Assembly (NCBI RefSeq): GCF_022810305.1
Contig: NZ_JALGQH010000008.1
Span: 62,001-126,000 of the forward strand
Length of the DNA: 64,000 nucleotides
From: Rhodococcus sp. ARC_M6
GTDB taxonomy: Bacteria; Actinomycetota; Actinomycetes; Mycobacteriales; Mycobacteriaceae
Direction: 5' to 3'
Shown here: positions 1-64,000 of the stretch, in pieces
Numbering within the stretch: position 1 is the stretch's first letter
Layout of the letters: every line of letters begins with the position of its first letter
Program-made: the position numbers and the translations under genes
The notes under the pieces: generated by a model
The model's database searches: none
The model's input: only the letters and a program-made list of their open reading frames with translations
Told to the model about the DNA's origin: nothing

Positions 1-989
1 GTATCGTCACCGTCGAACCCGGCGGCCAGATCGAACTGTCCTCCGCGCCGCGCACGTCAGCCCGCGAAGTCTGCGATTGTCTCGAAGAAGACCGTAAGGC
101 GCTGCGCGTTCTCCTTGCTACTCAATCCATCGAGATGACAGCTGCTCCGGCGGATCGGGGGCGCTCGCCGCACCGACTACTGCAGATGCCGCGATACCGT
201 GCGATGGAACAACAATTTGCCGACATCGGGCCCTACGGCACCCTCATGATGTGCAACACCGCCGCCGTACAGGTGAGCGTCGATGCCGGGGGTAGTGCCG
301 AAGCAATAGCGAAACGATGGCGACTCCTCGGTGACATCGGGCCCGCATTGATCGCCGCGTTCGCCTGTTCTCCACAGCTGGAAGGGATTCCGCGAGGTTC
401 GTGGGCGTCGCAACGCATGCGGACGTGGCTCGAGTTGGATGCTCGACGCACGATGGCCGTTACCGACGCGGCGGACTATCCGCGGTGGGTACTCGGCGTG
501 CCTCTGTTGTGCGTGCAGAACGGCCTCGACGATTGGACTGCCCCTCGGGGCGCCACGTTTGGAGACTGGATCGACGGGGCACTCGACTCCGAGATAGGGC
601 GCGGCCCCACAACCGAGGACTTGGATTATCACCTGTCCACGCTGTTTCCGCCGGTTCGCGCGCTCGGACACATGGAGGTGAGGTACATCGACGCTCAACC
701 CGGAGACCTTTGGCGAGTACCGATAGCCGCGGTCGACGCCTTGCTTTCCGGGCCCGCCGTCATGCAAGAAGCGCGCGATGCGGCAGCATCGACTGCGGGT
801 CGCTGGCGTGACGCCGCGGAGTACGGATTGTCGGACGTCGAGTTGCGTTCGGCAGCAACCTCTCTGATGTCACTGGCAGCTTCGTATGCGCCGGATCCGG
901 AGTTCGTTCGGCTTCTCGATCGCGCAGCGGAACGGTGCTGTCGAGGTCTGACGCCGACCCAGGACTTGGCGCGAGTCGAGGGACACTGA
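1..989 (+). CDS. egtA: Glutamate-cysteine ligase EgtA, C-terminal part (5' end outside window)
   Basis: The reading frame is open from position 3 with no start, so the gene begins before the window; about 328 residues are visible. It should make gamma-glutamylcysteine from glutamate and cysteine, the first step of ergothioneine synthesis in actinobacteria. The visible part has the GCS2-type signature NTAAVQVSVDAG (around nt 256-291) and the FGDWIDGAL region typical of these ligases. It is followed directly by egtB, egtC and egtD, and its stop codon overlaps the egtB ATG (TGATG at 987-991). An internal ATG at 135 is not a credible start because homologous sequence continues upstream of it. The product is cytosolic. 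Confidence 0.9.
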   Translation, partial: IVTVEPGGQIELSSAPRTSAREVCDCLEEDRKALRVLLATQSIEMTAAPADRGRSPHRLLQMPRYRAMEQQFADIGPYGTLMMCNTAAVQVSVDAGGSAEAIAKRWRLLGDIGPALIAAFACSPQLEGIPRGSWASQRMRTWLELDARRTMAVTDAADYPRWVLGVPLLCVQNGLDDWTAPRGATFGDWIDGALDSEIGRGPTTEDLDYHLSTLFPPVRALGHMEVRYIDAQPGDLWRVPIAAVDALLSGPAVMQEARDAAASTAGRWRDAAEYGLSDVELRSAATSLMSLAASYAPDPEFVRLLDRAAERCCRGLTPTQDLARVEGH

Positions 990-2329
990 TGTCGATGGAT
1001 GTCACCAAGATCGAGGTAGCCGAAACTGCCGTGGTCACCAAAGAATTCACGGAAGCCGCACTTGTGCGGTCGCGGAACCGTTCACTTCTGCTCACCGATT
1101 GCCTTGACGACACCGAGTTGAGTGCTGCGCACTCACCACTCATGAGCCCTCTAGTCTGGGATCTCGCGCATATCGGTAATCAGGAAGAGCTCTGGCTGGT
1201 GCGTGATGTCGGCGGCCGCGAACCGGTGCGGCGCGACATCGACGAGTTGTACGACGCCTTCAAACATTCACGGTCTTCGCGACCCGAGCTTCCGTTGTTG
1301 GATCCGCGGCAGGCGCGCCACTACATACGTACGGTCCGCGGCAAGGTGTGGGACGTCCTCGCCGCCAGCACTTTCAGCGGATCGCCGCTCGAGCTGAACG
1401 GGTTTGCGTTCGGGATGATCGCTCAACATGAACAGCAGCATGCTGAAACCATGCTCGCCACGCATCAATTGCGTTCAGGCTCAGCGGTACTCGTAGAAGA
1501 ATCGCCGCCGAGTGTCCGGCGAAAGCCGCTACTGGATGAGGTGATCATTCCCTCCGGCGCCTTCGTCATGGGTACGGACGACGAACCGTGGGCGCTCGAC
1601 AACGAAAGAACCGCGCATCAGGTGTATCTGACCGAGTACGCAATCGACAGATTTCCCGTCACCAACGGGCAGTTCATCGAATTCATCGACGACGGTGGGT
1701 ACTCCCGTCCGGAACTCTGGTCGAGGGAAGGGTGGCGCCATCGCATCGACGCCAAACTTCAGGCACCCCTGTTCTGGGAACGTGATGGATCGCGCTGGTG
1801 GCAAAGAGCATTCGGTATCGACAAGCCGGTAGCTCCCCGCCGTCCGGTGGTCCATGTCGGCTACTACGAGGCGCAGGCGTATGCAACGTGGGCCGGGAAA
1901 CGGCTACCTACCGAAGCTGAATGGGAAAAGGCCGCGCGGTGGGATCCGGAATCCGTTCGCTCCCGCAAGTTTCCGTGGGGCGACGCCTTGCCGGACGAGA
2001 CCCGCGCCAATCTGGGCCAACGGCACCTCAGTCCCGCCGATGTCGGGGCCTACCCCGATGGAGCGTCGGCGCACGGCGTGCAGCAGTTGATCGGGGATGT
2101 GTGGGAATGGACCTCGTCCGGCTTTCATCCCTATCCAGGCTTCCATGCCTTTCCGTATCGCGAGTACTCCGAGGTCTTCTTCGGTGGCGATTACAAAGTG
2201 TTGCGGGGAGGCTCGTTCGGGACCGACAGTGTTGCCGCCCGCGGGACCTTCCGAAACTGGGATCATCCGATCCGTCGACAGATATTCTCCGGATTTCGCT
2301 GCGCCAGAACCCTGTCCGGTCGCCCCTGA
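989..2329 (+). CDS. egtB: Ergothioneine sulfoxide synthase EgtB
   Basis: Non-haem iron enzyme that joins gamma-glutamylcysteine to hercynine by oxygen-dependent C-S bond formation. The protein has 446 residues: an N-terminal DinB-like domain with WDLAHIGNQEELWL and QHEQQHAETML, which supply the histidine iron ligands, and a C-terminal formylglycine-generating-enzyme-like domain (FPVTNGQF, LPTEAEWEKAARW, GDVWEWT, LRGGSFGT, GFRCAR). The ATG at 989 overlaps the egtA stop. An upstream in-frame start at 935 would lie inside egtA and is rejected. It is the second gene of a tightly coupled egtABCD operon. Confidence 0.95.
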   Translation: MSMDVTKIEVAETAVVTKEFTEAALVRSRNRSLLLTDCLDDTELSAAHSPLMSPLVWDLAHIGNQEELWLVRDVGGREPVRRDIDELYDAFKHSRSSRPELPLLDPRQARHYIRTVRGKVWDVLAASTFSGSPLELNGFAFGMIAQHEQQHAETMLATHQLRSGSAVLVEESPPSVRRKPLLDEVIIPSGAFVMGTDDEPWALDNERTAHQVYLTEYAIDRFPVTNGQFIEFIDDGGYSRPELWSREGWRHRIDAKLQAPLFWERDGSRWWQRAFGIDKPVAPRRPVVHVGYYEAQAYATWAGKRLPTEAEWEKAARWDPESVRSRKFPWGDALPDETRANLGQRHLSPADVGAYPDGASAHGVQQLIGDVWEWTSSGFHPYPGFHAFPYREYSEVFFGGDYKVLRGGSFGTDSVAARGTFRNWDHPIRRQIFSGFRCARTLSGRP

Positions 2330-2330
2330 C

Positions 2331-3077
2331 ATGTGCCGACACCTCGGGTACGTCGGGCCGGTCACTTCTGTCCGTGACCTCCTGCACTTCGGATCACATT
2401 CGCTGGTGCGGCAGTCGTGGGCACCCAAGGAGATGCGAGGCGGCGGAACCATCAACGCCGACGGCTTCGGTGCCGCGTGGTGGAGTGGTGGCGTACTCGG
2501 CCGCTATCGTAGTGTTTCGCCGATCTGGTCGGATCCCACTGTCGAGGAGACGCTTTCGCATGTCCACTCCGGGGCTGTCATTGCGGCAGTGCGTTCCGCG
2601 ACAGAGGGAATGGCAGTGGAGATCGGTGCCTGTGCTCCGTTTGTGGATGATCGCTTCGCCTTGAGTCACAACGGAGTTGTAGTCCGGTGGCCGGCTGCGG
2701 TTACTTCTCTGGCCGAAGGCATTCCGGCGGTTCAGTTGTTGACTATGCCGGCACCGACAGATTCGGCTCTGCTGTGGACACTCCTGCGGGATCGATTGGA
2801 GACCATGTCTCCGGAGTCAGCCGTGGCCACCGTCGTCCATGATGTTTCCTTCTTGGCGCATGGTTCCAAGCTGAATCTTCTGCTTGGTGACGGGAACGAA
2901 ATGTGGGCCACAGCTTGGGGACACTCGTTGTACGCGCTCGTCGACGAATCGTCGGCCCTGATCGCCTCGGAACCACTCGACGATTCGCCCGGGTGGGAGC
3001 AAATCCCCGACAGAGCATTGGTCTGCGCCCGTCCCGGACACCTGATTATCACCCCTATCCAGATGGGAGAACGATGA
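2331..3077 (+). CDS. egtC: Gamma-glutamyl-hercynylcysteine sulfoxide hydrolase EgtC
   Basis: Class II glutamine-amidotransferase-like hydrolase that removes the glutamyl group from the EgtB product. The start is fixed by the N-terminal Met-Cys-Arg-His: after Met removal Cys2 is the Ntn nucleophile, as in the family. The ATG at 2331 follows the egtB stop by one base. The protein has 248 residues, with the conserved SHNGVV and VLARHxG-like segments (SFLAHGSKLNLLLGDG). It overlaps egtD by ATGA. An open frame running back to 2097 would bury the catalytic cysteine and is rejected. Confidence 0.94.
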   Translation: MCRHLGYVGPVTSVRDLLHFGSHSLVRQSWAPKEMRGGGTINADGFGAAWWSGGVLGRYRSVSPIWSDPTVEETLSHVHSGAVIAAVRSATEGMAVEIGACAPFVDDRFALSHNGVVVRWPAAVTSLAEGIPAVQLLTMPAPTDSALLWTLLRDRLETMSPESAVATVVHDVSFLAHGSKLNLLLGDGNEMWATAWGHSLYALVDESSALIASEPLDDSPGWEQIPDRALVCARPGHLIITPIQMGER

Positions 3078-4039
3078 GTACCCCAATGCTCAACGTCTAT
3101 CTGACCCCGGAAGACTTAGTCGAAGCGCTACGCGTCGACGCCCGTGCCGGGCTGACAGCGTCTCCGAAGTGGCTCTCGCCCAAGTGGTTCTACGATGCAC
3201 GCGGAAGTGAACTGTTCGAACAGATCACACAATTGCCCGAGTACTACCCGACTCGCACCGAGCGAGCTTTGCTGACCGAGTGTGCACCGGCGATCGCCGA
3301 GTTGACCAGCCCGGAGATGCTGATCGAGCTGGGCTCCGGTTCGTCGGAGAAGACGCGCTTGTTGCTGGACGCGATGAAAGGTTCACTGCACACGTATGTA
3401 CCGCAGGATGTTTCGGTGACCGCGCTGGAGAGTGCTGCTCGTCAGATCGATGCAGAGTTCCCTGATCTGGATGTTGTCGGAGTGGTCAGCGACTTCACCG
3501 GATCGCTGCATCACTTGCCCAGCGGCGGTAAGCGGGCAGTCGCTTTTCTGGGCGGTACTCTCGGAAACCTGATTCCGGCTGAGCGCGGCGAGTTTCTGTC
3601 CGGTGTTTCTGCGGTGTTGCATTCGGGGGAGAGCTTGATCCTCGGAGTTGGACTGGTAACCGATCCCGCTGTTCTCGTTCCGGCCTACGACGACAGTGCC
3701 GGAGTGACAGCGCAATTCAACCTCAATGTTCTCAGCGTTCTGAACAAGCAACTGGGAGCTGATTTTCCTCTGGAAGCCTTCCGGCATGTAGCCCTCTGGG
3801 ACAGTGAGAACCAGTGGATCGAGATGCGGCTTGAAGCAGCGCGCGATCTTTCGGTGCGTATCGAGGACCTGGATCTGGAGGTCACCTTCGTGAAAGGTGA
3901 GCAGCTGCGTACCGAAATTTCCGCGAAGTTCACCGTCGACAGCATTTCCGCAGAACTCAAGGCTGCGGGGTTCGCTGTGCAGAAAGTGTGGACCGATGAC
4001 GATCAGCGGTTCGCGCTGCTGTGCGCAGACCGGGTGTGA
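3074..4039 (+). CDS. egtD: L-histidine N(alpha)-methyltransferase EgtD
   Basis: SAM-dependent methyltransferase that trimethylates histidine to hercynine. The protein has 321 residues, normal for the family. It contains the N-terminal PKWLSPKWFYDARGSELFEQIT region and the SAM-binding motif IELGSGSSEKTRLLLDAM, followed by AFLGGTLGNL and an acidic C-terminal region ending in RFALLCADR. The ATG at 3074 overlaps the egtC stop (ATGA). This is the last gene of the operon here; the PLP lyase EgtE that completes the pathway is not in the window and must be encoded elsewhere or be replaced. Confidence 0.95.
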   Translation: MSTPMLNVYLTPEDLVEALRVDARAGLTASPKWLSPKWFYDARGSELFEQITQLPEYYPTRTERALLTECAPAIAELTSPEMLIELGSGSSEKTRLLLDAMKGSLHTYVPQDVSVTALESAARQIDAEFPDLDVVGVVSDFTGSLHHLPSGGKRAVAFLGGTLGNLIPAERGEFLSGVSAVLHSGESLILGVGLVTDPAVLVPAYDDSAGVTAQFNLNVLSVLNKQLGADFPLEAFRHVALWDSENQWIEMRLEAARDLSVRIEDLDLEVTFVKGEQLRTEISAKFTVDSISAELKAAGFAVQKVWTDDDQRFALLCADRV

Positions 4040-4230
4040 TCGGCCAGGCTCCGGTTGTGGCCGTGCCCGTGCATAACTGTCCACAAATCGTCCCGAGAGG
4101 CGGGTTTCCGCGTAGAACTCCATCTAGTGGACGGTTAGGCACACGCGGGCAGGCAATATATGCCCCATATCTCCCTATTGACTGTTTATAGTGAGGCTTT
4201 GCGGAACGGTTGCCGAGCTGAGGAGCACGT

Positions 4231-5418
4231 GTGCGTCACCCGAAATATGCTGTCCTGACAGTAGCCACTATCGCGATTCTGACGATCCCGGTGACCCAGT
4301 GCTCGGCTCAATCTCTGCCGTCCTCGGGGTCCCTGGATACAGGTTCCCTGGGCAGTTCGGAAACCCCCACCGAGGACACGCTTCCCGAACTCTCGGTAAC
4401 TACGCTCATTGAGGGACTCGATCACCCGTGGGACGTGGTGGCAGCTCCCGACGGCACGGTACTCGCCGGGCAGCGTTCGGGCGGGTTCTTTGTCCGGCGG
4501 AGCGATGACACGACCGGACCGGTAAGCGCAGATCTCACGGATCTCTACGCACAGGGGGAGACCGGGTTGATGGGCATGGCTCTCGCCCGGGACTTTGAGC
4601 AGTCGCGAATTCTCTACACCTGCCAGGGATTTCAAGGCGGGGGAGTCACTGACATCCGAATTGTGGCCTGGACGGTTGACGCAGGATGGGCGGCGCTTAC
4701 CCGCACCGGAAACGTACTGACGGGAATTCCGGTGGAAGCCGGTCGTCACGGTGGCTGCCGGATCCTCGCAGCAGCTGACGGCACCTTGTTTGTCGGAACC
4801 GGAGACACCGCAATGCCTACTGTTCCGCAGGATCCGAACTCTTTGGGCGGCAAGGTATTGCACATCAATGCCGATGGAACGCCGGCAGCAGGAAACCTCA
4901 ACCCGACTAGCCCGGTCTACACCCTCGGCCATCGGAACGTGCAGGGTCTGGCGGTTCAACCGGGCACCGATCGGGTGTACGCGGTGGAGCAGGGTACCGG
5001 TGTCGACGACGAAGTGAACCTGCTGATTCCCGGCGGAAACTACGGGTACAAACCGGACCGAGGACTCGGACGTTACGACGAGTCCGTGCCGATGACCGAT
5101 CCGAGTCGAGTACCGGGTGCCATCGAGGCTGTGTGGCGTTCAGGCAACTCGACGCTCGCCACTGCGAGCGGTGCCTTTGTGGCCGGACCGCAGTGGGGAG
5201 CGTGGGACGGCGCGCTGGTGATGGGTGCATTGAAGACCAAGAAACTGGTCTTCGTGCGCCTGAGCGACGATGGTCGATCCGTCGACGCTCAGACCTACGG
5301 GTTGGAGAACCAGTTCGGACGCCTGCGTTCAGTTACTCCGCTTGGCGACGGTTCACTTCTGGTCACCACGGATAACGGCACCAACGACAAAGTGCTTCGG
5401 GTAACTCCGGTGTCCTAG
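4231..5418 (+). CDS. Secreted PQQ-dependent sugar dehydrogenase-like protein (GSDH family)
   Basis: The protein has 395 residues and starts at GTG with AGGAG seven to ten bases upstream. The N-terminus is a signal peptide (hydrophobic stretch about residues 7-22, then a Cys in VTQC that is a poor lipobox because Q precedes it), so export is likely and lipidation uncertain. The mature part matches the glucose/sorbosone dehydrogenase beta-propeller: GLDHPWDVVAAPDGTVL, GETGLMGMAL, GRHGGCRI, GHRNVQGLA, and the NYGYKPDRGLG and DNGTNDKVLRV ends. The family oxidises sugars with PQQ and calcium; the substrate here is unknown. It is monocistronic and convergent with the next gene. Confidence 0.82.
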   Translation: MRHPKYAVLTVATIAILTIPVTQCSAQSLPSSGSLDTGSLGSSETPTEDTLPELSVTTLIEGLDHPWDVVAAPDGTVLAGQRSGGFFVRRSDDTTGPVSADLTDLYAQGETGLMGMALARDFEQSRILYTCQGFQGGGVTDIRIVAWTVDAGWAALTRTGNVLTGIPVEAGRHGGCRILAAADGTLFVGTGDTAMPTVPQDPNSLGGKVLHINADGTPAAGNLNPTSPVYTLGHRNVQGLAVQPGTDRVYAVEQGTGVDDEVNLLIPGGNYGYKPDRGLGRYDESVPMTDPSRVPGAIEAVWRSGNSTLATASGAFVAGPQWGAWDGALVMGALKTKKLVFVRLSDDGRSVDAQTYGLENQFGRLRSVTPLGDGSLLVTTDNGTNDKVLRVTPVS

Positions 5419-5424
5419 AAAGTT

Positions 5425-6327
5425 TCAGTGCCAGGCGATAACCCGGCATGGTCCACCGGAACCGCCGGCATGGGTGGGCGCACCGATCATCACGGTGGCG
5501 CCCACCGGTGGAAGCGTCGACAAATTAGCCAGGGCCTCCACCGCGTACTTGCCTGAGCCCAGCGCGTTTCGGTGAGCGCCGTAGGTTGTGCTGCGGCCGG
5601 CGTCGATGCTGAGGGTGTCCGAGCCGAGGGCGACGATTTCTCGTTCGCGCACCAGAAAGTCGACGGCGTCGGGATCGAACCCCGGGGTGTGCTGCCGGCC
5701 GATTGCGTCTTGGTTCGTGAATGCGCCGTCGACGCTCAGCCGGGCATCCCAGCCCGAGTTCATCGCGACGAGGCTGCGGGAAGGCAGCATCCCGTGAACG
5801 GTTTCCCAATCGAGAATGTCCGCCCGCGTGAGGACTGTGTTGTTGTCCGCTTCGGCCCGCACGCTGATATCGATGACCGCGATGGGCACGATGAGATCTG
5901 CGACGGGGATCTTCTCCACGGTGATTCCATCCGCGCTGGCATGCGCGGGTGCGTCGATGTGGGTGCCGGTGTGTTCTCCCATCCGAAGTTCGTTCAGGTA
6001 GAAAGAGCTCCCACTACCCAGCGATTCCAATGACCCGAGCGACCCCAGCGATCCGCCGGTCGACGCGATCCTTGCCAGATTCTTCATTTCGAACGACTGC
6101 GCACCCGGCCAGACCGGAAAATCCGTCGTCAATACGTGAGTGAGATCGACCAGTGTGGAGCCTTCGAGCGGACGCGCCGCCGGGGTTGCCGACGCGGTTC
6201 CGCCCGCAAGCGCCGTTGCGCCGAGCGCGGTAACGCCCAAGGCGGCGAAGATCGATCGCCGGCTGACCTTCCTGTCCTCGCGTTCGATCGATTCGTACAC
6301 CTGGGACAAGAGCCGCGGTGAGCACAT
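5425..6327 (-). CDS. Tat-exported cyclase-family (kynurenine-formamidase-like) metal hydrolase
   Basis: The 300-residue frame starts at an ATG that overlaps the stop of the upstream transporter gene (TGATG, 6329-6325), so the two are translationally coupled. Residues about 20-45 form a twin-arginine signal (SRRSIFAALGVTALG). The mature part has the cyclase/formamidase motifs VDLTHVLTTDFPVWPG and the zinc-binding GEHTGTHIDAPAH, with DTLSID and APTHAGGSGGPCR near the end. The family hydrolyses amides or cyclic compounds; the substrate is unknown. An odd low-complexity insert made of SLGS/SLES repeats sits just before the metal motif. Coupling with a DASS anion transporter suggests handling of an organic acid outside the membrane (inference). 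Confidence 0.85.
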   Translation of the reverse strand: MCSPRLLSQVYESIEREDRKVSRRSIFAALGVTALGATALAGGTASATPAARPLEGSTLVDLTHVLTTDFPVWPGAQSFEMKNLARIASTGGSLGSLGSLESLGSGSSFYLNELRMGEHTGTHIDAPAHASADGITVEKIPVADLIVPIAVIDISVRAEADNNTVLTRADILDWETVHGMLPSRSLVAMNSGWDARLSVDGAFTNQDAIGRQHTPGFDPDAVDFLVREREIVALGSDTLSIDAGRSTTYGAHRNALGSGKYAVEALANLSTLPPVGATVMIGAPTHAGGSGGPCRVIAWH

Positions 6328-7907
6328 CAGAAACTCCAGATCACTGGAATCAGTACCGTCGCAACTACCAGGAACCACAGGAGCATCGGCAATCCGAGCT
6401 TCCAGTAGTCGCCGAACTTGTAGCCGCCGGGACCCATCACCATCATGTTCGCGGGAGTCGCAACCGGTGTCAGGAACGACGCGGCGGCGGCAACGGTCAC
6501 AGTCATCAGAAGCGGCAGCACCGAGATGTTCAACTCCGATGCAACGGACACCGCGATCGGGGTGATGATCAACGCCGTCGCAGTGTTGCTGATGAGCTGA
6601 CCGAGCGTTGCCGTCACGAGGAACAGGCCGGCGACGACGACGTAGGGGCCGGAGTCGCCGACAAGGTCGACAAATCCGTTGGCCAGCTTCTCGGCCGCAC
6701 CGGTTTGTTGAATTGCCGTGGACAGCGGGATCATTCCGCCGACGAGGATGAGTGTGGTCCAGGAGATCGAGCGGTGTGCCTGCTCGACGCTGATGACGCG
6801 CAACAGAACCATCGCGCAGGCGGCGAGGAGACCCGCGATGGCCGACGGGACGATGCCGAAGGTCAGCATGATCACCATGGCTGCGACGACGGCCAGGGAC
6901 AGGATGGCGCGGGTACCGAGCGGCGCGGCCTGCTTGCGAATCAACGCGGGCGGATCGACGACGAGGACGTTCGGGTCGACGGAGGTGCGGGCGTCCAGAT
7001 CGTCCCAGCTGCCTTGGAGTAACAAGGTGTCGCCGGCTGCCAGGCGGACGCCGTTAGGTCCGCAGTTCTCGCCGGCGCGCTGGACTGCGAGGATCACGAG
7101 ATCCCCGCTGTCGGTCACCATGCCGGGGAAAACCTTGTCGCCGATGATCTCCGAACGCGGCGGCACGATCACCTCGACGACGCCGTCTTCCTTGGTAATG
7201 AGCGGGGCTTCGGATTGATCGCAACCGCCCGCGATGCTGTATTGCTGCGCCAGAGTTTTCGCGTGGCGGCTCAGGTCCGGTGACATTGAAACGCCGGCTC
7301 GGTGGGGGAGCACACGTGGGCCGAGAAATACTGCGATCGCGATGGTCCCGAGCACCAGCGGTGCACCGATCAGCGTGAAGTCGAAGAACCCGAATGCGCC
7401 GGCCCCGGCGTCGGCGGCGGCGTCCGAGACGATGATGTTCACCGGTGTACCGGTCAACGTGAGCATCGAACCGGCGTGGGCGGCGAAGGCGAGGGGGAGC
7501 AGCAACTGGGAGGTGGATCGGCCGAGACGAACGGCGAGGACGACAACCATCGGGATCAAGGCAGCTACTGCTCCGTTGACACTGATCAACGCGGTCAGTG
7601 CGGCAACCAGCAACATGATCGCGCTCAGCAACCGAACCCGAGAATCACCGACCTTTGCGAGCAGTTTCTCGCCCGCCCACGTAGTCACTCCGGTGGCGTC
7701 GAGCGCTTCACTCACGACAAACAGTGCGGCGATGAATACGACTGTCGGATCGCCGAATCCGGCCAGTGCCTGCTCCATCGAGATCACCCCGGTCGCGTAC
7801 AGCGCCAGTGCGGTTCCGATTGCGATAATTCCGACGGGGATCCGGCCGATGACGAAGAGCGCCACGACTACGGCAAGCACGACAAAGGTGATGGTGATGT
7901 CATTCAC
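6327..7907 (-). CDS. DASS/SLC13-family anion transporter with RCK-C domain
   Basis: The 526-residue membrane protein has about ten hydrophobic segments and a central cytosolic TrkA-C/RCK-like domain (EVIVPPRSEIIGDKVFP ... AAGDTLLLQG). The two DASS signature turns are visible: TLTGTPVNIIVSD in the first half and SNTATALIITPIAV in the second. The family imports di- or tricarboxylates, sulfate or related anions by sodium symport; specificity cannot be read here. I chose GTG at 7907 (VNDITITFVVL) because the first membrane helix begins there; an ATG at 8000 would add a polar leader running through a terminator hairpin. It is transcribed together with the downstream cyclase-family gene. Confidence 0.86.
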   Translation of the reverse strand: MNDITITFVVLAVVVALFVIGRIPVGIIAIGTALALYATGVISMEQALAGFGDPTVVFIAALFVVSEALDATGVTTWAGEKLLAKVGDSRVRLLSAIMLLVAALTALISVNGAVAALIPMVVVLAVRLGRSTSQLLLPLAFAAHAGSMLTLTGTPVNIIVSDAAADAGAGAFGFFDFTLIGAPLVLGTIAIAVFLGPRVLPHRAGVSMSPDLSRHAKTLAQQYSIAGGCDQSEAPLITKEDGVVEVIVPPRSEIIGDKVFPGMVTDSGDLVILAVQRAGENCGPNGVRLAAGDTLLLQGSWDDLDARTSVDPNVLVVDPPALIRKQAAPLGTRAILSLAVVAAMVIMLTFGIVPSAIAGLLAACAMVLLRVISVEQAHRSISWTTLILVGGMIPLSTAIQQTGAAEKLANGFVDLVGDSGPYVVVAGLFLVTATLGQLISNTATALIITPIAVSVASELNISVLPLLMTVTVAAAASFLTPVATPANMMVMGPGGYKFGDYWKLGLPMLLWFLVVATVLIPVIWSF

Positions 7908-7990
7908 GATTCGTAAAGCTACCTGCGATCGGGCAACCGTCCCGCATCGCCGGGCCGGGGAATTGTGTGGAGCCGTGCCGGGAATACAGA

Positions 7991-8023
7991 ACGGCCCCAT
8001 CTCGACAAACGAGACAGGGCCGT
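7991..8023 (-). terminator. Hairpin terminator after the zinc-ribbon gene
   Basis: The arms ACGGCCCCATCTCG (7991-8004) and CGAGACAGGGCCGT (8010-8023) pair almost completely around a 5-base loop. It lies 20 bases past the stop of the minus-strand gene ending at 8043 and before the transporter start. No long T-run follows, as is common in high-GC actinobacteria. Confidence 0.7.
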
Positions 8024-8042
8024 GGACGGACGCGAAGGAGAT

Positions 8043-8711
8043 TCAGTTGGAAGCGGCGATGCGCGCCTTCTCGAGGGCAGCCAGCGTGCGCAGCACAGTT
8101 GCTTTCTGCTTGTTGAGATCGCTCAGACGGGCGCGAGCGGGAAGGCCCTGAGCGAGTTCGGCGACCTTGATCTGCTCGTCGACAGTGCCGAGCTGGTCGA
8201 GAAGCCCCAGAACGCGCGTCTGCAGCGTGTTGATGTCGACGGTGTCCGTCTTCACCGGAGCGGCTACGCGTGTCGCGGCGCCGGTGCTGGAGGGGCGAGC
8301 GGCACGCGCGGGTGACGTGTCTGCGACGACGGATGCGGCGCGAGGGCGAATTGCCTTGCGCACGGCGGTCGCGTCGGGGAGGACGTCCATTCGAATTTCG
8401 TTGAGGACGCGGCGAGCTTCGCGGGCGGTGACGCGGTACTCGCGCTCTTCGTCGTCGTCGGACTGCAGCGTTCCGCCGAGCGGGCGCAGGCCGTACATGC
8501 CGAGGAAGCGCTTGGCGTCGTCGACGATGCCTTCGTTTTCGCGGCACTTTTCGCAGCGCGGTTCATTGCGGAACATTTCGACGGAGGTGTCGTCGCCACA
8601 CCAGACACAAGATCCTGGGCGCCACCGCCGGACCGTCGGAACTGATGAATTCAGTGAATGAGATTCGGGCCGGGATTCCAAGGTTTGCGCGTCGATCACG
8701 ACGAGCCACAT
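8043..8711 (-). CDS. Zinc-ribbon protein of unknown function
   Basis: The 222-residue protein is not assigned to a named family. Residues about 33-57 carry two CxxC pairs (CVWCGDD ... CEKC), a small zinc ribbon, followed by a predicted helical segment rich in Arg and Glu (EYRVTAREARRVLNEIR), an Ala/Arg/Pro-rich linker, and a C-terminal helical region (TLQTRVLGLLDQLGTVDEQIKVAELAQGL) that may form a coiled coil. The ATG at 8711 is the most credible start because the frame before it reads as low-quality Arg/Pro sequence, but no clear ribosome site precedes it. It is probably cytosolic. Its own terminator follows. I cannot suggest a function beyond zinc binding. Confidence 0.6.
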   Translation of the reverse strand: MWLVVIDAQTLESRPESHSLNSSVPTVRRWRPGSCVWCGDDTSVEMFRNEPRCEKCRENEGIVDDAKRFLGMYGLRPLGGTLQSDDDEEREYRVTAREARRVLNEIRMDVLPDATAVRKAIRPRAASVVADTSPARAARPSSTGAATRVAAPVKTDTVDINTLQTRVLGLLDQLGTVDEQIKVAELAQGLPARARLSDLNKQKATVLRTLAALEKARIAASN

Positions 8712-8917
8712 TAGGCGAAGTTTGCGGGGCGGTGAACACCGGCCCAACATCGACCTGGGATTCTCCCCGAGGGCGTGATCAAGATCATGCCGATTGTCGG
8801 ATTTGACGGTATCTGTGTGTCGCACAAATGGTTTCGTGAAGACTGATCGGTCTGGTCCGGCGGCGAAGGCTCGGCGCCTGCAATGGGTGGATCAACTCTG
8901 CCGGATGAAATGCACAA

Positions 8918-8957
8918 GGCGCGTATCGGTGACCGTCAATGGTTACCGATACGCGCC
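8918..8957 (-). terminator. Strong hairpin terminator after prs
   Basis: The arms GGCGCGTATCGGT (8918-8930) and ACCGATACGCGCC (8945-8957) pair perfectly over 13 bp, and the loop can extend the stem by an ACC/GGT pairing. It sits 17 bases past the prs stop codon (minus strand), followed by TTGTGCATTTC on that strand. Confidence 0.8.
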
Positions 8958-8973
8958 CTGTGGCACGGTGAAA

Positions 8974-9954
8974 CTATGCGATGCCGTCGAACAGTGAAGT
9001 CACAGAACCATTCTCGAAAACTTCCTTGATGGTCCGAGCGAGTAGCGGTGCGATGGACAGCACAGTCAGCGTCGGGAACCGCTTCGAATCGGGGATCGGG
9101 AGCGTGTTGGTCGTGATGACCTCCTTGGCGCCGCAGGACGCCAATCGCTCGGCGGCCGGATCCGAGAAGATGCCGTGGGTGGTGGCGATGATGACGTCAC
9201 CGGCACCGGCATCCTTGAGAACCTTGACGGCGCCGGCGATGGTGCCGCCGGTGTCGATCATGTCGTCGATCAGCACGCAGGTGAGGCCGCTGACGTCGCC
9301 GACCACGCGGTTGGACTTCACCTGGTTGGGGACCAGAGGGTCGCGGGTCTTGTGCACGAACGCCAGCGGAGCGCCGTCGAAGGCATCGGCCCACTTCTCG
9401 GCAACCTTGACGCGTCCGGCGTCCGGGGAGACGACGCAGATGTTGTCGGTGCCGTAGTTCGCTTTCACGTACTGAGCGAGTTGGCCCTGTGCATGCATGT
9501 GATCAACGGGGCCGTCGAAGAAGCCCTGGATCTGGTCGGTGTGCAGATCGACCGTGATGATGCGGTCGGCGCCGGCGGTCTTGAGCAGATCGGCGATGAG
9601 GCGAGCGGAGATCGGCTCGCGTCCGCGGTGCTTCTTGTCCTGACGGGCGTACGGGTAGAACGGCAGCACTGCGGTGATGCGCTTGGCAGATCCACGCTTG
9701 AGAGCGTCGATCATGATGAGCTGCTCCATGACCCACGTGTTCAGTGGCGCCGGATGGCTCTGCAGAACGAACGCGTCGGAGCCGCGAACCGACTCTTCGA
9801 AGCGAACGAAGATCTCACCATTTGCGAAATCGCGTGCAGTTTGCGGGGTGACGCGGATATCGAGTTCCTTCGCCACCTGCTCAGCCAATTCGGGATGCGC
9901 TCGACCCGAGAACAACATCAAGTTCTTCTGGTTGTCGATCCAATTCGCGGTCAC
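8974..9954 (-). CDS. prs: Ribose-phosphate pyrophosphokinase
   Basis: Makes PRPP from ribose 5-phosphate and ATP for nucleotide, histidine and tryptophan synthesis and, in this group, for decaprenylphosphoryl arabinose of the cell wall. The protein has 326 residues, standard length. Motifs: [13 protein letters not shown] near the N-terminus, [16 protein letters not shown] (ATP-binding flexible loop), [27 protein letters not shown] and the PRPP loop [16 protein letters not shown]. The GTG at 9954 overlaps the glmU stop (GTGA), so glmU and prs form one operon. The order glmU-prs is conserved in mycobacteria; the rplY and lpqT genes that I recall after prs in M. tuberculosis are absent here. Confidence 0.96.
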
Positions 9955-11426
9955 TGGTTCATGCCATCCTTTTGTACTTGCTGATCTGTGCGCTCTGATT
10001 CCGAAGCCGTTGCAGCTGCAACGGCCGCAGGAGTACCGGGACGTTTCTTCTCGACCCAACCCTCGATATTGCGTTGCTGCCCACCCGAGACTGCGAGAGC
10101 TCCCGGCGGGACGTCGAATTTGAGTACCGTGCCGGCGCCGGTGTAGGCACCGTCACCTACTCGAACCGGAGCGATGAACATGGTGTCCGATCCGGTCCGG
10201 ACGTGCGACCCCACAACAGTACGGCTCTTGTTCACCCCGTCGTAATTGACGAAGACGCTCGAAGCTCCGATGTTGCTGTGATGGCCGATGACAGCATCGC
10301 CGACGTAGGTAAGATGCGGAACCTTCGAATACTCGCCGATATCGGCGTTCTTCGTTTCCACGTAGGCGCCGAGTTTGCCGTGGGCGCCGAGGTTCGTCCC
10401 CGGACGAATGTATGCGAAGGGTCCGACCGTGGCATCCTCGCCGACAGTCGACCCGCTGGCGTGCGAACGGACGACAACTGCGCGGGCGCCTACCGTCATA
10501 TCCGTCAGAGTTGTATCCGGGCCGATCACGGCGTCTTCGCCGACCGAGGTCGTACCGGTCAACTGCACTCCGGGAAGCAGCGTGACGTCTTGTTCGAGGG
10601 TGACGTCGCAGTCGATCCACGTACTTGCGGGATCAACGACGGAGACGCCGGCGCGCATCCAGTTTTCGACGATCCGACGGTTCAATTCGCGAGCCAGGGT
10701 CGACAGTTGCACACGATCGTTGGCGCCCGCGACGAGAACCGAATCCGCGATGTGCTGCGCTCGAACTCGTTTACCGGCTCGTCGGGCGATCATGATCACA
10801 TCGGTGAGATAGAACTCGTGTTGAGCGTTGTTGGAATCGAGCGATGCCAGCGCGTCGCGCAGCGTCTCGAAATCGAAGGCGTAGACGCCCGAGTTGACCT
10901 CGGTGATCGAACGCTGCGAATCCGTTGCTTCCTTTTCCTCGACGATGGCGTTGACTTCACCGTCGGTGGTGCGCAGGATCCGGCCGTATCCGGTGGGGTC
11001 GGAAGCTGTGGACGTCAACACCGTCACGGCGGCGGCCGGTGCGCTCGTATGGCGCTCGAGAAGGTTCGCGATGGTCGTGCCGTCGAGGAGCGGTACGTCG
11101 GCGGCCGTGACCAGGACGGTGCCGCGAAAATCGGCCGGCAAGCGTTCGAGGCCGCAACTGACGGCGTGCCCGGTGCCCTTCTGCTCGTCCTGGACCGCGA
11201 TGGTGATCGAGCGGTCCAAGTCTGTGGCGACGGATGTCACGGCTGCGGATACTCGCTCACGATCGTGTCCGACGACGGTCACGAGATGAGTCGGATTCAG
11301 AGACGCTGCAGCGTGGAGCGAGTGCGCGAGCATTGTTCGGCCGGCGAGAGTGTGCAAGACCTTGGGAGTTTTGGACTTCATCCGAGTGCCTGCACCCGCT
11401 GCGAGAACGATCACGGCGGTTTGCAC
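9951..11426 (-). CDS. glmU: Bifunctional UDP-GlcNAc pyrophosphorylase / GlcN-1-P acetyltransferase
   Basis: Makes UDP-N-acetylglucosamine for peptidoglycan and the arabinogalactan linker. The protein has 491 residues. The N-terminal uridyltransferase domain has [22 protein letters not shown] and the [11 protein letters not shown] segment; the C-terminal half is a left-handed beta-helix of hexapeptide repeats ([60 protein letters not shown]). An Ala/Ser/Glu-rich tail of about 30 residues, as in mycobacterial GlmU, follows. It starts at GTG with GAGGGAG upstream. It is cotranscribed with prs. Confidence 0.96.
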
Positions 11427-11479
11427 TGGTTTGAGCTCCCTCTATAGATCATCAACTGCGGCAGATCATCAACTACCAG

Positions 11480-11550
11480 CTCCGCCGCCAGGACTCGAAC
11501 CTGAACTATCTGAACCAAAATCAGAGGTGCTGCCATTACACCACGGCGGA
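11480..11550 (-). tRNA. tRNA-Gln (TTG anticodon)
   Basis: Read on the minus strand: acceptor arm TCCGCCG (11550-11544) pairs with CGGCGGA, the anticodon stem TCTGA/TCAGA encloses loop TTTTGGT with anticodon TTG, and the T arm CAGG-TTCGAGT-CCTG is canonical. The discriminator base is G at 11480 and CCA is not encoded. It sits between glmU and the divergent TetR gene. Confidence 0.95.
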
Positions 11551-11714
11551 CTGCCACGCTCTCCGTACCTTGCGGCGGATTACGCGAGAGAATAATCGCA
11601 CGCCGACCCCACGTAGGTCGAACCGCTCCTCGTTTTCGGGTCGCGCGGTGCCGATAGGCTTGCTTCCACAGGTGCGGTAACAACCGCCCGACGGCACGGT
11701 GGAAAGAGGCAGTC

Positions 11715-12368
11715 ATGGCAACGGTTCCCGGTCCGACGGGCGGTGACCGCGCACCCGAGCGGGCGATTCGGGTCCGGATGACAGGCACCCAGCGTCGCCA
11801 GCAGTTGATCGAGATCGGCCGTGCGCTCTTTGCCGAGCGTGGGTACGAAGCAACCTCGATCGAGGAAATCGCTCAGCGTGCCAACGTGTCGAAACCGGTC
11901 GTCTACGAGCATTTCGGCGGCAAGGAGGGTTTGTACGCCGTCGTGGTCGACCGGGAGATGTCGAGGCTGTTGGAGATGGTCACGTCTTCGCTGTCGCAGA
12001 ATCGCTCGAGAGTTCGAGTTGAACGAGTTGCGTTGGCTTTGCTCACGTACGTCGAGGAACATACCGACGGGTTCCGAATTCTGGTTCGTGATTCGTCTGT
12101 CGTGGCGCCCAGCGGCACTTATTCCAGTCTCCTCAACGACGCGATCAGTCAGGTGGGATACCTCCTGGCCGGGGACTTCTCGCGGCGTGGATTCGACCCT
12201 GGACTAGCAACGATGTACGCGCAGGCACTGGTCGGAATGGTGTCGACGACGGCTACGTGGTGGCTCGACGAGCGCACGCCGTCCAAGGAAGTCGTGGCAG
12301 CGCACTTGGTGAATTTGTGCTGGAACGGGCTCACCAATCTGGAGGCCGACCCTCAATTGGAGGGTTAA
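11715..12368 (+). CDS. TetR-family transcriptional regulator (Rv1019-like)
   Basis: The protein has 217 residues. After a short polar leader (residues 1-22), residues about 25-72 form a TetR helix-turn-helix (RQQLIEIGRALFAERGYEATSIEEIAQRANVSKPVVYEHFGGKEGLY, given here only as the extent of the domain). The C-terminal ligand domain is helical, with WWLDERTP near its end. Position between glmU and mfd is the same as that of Rv1019 in M. tuberculosis, although here an inserted operon separates it from mfd. The ligand is unknown. ATG at 11715 is supported by AAAGAGG nine to ten bases upstream. Confidence 0.85.
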   Translation: MATVPGPTGGDRAPERAIRVRMTGTQRRQQLIEIGRALFAERGYEATSIEEIAQRANVSKPVVYEHFGGKEGLYAVVVDREMSRLLEMVTSSLSQNRSRVRVERVALALLTYVEEHTDGFRILVRDSSVVAPSGTYSSLLNDAISQVGYLLAGDFSRRGFDPGLATMYAQALVGMVSTTATWWLDERTPSKEVVAAHLVNLCWNGLTNLEADPQLEG

Positions 12369-12438
12369 CGCAGGTGTGCCTGTCGGTAGAACCGGGTTCG
12401 CAGTCTAAGCTGTGTTGGCTGTATCACGATCGTTTGAT

Positions 12439-12463
12439 GGACAAATGCAGGTTGTTTGTAAGG
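12439..12463. promoter_or_regulatory. Degenerate butyrolactone-receptor-type operator (candidate a)
   Basis: The half-sites ACAAA (12441-12445) and TTTGT (12455-12459) form a short palindrome; the right half reads GGTTGTTTG, one base shorter than the GGTATGTTTG arm of the better sites. It lies about 100 bp before the receptor-like regulator gene at 12557, where an autoregulatory site would be expected. It is the weakest member of the set. Confidence 0.35.
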
Positions 12464-12556
12464 CGCGCCGAAAGCTGGACTGTGCCTTCCATTTTGACGC
12501 TGTGAACGGGTAAGGGTCAGGATGCGTTCGATGTGTGGTTATTGGAGGCCGGATCG

Positions 12557-13198
12557 ATGGTGAGGCAGGAACGGGCGGAAGCCACCCGTGATTCGGTACT
12601 GCGCGGAGCGGCCGGCGTGTTCATACGTCTGGGGTACGCAAACGCCAGTTTGAGCGAGATCATCGCTGAATCACAGGTGACCAAGGGGGCGCTGTACTTC
12701 CACTTCGGTTCCAAGGAAGAGCTGGCCAGGGCGGTGATCGACGAAGGCGCGGCCCGGTTCGACGCCAAGTGTGAGCTGTGGTTGGACCGTCGGACGCCGG
12801 CATTGGAATCGCTTATCGGCATCTCGTCGGTGACGGTCGATATCGGTGCGCACGACGTGCTTGTTCGGGCGACTTTCCGCTTGCTGGTCGAGATCGGAGA
12901 CTACCGGGGATCGGGTCCGGCAACATTCGACGTCTGGCACGACATCTTCCGGGAACTCACCAGTCGTGCTGCCGACGAGGGTGACTTGCGCCATGACGTC
13001 GATTCCTCGGACATTGCACGTTTCTTGCTTCAGATGGTGTCGGGTGTTCGATTGGTGGCGGCCGCGACGGGAACAGTGCGTGAGTTGTCCGAGTCGATGA
13101 AGTCGTCCTGGAATATGGTTCTTCCCGTGGTCGTACCTGAGTCGAAGGTTGAATACTTCCGTCAGTTCGCTGCACGCCGTCTTGGGACTGATCACTGA
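12557..13198 (+). CDS. TetR-family regulator of the gamma-butyrolactone-receptor (ScbR/ArpA) type
   Basis: The protein has 213 residues. The DNA-binding region matches the receptor family closely: VRQERAEATRD at the N-terminus, then FIRLGYANASLSEI and the hallmark VTKGALYFHFGSKEELA (about residues 40-56). The C-terminal part contains tryptophans in positions compatible with the ligand pocket, but this cannot be verified by eye. Receptors of this family repress target promoters until a diffusible gamma-butyrolactone releases them. The ATG at 12557 is preceded by GGAGG at 12544-12548. It stands just before the carrier-protein operon and within a region carrying matching palindromes. No AfsA-type synthase is nearby. 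Confidence 0.83.
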   Translation: MVRQERAEATRDSVLRGAAGVFIRLGYANASLSEIIAESQVTKGALYFHFGSKEELARAVIDEGAARFDAKCELWLDRRTPALESLIGISSVTVDIGAHDVLVRATFRLLVEIGDYRGSGPATFDVWHDIFRELTSRAADEGDLRHDVDSSDIARFLLQMVSGVRLVAAATGTVRELSESMKSSWNMVLPVVVPESKVEYFRQFAARRLGTDH

Positions 13199-13507
13199 GT
13201 TCAGGCTAGGTGCCGCCAATCGCTGATGTGGGATTTCAGGTTCCGGTCACGACTGTTCTCGTATTCCGCTCTGTGGGTTGTCTCGTTCATTAGCACTTTG
13301 AAACAAACCAAGAGTATGTTTGACGAGTAGTTGAATGCCAGTCGGTTCGATCTTGCTCACCATCTAGACGTTGCGGTATGTTCTCTGGGTAGCCAGACAG
13401 TTGCTGCATTGGTCGGGTTGGTCAAGACGGACAGGTTCGACGACACAAAGTCGGTGTAGCGGGCGGCGTAGGGGGCCGCCCGGTGCACCGATGGAAGGGG
13501 TAACCAG
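13199..13507. other. 309-bp intergenic region before the carrier-protein operon
   Basis: There is no credible coding sequence. The region holds the palindromic operator candidate at 13299-13323 and ends with the ribosome site GGAAGGGG (13493-13500) of the AcpS-like gene, so a promoter is expected here. No convincing -10/-35 pair was identified. Confidence 0.6.
13299..13323. promoter_or_regulatory. Butyrolactone-receptor-type operator (candidate b)
   Basis: The core arms are AAACAAACC (13301-13309) and AGTATGTTTG (13313-13322), separated by 3 bp; spacing is identical to the sites at 24532, 34998 and 35418. It lies about 190 bp before the AcpS-like gene and about 100 bp past the regulator gene. 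It is probably bound by the regulator encoded at 12557 (inference). Confidence 0.65.
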
Positions 13508-13957
13508 ATGAGTAGTGAGCGCACGCCGGCGGTCGACACTCGGGACGTCGGACCTCGGATCGGTTGCGACGTCGTCAACGTTGTCGACATCAGTCGGAGT
13601 ATCGATCTTTTCGGACGTCGTTATCTGGAGCGGACGTTCACGGCGCACGAGTTGACGACGTGCGACGGTCCGGCTCGAGATCAACGGCTGGCCGCTCGTT
13701 TTGCGGCTAAGGAAGCAGTGGTCAAGGTTCTCCGGCCACTCGACTCGGCGCTGCCGTGGAATTCGATCGAGATCACGCGAGAACTGTGGGGGGGATGTGG
13801 AGTAGTACTTTCCGGTGAAGCGGCGAAACTTGCCTTAGCGCAGGACCTTCAAGATTTTCAAGTATCTATTTCGCATGAGGCGGACGTTGCCATTGCAATG
13901 GTGATTGCCACGCGCTGCGACATTTCGCAAAAAACAGAAGGACGATGTCACCGATGA
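13508..13957 (+). CDS. AcpS-like 4'-phosphopantetheinyl transferase
   Basis: The protein has 149 residues, close to the 120-150 usual for AcpS. It carries the two family motifs, IGCDVVNVVDI (about residues 19-29, metal/CoA-binding Asp) and RFAAKEAVVKVL (about residues 63-74, catalytic Glu/Lys region). It should transfer phosphopantetheine from CoA to the serine of the carrier protein encoded next to it. It overlaps the next gene by 13 bases, and GGAAGGGG precedes the ATG. A housekeeping AcpS is normally found near the fatty-acid synthase, so this copy looks dedicated to the operon. Confidence 0.85.
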   Translation: MSSERTPAVDTRDVGPRIGCDVVNVVDISRSIDLFGRRYLERTFTAHELTTCDGPARDQRLAARFAAKEAVVKVLRPLDSALPWNSIEITRELWGGCGVVLSGEAAKLALAQDLQDFQVSISHEADVAIAMVIATRCDISQKTEGRCHR

Positions 13958-14196
13958 GTGATCAGGCAATTCGCAAGGTGCTCGTGGAGCATGGTCGGCT
14001 CGCAGTCGACGTCAGCGCGATTGATGTTGAAGCCGATCTCTACGAATTGGGGTTGACGTCCCACGCCAGTGTCAATGTGATGCTGGCCCTGGAAGATTCG
14101 TTCGATATCGAATTTCCGGACGAGTTGCTGCGCAAGAGTACCTTCGCGAGCGTCAAATCGATCGAAGACGCATTGATCGGTCTGGGTGCCGCGTGA
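13945..14196 (+). CDS. Stand-alone carrier protein (phosphopantetheine acceptor)
   Basis: The protein has 83 residues with the four-helix carrier-protein pattern. The modification site is in LYELGLTSHASVNVML: Ser39 takes the place of the serine in the usual DSL motif, with Thr before it. An acidic helix II follows (LALEDSFDIEFPDELL). ATG at 13945 and 13954 are both possible. It overlaps the AcpS-like gene upstream and the acyl-CoA dehydrogenase gene downstream (GTGA). It is the likely acceptor of the amino acid loaded by the ligase two genes downstream, as shown for homologous systems in Bradyrhizobium. Confidence 0.87.
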   Translation: MSPMSDQAIRKVLVEHGRLAVDVSAIDVEADLYELGLTSHASVNVMLALEDSFDIEFPDELLRKSTFASVKSIEDALIGLGAA

Positions 14197-15383
14197 GTAT
14201 GCCGATTTCCGAGGTTGTTGTCGGAACTGCCCACGAACGAGCGCGACTCGTTGCGGACGAGGTTGCCGCACAGTGGGCCGACCAGGTCGACGTAGAAGCG
14301 CGCTTCCCCGCAGAAGCGGTTGCCGCGATGCGTAAGCAACGGTTGCTGTCCGTGGCCGTGCCGACGGAGTTCGGCGGTGAAGGGTTGTCCTTGCGTGAGG
14401 TCGCCGAGATCGCACGAATCCTCGGATCACGTTGCGCTGCAAGCGGAATGATCTTCGCGATGCATCAGACTCAGATCTATTCGTTGGTCAAGCATGGAAA
14501 TACCGAGGCGCTTCGGGCATTTGTTGTCGAGGTCACCGCCAATCAATTGTTGCTCGCATCGGCAACCACAGAACTGGGTATCGGCGGAGACGTCAGCCGA
14601 AGTTATTGTGCTGTCGAAGATCTCGGTGGTCATCTGCTGTTGATCAAGAATGCACCGGTCATTTCGTACGGCGAGGAAGCTGACGCGATCGTCGTCACAG
14701 CTCGCCGAACACCGGAAAGTCAGCCCAATGACCAGGTTCTGGTTGTCTGCCGTCGAGCTGATCTCACACTGGAGAAGACCACCGACTGGAATACCCTCGG
14801 ACTGAGGGGAACCTGCAGCCTCGGATATATTCTTCGAGCTACCTCCACTCCGGACATGGTGGCGAAGACGCCGTATTCCTATATCTCCACCAACACCATG
14901 CTTCCGGTCTCGCATGTGGTGTGGAGTTCGGTGTGGCTGGGTATTGCGGATGCAGCGCTCGAGAAAGCGCGCAAGTATGTGCGCGCTGCAGCCCGGAAGC
15001 AGCCGGGAGTGTCATCTCCCGGTGCTCTACGGTTGGCCGAAACAGCCGCTGTGGCACAACAATTTGCGGATCTTGTGGATTCATCTGCTCGTCGGTACGA
15101 CCTCGCTGCGCAGACTCGAGACGGGTCCGAAGAGTTGGCCACAACAGATAGCGTCGGTTTTGCATTGTCGATGAACAACTTGAAGGTCACCACGTCGAAT
15201 TCGGTGGTGGAGATCATCGGCCAGGCGATGCTCATCTGCGGGATCTCGGGTTATCGCGAGGACAGCGAGTATTCGCTCGGTCGGCATCTCCGTGATGCAC
15301 ACGGGGCTGCGCTGATGGTGAATAACGATCGGATTATGGCGGGGTCTGCCCAGATGGCTATCGGATACCGAGGGACACTGTGA
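14193..15383 (+). CDS. Acyl-CoA dehydrogenase-family flavoprotein
   Basis: The protein has 396 residues, the full family length. N-terminal helical domain with ARFPAEAVAAMRKQRLLSVAVP and FGGEGLSLREVAEIARILG; middle beta domain with ATTELGIGGD; C-terminal domain with EIIGQAMLICGISGY and an acidic SLGRHLRDAHGAALMVNNDRI end that resembles the FAD/quinone side of the family. In this operon it probably oxidises the aminoacyl or acyl chain while it is bound to the carrier protein, as in prolyl/aminoacyl-carrier dehydrogenases (inference). The GTG start overlaps the carrier-protein stop, and its own stop overlaps the next start. Confidence 0.85.
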   Translation: MSMPISEVVVGTAHERARLVADEVAAQWADQVDVEARFPAEAVAAMRKQRLLSVAVPTEFGGEGLSLREVAEIARILGSRCAASGMIFAMHQTQIYSLVKHGNTEALRAFVVEVTANQLLLASATTELGIGGDVSRSYCAVEDLGGHLLLIKNAPVISYGEEADAIVVTARRTPESQPNDQVLVVCRRADLTLEKTTDWNTLGLRGTCSLGYILRATSTPDMVAKTPYSYISTNTMLPVSHVVWSSVWLGIADAALEKARKYVRAAARKQPGVSSPGALRLAETAAVAQQFADLVDSSARRYDLAAQTRDGSEELATTDSVGFALSMNNLKVTTSNSVVEIIGQAMLICGISGYREDSEYSLGRHLRDAHGAALMVNNDRIMAGSAQMAIGYRGTL

Positions 15384-16336
15384 CTACCAGTACCGGAATG
15401 AGTGAAACCGATTCTGTCCCTTCGGAGCTCGATCTTGCGAGAGCGGAGTTTCAGCGGGAGTTGTTGGCAGGCGGCCTCCTGATCAAGACTGATGTGGACG
15501 GCCTGTACGGGCGCTCCGGGGTCTTCGAGGACATCATCGACGGCATCGACCGTGTGGTGGTGGCCGCAGGTCCCGGATCGTCGGCGACACGCTTGCGCTT
15601 TCCACCCGTGTTTCCGCGGACCAGTTTCGAACGTACCGATTACATCGCGTCGTTCCCCAACCTGACCGGTGCGATCAATACCTTCACCGGTAGCAATTTC
15701 GATCACGCACAGTTGCTCGCCGATCGTGCAAGTGGTGAATCGTGGGATCGTTATCTCGAGCCGACCGAGACGATGCTGGTGTCGGCAGCCTGCCATCCGG
15801 CCTATGCCCAGTACTCGGGCGTGCTGCCCAAGGGCGGAGTGCTGCTTGATATCTACGGTTTCTGCTTCCGTCACGAACCCGCGATCGACCCGGCACGTAT
15901 GCAGGCGTTTCGGATGCACGAGTTCGTCACCATCGGCGATGCCCACGCGGCGGCCGCTCACCGTGAAACCTGGATCCGACGGGGCCTCGAGGTCCTCGAC
16001 GGACTCGGTCTCGAGGCCACGCCGGTCATTGCAAACGATCCCTTCTTCGGGCGGGCCGGCCGTATGTTGGCTGTAAACCAACGCGAAGAAAACCTGAAGA
16101 CGGAGTTGGTCGTTCGGTTGTACGGTGACCACGACGAGGGCACTGCGATCGTCTCGTCCAACAATCACCTCGACCACTTCGGTCAGACGTTCGGTATTAA
16201 GACTTCCGACGGCGATGTTGCGCACAGTTCGTGTGTCGGATTCGGAATGGAACGTATTGCTTTGGCGCTCTTACGGACACATGGTTTGAATGTCTCAGGC
16301 TGGCCGGTAGAAATTCGCGGACGTATGGGTTTGTGA
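15380..16336 (+). CDS. Amino acid:[carrier-protein] ligase (class II SerRS-like)
   Basis: The protein has 318 residues and lacks the N-terminal tRNA-binding arm of seryl-tRNA synthetase. Motif 2 is FCFRHEPAIDPARMQAFRMHEF and motif 3 is GFGMERIALALLRTHG. Cys138 (SAACHP), Glu181 (MHEF) and Cys285 (HSSC) correspond to the zinc ligands of atypical archaeal-type SerRS and of the Bradyrhizobium BLL0957-type ligases. That family activates a small amino acid (Gly or Ala) with ATP and transfers it to a carrier protein, not to tRNA. The GTG start overlaps the previous stop; ATG at 15398 is an alternative. Which amino acid is used cannot be read from the sequence. Confidence 0.86.
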   Translation: MTTSTGMSETDSVPSELDLARAEFQRELLAGGLLIKTDVDGLYGRSGVFEDIIDGIDRVVVAAGPGSSATRLRFPPVFPRTSFERTDYIASFPNLTGAINTFTGSNFDHAQLLADRASGESWDRYLEPTETMLVSAACHPAYAQYSGVLPKGGVLLDIYGFCFRHEPAIDPARMQAFRMHEFVTIGDAHAAAAHRETWIRRGLEVLDGLGLEATPVIANDPFFGRAGRMLAVNQREENLKTELVVRLYGDHDEGTAIVSSNNHLDHFGQTFGIKTSDGDVAHSSCVGFGMERIALALLRTHGLNVSGWPVEIRGRMGL

Positions 16337-17322
16337 TGGCGCGCCTCCTGGATGTTGTCCCCGACGGGTACTCCCCGCACGCCATTCACCGCGATGATCG
16401 GGTGTGGGCGCAGACCAACTGCTACCTCGACTTGTGGATCGAAGTTCTGCATTCGCTCGGACTCGACCCCGTGCCGGCGTTGGCCTGTGCTTTTTCGTCG
16501 AGGTTCGACGGTACGCAGTGGACTTTTCTGAAGCTCAAAGCCGAAGACATTGTGGCGCTGTACGGAATCGACGTTGCGGAGATGAATGTCTGGCGAGCTC
16601 CGCTGGTGCATGTCGAGGACAATCTCGAGGTGGGAATGTTGTCGACTGTGGAGGTCGACGGTTATTGGCTCCCCGACACGTTGGGGACGAGTTACCATGA
16701 GGCGCATGCCAAGACCACGATTGTTCCTAATCGGATCGATCGGGTAGCGGGCGAGCTCGAGTACTTCCACAACAGTGGATACCATGTTTTGCGGGGTGAA
16801 GATTTCTCCGGCGTTTTCGACCTCGATCGTTCGAGTTTGCCGTCGTTTGTTCCTTACGTCGAACAGATTCGACTCTCGCCAGGTTATGCAATGAATACCG
16901 GGAACGTCGGGGAAGTTGCACGTCGAAACGTTGCAGCCCGCCCGCCGGGAAATCCGGTGCGCGAGTTGGGCCGACGAGTGGTCGAGGATTCCGAGTGGGT
17001 CCAGGCGGCCGGTATGGATGCGTTTCATCTCTGGTCCTTCGGTTTGTTGCGTCAATGCGGTGCCAGCGCTGAACTTGCGGGCGATGTCAGCGAGTTTCTC
17101 GACACGGCAGGGTTTTCCGGAACTATTGAGGCTGCCGCAGGCTTCCGTAAGGTTGCTGCGGGAGCGAAGAGTGTTCAATTCCAAATGGCGCGTGCGGCGA
17201 GGGGACGCGCCGTGGACCCACGTGATCAACTCGACGAGATGGCAGTGTCCTGGAAGAATTCCATGGACATCATCACGTCCATCGTCGGAGTTGAGTCGCA
17301 GCGACACCTCAGGCTGGTGTGA
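16336..17322 (+). CDS. DUF1839-family protein
   Basis: The protein has 328 residues. It resembles the DUF1839 family that accompanies amino acid:carrier-protein ligases; features seen are HRDDRVWAQTNCYLDLWIEVLHSLG near the start, FEGDQWTFFK-like FDGTQWTFLKLKAEDIVALYG, and the middle LPDTLGTSYHEAHAKTTI. A papain-like or peptide-transferring role has been suggested by its Cys/His content, but I cannot establish one; NCYLD and SYHEAH are the only obvious candidates. The ATG at 16336 overlaps the ligase stop (TGATG). An open frame running back to 16231 lies inside the ligase gene and is rejected. Confidence 0.75.
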   Translation: MARLLDVVPDGYSPHAIHRDDRVWAQTNCYLDLWIEVLHSLGLDPVPALACAFSSRFDGTQWTFLKLKAEDIVALYGIDVAEMNVWRAPLVHVEDNLEVGMLSTVEVDGYWLPDTLGTSYHEAHAKTTIVPNRIDRVAGELEYFHNSGYHVLRGEDFSGVFDLDRSSLPSFVPYVEQIRLSPGYAMNTGNVGEVARRNVAARPPGNPVRELGRRVVEDSEWVQAAGMDAFHLWSFGLLRQCGASAELAGDVSEFLDTAGFSGTIEAAAGFRKVAAGAKSVQFQMARAARGRAVDPRDQLDEMAVSWKNSMDIITSIVGVESQRHLRLV

Positions 17323-19871
17323 TGGCACGCTACTCTCGAGCAGATTTGCTTGACGGAGCAGATTGGCGTTGTATCGCAACAGATCCCGGGGTGATGTCGA
17401 ATCCGACCGAGCTGGGCTCGATCACCGGGGAGTGGCACCGGGCGACGGTACCGGGAACGGTGGCGGGAGCGATTCGCGAATCGGACGGACCCGGGTCCGT
17501 TGACGTCACGATGCTCGACACTATGGACTGGTGGTTCGTTACTCGGGTGGCCACGACCGGTGAGGGGTCGTGGCTGCTCCACTTCGACGGACTGACGGCG
17601 TTTGCCGATGTCTGGGTAGACAACACGTTGACCATCTCGTCGGAATCGATGTTCGTTCCCGGTGAAGCGATCGTGACCCGTGATACGACGAGCGGGCGTG
17701 AGATCACGATCGCTATTCGCTTTCATTCTCTGGCAGCGATATTGAGTTCGCGTCGGCCGCGCGGCCGGTGGCGTTCGTCGTTGGTCCGCGATCAAGGGCT
17801 GAGGTGGATACGCACGACCCTGCTGGGGCGAGCGGCAGTGTTTTCCGGAGTTCCCGTTCCGGTGGGTCCGTGGCGAGGCATCCGGTTACTGGATACCCAC
17901 AAGATTGGTGTTGTTTCTCGGTCGCTGGATGCCGGCGTCGACGGCGGCACAGGTCGGGTCGAGATCACGGCGCGGCTCACTGGTGTGCCGAGCGCCCTCG
18001 CGGCCGTCGCCGTCGCTGTCGGTACAGTGCGAGGCTCGCTCACCGTGAAACCTGGCAGAGATGGGTTGACCGAGGTCACCGGTGTCGTCGAGATTCCCGA
18101 GGTGGATCTCTGGTGGCCGCACACCCATGGCGCTCCGCACCGGTACCCGGTGTCGATCGAGGTCGGTGGAAAGGTGTTCGAGCTGGGAAACGTCGGTTTT
18201 CGCAGCCTCGAGGTTGATCGGAGCGGTGGCGGATTTCGCCTGTCGGTCAACGGCATTGACGTGTACTGCCGGGGATCGGTCTGGACGCCTACCGATCCGA
18301 TCTCCTTCCAGTCCGAGACCATGACAACTCAGGTGCTCGAACGGTGCGCCGGCGCCGGTGTGAACATGCTGCGGGTTCCGGGAACCATGGTCTACGAGAG
18401 CGATCATTTCTGGAACGAGTGCGCACGGCTGGGCATTCTCGTCTGGCAGGACGCGATGCTCGCGACACTCGATCCGCCGGACACCGCAGAGTTCTTTGCA
18501 CTGTTCTCGGCTGAGATACGTACGTTTTTCGGGCGCGTCGGTGGCAATCCGGCCCTCGCGGTCTTCTGTGGTGGAAGCGAAACCGAGCAGCAACCGGCCA
18601 TGCTCGGTTTGGTTGATCAGCAGATCTCGGTCATTCACTCTCAGCTGCCGTCGTTGATTGCAGACCTATCACCCCACGTCGAATACGTGACGTCGTCGCC
18701 GTCCGCTCCGCCCGAGTGCGAGGAGTTGGTTACCCACGTCGGTAGCGGTATCGCGCACTACTTCGGAGTGGGTGCGTACCGTCGTCCGCTCGATGACGTG
18801 ACGCGCGCACGAGTGCGATTCGCCGCTGAGTGCTTGGCCTTTGCGATTCCGCCTTCCAACAACGTCATCGAATCCGCATTCGGATCCGTGTCGGCGGCGG
18901 GGCATCATCCGGCGTGGAAAGCTGCAGTACCGCGAGACCACGGGTCGTCGTGGGATTTCGAAGACGTTCGCGATCACTACGTCAAGACGCTGTTCGGCGA
19001 GGATCCGAGCGAGGTGCGCTGGTCCGATCCGGAACGTTATCTCGACCTGGGCCGGGCAGCGATCTGTGAAGCGTTCGGGGCAGTTCTCGGCCACTGGCGC
19101 CGAGCAGATTCCGGATGCGACGGTGCCCTCACCTTGGCACTGATGGATCTCGAACCGGGGCCGGGATGGGGAGTCCTCGACTGGCAAGGCGCCCCCAAAG
19201 CGCCCTGGTATGTGCTTGGGCGCTACTCGAAACCACTGGCTCTCATCGTTACAGACGACGGAATGGACGGGCTTCGTCTCGACGTGCTGAACGAGACTGC
19301 GCAGCCGGTCGTCGGCGAAATCCGCATCCGGGCGCACAGCCGGTCCGGGATCGTTCCGGTGAATGCCGTCGCCCCGGTCAAGATCGAGGCGCACGGAAGC
19401 CAGAGCCTGTCCGTCGACGCCGTGGTGGGACGATTCACCGATCTCACACATGTTTTCAAGTTCGGCCCGCCCAACTACGATGCCGTCACGGTCACCCTCG
19501 AGAACGACGAGGGGACGGTGCTCGAGGAGGTGGTACACCTGTTGGGGAGTGCTGCCCGGCCTCTCGAACGTTCGTTGGGTTTGTCGGCAATCGCACGCTC
19601 GGTCGGCGAGGACGAGTGGGTTGTCGACGTCACGTCCGAAGGTACGGCGCAGTACGTTTCGCTGGACCTGCAAGGCTTTGAGCCGGAGGATTCCTGGTTC
19701 CATCTGGCACCCGGAGGCTCGCGGACAGTGAGGTTGCGCCGCGTTGGTCAAGCGAAGATGGTGATCGGTCGGGTGCGGGCGCTCAACTCACAGGCAAGCG
19801 TGGCGGTCGCGCCGCTGACGGTGGCCGAACATCTTCGAGTATCGACACCGAAGCGGGTTCCGCGTAGATAG
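17322..19871 (+). CDS. Glycoside hydrolase family 2 (beta-mannosidase-like) protein
   Basis: The protein has 849 residues with the GH2 order: jelly-roll domain (HFDGLTAFADVWVDN), two beta-sandwich regions, a TIM barrel beginning about VNGIDVYCRGSVWTPTDP, and C-terminal beta domains. The barrel has WNECARLGILVWQDAM. The likely acid/base is Glu420 in CGGSETEQ and the likely nucleophile Glu503 in RFAAEC, so both catalytic positions seem to be kept. No signal peptide is visible, so it probably acts in the cytosol. ATG at 17322 overlaps the DUF1839 stop; a GTG three bases earlier is possible. A hydrolase at the end of a carrier-protein operon suggests that the product is glycosylated or that the protein transfers a sugar (speculative). 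Confidence 0.75.
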   Translation: MARYSRADLLDGADWRCIATDPGVMSNPTELGSITGEWHRATVPGTVAGAIRESDGPGSVDVTMLDTMDWWFVTRVATTGEGSWLLHFDGLTAFADVWVDNTLTISSESMFVPGEAIVTRDTTSGREITIAIRFHSLAAILSSRRPRGRWRSSLVRDQGLRWIRTTLLGRAAVFSGVPVPVGPWRGIRLLDTHKIGVVSRSLDAGVDGGTGRVEITARLTGVPSALAAVAVAVGTVRGSLTVKPGRDGLTEVTGVVEIPEVDLWWPHTHGAPHRYPVSIEVGGKVFELGNVGFRSLEVDRSGGGFRLSVNGIDVYCRGSVWTPTDPISFQSETMTTQVLERCAGAGVNMLRVPGTMVYESDHFWNECARLGILVWQDAMLATLDPPDTAEFFALFSAEIRTFFGRVGGNPALAVFCGGSETEQQPAMLGLVDQQISVIHSQLPSLIADLSPHVEYVTSSPSAPPECEELVTHVGSGIAHYFGVGAYRRPLDDVTRARVRFAAECLAFAIPPSNNVIESAFGSVSAAGHHPAWKAAVPRDHGSSWDFEDVRDHYVKTLFGEDPSEVRWSDPERYLDLGRAAICEAFGAVLGHWRRADSGCDGALTLALMDLEPGPGWGVLDWQGAPKAPWYVLGRYSKPLALIVTDDGMDGLRLDVLNETAQPVVGEIRIRAHSRSGIVPVNAVAPVKIEAHGSQSLSVDAVVGRFTDLTHVFKFGPPNYDAVTVTLENDEGTVLEEVVHLLGSAARPLERSLGLSAIARSVGEDEWVVDVTSEGTAQYVSLDLQGFEPEDSWFHLAPGGSRTVRLRRVGQAKMVIGRVRALNSQASVAVAPLTVAEHLRVSTPKRVPRR

Positions 19872-19974
19872 GGCGCGCTCGCGGATAGAATCAACTCGGC
19901 GTCACTCACTCTTGGAGCGGGGACGCCCGGGTTGTTCGTCCGCAGCTCGTCGTCACCGCTGAGGAGCGCATTCG

Positions 19975-22900
19975 TTGACTGCCCTGCCGCCCGCTGCCCA
20001 GACTTTGCTTGCCGGACTTGCCGAGGCCGCACTCGCGGACACTGCATTTACTGCGGTGACCGAGGCGATCGGTAGCGCCAGACTCGATATCGTTGCGCCC
20101 AAGCCGGCGAGGCCGTTCATCGCGGCTGCGCTCGCAGCGCACAATCCGGTGCTACTGGTTACTGCGACGGGTCGTGAGGCCGACGATCTGACTGAGGAAC
20201 TCACCGAGATGATCGGGGGTTCCGTCGCGCAGTTCCCGTCTTGGGAAACGTTGCCGCACGAGCGGTTGTCACCGAGCGCCGATACCGTCGGGCGACGCAT
20301 CGAGGTGCTGCGTCGGCTCGCACGTCCGGACGACGCGTCGTACGGCGCTCCATTGCGCGTTGTGGTGACGACGGTGCGCTCGCTGGTTCAGCCGATGGCA
20401 CCCGGGTTGGGGGAGATCGAGCCGATCACTCTGCGCGCCGGCACCGAGATCGACTTCGAATCCGTGCTGGTCCGACTCGTGGAGATGGCGTATACACGCG
20501 TCGATATGGTGGGTAAACGTGGTGAGTTTGCGGTACGCGGAGGCATTCTGGATCTCTTCTCACCGACCGCCGATCATCCCGTTCGAGTTGAATTCTGGGG
20601 TGACGAGGTCTCAGAACTGAGGTATTTCTCCGTAGCCGACCAGCGGTCACTGCCTGATATCGACGTCGACGTCGTGATCGCGCCACCGTGTCGGGAATTG
20701 CTGTTGACACAGGACGTCCGGGATCGGGCAGCGAAGATCGCAGCCGAGAACCAAGCCGACGCGTCGCTCGTGGAAATGCTGGACAAGATCTCGGCAGGCA
20801 TTGCAGTCGAAGGTATGGAAGCTTTGCTGCCGGTGTTGAAACCCGGTGAACTGCAACTACTTTCCGATATTCTTCCGGGTGGAACCCATATCGTCGTGTG
20901 CGATCCGGAGAAGGTGCGCACGCGTGCAACGGATTTGGTTCGAACCGGACAGGAGTTCCTGGAAGCGTCGTGGACTGCGGCATCGATCGGTGGTGCGGCG
21001 CCGCTCGATACTTCCATTCTGGCCGGCGAGTCCGGTCTCGGCGCTTCCGCCTACCGATCGTTGCGTCAGGTACGCGAGTCCGCGGAAGCCGGTGGGCGTC
21101 CGTGGTGGACCATCAGCCCGCTGGCGTCGGGTAACGGCGAAGAACTGGAACTTCCGATTCAGGCGGCCCCACAGATACGTGGATCCGACGACCTCCTGGC
21201 CGAGCTTTTTGTCAGTCTCCGCGCCCATGTGAGCACCGGTGGACGTGCTGCCGTCGTCGTTGCCGGAGCCGGTACCGCAAAGCGCATCTACGAGCGACTC
21301 GGCGAGGCTGAGGTTCCGGCCACGATGCTCGAACCCGGCGCAGTTCCGGCGCGTGGTCAGGTTTCGGTGCTGCGCGGATCGTTGCACGACGGTCTGGTTC
21401 TACACGGCGGTAGCAGTGTGCCCGGGCGGGGCGAGGTGCCGGGAATGGTCGTCGTCACCGAAGCCGACCTCACCGGCAATCGGGTTGCTGCAGTCGGTGA
21501 CGGTAAACGGCTTCCGGCCAAGCGTCGTAACCAGGTGGATCCGCTCGCGCTTGCCGCCGGCGACATGGTTGTTCACGATCAGCACGGTATCGGGCGGTTC
21601 GTGGAGATGGTGGAGCGCACCATCGGCGGCGCGCGACGCGAGTACCTGGTCATCGAATACTCGGCCAGCAAGCGTGGGCAACCCGGCGACCGACTCTTCG
21701 TGCCGATGGAGTCGCTGGATCAACTTTCCCGCTATGTCGGTGGCGAGATGCCGGCGCTCAGCAAACTCGGTGGATCCGACTGGACCAATACAAAAACTAA
21801 GGCACGCAAGGCAGTTCGCGAGATCGCCGGCGAGCTCGTGCAGCTCTATGCTGCGCGTCAGGCAGCCCCCGGGCACGCCTTCGGTCCGGATACACCGTGG
21901 CAGAAGGAACTCGAGGACGCGTTTGCCTTCACCGAGACTGTCGACCAGTTGACGGTAATCAGTGAAGTCAAGGGCGACATGGAAAAACCTGTCCCGATGG
22001 ACCGCGTTGTCATCGGCGACGTCGGATACGGCAAGACGGAGATCGCAGTCCGCGCAGCGTTCAAGGCCGTTCAGGACGGCAAGCAGGTTGCGGTTCTCGT
22101 ACCGACGACTCTGCTTGCGCAGCAGCACCTTCAGACCTTCACCGAGCGGATGGCATCGTTTCCGGTCAAGGTTCGTGGGCTCTCACGCTTCACCGACGCG
22201 CGAGATTCCAAGGAGATCATCGCCGGGATGGCCGAGGGCGAGGTCGACATCGTCATCGGAACACATCGTTTGTTGCAGACTGCCGTCCGCTGGAAGGACC
22301 TCGGTCTGGTCATCGTCGATGAGGAGCAACGGTTCGGCGTCGAACACAAGGAACACATCAAGGCGCTGCGTACCCACGTCGACGTACTGACGATGTCGGC
22401 CACCCCGATCCCTCGTACGCTGGAAATGAGCATGGCGGGCATCCGGGAGATGTCGACAATTCTCACGCCTCCCGAAGAACGGCATCCGATCCTGACCTAC
22501 GTCGGTGCCTATGCGGACAAGCAAGTTGCCGCGGCAATTCGTCGTGAGCTTCTGCGTGACGGTCAGATCTTCTATGTGCACAACCGAGTGAGCTCGATCG
22601 GCAAGGCAGCCAAGAAGATTCGTGAACTCGTTCCGGAGGCTCGTGTCGTGGTCGCGCACGGACAGATGAACGAGGACACTCTCGAGAAGACTGTTCAAGG
22701 ATTCTGGGAGAGAGACTACGACGTCCTGGTTTGTACCACCATCATCGAGACCGGTCTCGATATCTCCAATGCGAACACGCTGATCGTCGAGCGCGCCGAT
22801 TCGCTCGGACTCTCGCAGCTCCACCAGCTGCGAGGCCGGGTGGGGCGTAGCCGTGAACGCGGATACGCGTACTTCCTGTATCCGCCCGAAAAGCCTTTGA

Positions 22901-23619
22901 CCGAAACGGCCTACGACCGCCTGGCCACCATTTCGCAGAACTCCGATCTCGGTGCCGGCATGGCTGTCGCCATGAAGGACCTCGAAATCCGCGGCGCCGG
23001 CAACGTTCTCGGTGCCGAGCAGTCCGGTCACGTTGCCGGCGTCGGTTTCGACCTCTACGTGCGGTTGGTCGGCGAAGCAGTCGAGGCGTATCGGGCAGCT
23101 GCAGACGGACGCCCCATCACCACCGACGATGCGCCCAAGGAAGTCCGCATCGACCTTCCCGTCGATGCGCATATTCCGCCGGATTACGTCACCAGTGATC
23201 GGCTCAGGCTCGAGGGCTACCGGAAGATTGCTGCCGCAACGGATTCCGACGGCATCGCCGGGGTGGTCGAGGAACTCGTCGACCGTTACGGACCGATACC
23301 GGAAGAAGTCCGACGTCTTGTGTCTGTGGCGAAGCTGCGGCTACTGGCTCGTGAGTACCAGCTCGAAGAGATCGCGGTCACGGGTACACAGATCAAGGTT
23401 GCGCCGATGGCGTTGCCGGATTCCAAGCAGATCAGGCTCAAACGGATCTATCCGAGCGCGCAGTACCGGGCTACCACGGGTTTGGTGCAGTTGCCGATGC
23501 CGCGAACCGGTGGTGTCGGTTCCGATCGTCTGCGCGACGTGGAACTGTTGCAGTACATCGCGGACTTCATCCTGGCCATCGATGGTCGGGCAGCCGGCGC
23601 TGTTGTCATGGAGGCTTGA
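19975..23619 (+). CDS. mfd: Transcription-repair coupling factor
   Basis: Removes stalled RNA polymerase and recruits UvrA. The protein has 1214 residues, typical for actinobacteria. It has the UvrB-homology N-terminal part ([25 protein letters not shown]), the polymerase-interacting domain ([17 protein letters not shown], around residue 530), and the translocase with Walker [17 protein letters not shown] near residue 680, DEEQRFG near 781, [15 protein letters not shown] and the second RecA lobe [15 protein letters not shown] / [17 protein letters not shown]. The TTG start at 19975 is supported by GAGGAG ten bases upstream. Confidence 0.97.
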
Positions 23620-23625
23620 GCGCAC

Positions 23626-24453
23626 GTGACCGATGTTTCTACTGTCGTTCTGCTCGATCCATTGCGGCCGGATGTTGTTCCGATCGAAGCGGTTTCGTTC
23701 TTGGCTGGGCCCGTCCGGATCGACGACACGGTGCCGGAACCGGTTCGGATAGCACTACCTGATTCCACTGCCGGTGCTGCGGTGATCGTAATGATGGACG
23801 GCGACGGACCTCGGATTGCAGCCTTGGCGGCGTCGGGTGCTCGGATAGTGCGTGCAGCGCCGGTTCACGGAGACAGATTGGTGGAAGCGGCTTCCATTAT
23901 GGACCGGTTGTGGAAGCGCGGCGGGTGGGAAGCTACGCAGACCCACGAGAGTCTCTCGGTCTATCTCGTGGAGGAGACGTACGAGGTGCTCGACGCCATC
24001 CTCAGCGGCGACGAGACGGACCTTCGGGAGGAACTCGGTGACCTTCTGCTTCAGGTGCTGTTCCATTCGCGTATCGCGCAAGCACATGGTGTCTTCGAGT
24101 TAGACGACGTCGCCGGCGCGCTGATCGACAAGTTGGTTCACCGCAGTCCGCATTTGATGAGTTCCGGTGTGGTGGACATTGCTGAGCAGGAGTTGGCGTG
24201 GGAGCGACTCAAGGATGCGGAGAAGGCCCGTGCGTCGTCGATGGACGGCATCGCCAAGTCGCAACCGCCGAGACTTCTGGCGGAGAAGGTGATGCTTCGG
24301 GCGGCTCGAGCGGGAGTGACGGAGATCATTGCCGAAGCGGGGCTCGAAGGCTTGGTCGAGCGGTGCCGAGAAGCCGATACAGCGCTGGCAGATGCCCTCG
24401 ACCTGCTGATCGCCGAAGTCCGCAACTGGGAGACGCAACAGTCTCGTACGTAG
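23626..24453 (+). CDS. mazG: Nucleoside triphosphate pyrophosphohydrolase MazG
   Basis: Cleans up NTPs, including oxidised ones, by hydrolysis to NMP and pyrophosphate. The protein has 275 residues. An N-terminal extension of about 95 residues is followed by the MazG core: TQTHESLSVYLVEETYEVLDAI (EExxE metal site) and LREELGDLLLQVLFHSRIAQ (ExxD), then FELDDVAGALIDKLVHRSPH. The GTG start lies 6 bases after mfd, giving the conserved mfd-mazG pair. Confidence 0.93.
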   Translation: MTDVSTVVLLDPLRPDVVPIEAVSFLAGPVRIDDTVPEPVRIALPDSTAGAAVIVMMDGDGPRIAALAASGARIVRAAPVHGDRLVEAASIMDRLWKRGGWEATQTHESLSVYLVEETYEVLDAILSGDETDLREELGDLLLQVLFHSRIAQAHGVFELDDVAGALIDKLVHRSPHLMSSGVVDIAEQELAWERLKDAEKARASSMDGIAKSQPPRLLAEKVMLRAARAGVTEIIAEAGLEGLVERCREADTALADALDLLIAEVRNWETQQSRT

Positions 24454-24531
24454 CAGGTTTTGTGCCGTACGTCCGTGATTCCTGGTAATTAGTTGGCAAT
24501 CTCTCGGTTACTCGGCGCTCTCGAGTGCACT

Positions 24532-24556
24532 GCAAACAAACCTGAGGTATGTTTGC
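24532..24556. promoter_or_regulatory. Butyrolactone-receptor-type operator (candidate c, best match)
   Basis: The left arm GCAAACAAACC (24532-24542) and right arm GGTATGTTTGC (24546-24556) are reverse complements at 10 of 11 positions around a TGA spacer. It stands about 240 bp before the first exopolysaccharide gene and is the clearest of four equally spaced copies in the window. Confidence 0.75.
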
Positions 24557-24658
24557 GTACGGGAAGAGCGTAATGAGGTCGAATTTTGCAGGAATTGGCC
24601 CCTGGTCAGCAGTTTGACGAAGGGGTTGGTGGGGGAATTTTACTAGCGTCAGTCGACG

Positions 24659-24695
24659 CCAGGCACGGCAACCGGCGGGGTGTTGCCGTTCCTGG
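24659..24695 (+). promoter_or_regulatory. Strong hairpin in the exopolysaccharide leader (attenuator or mazG terminator)
   Basis: The inner arms ACGGCAAC (24665-24672) and GTTGCCGT (24682-24689) pair fully, and CCAGG/CCTGG extends the stem across one C-T mismatch, with a 9-base loop. No T-run follows. It lies between the operator at 24532 and the gene at 24798. Confidence 0.5.
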
Positions 24696-24797
24696 ATCCC
24701 ACAGTTGGTTAATGATCAGCGATTTCTGGAGAAAGGCCCGATACGGCCCGCGACTCAACCCGCGACACCAATCGATGACAAGAAAGACTGATGACCA

Positions 24798-26279
24798 ATG
24801 AGCGTTCATGCTGAGGTGGGGATCCAGCCGACGGCACTGCGGAATTCGGCTGATCTGAGTCGAGACTGGCGGCGTGCGTATCGGCGCAGAATTGCGATCA
24901 CCGACTCTGTCACCGTAATTTTTGTGATTGCGCTCGCGCAGTTCGGCAGTGTTTGGCCCCATCCTTTCGAGTGGCTGACTCCGCTCAAGGTTGTTGCATC
25001 CGTTTTGCTCGGTGCGCTGTGGATGATCACGCTTTCGCGGGGTCGTAGTCGCCACCAAGCGATGTTGGGAGAAGGTGGCGACGAATACGAGCGTGTTCTG
25101 ATGGCGACAGGTCAGGTATTCGGGCTTGGCGCACTAATCGGTATCGTTCTCGGCGTCGAAATTGCGCGAAGTTACCTCATGATCGCACTGCCTCTCGGCT
25201 TGGGTGCCTTGCTTCTCGGCCGGTACCTTTGGCGTCGGGATATTCGAAACAAGCGGGCGTCCGGGCAATGCCGCAACGCGGTTCTGCTGGTCGGTGGGCA
25301 TGCCTCTGTTGTTGCCACTACGCGTTCATTTGCGCGAGCAGCGTCGGCAGGATACGACGTCGTGGGTACCTGCATTCCGCGCCGCGCAACTGTGCTCGAT
25401 GATCACATCATGGTCGACGGTGTACATGTTCCGGTGTTAGGCAACGAATTTGAAGTGATCGAGGCCATGCGGGCGTGCAACGCAGACACAGTCATCGTGA
25501 CTGGCACCGAGGATCTCGGCCAGGTCGGAATCCGCAAACTGATGTGGGATCTGGAAGCAGAAGGTGTGGATCTCGTTGTTTCGCCGGTCATGGCGGATGT
25601 TTCCAAGGCCCGACTGATGTTTAGGCCCGTAGCCGGGCTGCCGCTCATTCACGTCGAGCGGCCACGTTACGAAGGCGCAAACCGTTGGGCACCAGCAATT
25701 TTCGACACCATATTCTCGGTTTTGATGATCCTGCTTGTAGCGCCCGTCATGATTGCAGCGGCAGTCGCCGTCAAGTTCACATCGAAAGGCTCGGTTTTCT
25801 ACAAGGCAGAGCGCATCGGGCTGAACGGGAAACCGTTTCCCATGTACAAGTTTCGGACGATGGTCGCCGGTGCCGATCAGCAGGTTGTCGATCTGATGGG
25901 CGACAACGAGGGTGCGGGCGGTGTGCTCTTCAAGATGCGCGAAGATCCGCGTATCACACCGATCGGCAAGATTCTCCGCCGGTTGAGCATCGACGAACTC
26001 CCACAGTTCTTCAATGTTGTTCGCGGCGAAATGAGCGTAGTGGGTCCGCGTCCACCACTTCGACGTGAAGTCGAGATGTACGACGACGAGGTGTCTCGCC
26101 GTTTGTTCGTGAAACCCGGTATTACCGGACTGTGGCAGGTCAGCGGCCGTAGTGATCTCTCGTGGGAAGAATCGGTTCGTCTGGATTCCTCGTACGTCGA
26201 GAACTGGTCAGCGGCACAAGATCTTTCGATCATCGCACGTACGGTGTCAGCAGTGGTTCGCAGTGATGGAGCCTACTGA
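24798..26279 (+). CDS. Polyprenyl-phosphate sugar phosphotransferase (priming glycosyltransferase of exopolysaccharide)
   Basis: The protein has 493 residues. The N-terminal half carries four or five membrane helices (IFVIALAQFG, VVASVLLGALWMITL, VFGLGALIGIVLGV, MIALPLGLGALLL) and a Rossmann-like segment (AVLLVGGHASVVATTRSF). The C-terminal half is the bacterial sugar transferase domain: a further helix (FDTIFSVLMILLVAPVM), FYKAERIGLNGKPFPMYKFRTM, ELPQFFNVVRGEMSVVGPRPP and KPGITGLWQVSGRSDLSW. It should load the first sugar 1-phosphate onto undecaprenyl or decaprenyl phosphate. It is the first gene after the operator at 24532 and probably the head of the locus. Confidence 0.9.
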   Translation: MSVHAEVGIQPTALRNSADLSRDWRRAYRRRIAITDSVTVIFVIALAQFGSVWPHPFEWLTPLKVVASVLLGALWMITLSRGRSRHQAMLGEGGDEYERVLMATGQVFGLGALIGIVLGVEIARSYLMIALPLGLGALLLGRYLWRRDIRNKRASGQCRNAVLLVGGHASVVATTRSFARAASAGYDVVGTCIPRRATVLDDHIMVDGVHVPVLGNEFEVIEAMRACNADTVIVTGTEDLGQVGIRKLMWDLEAEGVDLVVSPVMADVSKARLMFRPVAGLPLIHVERPRYEGANRWAPAIFDTIFSVLMILLVAPVMIAAAVAVKFTSKGSVFYKAERIGLNGKPFPMYKFRTMVAGADQQVVDLMGDNEGAGGVLFKMREDPRITPIGKILRRLSIDELPQFFNVVRGEMSVVGPRPPLRREVEMYDDEVSRRLFVKPGITGLWQVSGRSDLSWEESVRLDSSYVENWSAAQDLSIIARTVSAVVRSDGAY

Positions 26280-26358
26280 ACCGGTTGGGTTCAATCCTGC
26301 AGTTGTCGATAGTCTCGCGTGACTTGTATTGAAGGAGCAGATTATCGGCGGATGGCAG

Positions 26359-27123
26359 ATGCCGCGCACCGGGTCCGGTCTCGCTGGACTACGGGATGCA
26401 TACGGGCAAAACATGTCTGGACTCATTCCTGCGACGGGCATTCACATCGTCGACGACGGGTGGTGGCTCGCGCTTACCGGCGTGCCTGATCCGAGTTACA
26501 ACCTTGCGTTGATCCATGGGAGCGACGTACGCAAGAATACGTCGGATGTCATCGAGCGTATTCTTGCCGAAAAACATCGCTCTGTGATCATGCTCGCCGG
26601 CTTAGGTCTGGGTGCAGGAACGGTCTTGTCGGATGCAGGCTGGGTCTGTGTCGGATCGAGTTCCCTACGGATGCTGCCGAATTCACCGTCGGAATTAGAT
26701 CCGCAAGTCAAGGTTCTGGACGAGGAAGAACTGGGTGCCGCACGCGGGCTGGTCGGGGAAATCTTCAATGTGGATCCCGCATCCGCTGCGCTTGTATACA
26801 CAGCGTCGAGTAGTGAAGGGCATTCTCGGAGATCGGTTATCGGATTGGTCGAAGACGGAGCCCTGCAAGCGGCAGCGATGTTGTCCTTCGGGCACCCGAT
26901 CAGTACCGGTTGGGCAGGTGGTACTCGCCCAACGAGTCAGCGGCGAGGGCACGGTATGCGCGTCTTGCAGCAAGCGAGTGCAATTGCGTTCGCGGAGGTA
27001 GGCGAGGGCTCTTTGTGTTTCCTCGCGAGCGACGCAAGCAACCGCTTGTACGACGTGGCCGGCGCCGAGATCGTCGAGTACTGGCAGATGTGGTCCAGAC
27101 CTCGATGGCTGTTGGGCAGCTGA
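26359..27123 (+). CDS. GNAT-like N-acetyltransferase, putative
   Basis: The protein has about 254 residues from ATG 26359 (TTG at 26329 would add ten). The C-terminal half has the GNAT shape: ALVYTASSSEGHSRRSVIGLVEDGALQAAAML, then TRPTSQRRGHGMRVLQQASAIAFAEVGEG, where QRRGHG matches the acetyl-CoA-binding R/QxxGxG loop, and a final CFLASDASNRLYDVAGAEIV strand-helix. The N-terminal half is not recognisable. AAGGAG at 26333-26338 precedes neither start at the ideal distance. The substrate is unknown; its place after the priming transferase suggests modification of a sugar intermediate. Assignment rests mostly on the loop motif. Confidence 0.6.
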   Translation: MPRTGSGLAGLRDAYGQNMSGLIPATGIHIVDDGWWLALTGVPDPSYNLALIHGSDVRKNTSDVIERILAEKHRSVIMLAGLGLGAGTVLSDAGWVCVGSSSLRMLPNSPSELDPQVKVLDEEELGAARGLVGEIFNVDPASAALVYTASSSEGHSRRSVIGLVEDGALQAAAMLSFGHPISTGWAGGTRPTSQRRGHGMRVLQQASAIAFAEVGEGSLCFLASDASNRLYDVAGAEIVEYWQMWSRPRWLLGS

Positions 27124-27348
27124 CACTGGCCACTCCTACGTGCTGGAGCCTTCGCTCAGCAGTCTTCGAAGATGGATAAGTCGAGTTTGCCAGTCCTGCA
27201 GATAGCTTTGAAGACTACGTTGATTCGAGGCTGCTGGAGCGGTGAGAGAAGATATCGCTTTGCAAGGCCCGCACTTTGGTGTTACTTTTTACTCGATTGA
27301 ACGCAATCTATTAATTGTCCGTTTTGTGGCGAGGTGGCTGGGGGTTTC

Positions 27349-28869
27349 ATGGTTAGGTTCATTTCTTCAGGGGTTCGAGTCTTCACCGCATTGGTGGCAG
27401 TTGCGGTTCTAGTAGCAATCAATTTGACGGGTTCATTTGAGGATCCCGGTAAGATTGACAGGATCGCCATGATGTCGGAATCCGATACCAACTTTTTGCC
27501 TTTTGATGCACCATCCCAGGCGTCGGTGAATTCCAAACGAGTGTTTGCGCACTATTTTCCGCCGTATCCTATTTCTCTTGACAACGAGAATTCGAATTCG
27601 GACATTTATTCTCGGGAATATTTGTCGGCGGATGGGGAAGGCGGCGTTCACTCTACCTACGGCGGGTTTCTGAGAGACCGACCTCTGCCGCGTGCTACGA
27701 TCACTGATCCTGAATGGCGAATGCGAGATTTGGAAAACGAAGTTCTCCAAGCGACTTCCGCCGGAATCAACGGTTTCTCTGTCGATATAATGGCGCGCTC
27801 CAATGATTCCTCCTGGTGGGGGAGTGGCGTCCCGCTTGCATTGATGCAAGCGGCGATAAATGTGAATCCGAACTTTAAGGTCATGCTGATGCCGGACATG
27901 AGCGCAGATTTTCAATCTATGACACCGGCGGAACTCGCCGCTGAAATGTCGGTCTATGTCGATCTCGCTTCCACCTACCGATTAGATGATGGGCGTCTGG
28001 TTATTTCTCCCTTCGGGGCAGACCTGATGAGTCCGAGTTGGTGGTCGCAATTTTTGAATATCATGCAGTCAACCTACGGAGAGACGGTTGCGTTTGTCCC
28101 GCTTTTTCTTGATGCGGCGAGTAATATAGACGCTTTCGCATCTATCAGTTATGGAATGTCGAACTGGGGAGAGCGAAATCCAAACGCGAACTCGCTATTG
28201 CGAACGGATTCCAATGCGCCGTTGGTTTTGGCCAAACGTGTGCATGACCTCGGTAAGATATGGATGCAGCCAGTAAGTTTCCAGGATGCACGTCCGCGGC
28301 AGGAAATCTTCGATGAGACGATCAATACTCTGAATCTACGCAACACATGGGATATTGCCATGGAGTCTGATAGTGAATGGGTCCAATTGGTGACATGGAA
28401 TGACTACAGCGAAGGGACCTCGTTTGCGCCTAGTGTTGAACACGGATATGCACTTTTAGACCTGAATTCCTTCATGATCGCTACCTTTAGGCTAGGTGTG
28501 CGTCCTCAGATTGTGCGCGACACTCTCTTCGTGACATATCGAAATCAGCCAACCTGGTCAAATCCGGTGAACCCTTCGAGTGCGCCGATGGAAATCCGCG
28601 ACTATTCACCTGCGGCAGATAACACTGTTGAAGTCTTAACCTTTCTGACCGAGCCAGCGGACTTGACAATTAAGGTTGGTGAGACGACGACGACTTGCCA
28701 TGTTGCCGCCGGAGTATATCCATGTGTGGCAGGTTTAGGAGCTGGAAACATAAATGTCGTCGCAACACGAGGTGGAGTCGAGGTAGCTCGAGTAGATTCA
28801 CACGTAACAGTGACAGAAACACCGTACAATCAGAATTTCGACTACCTAATGGATTCCAGCGGACGGTGA
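27349..28869 (+). CDS. GH71-like (alpha-1,3-glucanase family) membrane-anchored glycosidase, copy 1
   Basis: The protein has about 506 residues. An N-terminal helix (VFTALVAVAVLVAINLTG) acts as signal anchor. The catalytic barrel has FAHYFPPYPISLDN, GINGFSVDIMARS, FKVMLMPDMSADF, ISYGMSNWGERN, GKIWMQPVSFQD and TWNDYSEGTSF, the last resembling the WNDYGES motif of GH71; a beta-rich C-terminal domain with a Cys pair (TTTCHVAAGVYPC) follows. GTG at 27334 is an alternative start. A paralogue sharing most of these motifs lies at 42302-43856. The gene is clearly more AT-rich than its neighbours. A role in trimming or releasing the polysaccharide is likely (inference). Confidence 0.75.
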   Translation: MVRFISSGVRVFTALVAVAVLVAINLTGSFEDPGKIDRIAMMSESDTNFLPFDAPSQASVNSKRVFAHYFPPYPISLDNENSNSDIYSREYLSADGEGGVHSTYGGFLRDRPLPRATITDPEWRMRDLENEVLQATSAGINGFSVDIMARSNDSSWWGSGVPLALMQAAINVNPNFKVMLMPDMSADFQSMTPAELAAEMSVYVDLASTYRLDDGRLVISPFGADLMSPSWWSQFLNIMQSTYGETVAFVPLFLDAASNIDAFASISYGMSNWGERNPNANSLLRTDSNAPLVLAKRVHDLGKIWMQPVSFQDARPRQEIFDETINTLNLRNTWDIAMESDSEWVQLVTWNDYSEGTSFAPSVEHGYALLDLNSFMIATFRLGVRPQIVRDTLFVTYRNQPTWSNPVNPSSAPMEIRDYSPAADNTVEVLTFLTEPADLTIKVGETTTTCHVAAGVYPCVAGLGAGNINVVATRGGVEVARVDSHVTVTETPYNQNFDYLMDSSGR

Positions 28870-29227
28870 ATTTTCCAGTCCTTCGATCTTGAGCAGGCAA
28901 TCCCGACCGGGTAGCCTGGCCTCGATCTTTGATGGTCGGTAACAGGTTCAGATCAGACGCTCTGATTCGGATTTGAACCCGTATTGGGGGTCAGGCATGG
29001 CTCGCACCGCAGGTTCGTCTGCGGTGCGACGCCGGTTCCACAGTCCGGGTGGAACTCCCGGGCAGCGGATGCGCTTTCAATGCACCCGTAGACAGCGGGC
29101 GCACCTAAGCATTCATGCCGGTTGCCCTCGCAATAGACCCTCGGACGGCCCGTTAATCTGCCGCGGTTGCTGGAAGCTCTTCATACTGACAGTCCAGAAG
29201 GTTAAGGACCTTAGGAATGAGCGAGCA
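28870..29227. other. 358-bp convergent intergenic region
   Basis: The region separates the plus-strand GH71 gene from the minus-strand YdcF gene. A perfect hairpin sits at 29002-29029. A 110-codon plus-strand frame covering 28973-29305 has no recognisable domain, is Arg-rich and runs into the opposing gene, so I do not call it. Confidence 0.55.
29002..29029. terminator. Perfect hairpin, candidate bidirectional terminator
   Basis: The arms TCGCACCGCAG (29002-29012) and CTGCGGTGCGA (29019-29029) are exact reverse complements around loop GTTCGT. It lies between convergent genes ending at 28869 and 29228. No T-run is visible. Confidence 0.6.
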
Positions 29228-29824
29228 TCAGCAGTCTTCGAAAATTGTTCGGACGTAACCCGCTGTCTGCCAGATGTAGTTGAAGGTCCACGTCCAAAGC
29301 GGTAGTGACTGATGCTGTGCGACTACCTTTATCTCGCCGTCCCAGCAGTTGTCGATGATGTGCCGGGTGCGCGAGACATGAGGAACGAACGTAACGACTA
29401 TGACTCGTTTCCAGCCTTCGGCTTCGGCGCGACGGCGAATTTCGCGTCCTTCGCCTCTCGTCGTCGACGGGTCAGGCTTGAAGCAGCTGAGTTCGAAGTC
29501 GTAGGTGCCCTCGCAGATCGCCTTCATCTTCTTATCGCTACTGCGATAGGGATCGGAGAAGACAATCTGAGGGGCGTAACCCTGTTCTGCCAGTTGGAGT
29601 CCGAGTTCCTCTCGACCGTCGTGAGCGCCGCCGAGCACCACGATGGCGTCGGCGAGTTCAGGGTCATCGATCTTCGGGTTGACGTAGACCGGCCAGCCTG
29701 CAGCGATGATCGCTGCCAGGCCTGCGGCGATTCCGGCCAACATGGGCAGCCGGCGTCTTGATTTTCGAGATTTGGAGTTCACAGAATTGTTTCTCACTGA
29801 TTCGGGCCCCGGCGATTCGAACAT
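29228..29824 (-). CDS. YdcF/SanA-family (DUF218) membrane protein
   Basis: The protein has 198 residues. A basic N-terminus precedes one membrane helix (LPMLAGIAAGLAAIIAAGWPVYV, about residues 27-49). The DUF218 core follows: ADAIVVLGGAHDGREELGLQLAEQGYAPQIVFSD, with a Cys pair inserted (CEGTYDFELSC), then RGEGREIRRRAEAEGWKRVIVVT and VSRTRHIID. The family is linked to envelope functions such as lipid-carrier metabolism, but its reaction is not settled. It lies 40 bases after the glycosyltransferase gene and closes the minus-strand polysaccharide operon. Confidence 0.78.
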   Translation of the reverse strand: MFESPGPESVRNNSVNSKSRKSRRRLPMLAGIAAGLAAIIAAGWPVYVNPKIDDPELADAIVVLGGAHDGREELGLQLAEQGYAPQIVFSDPYRSSDKKMKAICEGTYDFELSCFKPDPSTTRGEGREIRRRAEAEGWKRVIVVTFVPHVSRTRHIIDNCWDGEIKVVAQHQSLPLWTWTFNYIWQTAGYVRTIFEDC

Positions 29825-29864
29825 GCCGGGAACCAGTGCAGCTTTGCTGGCAAGGGATTCGAAA

Positions 29865-31022
29865 TTATCGTCGGCTCTTCGAGACAGTGGGTGGACTCTT
29901 CGGGGATTGGTATTCAGATTCGAGTACCGCCCTCACCGCATCCATTCCGAGTTGGCGGCGCGCGATGTCTCGGCCGCGTTCTCCCATGGCCGAAGCTTTG
30001 TCTGGATTGTCGAGCAAAAACGATATTGCTGACGAGAGCGCCTCCGTGGAGTCGTCCACAACGATTCCACATCGCCCCTCTTGAATCACTGGAGCGACGC
30101 CGCACGTATCCGTCACCACGACGGGAAGTCCGGCCGACATGGCTTCGAGAACTGTCATGGGGAACGGTTCATGCACCGAAGGAAGAACATAGATCGAGGC
30201 CTGCCGGTATCGTTCGGTTGATCCGGAGAACGGAAGTGGCCCTTCGTATCGAATGAAGTCGTGATGCCCGGAGTTCTCGATCAGACTGACGACTGCGTCG
30301 GCTTCCCCCTCATCGGGGCCGACAAGCGAGAAGCGTGCGCTGAAACCATTGTCCAAGATCATTTTTGCGGCATCGACGAAGACCTGTGGCCGTTTCCGTT
30401 CTTGAAGTCGCGCCAGGTACAGAACCTCGGGCCTTTGATCAGAATTGACCGACTTGAACGGAAGGTCGTCCATTTCTGGTATTCCATTTTTCAATTCGAC
30501 CAAATTGACATCGTGGTCACCGACGACCGACCTCAAGTCGCTGCGCTCTCGATCTGTCAGGTAGAAGATCGTCCGTGCATTCCTCAACACTGGGTTAGTG
30601 AGGAGAGCGTCAAGCGGTTTGGCCAAGGCTTTGTCAGTAGGGTCGATCATTCCGTGTGTCTGTGCAAATGTCGGAATTCCATATGACAGTGACAGTTTCG
30701 CGGCAGGTAGCGTTACCAGATCGCGCGCCAGATGGACATGAATGACGTCGTAGTCTCGGATGTTCTTATGGAGCCACCACAACATGGCGGGGGCAGCCAT
30801 ACCGGCGTAACCGATTTTCGGAAGCACGGTACGTGCCGGAAACAACTTCAACGGAATGCCTTGTTCGTGCGTTGGCGCTGTCTCATACCCTCGCGAGGCT
30901 GCGGCGATGGTCACGTCATGGCCATTGTCCTGCAGGGCTTTCGACTGATTGAGTGCCACACGTAGCGGTCCGCCGTAGGCAGCGTCCGGTGAGAATAGCG
31001 TGACAACTTGTAGAATCTTCAC
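29865..31022 (-). CDS. Glycosyltransferase family 4
   Basis: The protein has 385 residues and the GT-B fold of retaining GT4 enzymes. N-terminal half: KILQVVTLFSPDAAYGGPLRVA and DVIHVHLARDLV. C-terminal half: RPEVLYLARLQERKRPQVFVDAA, FSLVGPDEGEADA, and the nucleotide-binding SVHEPFPMTVLEAMSAGLPVVVTD (EX7E type, with PFPMTVLEAM). The GTG start overlaps the acyltransferase stop (GTGA); an open frame running back to 31157 lies within that gene. It should add a sugar to the lipid-linked repeat unit in the cytosol; GDP-fucose made by its neighbours is one possible donor. Confidence 0.87.
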   Translation of the reverse strand: MKILQVVTLFSPDAAYGGPLRVALNQSKALQDNGHDVTIAAASRGYETAPTHEQGIPLKLFPARTVLPKIGYAGMAAPAMLWWLHKNIRDYDVIHVHLARDLVTLPAAKLSLSYGIPTFAQTHGMIDPTDKALAKPLDALLTNPVLRNARTIFYLTDRERSDLRSVVGDHDVNLVELKNGIPEMDDLPFKSVNSDQRPEVLYLARLQERKRPQVFVDAAKMILDNGFSARFSLVGPDEGEADAVVSLIENSGHHDFIRYEGPLPFSGSTERYRQASIYVLPSVHEPFPMTVLEAMSAGLPVVVTDTCGVAPVIQEGRCGIVVDDSTEALSSAISFLLDNPDKASAMGERGRDIARRQLGMDAVRAVLESEYQSPKSPPTVSKSRR

Positions 31023-31558
31023 CGCGATGCGCCTGCCCGAGGCGCCAACATCGTGGTTCCGTCCGGCACGTCCGCAGTGACGAGTGCGGTTGCACCGATA
31101 ATCGCTCGGTCTCCGATTGTGACGCCACGCAGTACTGTCGCGCGAGCAGCGATCCATGCGCCGTCGCCGATCACGATGGGTGCGTTGTCGAACTCAAATG
31201 TGGGACTCCGGTGATCGTGACTTCCGGTGCACAGCAGTACATCTTGCGAAACAACGCTGTCCGATCCGATGGTGACCGGTTCGAGATTGAGGATCCACGT
31301 GCCCTCGCCGATCCACGAATCTGCACCTACCTTCAGCTTCCACGGCCAATGGATGCGGACACGATGTCGGATGAGGACGCCGTCGGCGATATCGGCACCG
31401 AACTTTCGTAGCACAGCGATCCGAATGCTGTTCGGACACCACCATTGTGAGAGGACTGAACCGGAGATTGCGAGCCAGGCAATCTGAATGATTCGCCCGC
31501 GGCCCTTGTCATACCCGGCTCCGGTGAATCCGGCCAGGGATCTTGAGCTGTTGTTCAT
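31019..31558 (-). CDS. WcaF-like hexapeptide-repeat acyltransferase
   Basis: The protein has 179 residues and consists mainly of left-handed beta-helix repeats: KFGADIADGVLIRHRVRIHWPWKLKVGADSWIGEGTWI (as extent), VTIGSDSVVSQDVLLCTGSHDH, PIVIGDGAWIAARATVLRGVTIGDRAIIGATALV. The His in GSHDH is the usual catalytic residue of this group. It probably adds an acetyl group to a sugar of the exopolysaccharide, like WcaF of colanic acid. Its ATG overlaps the GDP-fucose synthase stop (ATGA), and its stop overlaps the next start. Confidence 0.85.
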   Translation of the reverse strand: MNNSSRSLAGFTGAGYDKGRGRIIQIAWLAISGSVLSQWWCPNSIRIAVLRKFGADIADGVLIRHRVRIHWPWKLKVGADSWIGEGTWILNLEPVTIGSDSVVSQDVLLCTGSHDHRSPTFEFDNAPIVIGDGAWIAARATVLRGVTIGDRAIIGATALVTADVPDGTTMLAPRAGASR

Positions 31559-32535
31559 AGCCGAACCGAATCGGCACTGTCGCGGAGGTGCTGGCGATAC
31601 CACTCCACTGTTGACGCGACACCGCTGCGGGTCGAAATCTGCGGGCTCCATCCGGTTGCCGTCAGTGCGGAGGTATCGAGGAGCTTTCGCGGGGCACCGT
31701 CAGGCTTAGTGGTATCCCAGAGCATTGTGCCCTCGTAACCACAAGCATCCGCCACGATCTCAGCGATTTCCTTGATGGTCTCGTCTCGGCCGGTGCCAAC
31801 GTTGATATGTGTTGGGGCATCGTAATTGTCGAGCAGGTGTAGGACCGCGTCAGCCATGTCGTCGACATGCAGGAACTCTCGGCGTGGAGTGCCGGATCCC
31901 CAATTGGTGACAGATTCGAGTCCGTCACGCTGCGCCTGATCGAATCGGCGAATCAACGACGGTACGACATGCGAGAGGGTGGCCGAGAAATTGTCACCCG
32001 GACCGTAGAGGTTGGTAGGCATCGCCGAGATCCAAGGAAGTCCGTATTGCCGACGGACCGACTGGACGTGAATGATTCCAGCGATCTTGGAGATTGCGTA
32101 GGCATCGTTGGTCGGCTCCAGTGGGCCGTTCAGCAACTGGTCTTCCGATATCGGTTGCGTTGCGAGCCTTGGATATATGCATGACGAGCCGAGAAAGATC
32201 AGTCGATGGACACCGTGATGCAATGCGGCGTCGAGGACGTTGGTTTGGATCTGCAGATTGTCCGAGATGAAGTCGACTGGATAGGTGTTGTTGGCGACGA
32301 TTCCACCAACTTTCGCAGCTGCCAGTACTACACACGAAGGTTTGGACTGCTCGAAGAAATCGAACACATCCGAACGGCTTCGGAGATCCAATTCGGAGGA
32401 TGTTCGCCCGATCAGATTACTGAAGTTGCTCTGTTCCATCCTGCGCCAGACCGCTGATCCTACAAGGCCGCGGTGCCCGGCAATGTAAGTCGGTGCGTTG
32501 CGATCCAGGGGTTGCACTGTTTCAGGAGTCGTCAT
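31555..32535 (-). CDS. fcl: GDP-L-fucose synthase
   Basis: Epimerises and reduces GDP-4-keto-6-deoxymannose to GDP-L-fucose with NADPH. The protein has 326 residues of the extended SDR family: YIAGHRGLVGSAVWRRM (coenzyme loop), FLGSSCIYPRLATQPI, and the catalytic Tyr/Lys in NDAYAISKIAG. LYGPGDNF and WGSGTPRREFLHVDDMADA are typical of this enzyme. ATG at 32535 is preceded by GGAGAAAG, which overlaps the end of gmd. It works with the adjacent gmd product, showing that the polysaccharide probably contains fucose. Confidence 0.94.
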   Translation of the reverse strand: MTTPETVQPLDRNAPTYIAGHRGLVGSAVWRRMEQSNFSNLIGRTSSELDLRSRSDVFDFFEQSKPSCVVLAAAKVGGIVANNTYPVDFISDNLQIQTNVLDAALHHGVHRLIFLGSSCIYPRLATQPISEDQLLNGPLEPTNDAYAISKIAGIIHVQSVRRQYGLPWISAMPTNLYGPGDNFSATLSHVVPSLIRRFDQAQRDGLESVTNWGSGTPRREFLHVDDMADAVLHLLDNYDAPTHINVGTGRDETIKEIAEIVADACGYEGTMLWDTTKPDGAPRKLLDTSALTATGWSPQISTRSGVASTVEWYRQHLRDSADSVRL

Positions 32536-32540
32536 GAGAG

Positions 32541-33569
32541 TTACTTTCTCCAATCGGGCAGATCTGGTGTGTCGATCCAGGGACTGCCCTCATGCTGGAG
32601 TGCCGCAATATCGGCTTCCATCATGATTCGGGCAAGCTCCGGTGTGTGGACGGTGGCCTTCCAGCCCAACTGACGTTCGGCTTTGCCGGCGTCGCCGACG
32701 AGCGCGTCGACTTCGGTCGGGCGTAGGTACCGCGGGTCGAACTTGACGTACTTCTGCCAGTCCAATCCGACGTGGCCGAACGCCGCTTCGACGAAGTCCT
32801 TGACCGTGAAGTTTCCGCCGGTCGCCAGGACGTAATCATCAGGTTCGTCGGTCTGAAGCATCCGCCACATGCCTTCGACGTATTCGGGTGCATAGCCCCA
32901 GTCTCGAATGGCATCGAGGTTTCCCATGTAGAGGGTGTCCTGCATCCCGGCTTGAATTCGTGCTACAGCTCGAGTGATCTTTCGGGTGACGAAAGTTTCT
33001 CCGCGCCGGGGTGATTCATGATTGAAGAGAATTCCGTTCACGGCATGAATGCCGTATGCCTCACGGTAATTTCGGGTGATCCAGTACGAGTACACCTTTG
33101 CAGCGCCGTACGGTGAGCGGGGGTAGAAGACAGTGTCCTCGTTCTGCGGCGGGGGCGACGCGCCGAACATTTCGGAGCTCGAGGCCTGGTAGTACCGGCA
33201 CTGCAACCCGGTCATCCGTACTGCTTCCAGCAATCGGATCGATCCGATACCTGTTGTGTCACCGGTATGTTCGGGTTCGTCGAAACTCACACGGACGTGA
33301 GACTGCGCCGCGAGGTTGTACACCTCGTCGGGTGCGATGGTCGACAGCAGCGTGACGAGTCGAGCGCCGTCGGAAAGATCACCGTAGTGCAGGAACAGTC
33401 GAGTGTCGTCATTATGCGGATCTTGATAGAGGTGCTCGATACGCGCAGTGTTGAATGTGGATGCACGTCGGATCAGTCCGTGTACTTCATAGCCTTTCGA
33501 CAGCAACAGTTCTGCGAGATATGAACCGTCCTGTCCGGTAATTCCCGTAATGAGTGCACGTTTGGTCAT
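32541..33569 (-). CDS. gmd: GDP-mannose 4,6-dehydratase
   Basis: Converts GDP-mannose to GDP-4-keto-6-deoxymannose, the precursor of GDP-fucose and other deoxyhexoses. The protein has 342 residues. Motifs: [19 protein letters not shown] (NADP loop), [32 protein letters not shown] with the catalytic YxxxK in SPYGAAK, and [24 protein letters not shown]. The ATG overlaps the stop of the upstream glycosyltransferase gene. It is tightly linked to fcl. Confidence 0.96.
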
Positions 33570-34882
33570 CGGACGTCAACTGCCTTGTCTGTTGTGGTTG
33601 GGACAGCAACTCGCACTGGAGACTTGCCGCGTACTGCGGCCAGTGCGTGAACCCAGTGTTCGAATTTGTCGATCGAGGAGGTCTTTCCGACGGTTGCCGA
33701 GCAGTACTCGATTCCTGCCGCGCCGAGGTTTCGGGATTTCTCCGGGTCACCCGCGAGTTGCAGTGCCGCGGAGAGCAGTCCGGCTGGTTCACCGGCAGGT
33801 GTGACCACTCCGGCACCCGACGCGCGAATCTCATCGGCGGTTGTCGACGTGACGTCGGTGGCGGCCACGATCGGCGTTCCACTGCTGAAGTAGGAAGTGA
33901 GCTTGCTCGGGACGGCCATTCCCACAATTCCCGGAGCTTCGTTGACGAGCAGGACATCTGCTGCGGCCATAGCTGTCCGGAACGCCTCGTCGTCCAGTGG
34001 GAGTACAAAATCGATGCGATCTACACCTGCGGCTGCAGATTCGAGAGCAAGCCTTTGATTGCCATCGCCAACTAGGACAAAACGAATTGGAAGCCGTTGT
34101 TCGTCAGCGAGTTTCGCGGCGTTCACGACGTTGTCGAGACCTTGTTTGACGCCCATGTTGCCGGTATGGAGTACGACGACCTCGTCAGCTGACCATCCGA
34201 ATTGTGCTCGCGCGGCGGCGAGATCGGCAATATCGATCGGCGCTACGTGCGTCCAGTTCCGGATTACCGTGACTCGTTCCCGAGGGATCGCGAGCTCGCT
34301 CACGACGTGATCGGCAAAGCGATCGTGAATCACGGCAATGCCGTCGAATGCTTTCAACACGGTAGCTTCGAGACGTGAAGTTGCTTGGGCGCCACGGCCA
34401 CTCAACGCACCGGTTTCGGCAACACCCTGCCCGTACAGGTCTTGAACCCACACGCCGATCGCCGGGCGGTTCCGCGTCGACCGACTACGCCCCAGAGCCA
34501 TTGCGGTAGAAAGCAATGCGGGGCTCGCACAGATGATCACGTCTGGTTTGTGCCACCGGGACATGACCGCGCGTGCGCCGAAGCTCAGTTCCATCTTGAT
34601 CCGGCCGAGCGCACTGGGCGGGCTGGGGACGAAGTGGCGTCGGCGGTGAACGTAAACGCCGTTTACTACCTCGTCGATGGATCTGCCGAGAAAACTGGAA
34701 TCGTTTTCCCAGGCAGGGTAGTGAGGATAGCCGGTGACTATGTGGACTCGATGGCCTCGTTCGGCGAGTGCCTCGGCCAGATCCGTCGTGTACGGCGCGA
34801 TACCCGTTGTCTCGGGAGCGTAATTGATGCCCACGATGGTGATGTTGAGTGTGTCGGAGTGGGGCGCGTGCGGATCGACCAT
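33566..34882 (-). CDS. Glycosyltransferase family 4 (WbuB-like)
   Basis: The protein has 438 residues from ATG 34882. N-terminal part: [32 protein letters not shown] and [11 protein letters not shown]-terminal part: [67 protein letters not shown]. This is the pattern of WbuB-type transferases that add FucNAc or related sugars. A TTG at 35005 would extend the frame by 41 residues, but that stretch is composition-poor and would overlap the operator at 34998-35022, so the ATG preceded by GCGGAG is preferred. It heads the minus-strand operon GT4-gmd-fcl-acyltransferase-GT4-ydcF, all joined by overlaps. Confidence 0.88.
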
Positions 34883-34997
34883 GGCGTCGGACTCCGCTGT
34901 CTCGGTCCCTACTACGTCCGATTCGCTCCGGGCGCTGTTGTGTAGCCGATCAGTCGGTGTGCCGATGACGAACCTCCAAGTCCGGTAAACCCACGTT

Positions 34998-35022
34998 TTA
35001 AACAATCTTCAGGTTTGTTTAG
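34998..35022. promoter_or_regulatory. Butyrolactone-receptor-type operator (candidate d)
   Basis: The arms are AAACAATCT (35000-35008) and GGTTTGTTTA (35012-35021), with the same 3-bp spacer and register as the other sites. It lies about 115-140 bp before the ATG at 34882 of the divergent glycosyltransferase operon. Confidence 0.6.
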
Positions 35023-35417
35023 GCCATTTAAGCCGCATGTTGGTTGTTTTTCAACCGATGGCCAGGCGCTGGTGGCATACAAACCGTCGGATTTCGTGAG
35101 CACTTCGGTGTGCGTTGGCGATATACGTCGTGGTTAACCCACGATTTGCCAATCTGTGGACGGTCGATGCGGATTCACCAGAATGGCCGACTGTGTTCAA
35201 TTCCACGCTCGATTGCGCCGCTCTTCAATATGTCAGGTTGTAGACACGGCATGCTCCGCCTTTGGATCGCGATAGCCATGTACAAGACGATAATTCGTCA
35301 CACTTGTCCGTAGGGTCCCGATCTGAAGATGCGCGAACACCGGCGCCCGCCTTGGCTTCGATACCCTCGGATGGGGTTCACTGGTTCGACGCGCGAACCG
35401 TGGTCGGTTACCCTTTA

Positions 35418-35442
35418 GTAAACAAACTTTCAGTCTGTTCTG
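35418..35442. promoter_or_regulatory. Butyrolactone-receptor-type operator (candidate e)
   Basis: The left arm AAACAAACT (35420-35428) is near perfect, while the right arm AGTCTGTTCTG (35432-35442) is weaker. Spacing matches the other copies. It lies about 110 bp before the flippase start at 35551. Confidence 0.55.
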
Positions 35443-35550
35443 ATTGTCCCAATTGTGAACCGTGGAGTGAAGTCAGGCCTACACACGTTTGACGACTCGG
35501 CCTGGACGTTCTCGAAATCGATGTATCCGCGGAGGGGTGGTGAAGTCCGA

Positions 35551-36825
35551 ATGAGTAATGTGCGCCTACGGGTCGTTTACAGCGCCGGTGACCAAGTTCT
35601 GTCGAGCGTCAGCAACGCTGTCATCTTGTTCGCGATGGCCGGGCCATCCTCGGTCACTGCTTTCGGTCTTGCAGTCTTGGTCTTCTCGATCATCACAGCA
35701 GCCCTGGGATTTGTTCGCGGCGCCGCCGGCACTCCGCTGCTACTCATGAGCGCCAATTCTCATCAATCGATTCGCGAAGAATCCAAGTTCGCCGCTGGCG
35801 CCGCAGCAATATTGGGCGTCGGCGTGGGCGCCATCGCACTGGCCGTGTCACTTGCATTGGATGAACCGGCAGTGGGAATTGCGTATGCAGTAGCAGCTCC
35901 GATCGTCCTGTGTCAGGACGCGTTGCGATTCTCGGCAATGTCGCGTGGCGAACCGAAACACGCTTTCTGCAGCGACGGACTGTGGGCCGTGATCGCCTTC
36001 GGTGTCCTAGTTCTGTCGTGGGTTAGACCTGACGCGCTCACCATCCCACAGATGATCTGGATCTGGAGCGGGGCAGGCTTCCTGGCGCTCATCTATCTCG
36101 CAATTGCGTTGAAGACCAGACCTCAATTTCGCGGCGTCGTCGCTTGGGCTCGTTTGTATTGGCGCCATCGGGTCCGATTCGGAGTCGAGGCGGGGATCGA
36201 TCAATTGGGCGCAATTATTGTTGTGTCGGTATCGACCGTCTACATCGGAACAGAGGCGGCAGCGTCGCTTCGCGGCGCCGTGACGGTTCTTGGTCCCTTT
36301 GCTGTTCTCATCAGTTCACTGCCACTGATCGTCATTCCGGAGTCGATACGAGCGGGGCACAGTGCAAAACAGGTGTGGCGCACCCTGGCGCTGGCAGCGT
36401 GGATCACCTCTGCTTCAGCCATGACCATCGGATTTCTGGCGCCGTTCGCACCTGATGTTCTCGGGCGTATGTTGCTTGGCGACTCGTGGGAGGTAGCGCT
36501 GCATGTTCTGCCCTTCCTTGGCCTCGAATATGCGGCGATATGCTGGATCTCAGCCGTCTACAACTATTATCGCGCGCAGGGTGCCAGCTCGAAGTTGTTG
36601 AAATACCGCATAATCCAGACCTGCACGTCAGTCGTCATCTGTACGGTGGCGGCTGCGGTGTCGAAGACGGCCGTGGGAGTCGCCATTGGTCTGGCGCTCT
36701 CGGCAACACTGATCGGACTTGGGCTTGTGCTCCAGGTTCTGAGGGAACACCGAATCACCACTGGTCAAGTGGCTGGCACACCGGCGGGCACCGCCGTCGG
36801 TCGACTGATCGGTAGCCCGTCATGA
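35551..36825 (+). CDS. Polysaccharide flippase (Wzx/MATE-like), putative
   Basis: The 424-residue protein is an integral membrane protein with roughly 12 hydrophobic segments, among them AVILFAMAGPSSVTAFGLAVLVF, AILGVGVGAIALAVSLAL, LGAIIVVSVSTVYIGT and VLISSLPLIVIPES. Length and segment pattern fit a Wzx-type exporter of lipid-linked repeat units, and it is followed at once by the polymerase. ATG at 35551 is chosen because it begins the hydrophobic protein; starts at 35455 and 35521 would add a polar leader. It heads the plus-strand operon flippase-polymerase-SGNH-Wzz1-Wzz2-GH71. Confidence 0.78.
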   Translation: MSNVRLRVVYSAGDQVLSSVSNAVILFAMAGPSSVTAFGLAVLVFSIITAALGFVRGAAGTPLLLMSANSHQSIREESKFAAGAAAILGVGVGAIALAVSLALDEPAVGIAYAVAAPIVLCQDALRFSAMSRGEPKHAFCSDGLWAVIAFGVLVLSWVRPDALTIPQMIWIWSGAGFLALIYLAIALKTRPQFRGVVAWARLYWRHRVRFGVEAGIDQLGAIIVVSVSTVYIGTEAAASLRGAVTVLGPFAVLISSLPLIVIPESIRAGHSAKQVWRTLALAAWITSASAMTIGFLAPFAPDVLGRMLLGDSWEVALHVLPFLGLEYAAICWISAVYNYYRAQGASSKLLKYRIIQTCTSVVICTVAAAVSKTAVGVAIGLALSATLIGLGLVLQVLREHRITTGQVAGTPAGTAVGRLIGSPS

Positions 36826-38324
36826 CGTTGTCTAAGCAGAGCGAGGGGACCATCAGTCCCGCAGTTTCTGATCGCTCGGCACCGCCACTTGATCCGGCAC
36901 CGCCACTTCATTTCACGGGATCTCGGAGGCAGGTTCACTCGAAACTTGGTGCGCCATTGTTAGCGACGTGGACCGCAGTGCTCATGGTTGTCGTCGTTCC
37001 GGGAATTATCGTTGCTTTCACGCCGGCGCCGCCGACACACGTGTGGCTGGGTCCTTTGGCCATCACCACTGCCGGCGGATTGCGTTATGCCTGGATTGTC
37101 GGCGAGGGGTATCGACGACTGGTCGAGATGTCGTTTTGGGTGTTCACCTATGTGTTTATGGGGCTGGCGCCGCTGACCCAGCTTCGTATGCGCGTTGATC
37201 CGGCAACGTCTCCGCGTATCGATCCGGCGCTGGTCTGGACCGCGATCGTGATCGTGCTCATCGGACTCCTGGCATTCTTCGGCGGTTTGGTGGCGGCCAG
37301 AAAGCTATGGTCCAGACTGGCCACGTCGCGTTTTACCAGGGTGACCAACCCGCGTATCAATCTCGTTCGTACGCTTGTTCTTTCGCTATTTGCACTGATT
37401 GTCAACGCCTACTACATTTCGAAGATCGGCGTCGGAACGCTGCTGGAAAGCCGGAGCGCGGTCAGTGAACGTGGTCAGGATGTGCTGGGTGAGTCGACCG
37501 TCGCGAGCATTATCGTGGCAGTTGCGATGATGACGCTTCTGGTGTCCTTTATTGCCATCGTGAAGTATTGGGATGCCGCGCAACGCCCGGACAAGGCGCT
37601 CATCATCGTCATCGTTGTTCTCGGGGCGACACTACTGATCACGCTGAACCCGATTTCGAGTCCTCGCTACCTGTTCGGAACGGCTGCTTTGGCAGTGGCG
37701 GCGCTCTTCGGACTTTTCTCCACTGCCAATCGGTTTCGATTTGTCGCCCTGAGTGCCGTTGCTGCGCTTGTACTGGTATTCCCGGCTCTGGATGCATTTC
37801 GATACAGTTCCTCCGCGCAACTCAAGACCAGCTCGCCTCTCGAGTCGCTCACGTCACCGGACTACGACGCATTTGCACAGATAAACAACACTGTGCTCTA
37901 TATTCAAAATCACGGTTTCACTGATGGAAAGCAGGCGCTCGGCGTTCTTCTGTTCTGGGTGCCGCGTTCGATCTGGCCGGATAAGGCATTCGATACGGGC
38001 ATCCTCCTGGCGGACAGTCGTGGATATGTCGTAAAAAATCTGTCGGCGCCATTCTGGGCGGAGTTGTTCATCAACGGGGGATGGGTACTGTTGGTTCTGG
38101 GGATGTTTGCGCTTGGACTTGTTGCCGGAGTGCAAGATCGAAAGATTGAGATAGTGCTGCGAGCGTCGCGATCGCCGTCGGTTTTTGCTTGTATTCTTCC
38201 GTTTTACCTGATCATTCTGATGCGTGGATCGCTGCTGCAGGCGATGCCGTACCTTCTCGTGATCGTCGGATGCGCTGTGTTCGTGACTGATTGGCGTCGT
38301 ACGGCCAATGGAGGATCGATATGA
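36822..38324 (+). CDS. Polysaccharide polymerase (Wzy-like) membrane protein, putative
   Basis: The protein has 500 residues and about 11-12 hydrophobic segments (LMVVVVPGIIVAF, WVFTYVFMGLAPL, AIVIVLIGLLAFFGGLVAA, ALIIVIVVLGATLLITL, LFGTAALAVAALFGLF). A long external loop containing NNTVLYIQNHGFTDGKQALGVLLFWVPRSIWPDKAFDTG is the typical polymerase loop (the extent is about residues 340-385). It overlaps the flippase by ATGA and the next gene by ATGA. Sequence alone does not separate polymerase from ligase, but context favours the polymerase. Confidence 0.8.
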   Translation: MTLSKQSEGTISPAVSDRSAPPLDPAPPLHFTGSRRQVHSKLGAPLLATWTAVLMVVVVPGIIVAFTPAPPTHVWLGPLAITTAGGLRYAWIVGEGYRRLVEMSFWVFTYVFMGLAPLTQLRMRVDPATSPRIDPALVWTAIVIVLIGLLAFFGGLVAARKLWSRLATSRFTRVTNPRINLVRTLVLSLFALIVNAYYISKIGVGTLLESRSAVSERGQDVLGESTVASIIVAVAMMTLLVSFIAIVKYWDAAQRPDKALIIVIVVLGATLLITLNPISSPRYLFGTAALAVAALFGLFSTANRFRFVALSAVAALVLVFPALDAFRYSSSAQLKTSSPLESLTSPDYDAFAQINNTVLYIQNHGFTDGKQALGVLLFWVPRSIWPDKAFDTGILLADSRGYVVKNLSAPFWAELFINGGWVLLVLGMFALGLVAGVQDRKIEIVLRASRSPSVFACILPFYLIILMRGSLLQAMPYLLVIVGCAVFVTDWRRTANGGSI

Positions 38325-39106
38325 CTTTCGCCCGGAAGTTGGTCAACAATCTGTCCGCTTGGGCCATCGCGACACTGTTTTTACTTGTGGCGCTTGTGGT
38401 CTCGACTTCCACGCTGGTAGCAATAGACCGTGCGCACGAAACGCAAACGCTCAAAGCTTTGGTCGAGTCACAAGATGTGCCGATTTCACGTCTCGCGGTT
38501 CACTCCGCACGTCCTTCCGCGCTGTGGATAGGTGACTCCTTCACTCAAGGCCCCGCCGCGTATCCCAGAATCGTGTGTGCCGAATTGGGTTGGTATTGCA
38601 ACATCGATGCACAAGGCAGCACGGGATACCTCAACGCAGGTGCTCCTGAAATGCAGGTCCCTACCAAGAGGTTCATCGACAGGTTGCCGGCGTCGATCCA
38701 GACGTACAAGGCGGACGTGATCATCGTCGACGGTGGACGTAACGACTTCCCCGTGGACCTGGACCTACTGATGGAGGCTATCCGCACCTACATCGCAGCC
38801 CTCCATGAAGCATGGCCGGACGCGAAACTCGTGATCATCGTGCCGTTCTTTATGCAGGCAGCCTCCCCCTCCGATGACTCGGACCTCATCAGTGGGATCA
38901 GTGCGATCGCAAAGTCATTCGGCGCCAAGGTGCTCAACCCTTATGCCGAGAAGTGGTTTGTCGGGGCAGACATCGACGCGATGCAGATCGAGGATCATGT
39001 TCATCCGAATGCGCTGGGAAATTCTTACATCGCGGCCAAGCTGGAGGAATCATTGGAGCTCGCGCAGATCATCACACCTGGAAGTTCAAACGGGGGTCTC
39101 GGGTAA
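38321..39106 (+). CDS. SGNH/GDSL-type esterase, membrane-anchored
   Basis: The protein has 261 residues. One N-terminal helix (WAIATLFLLVALVVSTSTLVA, about residues 13-33) anchors it with the catalytic part outside. Catalytic blocks: Ser73 in IGDSFTQG, Asn141 in DGGRNDFP, and Asp225/His228 in EDHVHPNALG. This is the SGNH set of acyl-esterases and acetyltransferases. In this operon it probably adds or removes acetyl groups on the exopolysaccharide outside the membrane (inference). The ATG overlaps the polymerase stop; the stop overlaps the next ATG (TAATG). Confidence 0.83.
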   Translation: MTFARKLVNNLSAWAIATLFLLVALVVSTSTLVAIDRAHETQTLKALVESQDVPISRLAVHSARPSALWIGDSFTQGPAAYPRIVCAELGWYCNIDAQGSTGYLNAGAPEMQVPTKRFIDRLPASIQTYKADVIIVDGGRNDFPVDLDLLMEAIRTYIAALHEAWPDAKLVIIVPFFMQAASPSDDSDLISGISAIAKSFGAKVLNPYAEKWFVGADIDAMQIEDHVHPNALGNSYIAAKLEESLELAQIITPGSSNGGLG

Positions 39107-40497
39107 TGGAATTCGCTGCCTACCTGCGGGTGCTGCGCCGGCGTTGGCTCTACGTGGTCATTCAGGTCATGATCGGGCTTATCGGTGGTCTGGTCATTTC
39201 GGCGTTGAGTACGCCGCGATACGAATCCGTCTCGCGTATCTTTTTAGCGACACCGGGGTGGGGCACACCGGTCGTCATGAGCAACTCCGAGTCGAGTCCG
39301 TATCGAGGTAACGAGTTTTCACAACTCCGAGCGGCTAGCTATCTCAGGCTGTCTGAAGGCGAAGACTTCCGATTGCGAGTCGAGGAACGTCTCGGCACAG
39401 CGCCGGCAGATGTTCCGGATACCGACTCGCTCGACTTTCGAGTCGTACCCGACACCGTAATGATTGAACTGACAGCGATGGCGGCCTCCCCGGAGAGAGC
39501 GCAGGATCTGGCGAACGCATTAACCGTCGAAATGACAGAGTCGATCGAGAAGTTGGAAACACCAAGTGGGACATTGATTCCCGTTATTCAACCGATAGTC
39601 GTGGACAGTGCAAGGCTGTCCGGCGGCCCGTCAGAGCCGCGGACGGGACTCCTTGTCGGTGGCGGGGGAGTTCTGGGCCTGCTGGCGGGAGTTTCCATCG
39701 CCGTCGTCGCCGCGAGAACATCAAGGCGTGTGCACACCGCACTCGAGTTGGCCACGATTTCCTCGTTGCCGGTTCTTGCGACGTTCGGCGACGAAGCGCG
39801 GATGGTTGGCGAGGCCGCGGCATCAAGGCTGCGGTTCAATCTCGAATATCTCGGGACGCAGTTCTCCACCGGGATACTTGCTGTATCCAGCCCGCTTCCT
39901 GACGCCTCTACTTCAGCAGTCGCTCGCGGACTGGTTCGTGCAACGGCCGAAACTGGGCTGCGAACAATCCACGTGCACTGCGGTATTCGGGGTAACTCCG
40001 GCCAGGGGAGTCGCGGGTTGGCCGACGTGCTGCGCGGAAGCGCATCTGTCGACGATGTAGTTACCGAGCCGACACCGGGGCACGGTTACGTGATCGAAAC
40101 CGGAGATGTTCCCGGCGTAGTCTCCGGCCTGCTGGAATCGCGGAACATGCAGGCAATACTCGACGACCTGCGGCACAGATTTGATCTGGTGGTCCTCGAT
40201 ATTCCAGGGTTCCTCGCCAGCAACGATGCTGCTGTCCTGGGAAAGCGCAGCGATGCGGTTCTGGTCGTCGCATCCGAGGGCATTTCGCGAATTGACGACC
40301 TCATGCAAACATTCGACGGGTTCCACACCGTCGGAGCACGGGTGGTTGGCTCGGTACTCATTCGTTCGAGGTCGCAGTCCGAGCATCAGTTCGATTACAT
40401 CGCTGCACCAGATCCATTTCGACAATCGGAGTCGACCGATGCGTTCGTTAGTAGCGCTCGGACTACTTCACGCACCACACGGGGAGTCAACACATGA
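39106..40497 (+). CDS. Wzz-type polysaccharide co-polymerase with degenerate BY-kinase domain (1)
   Basis: The protein has 463 residues. Two membrane helices (about residues 12-34 and 181-203) flank an external Wzz-like domain with the proline-containing SEPRTG just before the second helix. The cytosolic part has the shape of a bacterial tyrosine kinase, but the P-loop (about 259-275) reads [15 protein letters not shown] with no GK[ST], the Walker A' region reads VHCGIRGNS, and only the B-like VVLDIPGF is kept. It should therefore not bind ATP in the usual way, and no tyrosine cluster is at the C-terminus. It overlaps the next co-polymerase (ATGA). Chain-length control remains the likely role. 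Confidence 0.85.
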   Translation: MEFAAYLRVLRRRWLYVVIQVMIGLIGGLVISALSTPRYESVSRIFLATPGWGTPVVMSNSESSPYRGNEFSQLRAASYLRLSEGEDFRLRVEERLGTAPADVPDTDSLDFRVVPDTVMIELTAMAASPERAQDLANALTVEMTESIEKLETPSGTLIPVIQPIVVDSARLSGGPSEPRTGLLVGGGGVLGLLAGVSIAVVAARTSRRVHTALELATISSLPVLATFGDEARMVGEAAASRLRFNLEYLGTQFSTGILAVSSPLPDASTSAVARGLVRATAETGLRTIHVHCGIRGNSGQGSRGLADVLRGSASVDDVVTEPTPGHGYVIETGDVPGVVSGLLESRNMQAILDDLRHRFDLVVLDIPGFLASNDAAVLGKRSDAVLVVASEGISRIDDLMQTFDGFHTVGARVVGSVLIRSRSQSEHQFDYIAAPDPFRQSESTDAFVSSARTTSRTTRGVNT

Positions 40498-42305
40498 CAA
40501 ATTCTTATCTCAAACTCAAACGCTGGATGCTTCGCGGTTGGGTAGTCGCCGTGTGTGCACTGTTCGGGTTGCTGATTGCGGGCGTCATGTCCGCTATAAC
40601 GCCTCAAACATATTCGGCAACAACAACTTTGTTTATCGGATCGCCGGCCAGTGCAGACTCTGCGGGTGCGTTGCAAGGCGATTCCTTCTCGCAGCAGAGG
40701 GCATCGACATACGCATACCTATTCAAGAGCGAAGCGATCGCGGTTAAAGTCAAAGATGACCTGGGACTGGCGGTGAGCCCTCACGAGCTCGTTTCGGCCG
40801 TCACTGCTACTCCGATCGATAAGACTGTTCTGCTTGACGTCACCGTGGCTGCTGAGTCCGCCCAAGGCGCCGCAGACATTGCCAACGCTTATGCGTCGAA
40901 CTTCGCGAAATATGTTGGGCAGCTGGAGAAGCCAAACGGGGGCGGCGCTGCCAGCATGCTGGTGTCGGTAGTGGGTAACGCAGATCCAACCGAGGCAGTG
41001 ACCAGTGTCAAACCTGTCAGCAATGTAATCATCGGATTGTTTGCCGGCGTCGCCGTCGGCGGACTTCTGTGGTGGCTGATGCGTCGATTCGACAAGTCCA
41101 TCCGAACTGCAGACGTGTTGGCGGAAGCGGCGCAGGCGCCGGTGGTCGGCGTACTTCCGGCCGTTGCTGCACGGCGTATCGAAGCGCTGGATTTCGGTGT
41201 CGAATCCGATTCGGCGTATGCGGAAGCATCACGAAAACTTCGGACCAATATCGAGTTCATGGACGTGGACAACCCGCCGCGAACGCTTGTAGTCGCAAGT
41301 CCGTCGCCCGAGGAAGGCGCCGGAGAAGTGGCGGCGTCGTTGGCCTTGGCACTTGGCGAGGCGGGGCGTGGAGTGATACTCGTTGATGCGGATCTGCGCG
41401 CTGCGGCCTTGGCGGGGTACCTCCGGGTCAACAACGGATTGGGACTATCGGACATTCTTGGTGGGGCTTTCGAGGTTTCGCAGGTCGAAGTCGAATTGCA
41501 GGATCGCCGAATTACATTCATCGCCGCGGGATCTCGTCGGGAAGGTGCTGTCGACGATCTCGCGTCCTCGGCGATGACCGATCTGCTGGCAGACCTGTCG
41601 AGGCGATATGAATACGTGGTACTAGTTGCACCTTCGGTCTTGAACTTCGCGGACGCAGCGTCGTTGGCGGCGAGGGTCGACGGCGCTTTGATCGTGAGCC
41701 GACGAGAAATCGGCACTACGACTACCGTCGCACGTGCTGCTGGCGTCTTGCGAAGCGCAGGTTCTCGGATTGTGGGATCAGTTCTGGTCGGTGCACGACT
41801 GCCGCGTACCGCAGCGATCGGTCACGGGAGTGATGCCGCAACGATCGTCGAAGCTACCGTTGCACAGGATCATTCGACGGAGCTGTCAAAAAAGAGTCCG
41901 TCGCAGAATGTCGACGACGAGTCGGGCATGGCCCCCGCTGCCGCTCAGAGCGCGCATTGGCCGCCAGCGGACGAGCGCGCCGAACAGCCTATCGTGGCGC
42001 CAGTTGTGGATGAGCGTGCGGATATTTCTCCAACCCACAATGATTCGTCGAAGTCGGGACGTTCGATGGCTGCGGCCGAAGACCTCGACGATTGGGCGCC
42101 GGCTGAACCCGTGAAACGCTACACACGTTCGGATATCGATCCGCCAACGGTGGCGATCAGACGTGATCAGCTCGCCGACGCGCGACGCAAATCCGAATCG
42201 GATTCGAAGGGGCCGGCTCAGTCGGTCCAGTCAGCGGTGACCCGGGCAAAGAAAGCGTCGCGGTCTGACGCAACAACTGATTCAGCGATGGCTTCCGACG
42301 AGTGA
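40494..42305 (+). CDS. Wzz-type polysaccharide co-polymerase with degenerate BY-kinase domain (2)
   Basis: The protein has 603 residues. Helices at about 16-34 and 176-196 enclose the Wzz-like external domain. The cytosolic domain keeps Walker A' (ILVDADLR, about 295-302), but the P-loop reads SPSPEEGAGEVAAS (about 270-282), without lysine, and the B strand reads VVLVAPSV with no Asp. A long, polar, Ser/Asp/Ala-rich tail of about 150 residues (from about 450) follows, with a single KRYTRSD tyrosine and no Tyr cluster. It looks like a pseudokinase that may still pair with the first co-polymerase. It ends overlapping the GH71 copy 2 start (GTGA). Confidence 0.86.
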   Translation: MTNSYLKLKRWMLRGWVVAVCALFGLLIAGVMSAITPQTYSATTTLFIGSPASADSAGALQGDSFSQQRASTYAYLFKSEAIAVKVKDDLGLAVSPHELVSAVTATPIDKTVLLDVTVAAESAQGAADIANAYASNFAKYVGQLEKPNGGGAASMLVSVVGNADPTEAVTSVKPVSNVIIGLFAGVAVGGLLWWLMRRFDKSIRTADVLAEAAQAPVVGVLPAVAARRIEALDFGVESDSAYAEASRKLRTNIEFMDVDNPPRTLVVASPSPEEGAGEVAASLALALGEAGRGVILVDADLRAAALAGYLRVNNGLGLSDILGGAFEVSQVEVELQDRRITFIAAGSRREGAVDDLASSAMTDLLADLSRRYEYVVLVAPSVLNFADAASLAARVDGALIVSRREIGTTTTVARAAGVLRSAGSRIVGSVLVGARLPRTAAIGHGSDAATIVEATVAQDHSTELSKKSPSQNVDDESGMAPAAAQSAHWPPADERAEQPIVAPVVDERADISPTHNDSSKSGRSMAAAEDLDDWAPAEPVKRYTRSDIDPPTVAIRRDQLADARRKSESDSKGPAQSVQSAVTRAKKASRSDATTDSAMASDE

Positions 42306-43856
42306 GTCGTGTGTCTTTGAAAAGGCCGCGCACATCGGGCACGCGGTGGCGGCAGTCGGTGCGCCTGTGGCTCGCCCTCGTCGGCATCGGAGCCTTGTTG
42401 TGCGGCTATGTGTCGGTGACGCTCGAATTGTCGCCCCGGGCAGGCGGCGAAGGTACCTCCGTCGGCGGGGATTCGCTTGCGATGCCTTTCGACCCTCCCA
42501 ATGGTGCCGGAGAAAGCAGCAAACTGGTGTTTGCGCACTACTTTCCGCCGTACCCGATCTCAATCGACAATGCGGATTCTGCACAGGACTATTATGCGAC
42601 ACAGTACTTGTCGGTGAACGGCGAGGACAACGCACACGCCGCTTACGCCGGACTACTACGAGACCGACCTACACCGCGGTCGCCCCTTGCCGACAGTCAA
42701 TGGCGTCAACGAGACCTCGAGGCGGAGGTCCGGCAGGCAAAGGCCGCCGGGATTGACGGATTCTCGGTGGACATCATGACACGTTCTACCGATGAGACTT
42801 GGTGGGGCGCAGGAGTTCCTGCCGCGCTCATGCGGGCGGCAGCTACTGTGGACCCTTCTTTCAAGATCATGTTGATGCCCGATATGAATGGGGCGGTCAA
42901 AGACATGACACCAGAAGAATTGGCAACCGACATGGCGCAGTATGCGTCAAATCCTTCGGTGTTCACGTTGCCTGATGGCAGGCTGGTCGTTTCACCTTTC
43001 CTTGGCCGAGAACAAACCCGTCTCGTGGTGGTCGCAATTTAACTCGGCAATGAAGGGTCAGCACGGCGTCGACGTTGCCCTGGTTCCGGTTTTCCTGGAT
43101 GCCGCGGCATATCAGGACGAATTTGCGCCGATCAGCTACGGAATGTCGAACTGGGGCAATCGAAGTCCAGCGACGAACTTGGTTGATTCTGTTGGTCCCG
43201 GCTCATCGATGGGCGCGGCTGCCGAAGCGCACGACTTGGGCAAGATCTGGATGCAGCCGGTGTCGTTTCAGGACGTCCGTCCGAGCCAGTCGATTTTCGA
43301 CGAGGCGGAGAACAGCCGGAATCTGCGCGACACCTGGAAGATCGCGCTCGAATCCGACAGTGATTGGGTTCAACTGACAACCTGGAACGACTACAGCGAA
43401 GGTACTTCTTTTGCATCGAGTGCCGGGCATGGGCGAGCACTCCTCGATCTGAATGCGTACTGGCTGTACTGGTTCCGAACCGGCACACCACCGAAAATTG
43501 TGCGTGATACCGCGTACCTCGTTTATCGTTCGCATCCGATATCGGCCGTTCCGGTGAATCCGTCGTCGGCGCCGATGACACTGCGCGACGGGTCCTCTCC
43601 CGCTCGCGACATCATTGAAGTGGTCACTGTTCTCACTGAAGCTGCGACCGTCGCGGTGACGGTGGGGACGACGACCGCTGAGTGTCGGGTTCCGGCAGGC
43701 ATCGGATCATGTGTAGTCCCCTTGGAGGTTGGGACAATAGTGGTGACGGTGATTCGAGGGCGGGACGAGGTTGCGCGCGTAGCTTCGCACCGCGCTGTTA
43801 CTGCCGCTCCGTTCAATCAGAACTTGGAGTATCTGGTCGATTCGAGTCGGCGCTGA
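42302..43856 (+). pseudogene. GH71-like glycosidase, copy 2, interrupted by a one-base frameshift
   Basis: The first frame (42302-43042) gives an N-terminal anchor helix (LWLALVGIGALLCGYV), FAHYFPPYPISIDN, GIDGFSVDIMTRS, FKIMLMPDMN and GRLVVSPF; homology then continues in the next frame (to 43856) from LAENKPVSWWSQFNS to ISYGMSNWGNRS, KIWMQPVSFQD, TWNDYSEGTSF and the C-terminal domain with a Cys pair (AECRVPAGIGSC). The switch falls in TTTCCTTGG at 42997-43005 and one extra base explains it. All family motifs are present on both sides, so this is either a recent inactivation or a sequencing error. The GTG start overlaps the preceding co-polymerase. It is the last gene of the plus-strand operon. 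Confidence 0.82.
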
Positions 43857-43874
43857 GTGACCGCTCATCGACCC

Positions 43875-45092
43875 TCAGCAGTCGGACGGCGCAGGTTCTC
43901 CCGCGAATCGTTGCATCACCCAGGTCGCAGTTTCGCCGCCGGCATCGAGGTTGTAGTGAGTTTGACCGAGGCGGACGATGTGTTGGATCGTGTCACCGTA
44001 TTCGCAGGCAGTCGCGATTGCGTCTCGGACCCAGACCGGACGGATCAAAGTATCTTCGCTGCCGTTGATCACGAGCATGGGCCCTGATGCTGTGCGCCGG
44101 GGGAGCGCAATATCCGAGAGCCACGATTTGAACATGTCAGCGGCTTCTGCGGACACCGGTGTGGTGTCGCCAGGATTGATGGATCCGATTGACTGCGCAC
44201 GCTTCTGGACCAAAGGGCCTGTACATGAGACCCACATCGGGCGGTCGGAAGCCAACACGCCGTGTAGGTAGTCGTCCGGGTTCACTTCGGGATGGGCGGA
44301 TTGAAATCCTTCGATCAGGAATGGCATCAGAAGCTGTTGATCGCGAGTGAGCCAGTTGGTCACGGAGAGTTCGGCTATCTGTGTGAGATCCAGGACGGGT
44401 GAGAGGGCAACGGCTCCCACGAAGTCCAGTCCGGTGCCGTAGTAGTCGGCTAGCTCTGCGGCTGACCACACGGCTTGGCCACCTTCGGTGACGCCGAGAG
44501 CCGCCCACTTGGTCGAGGACTCCGGGACGACGGCGCGTGCAGCGCGGACCGCGTCGATGATGTTGTAGCCGGCGCTGTCGGGTTCAAGGTAGCGGCGCTG
44601 TCCGTCGGCGACTCCGAGACCCTGATAGTCGGTCATGACAGCCACAACGCCGAGCTTCATGAACGAGGCGATGGCGTCTCGGTAGCCCAAGAGGTCGGGG
44701 TGCCGCGAGGGACCGCATTCCGGCGAAGATCCTGGTGTGCCGTGTCCGAAAGACACCACATTCCAGCCACCTTCCGGGGCCGGCCCCGCTGGTCGGAAGA
44801 CGCTGCCCGATAAGCGAACCGGACTACCGTCCACACCCGACGTTGACTGGTACGTAATGCGTGTGGCTGTTGCGCCGGTAGCCGTGAGTGTCGGGTCGAT
44901 GTCGGTGAAGGGCGTCGAATCCACCAGCGTTCCGCGGCCACCGCGAGCGGCGTCCGACACCGGTGGAAGTGCGCGAACTTCGGTGGGTGATTTCGGGGTC
45001 GGGGTGTGCGAGGTCGGGATCGGTTGACTACAGGCCGCGACAACAGCGGCCAGGGACACTGCAATGCCGATGTACCGCAAAGTTTTTTGCAT
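43875..45092 (-). CDS. Secretory-lipase-like lipoprotein with Thr at the nucleophile position
   Basis: The protein has 405 residues. The signal ends in a good lipobox (AAVVAAC, Cys21), so it is probably a lipoprotein on the outer face of the membrane. The body matches the LIP-type alpha/beta hydrolases: VVSFGHGTPGSSPECGPS (oxyanion region), VMTDYQGLGVADG, the elbow LGVTEGGQAVWSAAELA, NGSEDTLIRP (acid) and LGQTHYNLDAGG (histidine). In place of the usual GxSxG the elbow has G-V-T-E-G, with Thr202 encoded by ACC. Activity may thus be altered or lost. ATG at 45092 fits the lipobox signal; the longer frame from 45266 is rejected. It lies after the double-hydrolase gene on the same strand. Confidence 0.82.
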   Translation of the reverse strand: MQKTLRYIGIAVSLAAVVAACSQPIPTSHTPTPKSPTEVRALPPVSDAARGGRGTLVDSTPFTDIDPTLTATGATATRITYQSTSGVDGSPVRLSGSVFRPAGPAPEGGWNVVSFGHGTPGSSPECGPSRHPDLLGYRDAIASFMKLGVVAVMTDYQGLGVADGQRRYLEPDSAGYNIIDAVRAARAVVPESSTKWAALGVTEGGQAVWSAAELADYYGTGLDFVGAVALSPVLDLTQIAELSVTNWLTRDQQLLMPFLIEGFQSAHPEVNPDDYLHGVLASDRPMWVSCTGPLVQKRAQSIGSINPGDTTPVSAEAADMFKSWLSDIALPRRTASGPMLVINGSEDTLIRPVWVRDAIATACEYGDTIQHIVRLGQTHYNLDAGGETATWVMQRFAGEPAPSDC

Positions 45093-45138
45093 CAAATAAT
45101 GCCGATCAGGATCGAATGCCGTAGTAGCGCGGGAGTTA

Positions 45139-46923
45139 TCAGGAGCTTGACCGAAGATGGAAAGTGTCGACTGCAACCCGGACGATCTCAGTGCGGGCCG
45201 CAGTCCGGATCTCACGCTCGTACAGTGTGTGGTCGCCGAATGCGTAGGAGTGGATGTTGGAATCAATTCCAGCCGAACGCATTCGAGTCATGCCGGTCTC
45301 TCCGCGATTGGCGTTGAATGCAGCGAGATCCTCAGGTGACAGCACGACTGTCGCGTGGATGTTCTTCTTGTCGAGTTGTCGAAGTAGTGATTCTGGCGCA
45401 TTGGCATATCCGGCATTACTCAATGTCAGCCATACCCGATAGGGGAGCGCAGATTGGAGGCGGCGGCCGAAGTTGCGAATTGCGCGCAGCACAAAAAATG
45501 CCTTGTCCATCCATTTTGATTCGAGAGCGTCGATCTGTGCTTTCCGAATTGGCAATCGGAGATTCTGCAACGACCAATTGACGTTGTTGATCAATACGAC
45601 TGCTGCTCCGCCACGTTGGTCGGCTGTGTATGCGCTCAGCCAGGCGCCGGAGCACAGTCCGACATGAAGCCGGTTGTGTGATGGAATATCCAGTGCATCA
45701 ACCAGATCGAGTGCATCGACACGAGCGGATGCCTCGACGGCGGGCGTGCTCTCGTTGTCGGCAACCATCCCGCTGTCGCCGGTGCCGCGCCTGTCGAAGC
45801 GCACGCTTCGTACTCCCGAGGCTGCAAGTTCCCGGGCTTGTTCAACCCACAATCGAGCCGGTCCGATTCGATGCTCGCTGGCGGTGCTGTGCCATACGAC
45901 TGTGTCAGATGTGGTCTCGGTTGCGGGGGTAGTGACGATGGTCAGGAGGTTGCCTGCTCCTCTGCGTTCCAGCGTTTCGTATACGGGCTCGCCGTCGGGT
46001 GACCACCCCACCGTCGCCTTGGCGCGGATCCGAGGGGTGACTGGCATTGAACTTGTCGGGAACTTCTCCGAAATCCAGTTCGTGATCTGCTGGATGTCTT
46101 TGGTGGGCACCGACATCACGAAGCTGCTTGGCGAAACAAAGGCTTCTTGGTGGGCGACGGTCTGCGTATCGGCGCCCAGTGCGTTCGTGAGTTTTCGCAG
46201 GCGCTCGGAACTTACCTGTTCGCTCCGCTGAACTATCAGCGCTGCATGAGGGGTACCGATCGCAGTGGGGTCGATCTTGAGTTTCGCGAGCGCCTCCACT
46301 GCTTCCGGTGCGTAGGTACCACCGATGAACGAGACGATGCCGTCATCGGAAGGGTCTTCTCCCATAGACATTCGGTAGAACGCGGTTTGTTCCCGGACGT
46401 ACGCTCGACCTGTCGGTACGGGGTCCCACAGGACTAGCGTCCTCAGCGGGCCCAAGCGGGATGCAGCGTTGGCGGCGATCAAACTTCCGGCGCGGAGTCC
46501 GACGATTCCGACCTCGACGACGCCGGAATCGTGTAGGTAGCGAACGGCATGTTCAACGCTGTCGATCCAGTGCTGCACCGCATTCGGATCGTTCTGGCCT
46601 CCGGAGGAGTCGCCTTGTCCGAGGTATTCGAACCGAAGGACCATGAATCCGGCGTCGGCGAGTTGCTCAGCTAATTGCCGCATGCCGCGGTAGGTGGAGA
46701 TGTGTTCTTTGGCCAGTGGTGGACAAATGACGATGCCGCCCCGCGCCCGAGCGCCGGCGGCAACGTGCACGCTTCCGAACAGAGGGGACTGGTCCGGACC
46801 GAACCACGTCTCGAACGTCGGCGTCGACGACAGTGGGTCCTTCGATCCAGGTGATGCAGTTGACGTCGCGGTCGTGAGTCCAGTGGCCCGAGATTGGTGA
46901 GTTGCCAATGCGTTCTTGTTCAC
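45139..46923 (-). CDS. Two-domain alpha/beta hydrolase (fusion of exosortase-locus-type hydrolases)
   Basis: The protein has 594 residues from GTG 46923, which is preceded by AAGAGG; a 91-residue longer frame from 47196 would cross into the divergent gene and is rejected. Domain 1 (about residues 35-290) has ICPPLAKEHISTYRG, RFEYLGQGDSSG and elbow VGLRAGS, with Arg144 in the nucleophile position. Domain 2 (about 300-594) has RFDRRGTGDSG and elbow GLCSGAW, with Cys424 there, and a final GDHTLY histidine. The GLR and GLC elbows recall the two hydrolases that accompany exosortase/EPS loci in other bacteria, here joined in one chain; that likeness is from memory. No signal peptide is seen. Confidence 0.75.
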   Translation of the reverse strand: MNKNALATHQSRATGLTTATSTASPGSKDPLSSTPTFETWFGPDQSPLFGSVHVAAGARARGGIVICPPLAKEHISTYRGMRQLAEQLADAGFMVLRFEYLGQGDSSGGQNDPNAVQHWIDSVEHAVRYLHDSGVVEVGIVGLRAGSLIAANAASRLGPLRTLVLWDPVPTGRAYVREQTAFYRMSMGEDPSDDGIVSFIGGTYAPEAVEALAKLKIDPTAIGTPHAALIVQRSEQVSSERLRKLTNALGADTQTVAHQEAFVSPSSFVMSVPTKDIQQITNWISEKFPTSSMPVTPRIRAKATVGWSPDGEPVYETLERRGAGNLLTIVTTPATETTSDTVVWHSTASEHRIGPARLWVEQARELAASGVRSVRFDRRGTGDSGMVADNESTPAVEASARVDALDLVDALDIPSHNRLHVGLCSGAWLSAYTADQRGGAAVVLINNVNWSLQNLRLPIRKAQIDALESKWMDKAFFVLRAIRNFGRRLQSALPYRVWLTLSNAGYANAPESLLRQLDKKNIHATVVLSPEDLAAFNANRGETGMTRMRSAGIDSNIHSYAFGDHTLYEREIRTAARTEIVRVAVDTFHLRSSS

Positions 46924-47003
46924 TGTGAACCTCTTGTTCAGACTGGTATTCGACGTGTCTGGCGGACCGTTGTGCGTAGTGCCCGTTGGTCGCGGGGTTA
47001 AAG

Positions 47004-47029
47004 GCAAACAGTCTTCCGGTACTCTTTGC
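47004..47029. promoter_or_regulatory. Palindrome between the double-hydrolase and Hsp70-like genes
   Basis: The half-sites GCAAAC (47004-47009) and CTTTGC (47024-47029) mirror each other and the centre reads GGTA, recalling the operator family elsewhere in the window, but spacing is one base longer and the arms are poorer. It sits in the divergent promoter region (46924-47100). Confidence 0.35.
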
Positions 47030-47100
47030 TGGGAATTAACATACCGCAAGATGGTAAAGAGTTGCATATCCCGCAGTTTGGTCCGAAATGAGAGTGTGTG

Positions 47101-48387
47101 ATGAGTACTGCCTTTGGGTTTTCCGTCGGTGAGGGTTCGGTCCGAATTATCCGAATTGTTGACGAATTGCCCGAAAGCGGAAGGCTCACCGAGCAACTCG
47201 GCTCAGGCGAGCCGCGATTCTCGTCCCGTTCGCTTCCAGCGGATGGCTCATCGCCGCAGCGAGTGGCGGCCGTCGCTGCCGTTGACCTGAGTCGACCCGG
47301 TGGGCCGCCGATGGTGATTGCGAGTCCCAGCCGTTTCGCGGCCACTGTCGCGGCGGAACTGAGGTCGGCGGGGCTCTCTGACTTCCGCCTGGTTTCCGAA
47401 GCGGAAGCTGTACTCGAGTTCGTCAGCGCATCGGGAGCGGTGAGGGGGTTTCGCAACCTCCTGGTCTACGACCTCGGGAAAACGGGTTTGACGGTATCTG
47501 TCGTCGATATCGCAACTGGGCGCATGCTGAGTTCCATCCGCACGACGGAACTCAGTGGCGACCTGCTCGACCAGTTGGTTGCTGATCAGCTGCGCAACAG
47601 TGCAATCGACGCTGGTCCCGAGGGTAGCGGTGTGATCGTGGACTTGCCCGAATATGGCCGAACTGTCAAGGAAGCTTTGTCGAGGACGCTCGAATATCGT
47701 GAATCGGAGTCGAGTCCGGTCGTGTTGACCCGTTTCGATTTCGAGGAAGTCGTTCGTGACCCTGTTATCGCCTCGATGTCCACGATCAACGAGGTCGCAT
47801 TGCAAGCGGAACGACGACCGGACGTCGTTGTGATGGTCGGCGGCGGTGCGAGAATCCCTCTGATCGAGGTCGTGCTCAGGAGACTACGTATCCCGGTTAT
47901 CCGTCCCGCCGAGCCTGAACTCGTAGTCGGTAAGGGTGCGGCGCTCTGGGCGCGTATCCGTGAAGTGCCAACTCGCGCAATCCCGATCGTGACGGCGCAG
48001 GTTGCTGATCCGGTGCACGCCTGGACGCGGTCGGACGATGACGATGACTTCGGCGCGGACATTCCGGCAGATATTTTTGCAGAACCCGGCGAAGTCGCGG
48101 ATCCAGACGAACTTACGTCGGAATCTGTGGGAGTGCAGTCCAGTGGTCGTCAATCGAAAATTCCGATTGTATTGGGAATTGCGATGAGTGCCGTAGCGGT
48201 ACTCAGCATGCTCGCTTGGCTTGTGTTCCGTCCGTTCTCGGACGATGTAGTGGCAGACGTTTCCCAGGTTGGGGCGTCGAGCGTCGTAAGTTCAGTAGCG
48301 CCGACTACTACGGCGCAAGCTGTCGATCCGACGACTGCGGCGGAGCCGCGCTCGCGCTCCTATCGTGAGCTGTCCTGGAAGTACTGA
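47101..48387 (+). CDS. Hsp70-like ATPase with C-terminal membrane anchor
   Basis: The protein has 428 residues. Residues about 1-290 have an actin/Hsp70 ATPase outline: FGFSVGEGSVRI at the start, SEAEAVLEF, the phosphate-2-like LLVYDLGKTGLTVSVVDI, and the adenosine motif VVMVGGGARIPLIEVVLRR. The Hsp70 substrate-binding domain is missing; instead an acidic linker (DDDDDFGADIPADIF) leads to one membrane helix (IPIVLGIAMSAVAVLSMLAWLVF, about 356-378) and a short Thr/Ser-rich outer tail. Such anchored DnaK-like proteins occur in actinobacteria and their function is not known. ATG at 47101 is used. It is divergent from the double-hydrolase gene. Confidence 0.72.
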   Translation: MSTAFGFSVGEGSVRIIRIVDELPESGRLTEQLGSGEPRFSSRSLPADGSSPQRVAAVAAVDLSRPGGPPMVIASPSRFAATVAAELRSAGLSDFRLVSEAEAVLEFVSASGAVRGFRNLLVYDLGKTGLTVSVVDIATGRMLSSIRTTELSGDLLDQLVADQLRNSAIDAGPEGSGVIVDLPEYGRTVKEALSRTLEYRESESSPVVLTRFDFEEVVRDPVIASMSTINEVALQAERRPDVVVMVGGGARIPLIEVVLRRLRIPVIRPAEPELVVGKGAALWARIREVPTRAIPIVTAQVADPVHAWTRSDDDDDFGADIPADIFAEPGEVADPDELTSESVGVQSSGRQSKIPIVLGIAMSAVAVLSMLAWLVFRPFSDDVVADVSQVGASSVVSSVAPTTTAQAVDPTTAAEPRSRSYRELSWKY

Positions 48388-48434
48388 CTCGAAAGATTCG
48401 GGCTGATGGACTCGCGTCCCGGGCGTCCATCTGA

Positions 48435-49715
48435 TTAGCCAAACAGTTGCGAGCCCCAGTTTTTGCCCTCGCTGAGTCCGCCGGGGCAGGCAAAGACAGC
48501 GGAACCGACGTGCTGGATGTATTCGTTCAAAGCGTCGTGCCGCGAAAGGTTTTGCTGCATCGGAACAAACTGTTCGACGGGATTGCGACAGTAAGCCACA
48601 AAGAACAATCCGGCATCGAGGTGGCCGAATCCGTCGGAACCATCCGTGAAGTTGTATCCGCGCCTCAGGATTTGGATTCCACCCAGCTCCTGGGCGGAGG
48701 CAAGGCGGACGTGCGAATCATCGGGAATGACAAAGTCGTGTCCGACCTTGGAATCGAGATCGAGTTCGTCGAACTCGTCTTTGCCGCCGAGGGGCGCTCC
48801 GCTGCGCTTGTTGCGCCCGATGACGGCTTCCTGCTCTTTGAGGACGGCGCGGTCCCACTGCTCGATCAGCATTCGAATGCGACGGGCGACGAGGAATGAT
48901 CCGCCGGCCATCCATTCTTGATCGTCGGCGGCGTCAACCCAGACGTGCTCATTCAGTACTTCGGGGTCTTCGGCCTTGATGTTGGCAGTTCCGTCCTTGA
49001 ACCCGAAGAGGTTTCGCGGAGTTGCCTGAGCTGTCGATGTTGACGACGTACGTCCGAAGCCGAGTTGCGACCACTTCACCGAGGCCGTACCGAAAGCGAC
49101 GCGGGCCAGGTTGCGGATCGCGTGGACGGCTACCTGCGGATCGTTGGCACACGCCTGAATTGCGATGTCGCCGCCGCTGCGATTCGGGTCGAGGTTGTCG
49201 GCGCGAAAATGCGGAAGATCCAGCAGTGCAGCGGGCTTCTTGTCGGCCAGCCCGAAGCGGTCGTCGAAGAGTGACGGGCCGAACCCGATGGTCAGGGTTA
49301 GTTGCGAAGGCGCGAGGTCGAGGGCCTCGCCGGTGTCGCTCGGCGGCGCATACGGACCGTCGCCCGTTGCGCCGTCCTCGGTTGCTTCTTCACCCTTGGT
49401 CATCCGTTCTGCCATCGCAGTCCAGGTCTGCAGCAGCGCGATCAGTTCGTCGCGTGACTTTGTGGTCACGTCGAATGCCACGAAGTGCATGCGATCCTGC
49501 GCCGGCGTCGAGATGCCGGCCTGATGGTCGCCGCGAAACGCGACTACATCATCGTGATCGGCAGAGTTGTCGTTGTCAGCGGTGACTCGGCCGACGACGG
49601 CGCCCGCGCCGGCCAGTACGGCACCGGCACCTACCGCACCGAACAATCGGCGCCGCGAAAGGCCTTGTGGTGCTGAGTTTTCCGGAACGGATGAGCCTTC
49701 GGATGAATCGACCAT
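48435..49715 (-). CDS. efeB: Dyp-type peroxidase/deferrochelatase EfeB, Tat-exported
   Basis: Haem-containing DyP peroxidase of the EfeUOB iron-uptake system, proposed to oxidise ferrous iron or release iron from haem. The protein has 426 residues. A twin-arginine signal (LSRRRLFGAVGAGAVL, about residues 19-34) sends it folded across the membrane. DyP signatures: FGFKDGTANI (GxxDG), the proximal His in DDSHVRLA, and the distal-side Arg region RRGYNFTDG. The ATG lies directly after the efeO stop. It is the last gene of the operon and convergent with the Hsp70-like gene. Confidence 0.94.
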   Translation of the reverse strand: MVDSSEGSSVPENSAPQGLSRRRLFGAVGAGAVLAGAGAVVGRVTADNDNSADHDDVVAFRGDHQAGISTPAQDRMHFVAFDVTTKSRDELIALLQTWTAMAERMTKGEEATEDGATGDGPYAPPSDTGEALDLAPSQLTLTIGFGPSLFDDRFGLADKKPAALLDLPHFRADNLDPNRSGGDIAIQACANDPQVAVHAIRNLARVAFGTASVKWSQLGFGRTSSTSTAQATPRNLFGFKDGTANIKAEDPEVLNEHVWVDAADDQEWMAGGSFLVARRIRMLIEQWDRAVLKEQEAVIGRNKRSGAPLGGKDEFDELDLDSKVGHDFVIPDDSHVRLASAQELGGIQILRRGYNFTDGSDGFGHLDAGLFFVAYCRNPVEQFVPMQQNLSRHDALNEYIQHVGSAVFACPGGLSEGKNWGSQLFG

Positions 49716-49716
49716 A

Positions 49717-50847
49717 TTACTGTCCCGCTACTACTTCCTGAACCTGGCTGACCTCGGCGGAGAGCGCATCGATCTTACGTGAGAGTTCCTGGCGCTGAGC
49801 CTCGGTGACGGTGTCGTAGAACACGAATCCGTCGCCGACGCGGAACTGCGCCAGCGTCGCGTCGAGATCGGCAAAACGATCCGAAATGCGCTGGGCGAGT
49901 TCCGGGTTACGTTCCTGCAGGATGGGGTTCAATGCGGCGATCGCGGCCTGGGAACCGTCGACATTGGCTTGGAAATCCCAGAGATCGGTGTGCGAGAAGA
50001 TATCTTCCTCGCCACTGATCTTGGATGTCGAGATCTCGTCGAGGAGTCCCTGGGCGTCGCCCGCGATCTTGGTGGGATCGATCGAGTAGTCCTCGGCATT
50101 GACCTGGTCTGCCAAATATTGGATGTCCACGATCAATTGATCTGCGACAGCATTGGTGTCTGGCTGAATTCCCGTGACCCACAAGTCCTTTTCGAGGCGG
50201 TGGAAACCGGTCCAAACCTGACCCGGCTCGAGATCGGCCTCACGCAGGTCGAGCTTGGGATCGAGCTCGCCGAAGCTCTCGGCCTCGGGTTCGATGCGCT
50301 CGTAATAGGTGCGAGCAATCGGGAACAAGGCCTTGGCCTGCTCGATGTTGCCGGCCTGGATCGCGGCGACGAACTGGGCGGTGGTGTCCTGCAGTGCCAC
50401 GATCTGGCTGCGAATGTATCGGCGGTAACCGTCGGCAGCCTCTTTGAGCTGACCACTTTCGTCGGTGGCTGCCTGTGAATCGCCGGTGACGACGAAGTCC
50501 TGACGGATACCGGTTCCGACCATGCCGGGCTTGCAGGCAAGCTGGTACGTCGCAGCTTCGGGGAGTGTGACGATCAGCTGACGCTGCAGGCCGGGGCCGA
50601 TGTTCTCGACCTCACCCATCGCTCGGTCGCCCTCGGCGAAGACGTAGAACTCGGTGACCTTCGAGCCGTTGTTCGTTACCTGGAAGGTGGTCTTGCCCGT
50701 CGTGCCGGTGGTGGCACTGATGTCGCACGAGTCGTCGGTGGCAGTGACGATGACGTCGCCGTCGCTCGCCGTCGACTTCTCGGTGCACGCCACAAGTGAA
50801 AAGGGAAGTGCCGCAGCCGCCATGAGCGCGAGGGTGGATTTACGCAT
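49717..50847 (-). CDS. efeO: Iron-uptake lipoprotein EfeO (cupredoxin + M75 domain)
   Basis: The protein has 376 residues. Signal peptide with lipobox PFSLVAC (Cys21). The first domain (about 30-120) is cupredoxin-like (DSCDISATTGTTGKTTFQV, with EFYVFAEGD), and the second (about 130-376) is the M75 imelysin-like domain with the metal motif HRLE in GFHRLEKDLW. It is thought to bind iron outside the cell and hand it to EfeU. It lies 15 bases after efeU and touches efeB. Confidence 0.94.
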   Translation of the reverse strand: MRKSTLALMAAAALPFSLVACTEKSTASDGDVIVTATDDSCDISATTGTTGKTTFQVTNNGSKVTEFYVFAEGDRAMGEVENIGPGLQRQLIVTLPEAATYQLACKPGMVGTGIRQDFVVTGDSQAATDESGQLKEAADGYRRYIRSQIVALQDTTAQFVAAIQAGNIEQAKALFPIARTYYERIEPEAESFGELDPKLDLREADLEPGQVWTGFHRLEKDLWVTGIQPDTNAVADQLIVDIQYLADQVNAEDYSIDPTKIAGDAQGLLDEISTSKISGEEDIFSHTDLWDFQANVDGSQAAIAALNPILQERNPELAQRISDRFADLDATLAQFRVGDGFVFYDTVTEAQRQELSRKIDALSAEVSQVQEVVAGQ

Positions 50848-50861
50848 CGGAGAAATGCCTC

Positions 50862-51758
50862 TCAGGATTCATGAGTTTCGGAAGCAGAGATAGCCGCAGC
50901 GGCGGGTGCCGGTGACGATTGCGGACGTAGGAAGAGCGCGAGTACAACGACGAGATAGATCACCCAAGCCGACGCCTGGAGAACCGTCGGGTCGGGACGG
51001 AAGTTGAAGATGCCGGCCAGAACCGTGCCGTACCAGGTGGACGGGTCGTAGCCGGTGAGGTTGAAAGCGAAGTTGCCAGCGCCCGGCAAGACGTTTCCGG
51101 TCTGCAGGGCGCGAATACCGTACGAGAGGATTCCGGCAGCTACGACGATGAGGAAGATTGCGGTGTAGCGGAAGAACGTCGTGAGATTGAGTCGGAGGGC
51201 CCCGAAGTACATGGCAACGGTCAGGACGGCGGCCACAAGAATTCCGAGCAGCAGTCCGATGAGCGGCCAGGAACTGCCGGCGGTGTTCTCGGCGTAACCC
51301 ACCATCAGGAGAGCCGTCTCGACGCCTTCGCGGCCGACGGCGAAGAACGCGAGAGTCAGGATCGCGATAGGCCCGGCGACGAGTGCCTTCTCCATGCCGG
51401 CTTTGAGGTCGCCGGAAATGTTCTTGGCGGCGGTTCGCATCCACAGGACCATCGCGGTCACGATCACCACGGCAACCAACGATGCGATGCCGGCGATGAT
51501 TTCCGCAGTCAGACCGTCGACCGTGGAGGTTCCGTAGTGGATCGCAAAGAAGATGATCGCCACCATCACTACAGCCGCGAGAACGCCGAGCCACACCCAT
51601 TTCAACGCGTCCTTGCGCTGTGCCTTGACCAGATAGGCGGCCAGGATCATGACAACGATGCCGGCTTCGAGGCCTTCGCGGAGCCCGATCAGGCCACTGC
51701 CGAATAGCTGGGTGGCAACCGAGGGGGTGCTGGCGGCAGCGAGTACCGACACTGACAC
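50862..51758 (-). CDS. efeU: Ferrous/ferric iron permease EfeU (FTR1 family)
   Basis: The protein has 298 residues and seven membrane helices. Two REGxE motifs characteristic of FTR1 permeases are seen: LREGLEAGIVVMIL (about residues 26-39) and REGVETALLMVG (about 153). GTG at 51758 is chosen over GTG at 51788 because AGGAG lies 6-10 bases before it. It starts the efeU-efeO-efeB operon, with an IdeR-like iron box 34-52 bp upstream. Confidence 0.93.
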   Translation of the reverse strand: MSVSVLAAASTPSVATQLFGSGLIGLREGLEAGIVVMILAAYLVKAQRKDALKWVWLGVLAAVVMVAIIFFAIHYGTSTVDGLTAEIIAGIASLVAVVIVTAMVLWMRTAAKNISGDLKAGMEKALVAGPIAILTLAFFAVGREGVETALLMVGYAENTAGSSWPLIGLLLGILVAAVLTVAMYFGALRLNLTTFFRYTAIFLIVVAAGILSYGIRALQTGNVLPGAGNFAFNLTGYDPSTWYGTVLAGIFNFRPDPTVLQASAWVIYLVVVLALFLRPQSSPAPAAAAISASETHES

Positions 51759-51791
51759 GGGGACTCCTGACTGGACAACTGAGATCACGAT

Positions 51792-51810
51792 TTAGGCTAG
51801 GGCAGCCTTA
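51792..51810. promoter_or_regulatory. IdeR/DtxR-type iron box before efeU
   Basis: The sequence TTAGGCTAGGGCAGCCTTA agrees with the consensus TTAGGTTAGGCTAACCTAA at 14 of 19 positions. It lies 34-52 bp before the efeU start and also between efeU and the divergent lpqU gene. Repression under iron-replete conditions would be expected for an efe operon. Confidence 0.7.
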
Positions 51811-51908
51811 ACTCAGACGAAGATACTCCACATTTCTTGCGGGCTCTGCGCCCCCACCAGGACTTTTGCATTTCTTTACCATCAAGTTCGGACCAACTTT
51901 CGGGTCAC

Positions 51909-52694
51909 ATGGATGATGGGGAGGTGCATCCAAACCCCGCCAAGTCTTCGAGACCGCGGCGCCTCGTACGCGCTGCTGCTGCGCTAGCTGCAGGAACAAT
52001 CCTTGTGGGGGTGGGCGCCGCAGCCTGTGGATCTGATGAGCCGAAGATCGTGATTCCGGAAGGAATCCCACCGGGATTGGGGGCGCCGACGCCGCCGATC
52101 GACATCAACGCCCCCGGTCGCAGCGCTGATCAGCTCGCCGAGTGGGCAGCAGGTTTGAGTGGTGACGTCGGAATCGGCACAACAGCACTCGAGGCCTATG
52201 GCTACGCGGCAACTGTCATGGCGGAAACGCTGCCGGGTTGCGGGATCGGGTGGACCACCCTCGCCGGGATCGGAAGCGTCGAAAGTCGCCACGGAACGTA
52301 TGACGGTTCGAAAGTCTCCGTGGCGGGACAGGTTGCGCCGGCCATACGCGGAATTCCGCTTGACGGCGGACCCGGCGTAGCCGAAATCGCAGACACCGAC
52401 GGCGGCACGATGGACGGCGATCCGGTACACGACCGGGCCATGGGGCCCATGCAATTCATCCCCGAAACTTGGCTGAAATGGGGCGTCGACGCCAATGGTG
52501 ACGGGAGAATCGACCCGGACAACATCGACGACGCGGCCCTCACTGCAGCGCGATACCTGTGTGCCCGCGGGGGAGACCTGACGACCGCCGCCGGGTGGCA
52601 ACAAGCGCTGATGGCCTACAACCTGTCCGGTGACTATCTGGCGCTGGTCCGTGACCGAGCGTCGGCGTACTCGGTGGGAACACGACCCGACTGA
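51909..52694 (+). CDS. lpqU: Lytic-transglycosylase-like lipoprotein LpqU
   Basis: The protein has 261 residues. Positively charged leader, membrane-crossing signal and lipobox VGAAAC give a lipoprotein. The mature part has a lytic transglycosylase domain: LAGIGSVESRHGTYDG with the catalytic Glu in SVESRHG, MGPMQFIPETWLKWG, and a possible calcium loop (DANGDGRIDPDNIDD). It should cut peptidoglycan glycan strands. ATG at 51909 or GTG at 51924 are both possible; the frame back to 51837 is rejected as it crosses the efe promoter. It precedes eno, as in mycobacteria. Confidence 0.86.
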   Translation: MDDGEVHPNPAKSSRPRRLVRAAAALAAGTILVGVGAAACGSDEPKIVIPEGIPPGLGAPTPPIDINAPGRSADQLAEWAAGLSGDVGIGTTALEAYGYAATVMAETLPGCGIGWTTLAGIGSVESRHGTYDGSKVSVAGQVAPAIRGIPLDGGPGVAEIADTDGGTMDGDPVHDRAMGPMQFIPETWLKWGVDANGDGRIDPDNIDDAALTAARYLCARGGDLTTAAGWQQALMAYNLSGDYLALVRDRASAYSVGTRPD

Positions 52695-52761
52695 ATCGAA
52701 TGACCGCAGGTCGGGCCGATGTGTAAGCGTCGATAAAGAAGCCGTCGGCCGCTGCGGTTAG

Positions 52762-54120
<1,359 letters not shown>

Positions 54121-54140
54121 CAACAATTTAAGTATCGGTA

Positions 54141-54791
54141 GTGTCTGCACAGCGCGGTAAACCACGATCCCCCGGCGGAAGTCCGGGGGGTCGTGGTTCT
54201 GGGCGTGGCGACGGCGCTCGCCGGGGCAGAACCACCAGCGCACGACGCGTGCGTGGTGCCGACACCGACGCTACCGGCAGCACGGCAACGGCGTCCTCGG
54301 GCCGGTTCTGGTCGAGGCTGCCCCATTCCGACAACACCGTTTTCGGGCTCTCGACTTCGCGTGCAGTCGTACTCGCGATGGTCGTACTGATGTTGGCGTT
54401 GACGTTGGCAGTGCCGTTGCGCACGTACATCTCTCAACGTTCCGATGCCTCACAGATCGCGGCCGAGCGCCGCGTCCTCCAAGAAGAGGTCGACGCACTG
54501 CGGGCGCAGAATGCACGCTTCGATGACCCTGCGTACATCGAAGCTCTTGCGCGGGAACGTCTTCGGTACGTCAAGCCCGGTGAAACACCGTTTCAAGTTC
54601 AACTTCCCGGCGACTACAAGGAACCCGAGAAGAAGAAAGTCAAAGAGACCCCGCTGACAGGTCCGTGGTATCGCGATCTGTGGCAAACGATTTCGGAACC
54701 GCCAGTGGTGCCCGAGACAAAGCCAAAACCGGCACCTGCGTCGGCTACCCCGACGCAGCAGCCAGAAGAACAAGGAGTACCCACCGGGTGA
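54141..54791 (+). CDS. FtsB/DivIC-type septum protein
   Basis: The protein has 216 residues. A basic, disordered N-terminus of about 70 residues precedes one membrane helix (VVLAMVVLMLALTLAVPL, about 75-92), then a short coiled coil (SDASQIAAERRVLQEEVDALRAQ) and the family motif DPAYIEALARERLRYVKPGE, with a Pro/Lys-rich tail. In the family it forms the FtsB-FtsL-FtsQ complex at the division septum. The GTG start is 20 bases after eno, and it overlaps the next gene (GTGA). It matches Rv1024 in position. Confidence 0.88.
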   Translation: MSAQRGKPRSPGGSPGGRGSGRGDGARRGRTTSARRVRGADTDATGSTATASSGRFWSRLPHSDNTVFGLSTSRAVVLAMVVLMLALTLAVPLRTYISQRSDASQIAAERRVLQEEVDALRAQNARFDDPAYIEALARERLRYVKPGETPFQVQLPGDYKEPEKKKVKETPLTGPWYRDLWQTISEPPVVPETKPKPAPASATPTQQPEEQGVPTG

Positions 54792-55333
54792 GCAATCAGT
54801 CCGAAAATTCCCCCAACGTCGCGCAGGCGGATCTTGATGCCGTCGCAGCTCAGTTGGGCCGCGAACCGCGCGGAGTGCTCGAGATTGCTTACCGCAGTCC
54901 CGACGGCACACCCGGTGTAGTCAAGACAGCCCCCAAACTTCCTGACGGAACACCCTTTCCGACGCTCTACTACCTCACGGATCCTCGTCTGACCGCTGAG
55001 GCCAGCCGCCAGGAATCTGCCGGTGTGATGCGTGAAATGTCCGAGCGTCTGACGCAGGACCCCGAGCTGGCCGCTGCCTACCGCCGGGCGTACGAGTCGT
55101 ACCTCGCCGAGCGTGACGCCATCGAATCCCTCGGCACCGACTTTGCCGGCGGCGGAATGCCGGACCGCGTCAAGTGCCTCCACGTCCTCATGGCGCATTC
55201 GCTCGCAAAGGGTCCGGGCGTAAACCCGCTCGGCGACGAGTCGGTTGCTCTGGCAGGACACGGCAAGCTCCGCGGCACCGCCATCCCCGCCGACTGGCCG
55301 GGCATCGACGCCGCGGTTGATCCGGAGAAGTGA
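54788..55333 (+). CDS. DUF501-family protein
   Basis: The protein has 181 residues. DUF501 features: AQLGREPRGVLEIAYRSPDGTPGVVKTAP and PDRVKCLHVLMAHSLAKGPGVNPLGDE, with a conserved Cys/His pair (KCLH...AH). No signal peptide or membrane segment. Function is not established. The GTG at 54788 overlaps the ftsB-like stop (GTGA); the frame back to 54665 lies within the previous gene. Its stop overlaps the ppx start (GTGA). It corresponds to Rv1025. Confidence 0.87.
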   Translation: MSNQSENSPNVAQADLDAVAAQLGREPRGVLEIAYRSPDGTPGVVKTAPKLPDGTPFPTLYYLTDPRLTAEASRQESAGVMREMSERLTQDPELAAAYRRAYESYLAERDAIESLGTDFAGGGMPDRVKCLHVLMAHSLAKGPGVNPLGDESVALAGHGKLRGTAIPADWPGIDAAVDPEK

Positions 55334-56298
55334 GTCCCCGAGAAGTGACTCGACGCGTCGCTGCCATCGACTGCGGTACCAACTCCATTCGTCTGCTCAT
55401 CGCGGACGTCGGCACTGGTGGTCGATTGGTTGACGTCCGGCGCGAGATGCGGGTTGTTCGACTCGGTCAAGGCGTAGACGCAACAGGGTCTTTGGCGCCC
55501 GAAGCCATCGAACGCACTCGCGTAGCGCTGGTCGAATACGCGGGCATGATCGCCGACGCGGGAGCAAGTGCCGTCCGGATGGTCGCTACCTCCGCCACGC
55601 GAGATGCATCCAATCGCGACGACTTCTTCTCGATGACTCGTGACGTACTGGGCAGCGTTATTCCGGGCTCCGGTGCCGAGGTCATCACGGGCGACGAAGA
55701 AGCACGTTTGTCGTTCAGTGGCGCTGTGGGAGAACTGGATCCGTCCGAGGGACCGTTTGTGGTCGTCGATCTCGGCGGCGGATCCACCGAGTTGGTTCTC
55801 GGTGACTCTGCGGGCGTCGTAGCCGCGTACTCCACCGACATCGGCTGTGTGCGGATTACGGAACGGTGCCTGCATTCCGATCCGCCGAGTGCGGAACAAG
55901 TCGCTGAGGCAACAGCATTCGCGTCGGCGAAGCTGGCCGAAGCATTTGCTGCGGTGCCCATCGAAAAGGCTCGCACCTTGGTGGGCGTCGCCGGAACCAT
56001 GACCACGCTCTCGGCAATTGCGCAGGACCTGCCGGATTACGACGCCGACAAAGTGCACCTGTCGCGTATCGCGTTCGAGAAATTGACGGACGTGTGTGAC
56101 CGGCTCACCGCGATGCCTCGTGCCGAGCGTGCAAAGTTCGGACCTATGCACCCCGGTCGCGTCGATGTTATCGGCGGCGGAGCCATCGTCACCACGGTTC
56201 TGGCGCGAGCCTTCGAGGAGAAGGCCGGGATCACGGAACTTGTGGTCAGCGAGCACGACATTCTCGACGGTATCGCAATGTCGATCCCTCTCGAATGA
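55330..56298 (+). CDS. ppx: Exopolyphosphatase (Ppx/GppA family)
   Basis: Removes terminal phosphates from polyphosphate, or from pppGpp in related enzymes. The protein has 322 residues, the short actinobacterial form (Rv1026/Ppx2 type in gene order). Motifs: VAAIDCGTNSIRLLIADV (phosphate-1), VVDLGGGSTELVLG (phosphate-2), and HPGRVDVIGGGAIV near the end. Start is GTG at 55330 overlapping DUF501, with a second GTG at 55345 possible. It ends the eno-ftsB-DUF501-ppx series. Confidence 0.92.
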   Translation: MSPREVTRRVAAIDCGTNSIRLLIADVGTGGRLVDVRREMRVVRLGQGVDATGSLAPEAIERTRVALVEYAGMIADAGASAVRMVATSATRDASNRDDFFSMTRDVLGSVIPGSGAEVITGDEEARLSFSGAVGELDPSEGPFVVVDLGGGSTELVLGDSAGVVAAYSTDIGCVRITERCLHSDPPSAEQVAEATAFASAKLAEAFAAVPIEKARTLVGVAGTMTTLSAIAQDLPDYDADKVHLSRIAFEKLTDVCDRLTAMPRAERAKFGPMHPGRVDVIGGGAIVTTVLARAFEEKAGITELVVSEHDILDGIAMSIPLE

Positions 56299-56372
56299 CG
56301 CTCAATGATGTTGATGGGCATCATGATCGGTGGGTCTGATCGCGATGTATTCCAGCGCACGATAGTGTGATG

Positions 56373-56404
56373 CCTGTTGTTGTCGGTACGCCGTCAACAA
56401 CAGG
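56373..56404. terminator. Inverted repeat between ppx and tRNA-Leu
   Basis: The arms CCTGTTGTTG (56373-56382) and CAACAACAGG (56395-56404) are exact reverse complements around a 12-base loop. It lies 75 bases after ppx and four bases before the tRNA, so it could terminate the operon. No T-run follows. Confidence 0.55.
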
Positions 56405-56407
56405 GAA

Positions 56408-56484
56408 GCCCCCATAGCCCAATTGGCAGAGGCAACGGACTTAAAATCCGTAAAGTGTCGGTTCAAGTCCGACTGGGGGCACCA
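56408..56484 (+). tRNA. tRNA-Leu (TAA anticodon) with short variable arm
   Basis: The acceptor arm GCCCCCA pairs with TGGGGGC; the anticodon stem ACGGA/TCCGT encloses CTTAAAA (anticodon TAA); the T arm GTCGG-TTCAAGT-CCGAC is canonical; CCA is encoded at 56482-56484. The variable region is only about 5 bases (AAAGT), whereas bacterial leucine tRNAs usually have a long variable arm. The D loop has AATTGGCAGA. Confidence 0.9.
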
Positions 56485-56995
56485 TATCGGCGCAGGTCAG
56501 TGAACTATTTCGGGTTGTTCGAGCATGGTAGTCCTTTGTGACGACCGCGCCGGGCGCAATGATGCATCCCGGGCCGACGGTCACGCCAGGGCTCACCAGC
56601 ACGCCCGCTCCAAGCCAACATCCGTCACCGATAGTTACAGGCGAAAACGTGGTCGGATCGGAGGCGCGCTTAGTGCTGGGCCCAATCTCATGTGTTCCGG
56701 TCATTGCTATTACGCGTGGGCCGAATGACACATCGTTCCCGATGGAAATTTTGCCTGTCGGATGCAGTGAACATTCCGTGTTCAAAAACGTTCTGTCGCC
56801 GATTGTCAGCCCGCCGATGTTTCCGCCGATTGTGAGGCCAGCATGATTCGCGCGGAGCCGATCCGTGCACCGCAAAGTTTGAGGATAGATAACCGAATGC
56901 GTGGGTGTATGAGGGCGGATGCTGCGGGACCGTTGGCTAGCCATGCACGAATGCTCATTCGCGCATCTTCCCCTGTCTATTGGCGCGTCCGACAT
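56441..56995 (-). pseudogene. Hexapeptide-repeat acetyltransferase remnant
   Basis: The frame encodes left-handed beta-helix repeats of a sugar O-acetyltransferase: LTIGDRTFLNTECSLHPTG, ISIGNDVSFGPRVIAMTGTHEIG (catalytic His in GTHE), PVTIGDGCWLGAGVLVSPGVTVG and IIAPGAVVTKD. After that the homology stops: the usual coenzyme-A-proximal end is absent and the frame runs as nonsense into the antisense of tRNA-Leu (VGLEPTLYGF). In another frame a short ending with stop at about 56505 would follow, so a one-base loss plus truncation is likely. ATG at 56944 is a second start option. Confidence 0.6.
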
Positions 56996-57177
56996 GGACG
57001 AAGGTCTGTAGCCGCGATGACGAATCGCCCAGAATTGCTCACTATGCCCACTTCTTCTGTGCGGCTACAGGACGCAACCGCATGCAGCAATTCTCCACTG
57101 TCGACCCGGCTGAAGTCTGCGCGGTTTTATCAAACATCTTGCCGCACTTCGTTTTAGTAAGTCAGGATGTTTTGCTG

Positions 57178-57351
57178 TTACTTCGGCGAGCGGAATCCGT
57201 GGATGAATCCCCCTGCAATCCAACAGGTTGCGGCCGTCGCAAGTGTCACACCGATGGAAGCGATGACGTGGGAACTCGAAACCCACACCATGAAACCGAG
57301 GACTACTGCGACGATGATGATCAGCGCCGTATCCGTTCGCTTCGCCCACAT
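57178..57351 (-). CDS. Small two-helix membrane protein, hypothetical
   Basis: The 57-residue frame starts with MWAKRTDTA and contains two hydrophobic segments (ALIIIVAVVLGFMVWV and VIASIGVTLATAATCWIAGG) and a basic end (FIHGFRSPK). Composition is that of a genuine small membrane protein, but no clear ribosome site precedes the ATG, and no family is recognised. The longer frame from 57600 reads through a terminator hairpin and is rejected. Confidence 0.4.
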   Translation of the reverse strand: MWAKRTDTALIIIVAVVLGFMVWVSSSHVIASIGVTLATAATCWIAGGFIHGFRSPK

Positions 57352-57694
57352 CTGGATCACCAGTTCTGCTATGTGAAGGTGTTGAGAAGAACTGCTCCTC
57401 TGCCGCGATACCCGGGCAGGAGGAGATTGAAACAGCAAGCGAATACAGTGAAATCGCTGTATCGACCGGGTAGTGATGCCCCGCCCCAGAGGGGTCGGGG
57501 CATCACCGCCGACCGCACCAAGCACATGCCGCAGCCGACCCACTATCCGTGTCCAGTTGACCCCCTCCTGTCTGACCGGACCGAACTCGAGCCTAGCCAC
57601 CTCCGGAGCTCCAATGGGAGAAAACCGTACGTTCTCATACTTTTGGATGAGGGGGAGGGCGTGATGTATCCCCCGATAGTCGTAGAGCGTTCGA
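57352..57694. other. 343-bp intergenic region between small membrane protein and TerD
   Basis: The region holds the GC-rich hairpin at 57475-57504 and a weaker GGGGGA/TCCCCC inverted repeat at 57651-57674 close to the TerD stop. No gene is credible here. Confidence 0.55.
57475..57504. terminator. GC-rich hairpin, probable terminator after terD
   Basis: GATGCCCCG (57475-57483) pairs with CGGGGCATC (57496-57504) and the inner CCCC/GGGG pairs too, with one bulged T and a 3-base loop. It lies about 190 bases after the TerD stop on the minus strand. Confidence 0.65.
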
Positions 57695-58372
57695 CTATTT
57701 ACGCCCCGCAGACCATTTCATGCCCCAACTGTAGGCACGGTCGAGGTCGGACTGGCTGCCGTCGATGTACTGCACCTCGCGTGTCACGCTCACTCCTTGC
57801 CCGGAACTTTGGATGAGCGCGATTGCGCACAGGCGGGCTTGGTTGCTGGCTGAATCGAGTCGCACTTCCACTTCGGGCCCGCTGGTCGGGTACAGAGTGA
57901 CGACGCCGTCGACTGCAGCCCAGTTGGGTGCGCCGTCGTAGATCATCGCGAAGATGAGGATCCGTCGGAAAACGCTGGGGTCGGCGAGGTTGACGTGCAT
58001 GTTTTCGCCGCCGGTGTTCGAGCCACTGCGGTCGTCACCGTCCAGCAGGATGAATGGTGAGCTGTTCAACGCACCGAAACTGTTGCCCAGTGCCTGGACG
58101 ACCCCTTTGGATCCGTCGGCGAGTTCATAGAGGCAACCGAGGTCGAGGTCGACGGCACCGGATCCTGCGCCTGCGAGTTTGGCCAGGAAACCTTGCTTTT
58201 TGGGCGCTGCTCCTTGTGACCAGTTCAAGTTCACGCGCAGGTTTCCTTGGCGTTCCCCGGCCTTGGCGAGGTTGACGGTGGGCGCAGCCTTGGTGAGGGT
58301 GATTTTGCTCAGATTGACCGAAGCCGGGGAGGGCGTGGACTCCCCGGGTCGTCGGGTGTAGTCGATAGCCAT
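57695..58372 (-). CDS. TerD-family (tellurium/stress) protein
   Basis: The protein has 225 residues. After a 25-residue linker the TerD domain begins (VNLSKITLTKAA); it has LRVNLNWSQG, VDLDLGCLYELADGSKGVVQALG, the calcium-binding acidic loop LLDGDDRSGSNTGGENMHVNL, and IFAMIYDGAPNWAAVDGVVTLY. Family members bind calcium and are linked to tellurite, phage and stress resistance or to cell-surface signalling. No other ter genes are nearby. ATG at 58372 starts MAIDYTRRPG; the frame from 58543 adds 57 poorly composed residues and is rejected. Confidence 0.87.
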   Translation of the reverse strand: MAIDYTRRPGESTPSPASVNLSKITLTKAAPTVNLAKAGERQGNLRVNLNWSQGAAPKKQGFLAKLAGAGSGAVDLDLGCLYELADGSKGVVQALGNSFGALNSSPFILLDGDDRSGSNTGGENMHVNLADPSVFRRILIFAMIYDGAPNWAAVDGVVTLYPTSGPEVEVRLDSASNQARLCAIALIQSSGQGVSVTREVQYIDGSQSDLDRAYSWGMKWSAGRK

Positions 58373-58722
58373 CGTTGTTGTCCTTGTCTGAACCTGAAAC
58401 AGTTCGATCGTGGAACGGGGCGTGCGGTCTGGCTGGAACTTCCGTCGAAGTGATGGGCGATCAGAACCCATTGTTACTGATGTCCGGTTTTGGTGACAGG
58501 TGAGACGCCGGTACCGATGGGTGCATAACCCGGACAATCGCACAGCGATGTTGCAGGGACTGGTCTAAATGTTTGCTGTCGGCCGTAACGTCTGCGCCTG
58601 TATTGCGAAAAAGAACTCGGACGTTTGCTTTAATGAGCTATTTGATAGTTACGAGACAATTGCTCAAAACATACAAAACGACGCAATATGTAGTGACGTA
58701 GTCCAAGGAGCGAGGGGGCTCG
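58373..58722. other. 350-bp divergent intergenic region (terD / GGDEF-EAL operon)
   Basis: The right half is unusually AT-rich for this genome (58600-58690), which suits a promoter for the GGDEF-EAL genes. A ribosome site (AAGGAG, 58705-58710, and GAGGGGG nearer) precedes the ATG at 58723. A 73-codon frame at 58569-58790 overlaps the next gene and is not supported. Confidence 0.55.
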
Positions 58723-61029
58723 ATGGTATTCGAACCACAATCGCAACTACTCGCTCAGTCACGTGCACTGACAACCGCGCAACGACGTGATGTGCGGCGC
58801 CGGCAGATTGCCATCAGCTTCACCGTACTTCCGTGGGCTGCAGTGGTGCATCTGCTGGCTGTGATCGGATTGTCGATCTACGTCATTCCGAGTGACGGCG
58901 GCTTGCTGGCGAGAACCTGGCCTGTCCTGGCCGGAGCTTTCGGTCTGGTCGGTGTGTACGTGGGGTTCGCGATCAAGCGTGGAACGATCGTGGCGTCCGA
59001 CCGTCTCGGATATTGCTTCTTGATCATCGAGTTTGCTGCGGTCGGCCTCTTGTATTCGGTTCTTGCGATCCTCCTGTACCCGATTCTCGACGAGGTCGGA
59101 GACCTGGTGTTGACCGCGACGCTGGCGGCGATAATCGGCGCAGGCACACTGGCGACGGCGATGCTGCGTTCGTTGGGAGTCACTTGGGTACTGGCGAGCA
59201 CGGTGGTTCTCGGGGTCGCGTTCTGGTTGCAGCCAGGCCCGGAATTCGGGCGCATCTTGGTCAGTTTGGCGGTATACGGGTGCGCGTTGATCGGCGGCGC
59301 GGTCGTAGTGTCGGGAAATCTCGAAGCGCGCTACCTGGCAGAAAGAAGTGCGGCCGCGGAGTGCGCTGTTGCACAGATGCTGCTCGACGATTTCGAAGGG
59401 AATGCCGGAGACTTCGTGTGGGAGACGGATCGCAAGGGCAAGTTTTCGCGGATCCCCACAAAGCTTGCGCTGGGCGGCGGGCTGGATCCGGACTCGCTGC
59501 TGGGTTTGTCCTGGCAGGAACTCTTCACGGAACTCGGAACTTTCGAGTTGGAAGGTGGAATCGATGCGTTGTCGGAAATCGAGCGGGCGCGTCAGTCGAA
59601 GGGTGCGTTTGCCGACGTCGTGATTCCGGTACGTATGAACGCAGAGATGCGGTGGTGGAAGTTGTCGGGAAGGCCGACGCCGGGGCTTGCACCAGACGAA
59701 CTGATGTGGCGAGGTGTCGGCTCGGACGTCACCGGGGTGCAGGCTCAGAGCGACGAGATCGTTCGGATGGGCAGAGTCGATGCACTGACCGGCATGCCCA
59801 ACCGCCACACCTTCTGGATGGAACTCGAGCGCAGCATTCGCGAATCCCGGCAGAGCCGGAATCGGCTTGCCCTCGCCGTTCTCGACCTGGACAACTTCAA
59901 ATCGGTGAACGACACCCTGGGACACTCGATCGGCGACGAGGTGCTGATCGAGGTGGGAGCCAGGTTGTCCGACGTCGCAGACGAATCGCAACTGTGTGCT
60001 CGACTCGGCGGCGACGAGTTCGCAATCCTGTTCCGCGATATCGACGACAACGAGAGCGTGTACGCGCTGCTGCAGCCTTATGTCGATTCACTCCGTGAAC
60101 CGATTGCGGTATCGGGAACCAGGCTGGAAATCGGGTGCAGCATCGGCTTCCACTTTCCACACAGCGCGCGTTTGTCCATCGACGACCTGATGGTTGCTGC
60201 GGATCTGGCACTGTACGCGGCAAAAGAATCGGGACGCGGAACAGTTCTCCATTACCGGCCTTTGATGCAGCTGGTTGCAGCCAGACGCGCAAATCTCCTG
60301 GAAGACATCGGAAACGGCGTTTCTGCCAGCGACATCGAATTGAGATTTCTGCCGCAACTCGATGTGGCCACGCATGCGATCGTCGCAGTCGAGTGCGAGG
60401 CAGCGTGGCGCAATCCGAGGCTGGGGACGGTACCGGCCGCGGAATTCATGGGGATCGCCGAGGACGCCGGTTTGGCATCAGTTCTCGGTGCAACGGTGTT
60501 CGAGATGGCGTGTGGCGCCGCGTCGCGGATGCCCGAAGACGTTCGAGTGGCGATCACCATCTCCTCGCGTGAGCTCGAATCGGATTCGTTTGTCGACAAT
60601 CTTGCAGCAGCACTTGACCGGTGGGGCATACAGCCTCGTCGAATCGAGCTACAGCTCACCGAGTCGTCGGCGATCTCTGATCGAGCGAAGGCGGGAATCC
60701 GTGGAGCGGCGAGACTTGGCGCTTCACTGACCGTCGACGAATTCGGCGCCGGATTCTCTTCGCTGGCTTCACTGTCGAACCTACCCTTCACCCGCGTCCG
60801 CGTCGATCAGTCGTTCTCGGGAGATGTTCCGGGGCAGTGGCCGATCCTCGCCGCCGTCGTCACCCTGGTCGATTCGCTGGGGATGGAAACCGTGATGTTA
60901 GGGGTGGACAGCGACGAAGAACTCTCGGCCGCCTCGGATATGGGAGTTCGAACGGTGCAGGGTCGCGTTGCCGGTGACGCGATGACGCTCGAGGACCTGA
61001 TGCGGATCTTCTCGGTGATACATGACTGA
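58723..61029 (+). CDS. Membrane GGDEF protein with degenerate EAL domain
   Basis: The protein has 768 residues. Five or six N-terminal helices (about residues 25-210) precede a PAS-like sensor (FVWETDRKGKFSRIP, about 225-340), then a GGDEF domain with intact ARLGGDEFAILF (about 427-438), so diguanylate cyclase activity is possible; the inhibitory RxxD site is absent. The EAL domain has lost key residues: ECEAAW replaces EALLRW, VDEFGAG replaces DDFGTG, VDQSF replaces KIDRSF, and LGVDS replaces the AEGVE segment. It therefore should not cut cyclic di-GMP. It overlaps the next gene by 8 bases. Confidence 0.88.
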   Translation: MVFEPQSQLLAQSRALTTAQRRDVRRRQIAISFTVLPWAAVVHLLAVIGLSIYVIPSDGGLLARTWPVLAGAFGLVGVYVGFAIKRGTIVASDRLGYCFLIIEFAAVGLLYSVLAILLYPILDEVGDLVLTATLAAIIGAGTLATAMLRSLGVTWVLASTVVLGVAFWLQPGPEFGRILVSLAVYGCALIGGAVVVSGNLEARYLAERSAAAECAVAQMLLDDFEGNAGDFVWETDRKGKFSRIPTKLALGGGLDPDSLLGLSWQELFTELGTFELEGGIDALSEIERARQSKGAFADVVIPVRMNAEMRWWKLSGRPTPGLAPDELMWRGVGSDVTGVQAQSDEIVRMGRVDALTGMPNRHTFWMELERSIRESRQSRNRLALAVLDLDNFKSVNDTLGHSIGDEVLIEVGARLSDVADESQLCARLGGDEFAILFRDIDDNESVYALLQPYVDSLREPIAVSGTRLEIGCSIGFHFPHSARLSIDDLMVAADLALYAAKESGRGTVLHYRPLMQLVAARRANLLEDIGNGVSASDIELRFLPQLDVATHAIVAVECEAAWRNPRLGTVPAAEFMGIAEDAGLASVLGATVFEMACGAASRMPEDVRVAITISSRELESDSFVDNLAAALDRWGIQPRRIELQLTESSAISDRAKAGIRGAARLGASLTVDEFGAGFSSLASLSNLPFTRVRVDQSFSGDVPGQWPILAAVVTLVDSLGMETVMLGVDSDEELSAASDMGVRTVQGRVAGDAMTLEDLMRIFSVIHD

Positions 61030-63436
61030 GCCCGGCGGGTTTCGGCGTCCGGCAGTCAATGCTTTGCTGCGCCTGATCGATCCGATGTGGAAGGGTGATT
61101 ACCCGTCGAACTACGAAGAACGTCGTCTCCTCCAACGGCGATTGGAATATTCTGCGCGCGTCCAACCTTGGACATTTCTGGTAGCAGCGATTGCGCTGAG
61201 CATCATCGTTGTCTTCATGCCTGTCGAAACCGGGTGGTTTCGATGGACGTGGGCGTCGCTCACCCTCGGATCCAACATCTCACTGGGCATCTTCTGGTTC
61301 AGACGTGCGCGGGCCCGAGATCCTGGCCGATCGATTGTCGATCTGATCGTGCTGGCAATTCAGGTGATCGTGTGGGGACTGCTTCTGGCCTGGTCGGCAA
61401 TAGTTCTCTATCCGATTCTCGGAGCCGGCGACGAGTTGACGTTGACGGCGATCTTGTTTGGCGGCATTGCTGTTGGGATCTTTCCGATAGTCATGTACCG
61501 CGGCGTGACGATCATCTGGATCGTGTTGGTCAGTGTCGGTGTGGGATGGGGTTTTTCGACAGAACCGGGTTCGGAGCGCTGGGTCCTGATCGGAATCCTC
61601 ACCGGTTATGCAGTGTCGCTGTACGGCGGAACTTTGGTGTTGGCCAACGTCTTCGAGCGGAGGCTGCGCGCGGAACTCAATGCCGAGGATCAGCGCGACC
61701 TCGTAGAACTGCTCCTGGGTGATCTCGCTGACGGCGCCGAGGACTGGTTGTGGGAAACCGACCGGGACGGGGTCATGGGCGCGGCGTCGCACCGATTTGC
61801 GGAACGCCTCGCACTCCCGATCTCGGAGATTCGTGGCCGAACGATGCTCGAGATCCTGGTCGACATCGGTGCGAACCGTACGGAGTCGGGTCGTCTCGCG
61901 CTGAGTGTGCTCGGCGAGTGCTTCGAGCGTAATGACGAATTTCGAGATGTCGAACTCGACGTCTGGGTGGGTGATCGAATTCGTCGGTGGTCGATCTCGG
62001 GACACCGCAGAAATGACACACACACCAGTACCGGAGAGCCCTCCGACGTGGGTTGGCGCGGTGTCGGTTCGGACATAACCCGTGCCCACCGTCAGCGGGA
62101 GTACATCCTGGAACTGGCGGAAGTGGATTCGATTACCGGACTGCACAATCGGTACGCATTTACCGCGCAATTGTCGTCGATGATCAACGATGGGGCGCGG
62201 GTCTGGTTGGGGATGCTGGATCTCGACAACTTTAAATCGATCAACGACCGCTGGGGCCACAGCGTCGGCGACGACGTATTACGAAACGTGGCGGCGCGAC
62301 TGAACGGAGTGCTACGTCCGAACGAAATCTGTGCGCGACTCGGCGGGGACGAATTCGCCGTGGCATTCAGTGACATCGAGGACGAGTCCGAGGTCAATGA
62401 TCGATTCCAAGAGATCGTCGACGCCATCGCCGCCCCATTTCTGTTCGCCGGGAAATCGATTCGGGTTCGAGTGAGCCTGGGATACGGCTCTGTCCCGGGC
62501 GATGCGGACAGCCTCGATGATCTGGTGGTTGTCGCGGACCTTGCCCTCTATCACGCCAAGAACAGTGGCCGGAATCAGATTCGACCGTTCGACTCGACTT
62601 TGCGTGAGCATGCCAAGGGGAGAGCGCGAGCACTTCTCGATCTGCGGATGGCGTTGCAGAACAACGAGTTCGAACTGGCCTACCAGCCGCAAGTGCTGGC
62701 GATTTCCGGGAAGGTCGTGGGGTTCGAGGCATTGTTGCGGTGGAATCACCCTGTTTCAGGGCTGGTTGGACCGGCTGATTTCGTCTCGGTTGCCGAAGAG
62801 ACCGGCCTGATCGTGCCTATCGGTGCGCAGGTGTTGCGTGTTGCGTGCGCCGAAGCTGCAACCTGGCCCGAGAACGTGCGCATCGCGGTGAATGTCTCTC
62901 AGGTGCAGCTGCGTTCGGTAGGATACGTCGATTCGGTTCGTGAGGCACTTCGTGAAACCGGTTTGCCGGCGGCGCGGCTCGAGATCGAGGTGACCGAGTC
63001 GTTGGTAATCGACGCCGCGGAACGCGAGGTCCTGGTGTGTATCGCCGAGTTGGGTGTCGGTATTGCCATGGACGATTTCGGTACCGGATTCTCATCGGTC
63101 GCGAGTCTGTCCGTACTGCCTCTCGATCGACTGAAGATCGACCGTAGCTTCGTGGACCAATTGGACGTTGACTTGGACGATTCGAGAAGCGCAGTGTTTC
63201 GAGCCATCATCGATATCGCGGAGTCGATGGGGTTGGAAACCGTTGCCGAAGGAGTCGAGACCGCGCGTCAACGTGCCGTTGTGGCCGCGTGCGGGTGCCG
63301 GGTGGTGCAGGGATTCCTCGAAGGACGGCCCATGCCGGCGTCGCAAATTCCCGCATTCATCGCGTCTCGCGAAAAAGTGGACCCGGGTCTACCGCTGAGT
63401 GAGAATGTCGGGAGTTCTCGGCCTCGAACTATGTAA
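61022..63436 (+). CDS. Membrane GGDEF-EAL protein with intact cyclase and phosphodiesterase motifs
   Basis: The protein has 804 residues with the same plan as its neighbour: helices about 48-210, PAS-like segment (DWLWETDRDGVMG), GGDEF domain (CARLGGDEFAVAF) and EAL domain with all usual motifs: GFEALLRWNHP, AEETGLI, VNVSQVQL, EVTESLV, MDDFGTGFSS, LKIDRSFVDQL and ETVAEGVET. Cyclic di-GMP synthesis and breakdown are both possible; which one prevails is not visible. Its ATG lies within the end of the preceding gene, so the two are cotranscribed and perhaps act together. Confidence 0.91.
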   Translation: MTEPGGFRRPAVNALLRLIDPMWKGDYPSNYEERRLLQRRLEYSARVQPWTFLVAAIALSIIVVFMPVETGWFRWTWASLTLGSNISLGIFWFRRARARDPGRSIVDLIVLAIQVIVWGLLLAWSAIVLYPILGAGDELTLTAILFGGIAVGIFPIVMYRGVTIIWIVLVSVGVGWGFSTEPGSERWVLIGILTGYAVSLYGGTLVLANVFERRLRAELNAEDQRDLVELLLGDLADGAEDWLWETDRDGVMGAASHRFAERLALPISEIRGRTMLEILVDIGANRTESGRLALSVLGECFERNDEFRDVELDVWVGDRIRRWSISGHRRNDTHTSTGEPSDVGWRGVGSDITRAHRQREYILELAEVDSITGLHNRYAFTAQLSSMINDGARVWLGMLDLDNFKSINDRWGHSVGDDVLRNVAARLNGVLRPNEICARLGGDEFAVAFSDIEDESEVNDRFQEIVDAIAAPFLFAGKSIRVRVSLGYGSVPGDADSLDDLVVVADLALYHAKNSGRNQIRPFDSTLREHAKGRARALLDLRMALQNNEFELAYQPQVLAISGKVVGFEALLRWNHPVSGLVGPADFVSVAEETGLIVPIGAQVLRVACAEAATWPENVRIAVNVSQVQLRSVGYVDSVREALRETGLPAARLEIEVTESLVIDAAEREVLVCIAELGVGIAMDDFGTGFSSVASLSVLPLDRLKIDRSFVDQLDVDLDDSRSAVFRAIIDIAESMGLETVAEGVETARQRAVVAACGCRVVQGFLEGRPMPASQIPAFIASREKVDPGLPLSENVGSSRPRTM

Positions 63437-63485
63437 TGGTGCTTCGCAGGCAAGCCACGTATCAACGTGCGGAAGGATGTTTGCG

Positions 63486-64000
63486 GTGCACAGTTCTGCG
63501 TTCTCTCCAGGCCCGATGTTGGTAGGCAAGAAGGCGGTGGTCACGGGCGGCGCACACGCCATCGGGGCCGCGATTGCACGCGCCTATGCGTCACACGGTG
63601 CTGATGTTCTGGTTGTCGATGTCGATACAGCTCCGGTAGAAGACCTCCAATTCGACGCCGCAGCAGGCGGTTCGGTGACGAGCTTGAGTTACGACGTCCG
63701 GGAACCGGTTGTACCGCGCGAGATGATCGACTTCGAACCGGATGTTCTGGTGAACAATGTCGGTCACTTTCTCGCGCCGCCGCAGCAGTTTGTCGCCACG
63801 ACACCACAGTTCTGGTCCGAGATGGGCAACATCAACTTCGATCATGTTCTGCGTCTGACGCATTCCTTGGTGCCCGGAATGATCGAACGCGGCTCGGGCG
63901 GATCGATCGTGAACCTGACGACGGTAGAGGCGCACCGAGCAATCCCGGGCCACAGTGTGTACTCGGCGTACAAGGCCGCGTTGACGCAGTTCACCAGGAG
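63486..64000 (+). CDS. Short-chain dehydrogenase/reductase, N-terminal part (3' end outside window)
   Basis: The frame from GTG 63486 (GGAAGG at 63471-63476) is open to the window end; ATG at 63516 and 63477 are other possible starts. About 171 residues are visible: the coenzyme loop VTGGAHAIGAAIA, the acidic VDVD after strand 2 (suggesting NAD preference), NNVGHF, and the catalytic Ser/Tyr/Lys in NLTTVEAHRA and YSAYKAALTQF. It is a classical SDR; the substrate is unknown. It lies downstream of the GGDEF-EAL pair after a 49-bp gap. Confidence 0.88.
   Translation, partial: MHSSAFSPGPMLVGKKAVVTGGAHAIGAAIARAYASHGADVLVVDVDTAPVEDLQFDAAAGGSVTSLSYDVREPVVPREMIDFEPDVLVNNVGHFLAPPQQFVATTPQFWSEMGNINFDHVLRLTHSLVPGMIERGSGGSIVNLTTVEAHRAIPGHSVYSAYKAALTQFTR

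Follow-up and report, generated by a model that had tools for sequence, protein, structure and literature searches.

A probable divergent ScbR-type regulon of exopolysaccharide genes in Rhodococcus sp. ARC_M6

Four palindromes in a 64,000-nt stretch of the Rhodococcus sp. ARC_M6 genome (the window) are, judged from sequence, almost certainly operators. Together with a nearby TetR-type regulator, here called REG, they appear to form a divergent ScbR-type exopolysaccharide (EPS) regulon. Quite probably the four are operators of REG itself and precede the operon heads of one EPS system, which would be switched as a unit and, by precedent, repressed until a ligand binds. The sites, their conservation, the family of the regulator, the co-occurrence of regulator and sites, and the co-inheritance of a carrier-protein pathway with the regulator were all computed.

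Form and position of the palindromes

The four sites share the form AAACANACC-NNN-GGTNTGTTT, i.e. 9-bp arms around a 3-bp spacer (9-3-9), and all are intergenic. They and the regulator are placed as follows.

12557..13198, plus strand: REG, ScbR/ArpA-family TetR-type regulator (NCBIfam NF041196), likely binder of the sites
13301..13321, no strand: site A, candidate operator, AAACAAACCAAGAGTATGTTT; precedes the PPTase/ACP operon
24534..24554, no strand: site B, candidate operator, AAACAAACCTGAGGTATGTTT; precedes the EPS sugar-phosphate transferase gene
35000..35020, no strand: site C, candidate operator, AAACAATCTTCAGGTTTGTTT; precedes the minus-strand EPS operon
35420..35440, no strand: site D, candidate operator, AAACAAACTTTCAGTCTGTTC; precedes the plus-strand EPS operon

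Paired arm positions number 7, 8, 7 and 7 out of 9 at 13301, 24534, 35000 and 35420, respectively. The original prediction had described these four sites as 25-bp palindromes with an identical spacer. The sites exist, two bases from the starts first given, and the 3-bp spacer length holds, but the spacer letters differ (AAG, TGA, TCA, TTC) and the palindromic core measures 21 bp, or 23 with one flanking base per side. A supposed poorer copy at 12439 has 6-bp arms 7-9 bp apart, scores below 9 bits with the site matrix described below, and was rejected as a family member. Distances from site to likely gene start are about 190 bp for the PPTase, about 240 bp for the sugar-phosphate transferase, about 110 bp from site D to the ATG at 35551, and 115-165 bp from site C to a minus-strand start at 34882 or 34834, in agreement with the expected intergenic position 100-250 bp before operon heads. 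The starts at 35551 and 34882/34834 were picked by eye from the sequence, with frames taken from the ORF list and an NCBIfam match.

Specificity and conservation of the sites

An exact-pattern scan of the 6.34-Mb genome hits five places, four of them inside the window, and a scan with the reversed pattern hits none; with one mismatch allowed there are 18 strand matches versus 6 for the reversed pattern. Matches spread over unrelated regions had been named in advance as evidence against the regulon; the pattern scan, an approximation of that test, did not show such a spread, four of the five exact places falling within one 22-kb region. When the 9-3-9 palindromes of the window are grouped by similarity, the biggest group has four members; each of 20 dinucleotide shuffles gives two to three, which taken alone is a modest margin. 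With a matrix trained on 20 sites, all four window sites included, these four score 27.8-33.1 bits and the next-best place in the window 10.2 bits; relatives' DNA kept out of training, 1.387 Mb in all, reaches at most 17.0. Across the genus the pattern gave 64 strand matches at 33 places, and the reversed-pattern control 11 strand matches in 10 genomes. The flanking DNA of a one-mismatch place on C14 is present in 6 of 28 genomes, the strain's own included. No sigma-70-like promoters were found beside the sites in the three regions searched.

Sites A and B are each found as the exact pattern at the equivalent position in 10/10 clade genomes, three of the site B copies being located by distance from REG only. 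Invariant columns make up 86% of site A versus 25% of its flanks (nine genomes, G012 omitted) and 86% of site B versus 9% of its flanks (eight genomes, G012 and G013 omitted). Site C has a weaker counterpart at the equivalent position in locus L205 (16.0 bits), and site D is matched in L190 (26.1 bits) and L205 (24.8 bits). The interior of the EPS region varies among clade members, with the border sites kept (L188, L193, L196, L201 and L203).

Another scan gave 25 genus places, with flanks read for 20; G002:53762, two places in G012, G013:142713 and G022:355492 were located by distance from REG or by site likeness only. In other lineages sites precede EPS or c-di-GMP genes (L198, L228, L230 and L234, with a weak case of 12.7 bits in L238), and in L075, L079, L080 and L087 places of the 3-bp class scoring 13.5-22.2 bits are found 50-150 bp downstream of REG. 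Further sites are found at bldC, beside the gene of a small Gly/Ser-rich protein, and before c-di-GMP genes. The small protein encoded behind a tandem site matched no Pfam or NCBIfam family. Of the 12 sites outside the genus, 8 have neighbouring genes without an obvious connection to EPS. Sites of at least 18 bits were absent from 72 loci of other species, each with a REG homologue, and in G005 and G008, where REG adjoins EPS genes, no site of at least 12 bits occurs in the 15 and 12 kb searched.

The regulator and its likely link to the sites

REG scores 163.7 bits against NF041196 (curated cut-off 150), and its nearest solved structures are CprB (E 7.7e-24), AvaR1 and a further butyrolactone receptor, which bears out the family first proposed for the 12557 product. 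A Trp aligned with CprB W127 is found in all 57 receptor rows of the alignment, REG included. Trp-119 of ArpA, which we take to be equivalent to CprB W127, is reportedly the ligand-binding Trp, as a paper title indicates. Of 15 relatives' loci listed, out of 80 (L106-L185), 13 have REG between an Rv1019-type tetR gene and mfd.

REG belongs to the ScbR family by cut-off and is the best candidate for the protein binding the four sites: a close homologue is found in 25 of 26 site-bearing genomes. The corresponding figure for the family sample overall is 94 of 251 and, outside the genus, 12/12 site-bearing genomes versus 77/230 genomes carry REG; these counts ignore phylogeny, cover REG alone and do not separate it from the neighbouring Rv1019-type tetR. 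In the family sample, the one-mismatch pattern finds no site in 69 of the 94 genomes that carry REG, and this counts against the proposed role of REG, as do the siteless loci, the extra-genus sites far from EPS functions and the promoter search described above. So does the REG promoter, where no family member precedes 12557 (the 12439 element scores below 9 bits), which is unusual for the family; an operator in the own promoter (autoregulation) is common among ScbR/ArpA-type receptors.

In the proposed mechanism a REG dimer, or a pair of dimers, would sit on AAACANACC half-sites exactly 3 bp apart. Site A would serve the carrier-protein modification operon, site B the first EPS operon, and sites C and D the two divergent EPS operons. 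We infer that REG physically binds these sites and represses the promoters, as family precedent suggests, until a small ligand occupies the pocket with the conserved Trp; release by the ligand would then switch EPS synthesis as a unit. The same operator would also serve c-di-GMP enzymes in some related rhodococci, and the ligand would come from a source other than an AfsA of the cell itself, none having been found.

Genes of the polysaccharide island

13508..13957, plus strand: AcpS-type phosphopantetheinyl transferase (PPTase; PF01648, TIGR00556)
13954..14196, plus strand: small carrier protein, PRK07081 type (NF005480, 103.5 bits, cut-off 72)
14193..15383, plus strand: acyl-CoA/acyl-carrier dehydrogenase-like protein (PF02771, PF00441)
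15380..16336, plus strand: amino acid:[carrier protein] ligase (NF005479, 429.5 bits, cut-off 357; 4h2w, with 3mey a structure of Bll0957, E 6.5e-67)
16231..17322 as called, true start probably later, plus strand: DUF1839 protein (PF08893, 335.6 bits)
17319..19871, plus strand: large protein with GH2-type N-terminal domain (PF22666)
19975..24453, plus strand: mfd-mazG, conserved backbone between the island halves (TIGR00580, PF03819, synteny), excluded from the regulon count
24798..26279, plus strand: WcaJ-type EPS polyprenyl glycosylphosphotransferase (TIGR03025, 403.2 bits, cut-off 295.55)
29865..34882, minus strand: divergent EPS operon of glycosyltransferase, GDP-L-fucose synthase-like protein, GDP-mannose 4,6-dehydratase and WcaI-type glycosyltransferase
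35551..42305, plus strand: EPS operon of putative flippase, repeat-unit polymerase (TIGR04370, 41.5 bits, cut-off 40), GDSL lipase and two Wzz/tyrosine-kinase-like proteins
45139..47196, start probably too early, minus strand: two-domain alpha/beta hydrolase, like exosortase-A-associated hydrolases 2 and 1 (below cut-off)

The first gene product of the 35551..42305 operon is a putative flippase from its place, and the ORF at 35455 matched no Pfam or NCBIfam family. Taking at least 43% identity as REG-positive (22 of 28 genus genomes, the G026 copy being truncated; G014, at 42%, groups elsewhere in the receptor tree and was excluded), the ligase is present in 18/22 REG-positive versus 1/6 REG-negative genomes, and G010, G015, G024 and G027 keep REG without it. 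The carrier-protein pathway and the EPS genes are inherited together in the genus and lie side by side in a second genus, and therefore look like one polysaccharide system built around mfd-mazG. The idea of a regulon joining two separate loci is thus modified: one likely regulon with carrier-protein and EPS operons stands, its members apparently being parts of a single EPS system. An orphan amino-acid:carrier-protein ligase pathway is in this way tied to polysaccharide synthesis, which suggests a polymer decorated with amino acid or acyl groups.

Nature of the signal and other readings of the sites

AfsA (PF03756) had no match in the strain's own genome (draft, 134 contigs, completeness 100). 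In the genus it is found in 20 of 28 genomes, 10/15 site-bearing and 10/13 others, and joint inheritance of AfsA and sites was rejected as an explanation on these counts. Because AfsA is lacking from the genome and its association with the sites is absent, a self-made butyrolactone signal is unlikely in this strain.

Classical butyrolactone quorum sensing, in which a gamma-butyrolactone from neighbouring cells would free REG (eavesdropping), differs from the favoured view only in the ligand and is possible, if doubtful. The ScbR-family membership and ligand Trp of REG are in keeping with it, as are the frequency of AfsA in the genus and a REG relative at 57% identity that adjoins an AfsA gene (G004:C79). 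R. jostii RHA1 produces a butyrolactone or butyrolactone-like molecule; the study of that strain compared wild type and gblA strains in antibiotic production, growth and colony shape, its authors stating that the role of the system needs further experiments (PMC5735094). Beyond the AfsA counts, two findings speak against this reading. A well-supported branch of the receptor tree splits REG orthologues from 12 of 13 AfsA-adjacent receptors, and a palindrome ACANACC-4 bp-GGTNTGT is recognised beside AfsA at 9 of 20 Rhodococcus loci, all outside the erythropolis clade. At six AfsA loci in that clade, to which the window belongs, no 4-bp-spacer palindrome was seen, so that the spacer contrast is one with loci of other lineages; the window sites have the 3-bp spacer, and exact 4-bp-spacer places number zero in the strain's own genome. 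The half-site ACANACC is common to both, spacing aside.

Tentatively, REG orthologues may represent an AfsA-independent receptor branch with its own 3-bp register, which would respond not to a classical butyrolactone but to another signal, possibly an aminoacyl-carrier or island product, and switch EPS and c-di-GMP genes jointly. The four genomes with REG and no ligase count against the aminoacyl-carrier pathway or an island product as the source.

Occupation of the sites by another regulator, such as an ScbR-family paralogue (C29 or C85) or the Rv1019-type TetR at 11715, is distinctly unlikely. Two more proteins encoded in the genome do exceed the ScbR cut-off, but no place of at least 7 bits lies within about 1.5 kb of either, and site presence tracks REG presence. 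The Rv1019-type tetR is equally near and conserved beside REG, and mfd is negatively regulated by Rv1019 in M. tuberculosis according to a review (PMC9579286). Against it, the Rv1019-type protein scores 46.5 bits where the ScbR cut-off is 150, whereas the half-site is one shared with AfsA-adjacent palindromes. A role of the palindromes as recombination or cassette-boundary repeats that aid exchange of the variable EPS interior is highly improbable: they do border a region of differing gene content among clade members, but they are also found before c-di-GMP genes, at bldC and next to the gene of the Gly/Ser-rich protein, and share their half-site with the AfsA-adjacent palindromes.

Comparison with known systems

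Candidate EPS regulators in Rhodococcus given in a 2025 study are AraC, PhoU, XRE and OmpR neighbours (PMC12298843); among the papers listed in literature searches, going by titles and the beginnings of abstracts, no report of this operator, or of an ScbR-type regulator controlling Rhodococcus EPS, was found. The present result supplies a predicted regulator, operator and target set for a butyrolactone-family receptor in Rhodococcus, and predicts two paralogous operator classes differing by one bp of spacing, 3 bp in the EPS island and 4 bp at AfsA loci of several lineages. If true, one hormone-receptor-like protein probably turns slimy-coat genes on and off in this soil strain and many relatives.

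REG resembles the Streptomyces receptors ScbR, ArpA and CprB in family, in the recognition helix TKGALYFHF, in the ligand Trp and in AT-rich palindromic operators. It differs in its predicted targets (EPS, plus c-di-GMP genes in some relatives), in having neither a synthase partner nor a site in its own promoter, and in the 3 bp between ACC and GGT, a register that the SfbR and AvaR1 AREs of 18 bp do not share. Identity with a canonical Streptomyces ARE was rejected: each site has at best 4-5 mismatches to SfbR AAACVGNNBVNNCSGTTT and 3-4 to AvaR1 AWWCCRBBHDDNMSGTWT, and such levels (3-5 of the 18-bp consensus) are also reached by many random stretches of the window. With the GblR/GblA system of R. 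jostii RHA1 (PMC5735094) family and genus are shared, as is the half-site found at 9/20 AfsA loci; REG is on another branch of the tree, and spacers are 3 bp in the island and 4 bp beside AfsA.

The ligase and paired carrier protein, both above cut-off (NF005479, NF005480), parallel the Bll0957 system (PDB 3mey, 4h2w), presumably from Bradyrhizobium. In the island the ligase stands alongside a dehydrogenase, a DUF1839 protein, a GH2-like protein, a polysaccharide locus and a likely ScbR-type regulator. The 45139-47196 protein has both domain types of exosortase-A-associated hydrolases 1 and 2 (TIGR03100, TIGR03101) and an EPS context, but the domains are fused and fall under both curated cut-offs (TIGR03101 92.7 versus 202.75 bits, TIGR03100 71.3 versus 168.45); these are still its best NCBIfam matches.

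Palindromes in the window and in the genome

Four palindromes of one design lie in the window, each with two 9-bp arms on either side of a 3-bp spacer, and all match AAACANWC-NNNNN-GNHTGTTY.

13301-13321, site A, 21-bp palindrome before the PPTase/carrier-protein operon
24534-24554, site B, 21-bp palindrome before the WcaJ-type gene
35000-35020, site C, 21-bp palindrome before the minus-strand one of two divergent exopolysaccharide (EPS) operons
35420-35440, site D, 21-bp palindrome before the plus-strand one of the two

The four-member family put forward in the original prediction is present: 9-3-9 palindromes form a family of four in the window versus at most three in 20 dinucleotide shuffles of it, and with a matrix made from 20 sites of several genomes sites A-D score 27.8-33.1 bits against 10.2 bits for the runner-up place in the window. 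The top matrix score is 17.0 in 1.387 Mb around 72 homologues, from other species and all outside the training set, of the candidate regulator REG (12557-13198, plus strand). The spacer, described as identical, is constant in length but varies in sequence, and the supposed poorer copy at 12439 is ruled out as a family member by 6-bp arms, a different spacing and a score below 9 bits. The runner-up is a degenerate copy of the motif at 47005-47027, upstream of the window's two-domain hydrolase; a full site (30.9-33.4 bits) precedes the hydrolase homologue in four other members of the erythropolis clade.

The genome scan, done by pattern, places four of the five exact matches in the 6.34 Mb genome inside the window but one outside it; the exact reversed pattern has no match in the genome. 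The fifth place (C127:14039; L053:5040-5060; 25.4 bits) is 5' of a BldC-family gene (NF033787, 102.3 bits versus a cut-off of 77) and has weaker counterparts, at 14.7-19.9 bits, in nine of the nine other clade genomes. Allowing one mismatch adds C132:51860, about 10 kb before the window, which scores 23.3 bits and forms a tandem pair with 51830 (25.1 bits; L052:9830-9880) 5' of the gene for a small Gly/Ser-rich protein of no identified family, near a pnuC gene. A tandem pair is found at the equivalent position in genome G001 (L235). The weakest one-mismatch places may be due to chance, since the reversed control at one mismatch also gives 6 strand matches in this genome.

Conservation across the erythropolis clade

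All ten genomes whose REG is at least 88% identical carry exact matches in the places of sites A and B, with site B in G012 and G013, and A and B in some others, placed only by distance from REG. In footprint alignments of nine genomes (site A) and eight (site B), 86% of columns are invariant inside the sites compared with 25% (A) and 9% (B) of flanking columns; no other 21-bp stretch of either alignment is conserved as well as the site. The EPS genes between the island borders vary strongly among clade members, and the sites on the mazG side are kept. At the other border the site before the hydrolase homologue is kept in G003, G016, G018 and G023 (L188, L201, L193 and L203, respectively). Site D has counterparts in L190 and L205, the loci whose EPS gene content is like that of the window, and site C in L205 only (range 16.0-26.1 bits). 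In G003, where some 113 kb part REG from the carrier-protein operon, site A remains beside the operon, which argues that site A serves this operon and acts in trans.

The candidate regulator and its probable link to the sites

The product encoded at 12557 belongs, as predicted, to the ScbR/ArpA-type family (NF041196, 163.7 bits, cut-off 150). Its nearest solved structures are CprB, AvaR1 and a butyrolactone receptor, and the tryptophan aligned with CprB W127 is found in 57 of 57 receptor sequences compared. In 13 of the 15 relatives' loci listed, which come from Rhodococcus, Rhodococcoides, Nocardia and Antrihabitans, the gene has an Rv1019-type tetR on one side and mfd on the other.

Sites and REG occur together. 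Within the genus REG is found in 15/15 site-bearing genomes, counting a truncated copy in G026, versus 22/28 overall (P 0.005), and outside it in 12/12 versus 77/230 (P 1e-6); both P values ignore phylogeny and score REG alone of the two adjacent TetR-type genes. Of 251 genomes sampled from the family, 26 match the one-mismatch pattern and 2 its reverse, and 94 have REG (E 1e-45); 25 of the 26 site-bearing genomes are REG-positive, the exception being G026, where the REG copy is truncated. Counting against REG, 69 of the 94 REG-positive genomes are without a strict (one-mismatch-pattern) site, and in G005 and G008, where REG adjoins EPS genes, no site was found at the locus.

Receptors of this family bind their own palindromes without ligand and repress, according to excerpts of PMC7480387. 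By this precedent ligand-free REG would repress the polysaccharide island, and binding of a ligand would end the repression; we infer binding, repression and release from the family. Among the top-ranked results of a literature search none described this operator, or EPS control by an ScbR-type regulator in Rhodococcus. We rate the regulator family as already known and the operator register and the target system as new; no synthase partner was found.

Comparison with butyrolactone systems

Butyrolactone clusters were reported in virtually all Rhodococci surveyed in 2017 (excerpts of PMC5735094). No gene for the butyrolactone synthase AfsA (PF03756) was found in the present genome, and AfsA is not associated with the sites, being found in 10/15 site-bearing and 10/13 other genomes of the genus. 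Window sites differ from the published 18-bp AREs of Streptomyces SfbR and AvaR1, as given in parts of PMC7480387 and PMC5744401; with 3-5 mismatches to them, a level random stretches reach too, they are rejected as such elements.

An exact ACANACC-4 bp-GGTNTGT palindrome is near AfsA in 9 of 20 AfsA loci, and the 3-bp form (at most two mismatches) in none of the 20. The 15 REG loci of other lineages hold eleven 3-bp matches (nine different places, at most two mismatches) and no 4-bp form. In the genus the exact 4-bp form occurs once per genome in 12 genomes, in nine of them at AfsA; it was found neither in the present genome nor at the six erythropolis-clade AfsA loci (L039, L046-L050). Some AfsA loci of the clade have a different palindrome, of the GAAACCAACGGT type.

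Strongly supported branches part REG orthologues from 12 of 13 AfsA-adjacent receptors in a tree with some long-branched rows. The exception is in G004 (C79:37526-40498; L069), where AfsA lies between two receptor-family genes, one encoding a REG relative (57% identical). Because this relative adjoins AfsA, a butyrolactone-like ligand for REG is possible.

Putative targets

Downstream of site A are genes for a PPTase, a carrier protein, an acyl-CoA-dehydrogenase-like protein, an amino acid:[carrier protein] ligase, a DUF1839 protein and a GH2-like protein. Sites B-D are followed by the WcaJ-type transferase gene, a GDP-fucose/WcaI operon and a polymerase/Wzz/kinase operon. These two loci, separated by mfd-mazG and held in the original prediction to be joined by the sites, do both lie behind sites, but from ligase-REG co-occurrence and the gene order in G165 and G541 they look like halves of one system. 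Within the genus, 18/22 REG-positive genomes have the ligase versus 1/6 REG-negative ones; 17 of the 18 carry it on the same contig as REG, and 16 no more than 40 kb from REG. In a phylum-wide draw of 396 genomes it occurs in only 9, this one included. G165, of another genus of the family (g29), has genes for WcaJ, ligase, carrier protein, PPTase, two-domain hydrolase homologue and glycosyltransferase in that order, and G541 has carrier protein, dehydrogenase and ligase, then the hydrolase homologue. The stretches read at the distant loci L276, L278 and L280 show neither a WcaJ nor a hydrolase homologue. L278, from the distant actinobacterium G392, has mfd followed by carrier-protein, dehydrogenase, ligase, DUF1839 and GH2-like genes. 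The polysaccharide may be decorated by the carrier-protein pathway.

The window's hydrolase (45139-47196) is like exosortase-A EPS hydrolases 2 and 1, under the cut-off. Its start at 47196 is probably wrong, since a divergent HSP70-like ORF (47098-48387) overlaps its 5' end. The EPS operon ends with a gene for a GH71-type glycoside hydrolase (42302-43856) that is divided between two overlapping frames, matching profile positions 13-109 and 113-374, and so looks broken or mis-sequenced.

In other rhodococci, sites are found 5' of GGDEF/EAL genes or operons containing one (L198:9448, L230:9547 (/L142) and L238:5858, the last weak at 12.7 bits), and in L234 between UDP-glucose-dehydrogenase and Wzy operons. 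In G010 and G024 a WcaJ homologue lies 1.5-2.5 kb away from the sites, whose immediate neighbours are small ORFs that match no known family (one ORF scanned). EPS and c-di-GMP are the theme common to site-linked genes in rhodococci.

Outside the genus, three of 12 sites are at REG-mfd-mazG or WcaJ/DyP-peroxidase loci, a WcaJ homologue lies some 6 kb from a fourth, and the other eight are near different genes, e.g. fhaA (twice) and a desaturase/TetR pair. The fhaA (FHA-domain) palindromes, L223:9742 and L227:9722, lie 5' of the gene in two members of a different genus (g23), in which 15 of 20 sampled genomes lack a site by pattern. The palindrome at L222:9031, which has a TetR (TetR_C_35) gene on one side and a fatty-acid desaturase gene on the other, is possibly the operator of another TetR regulator.
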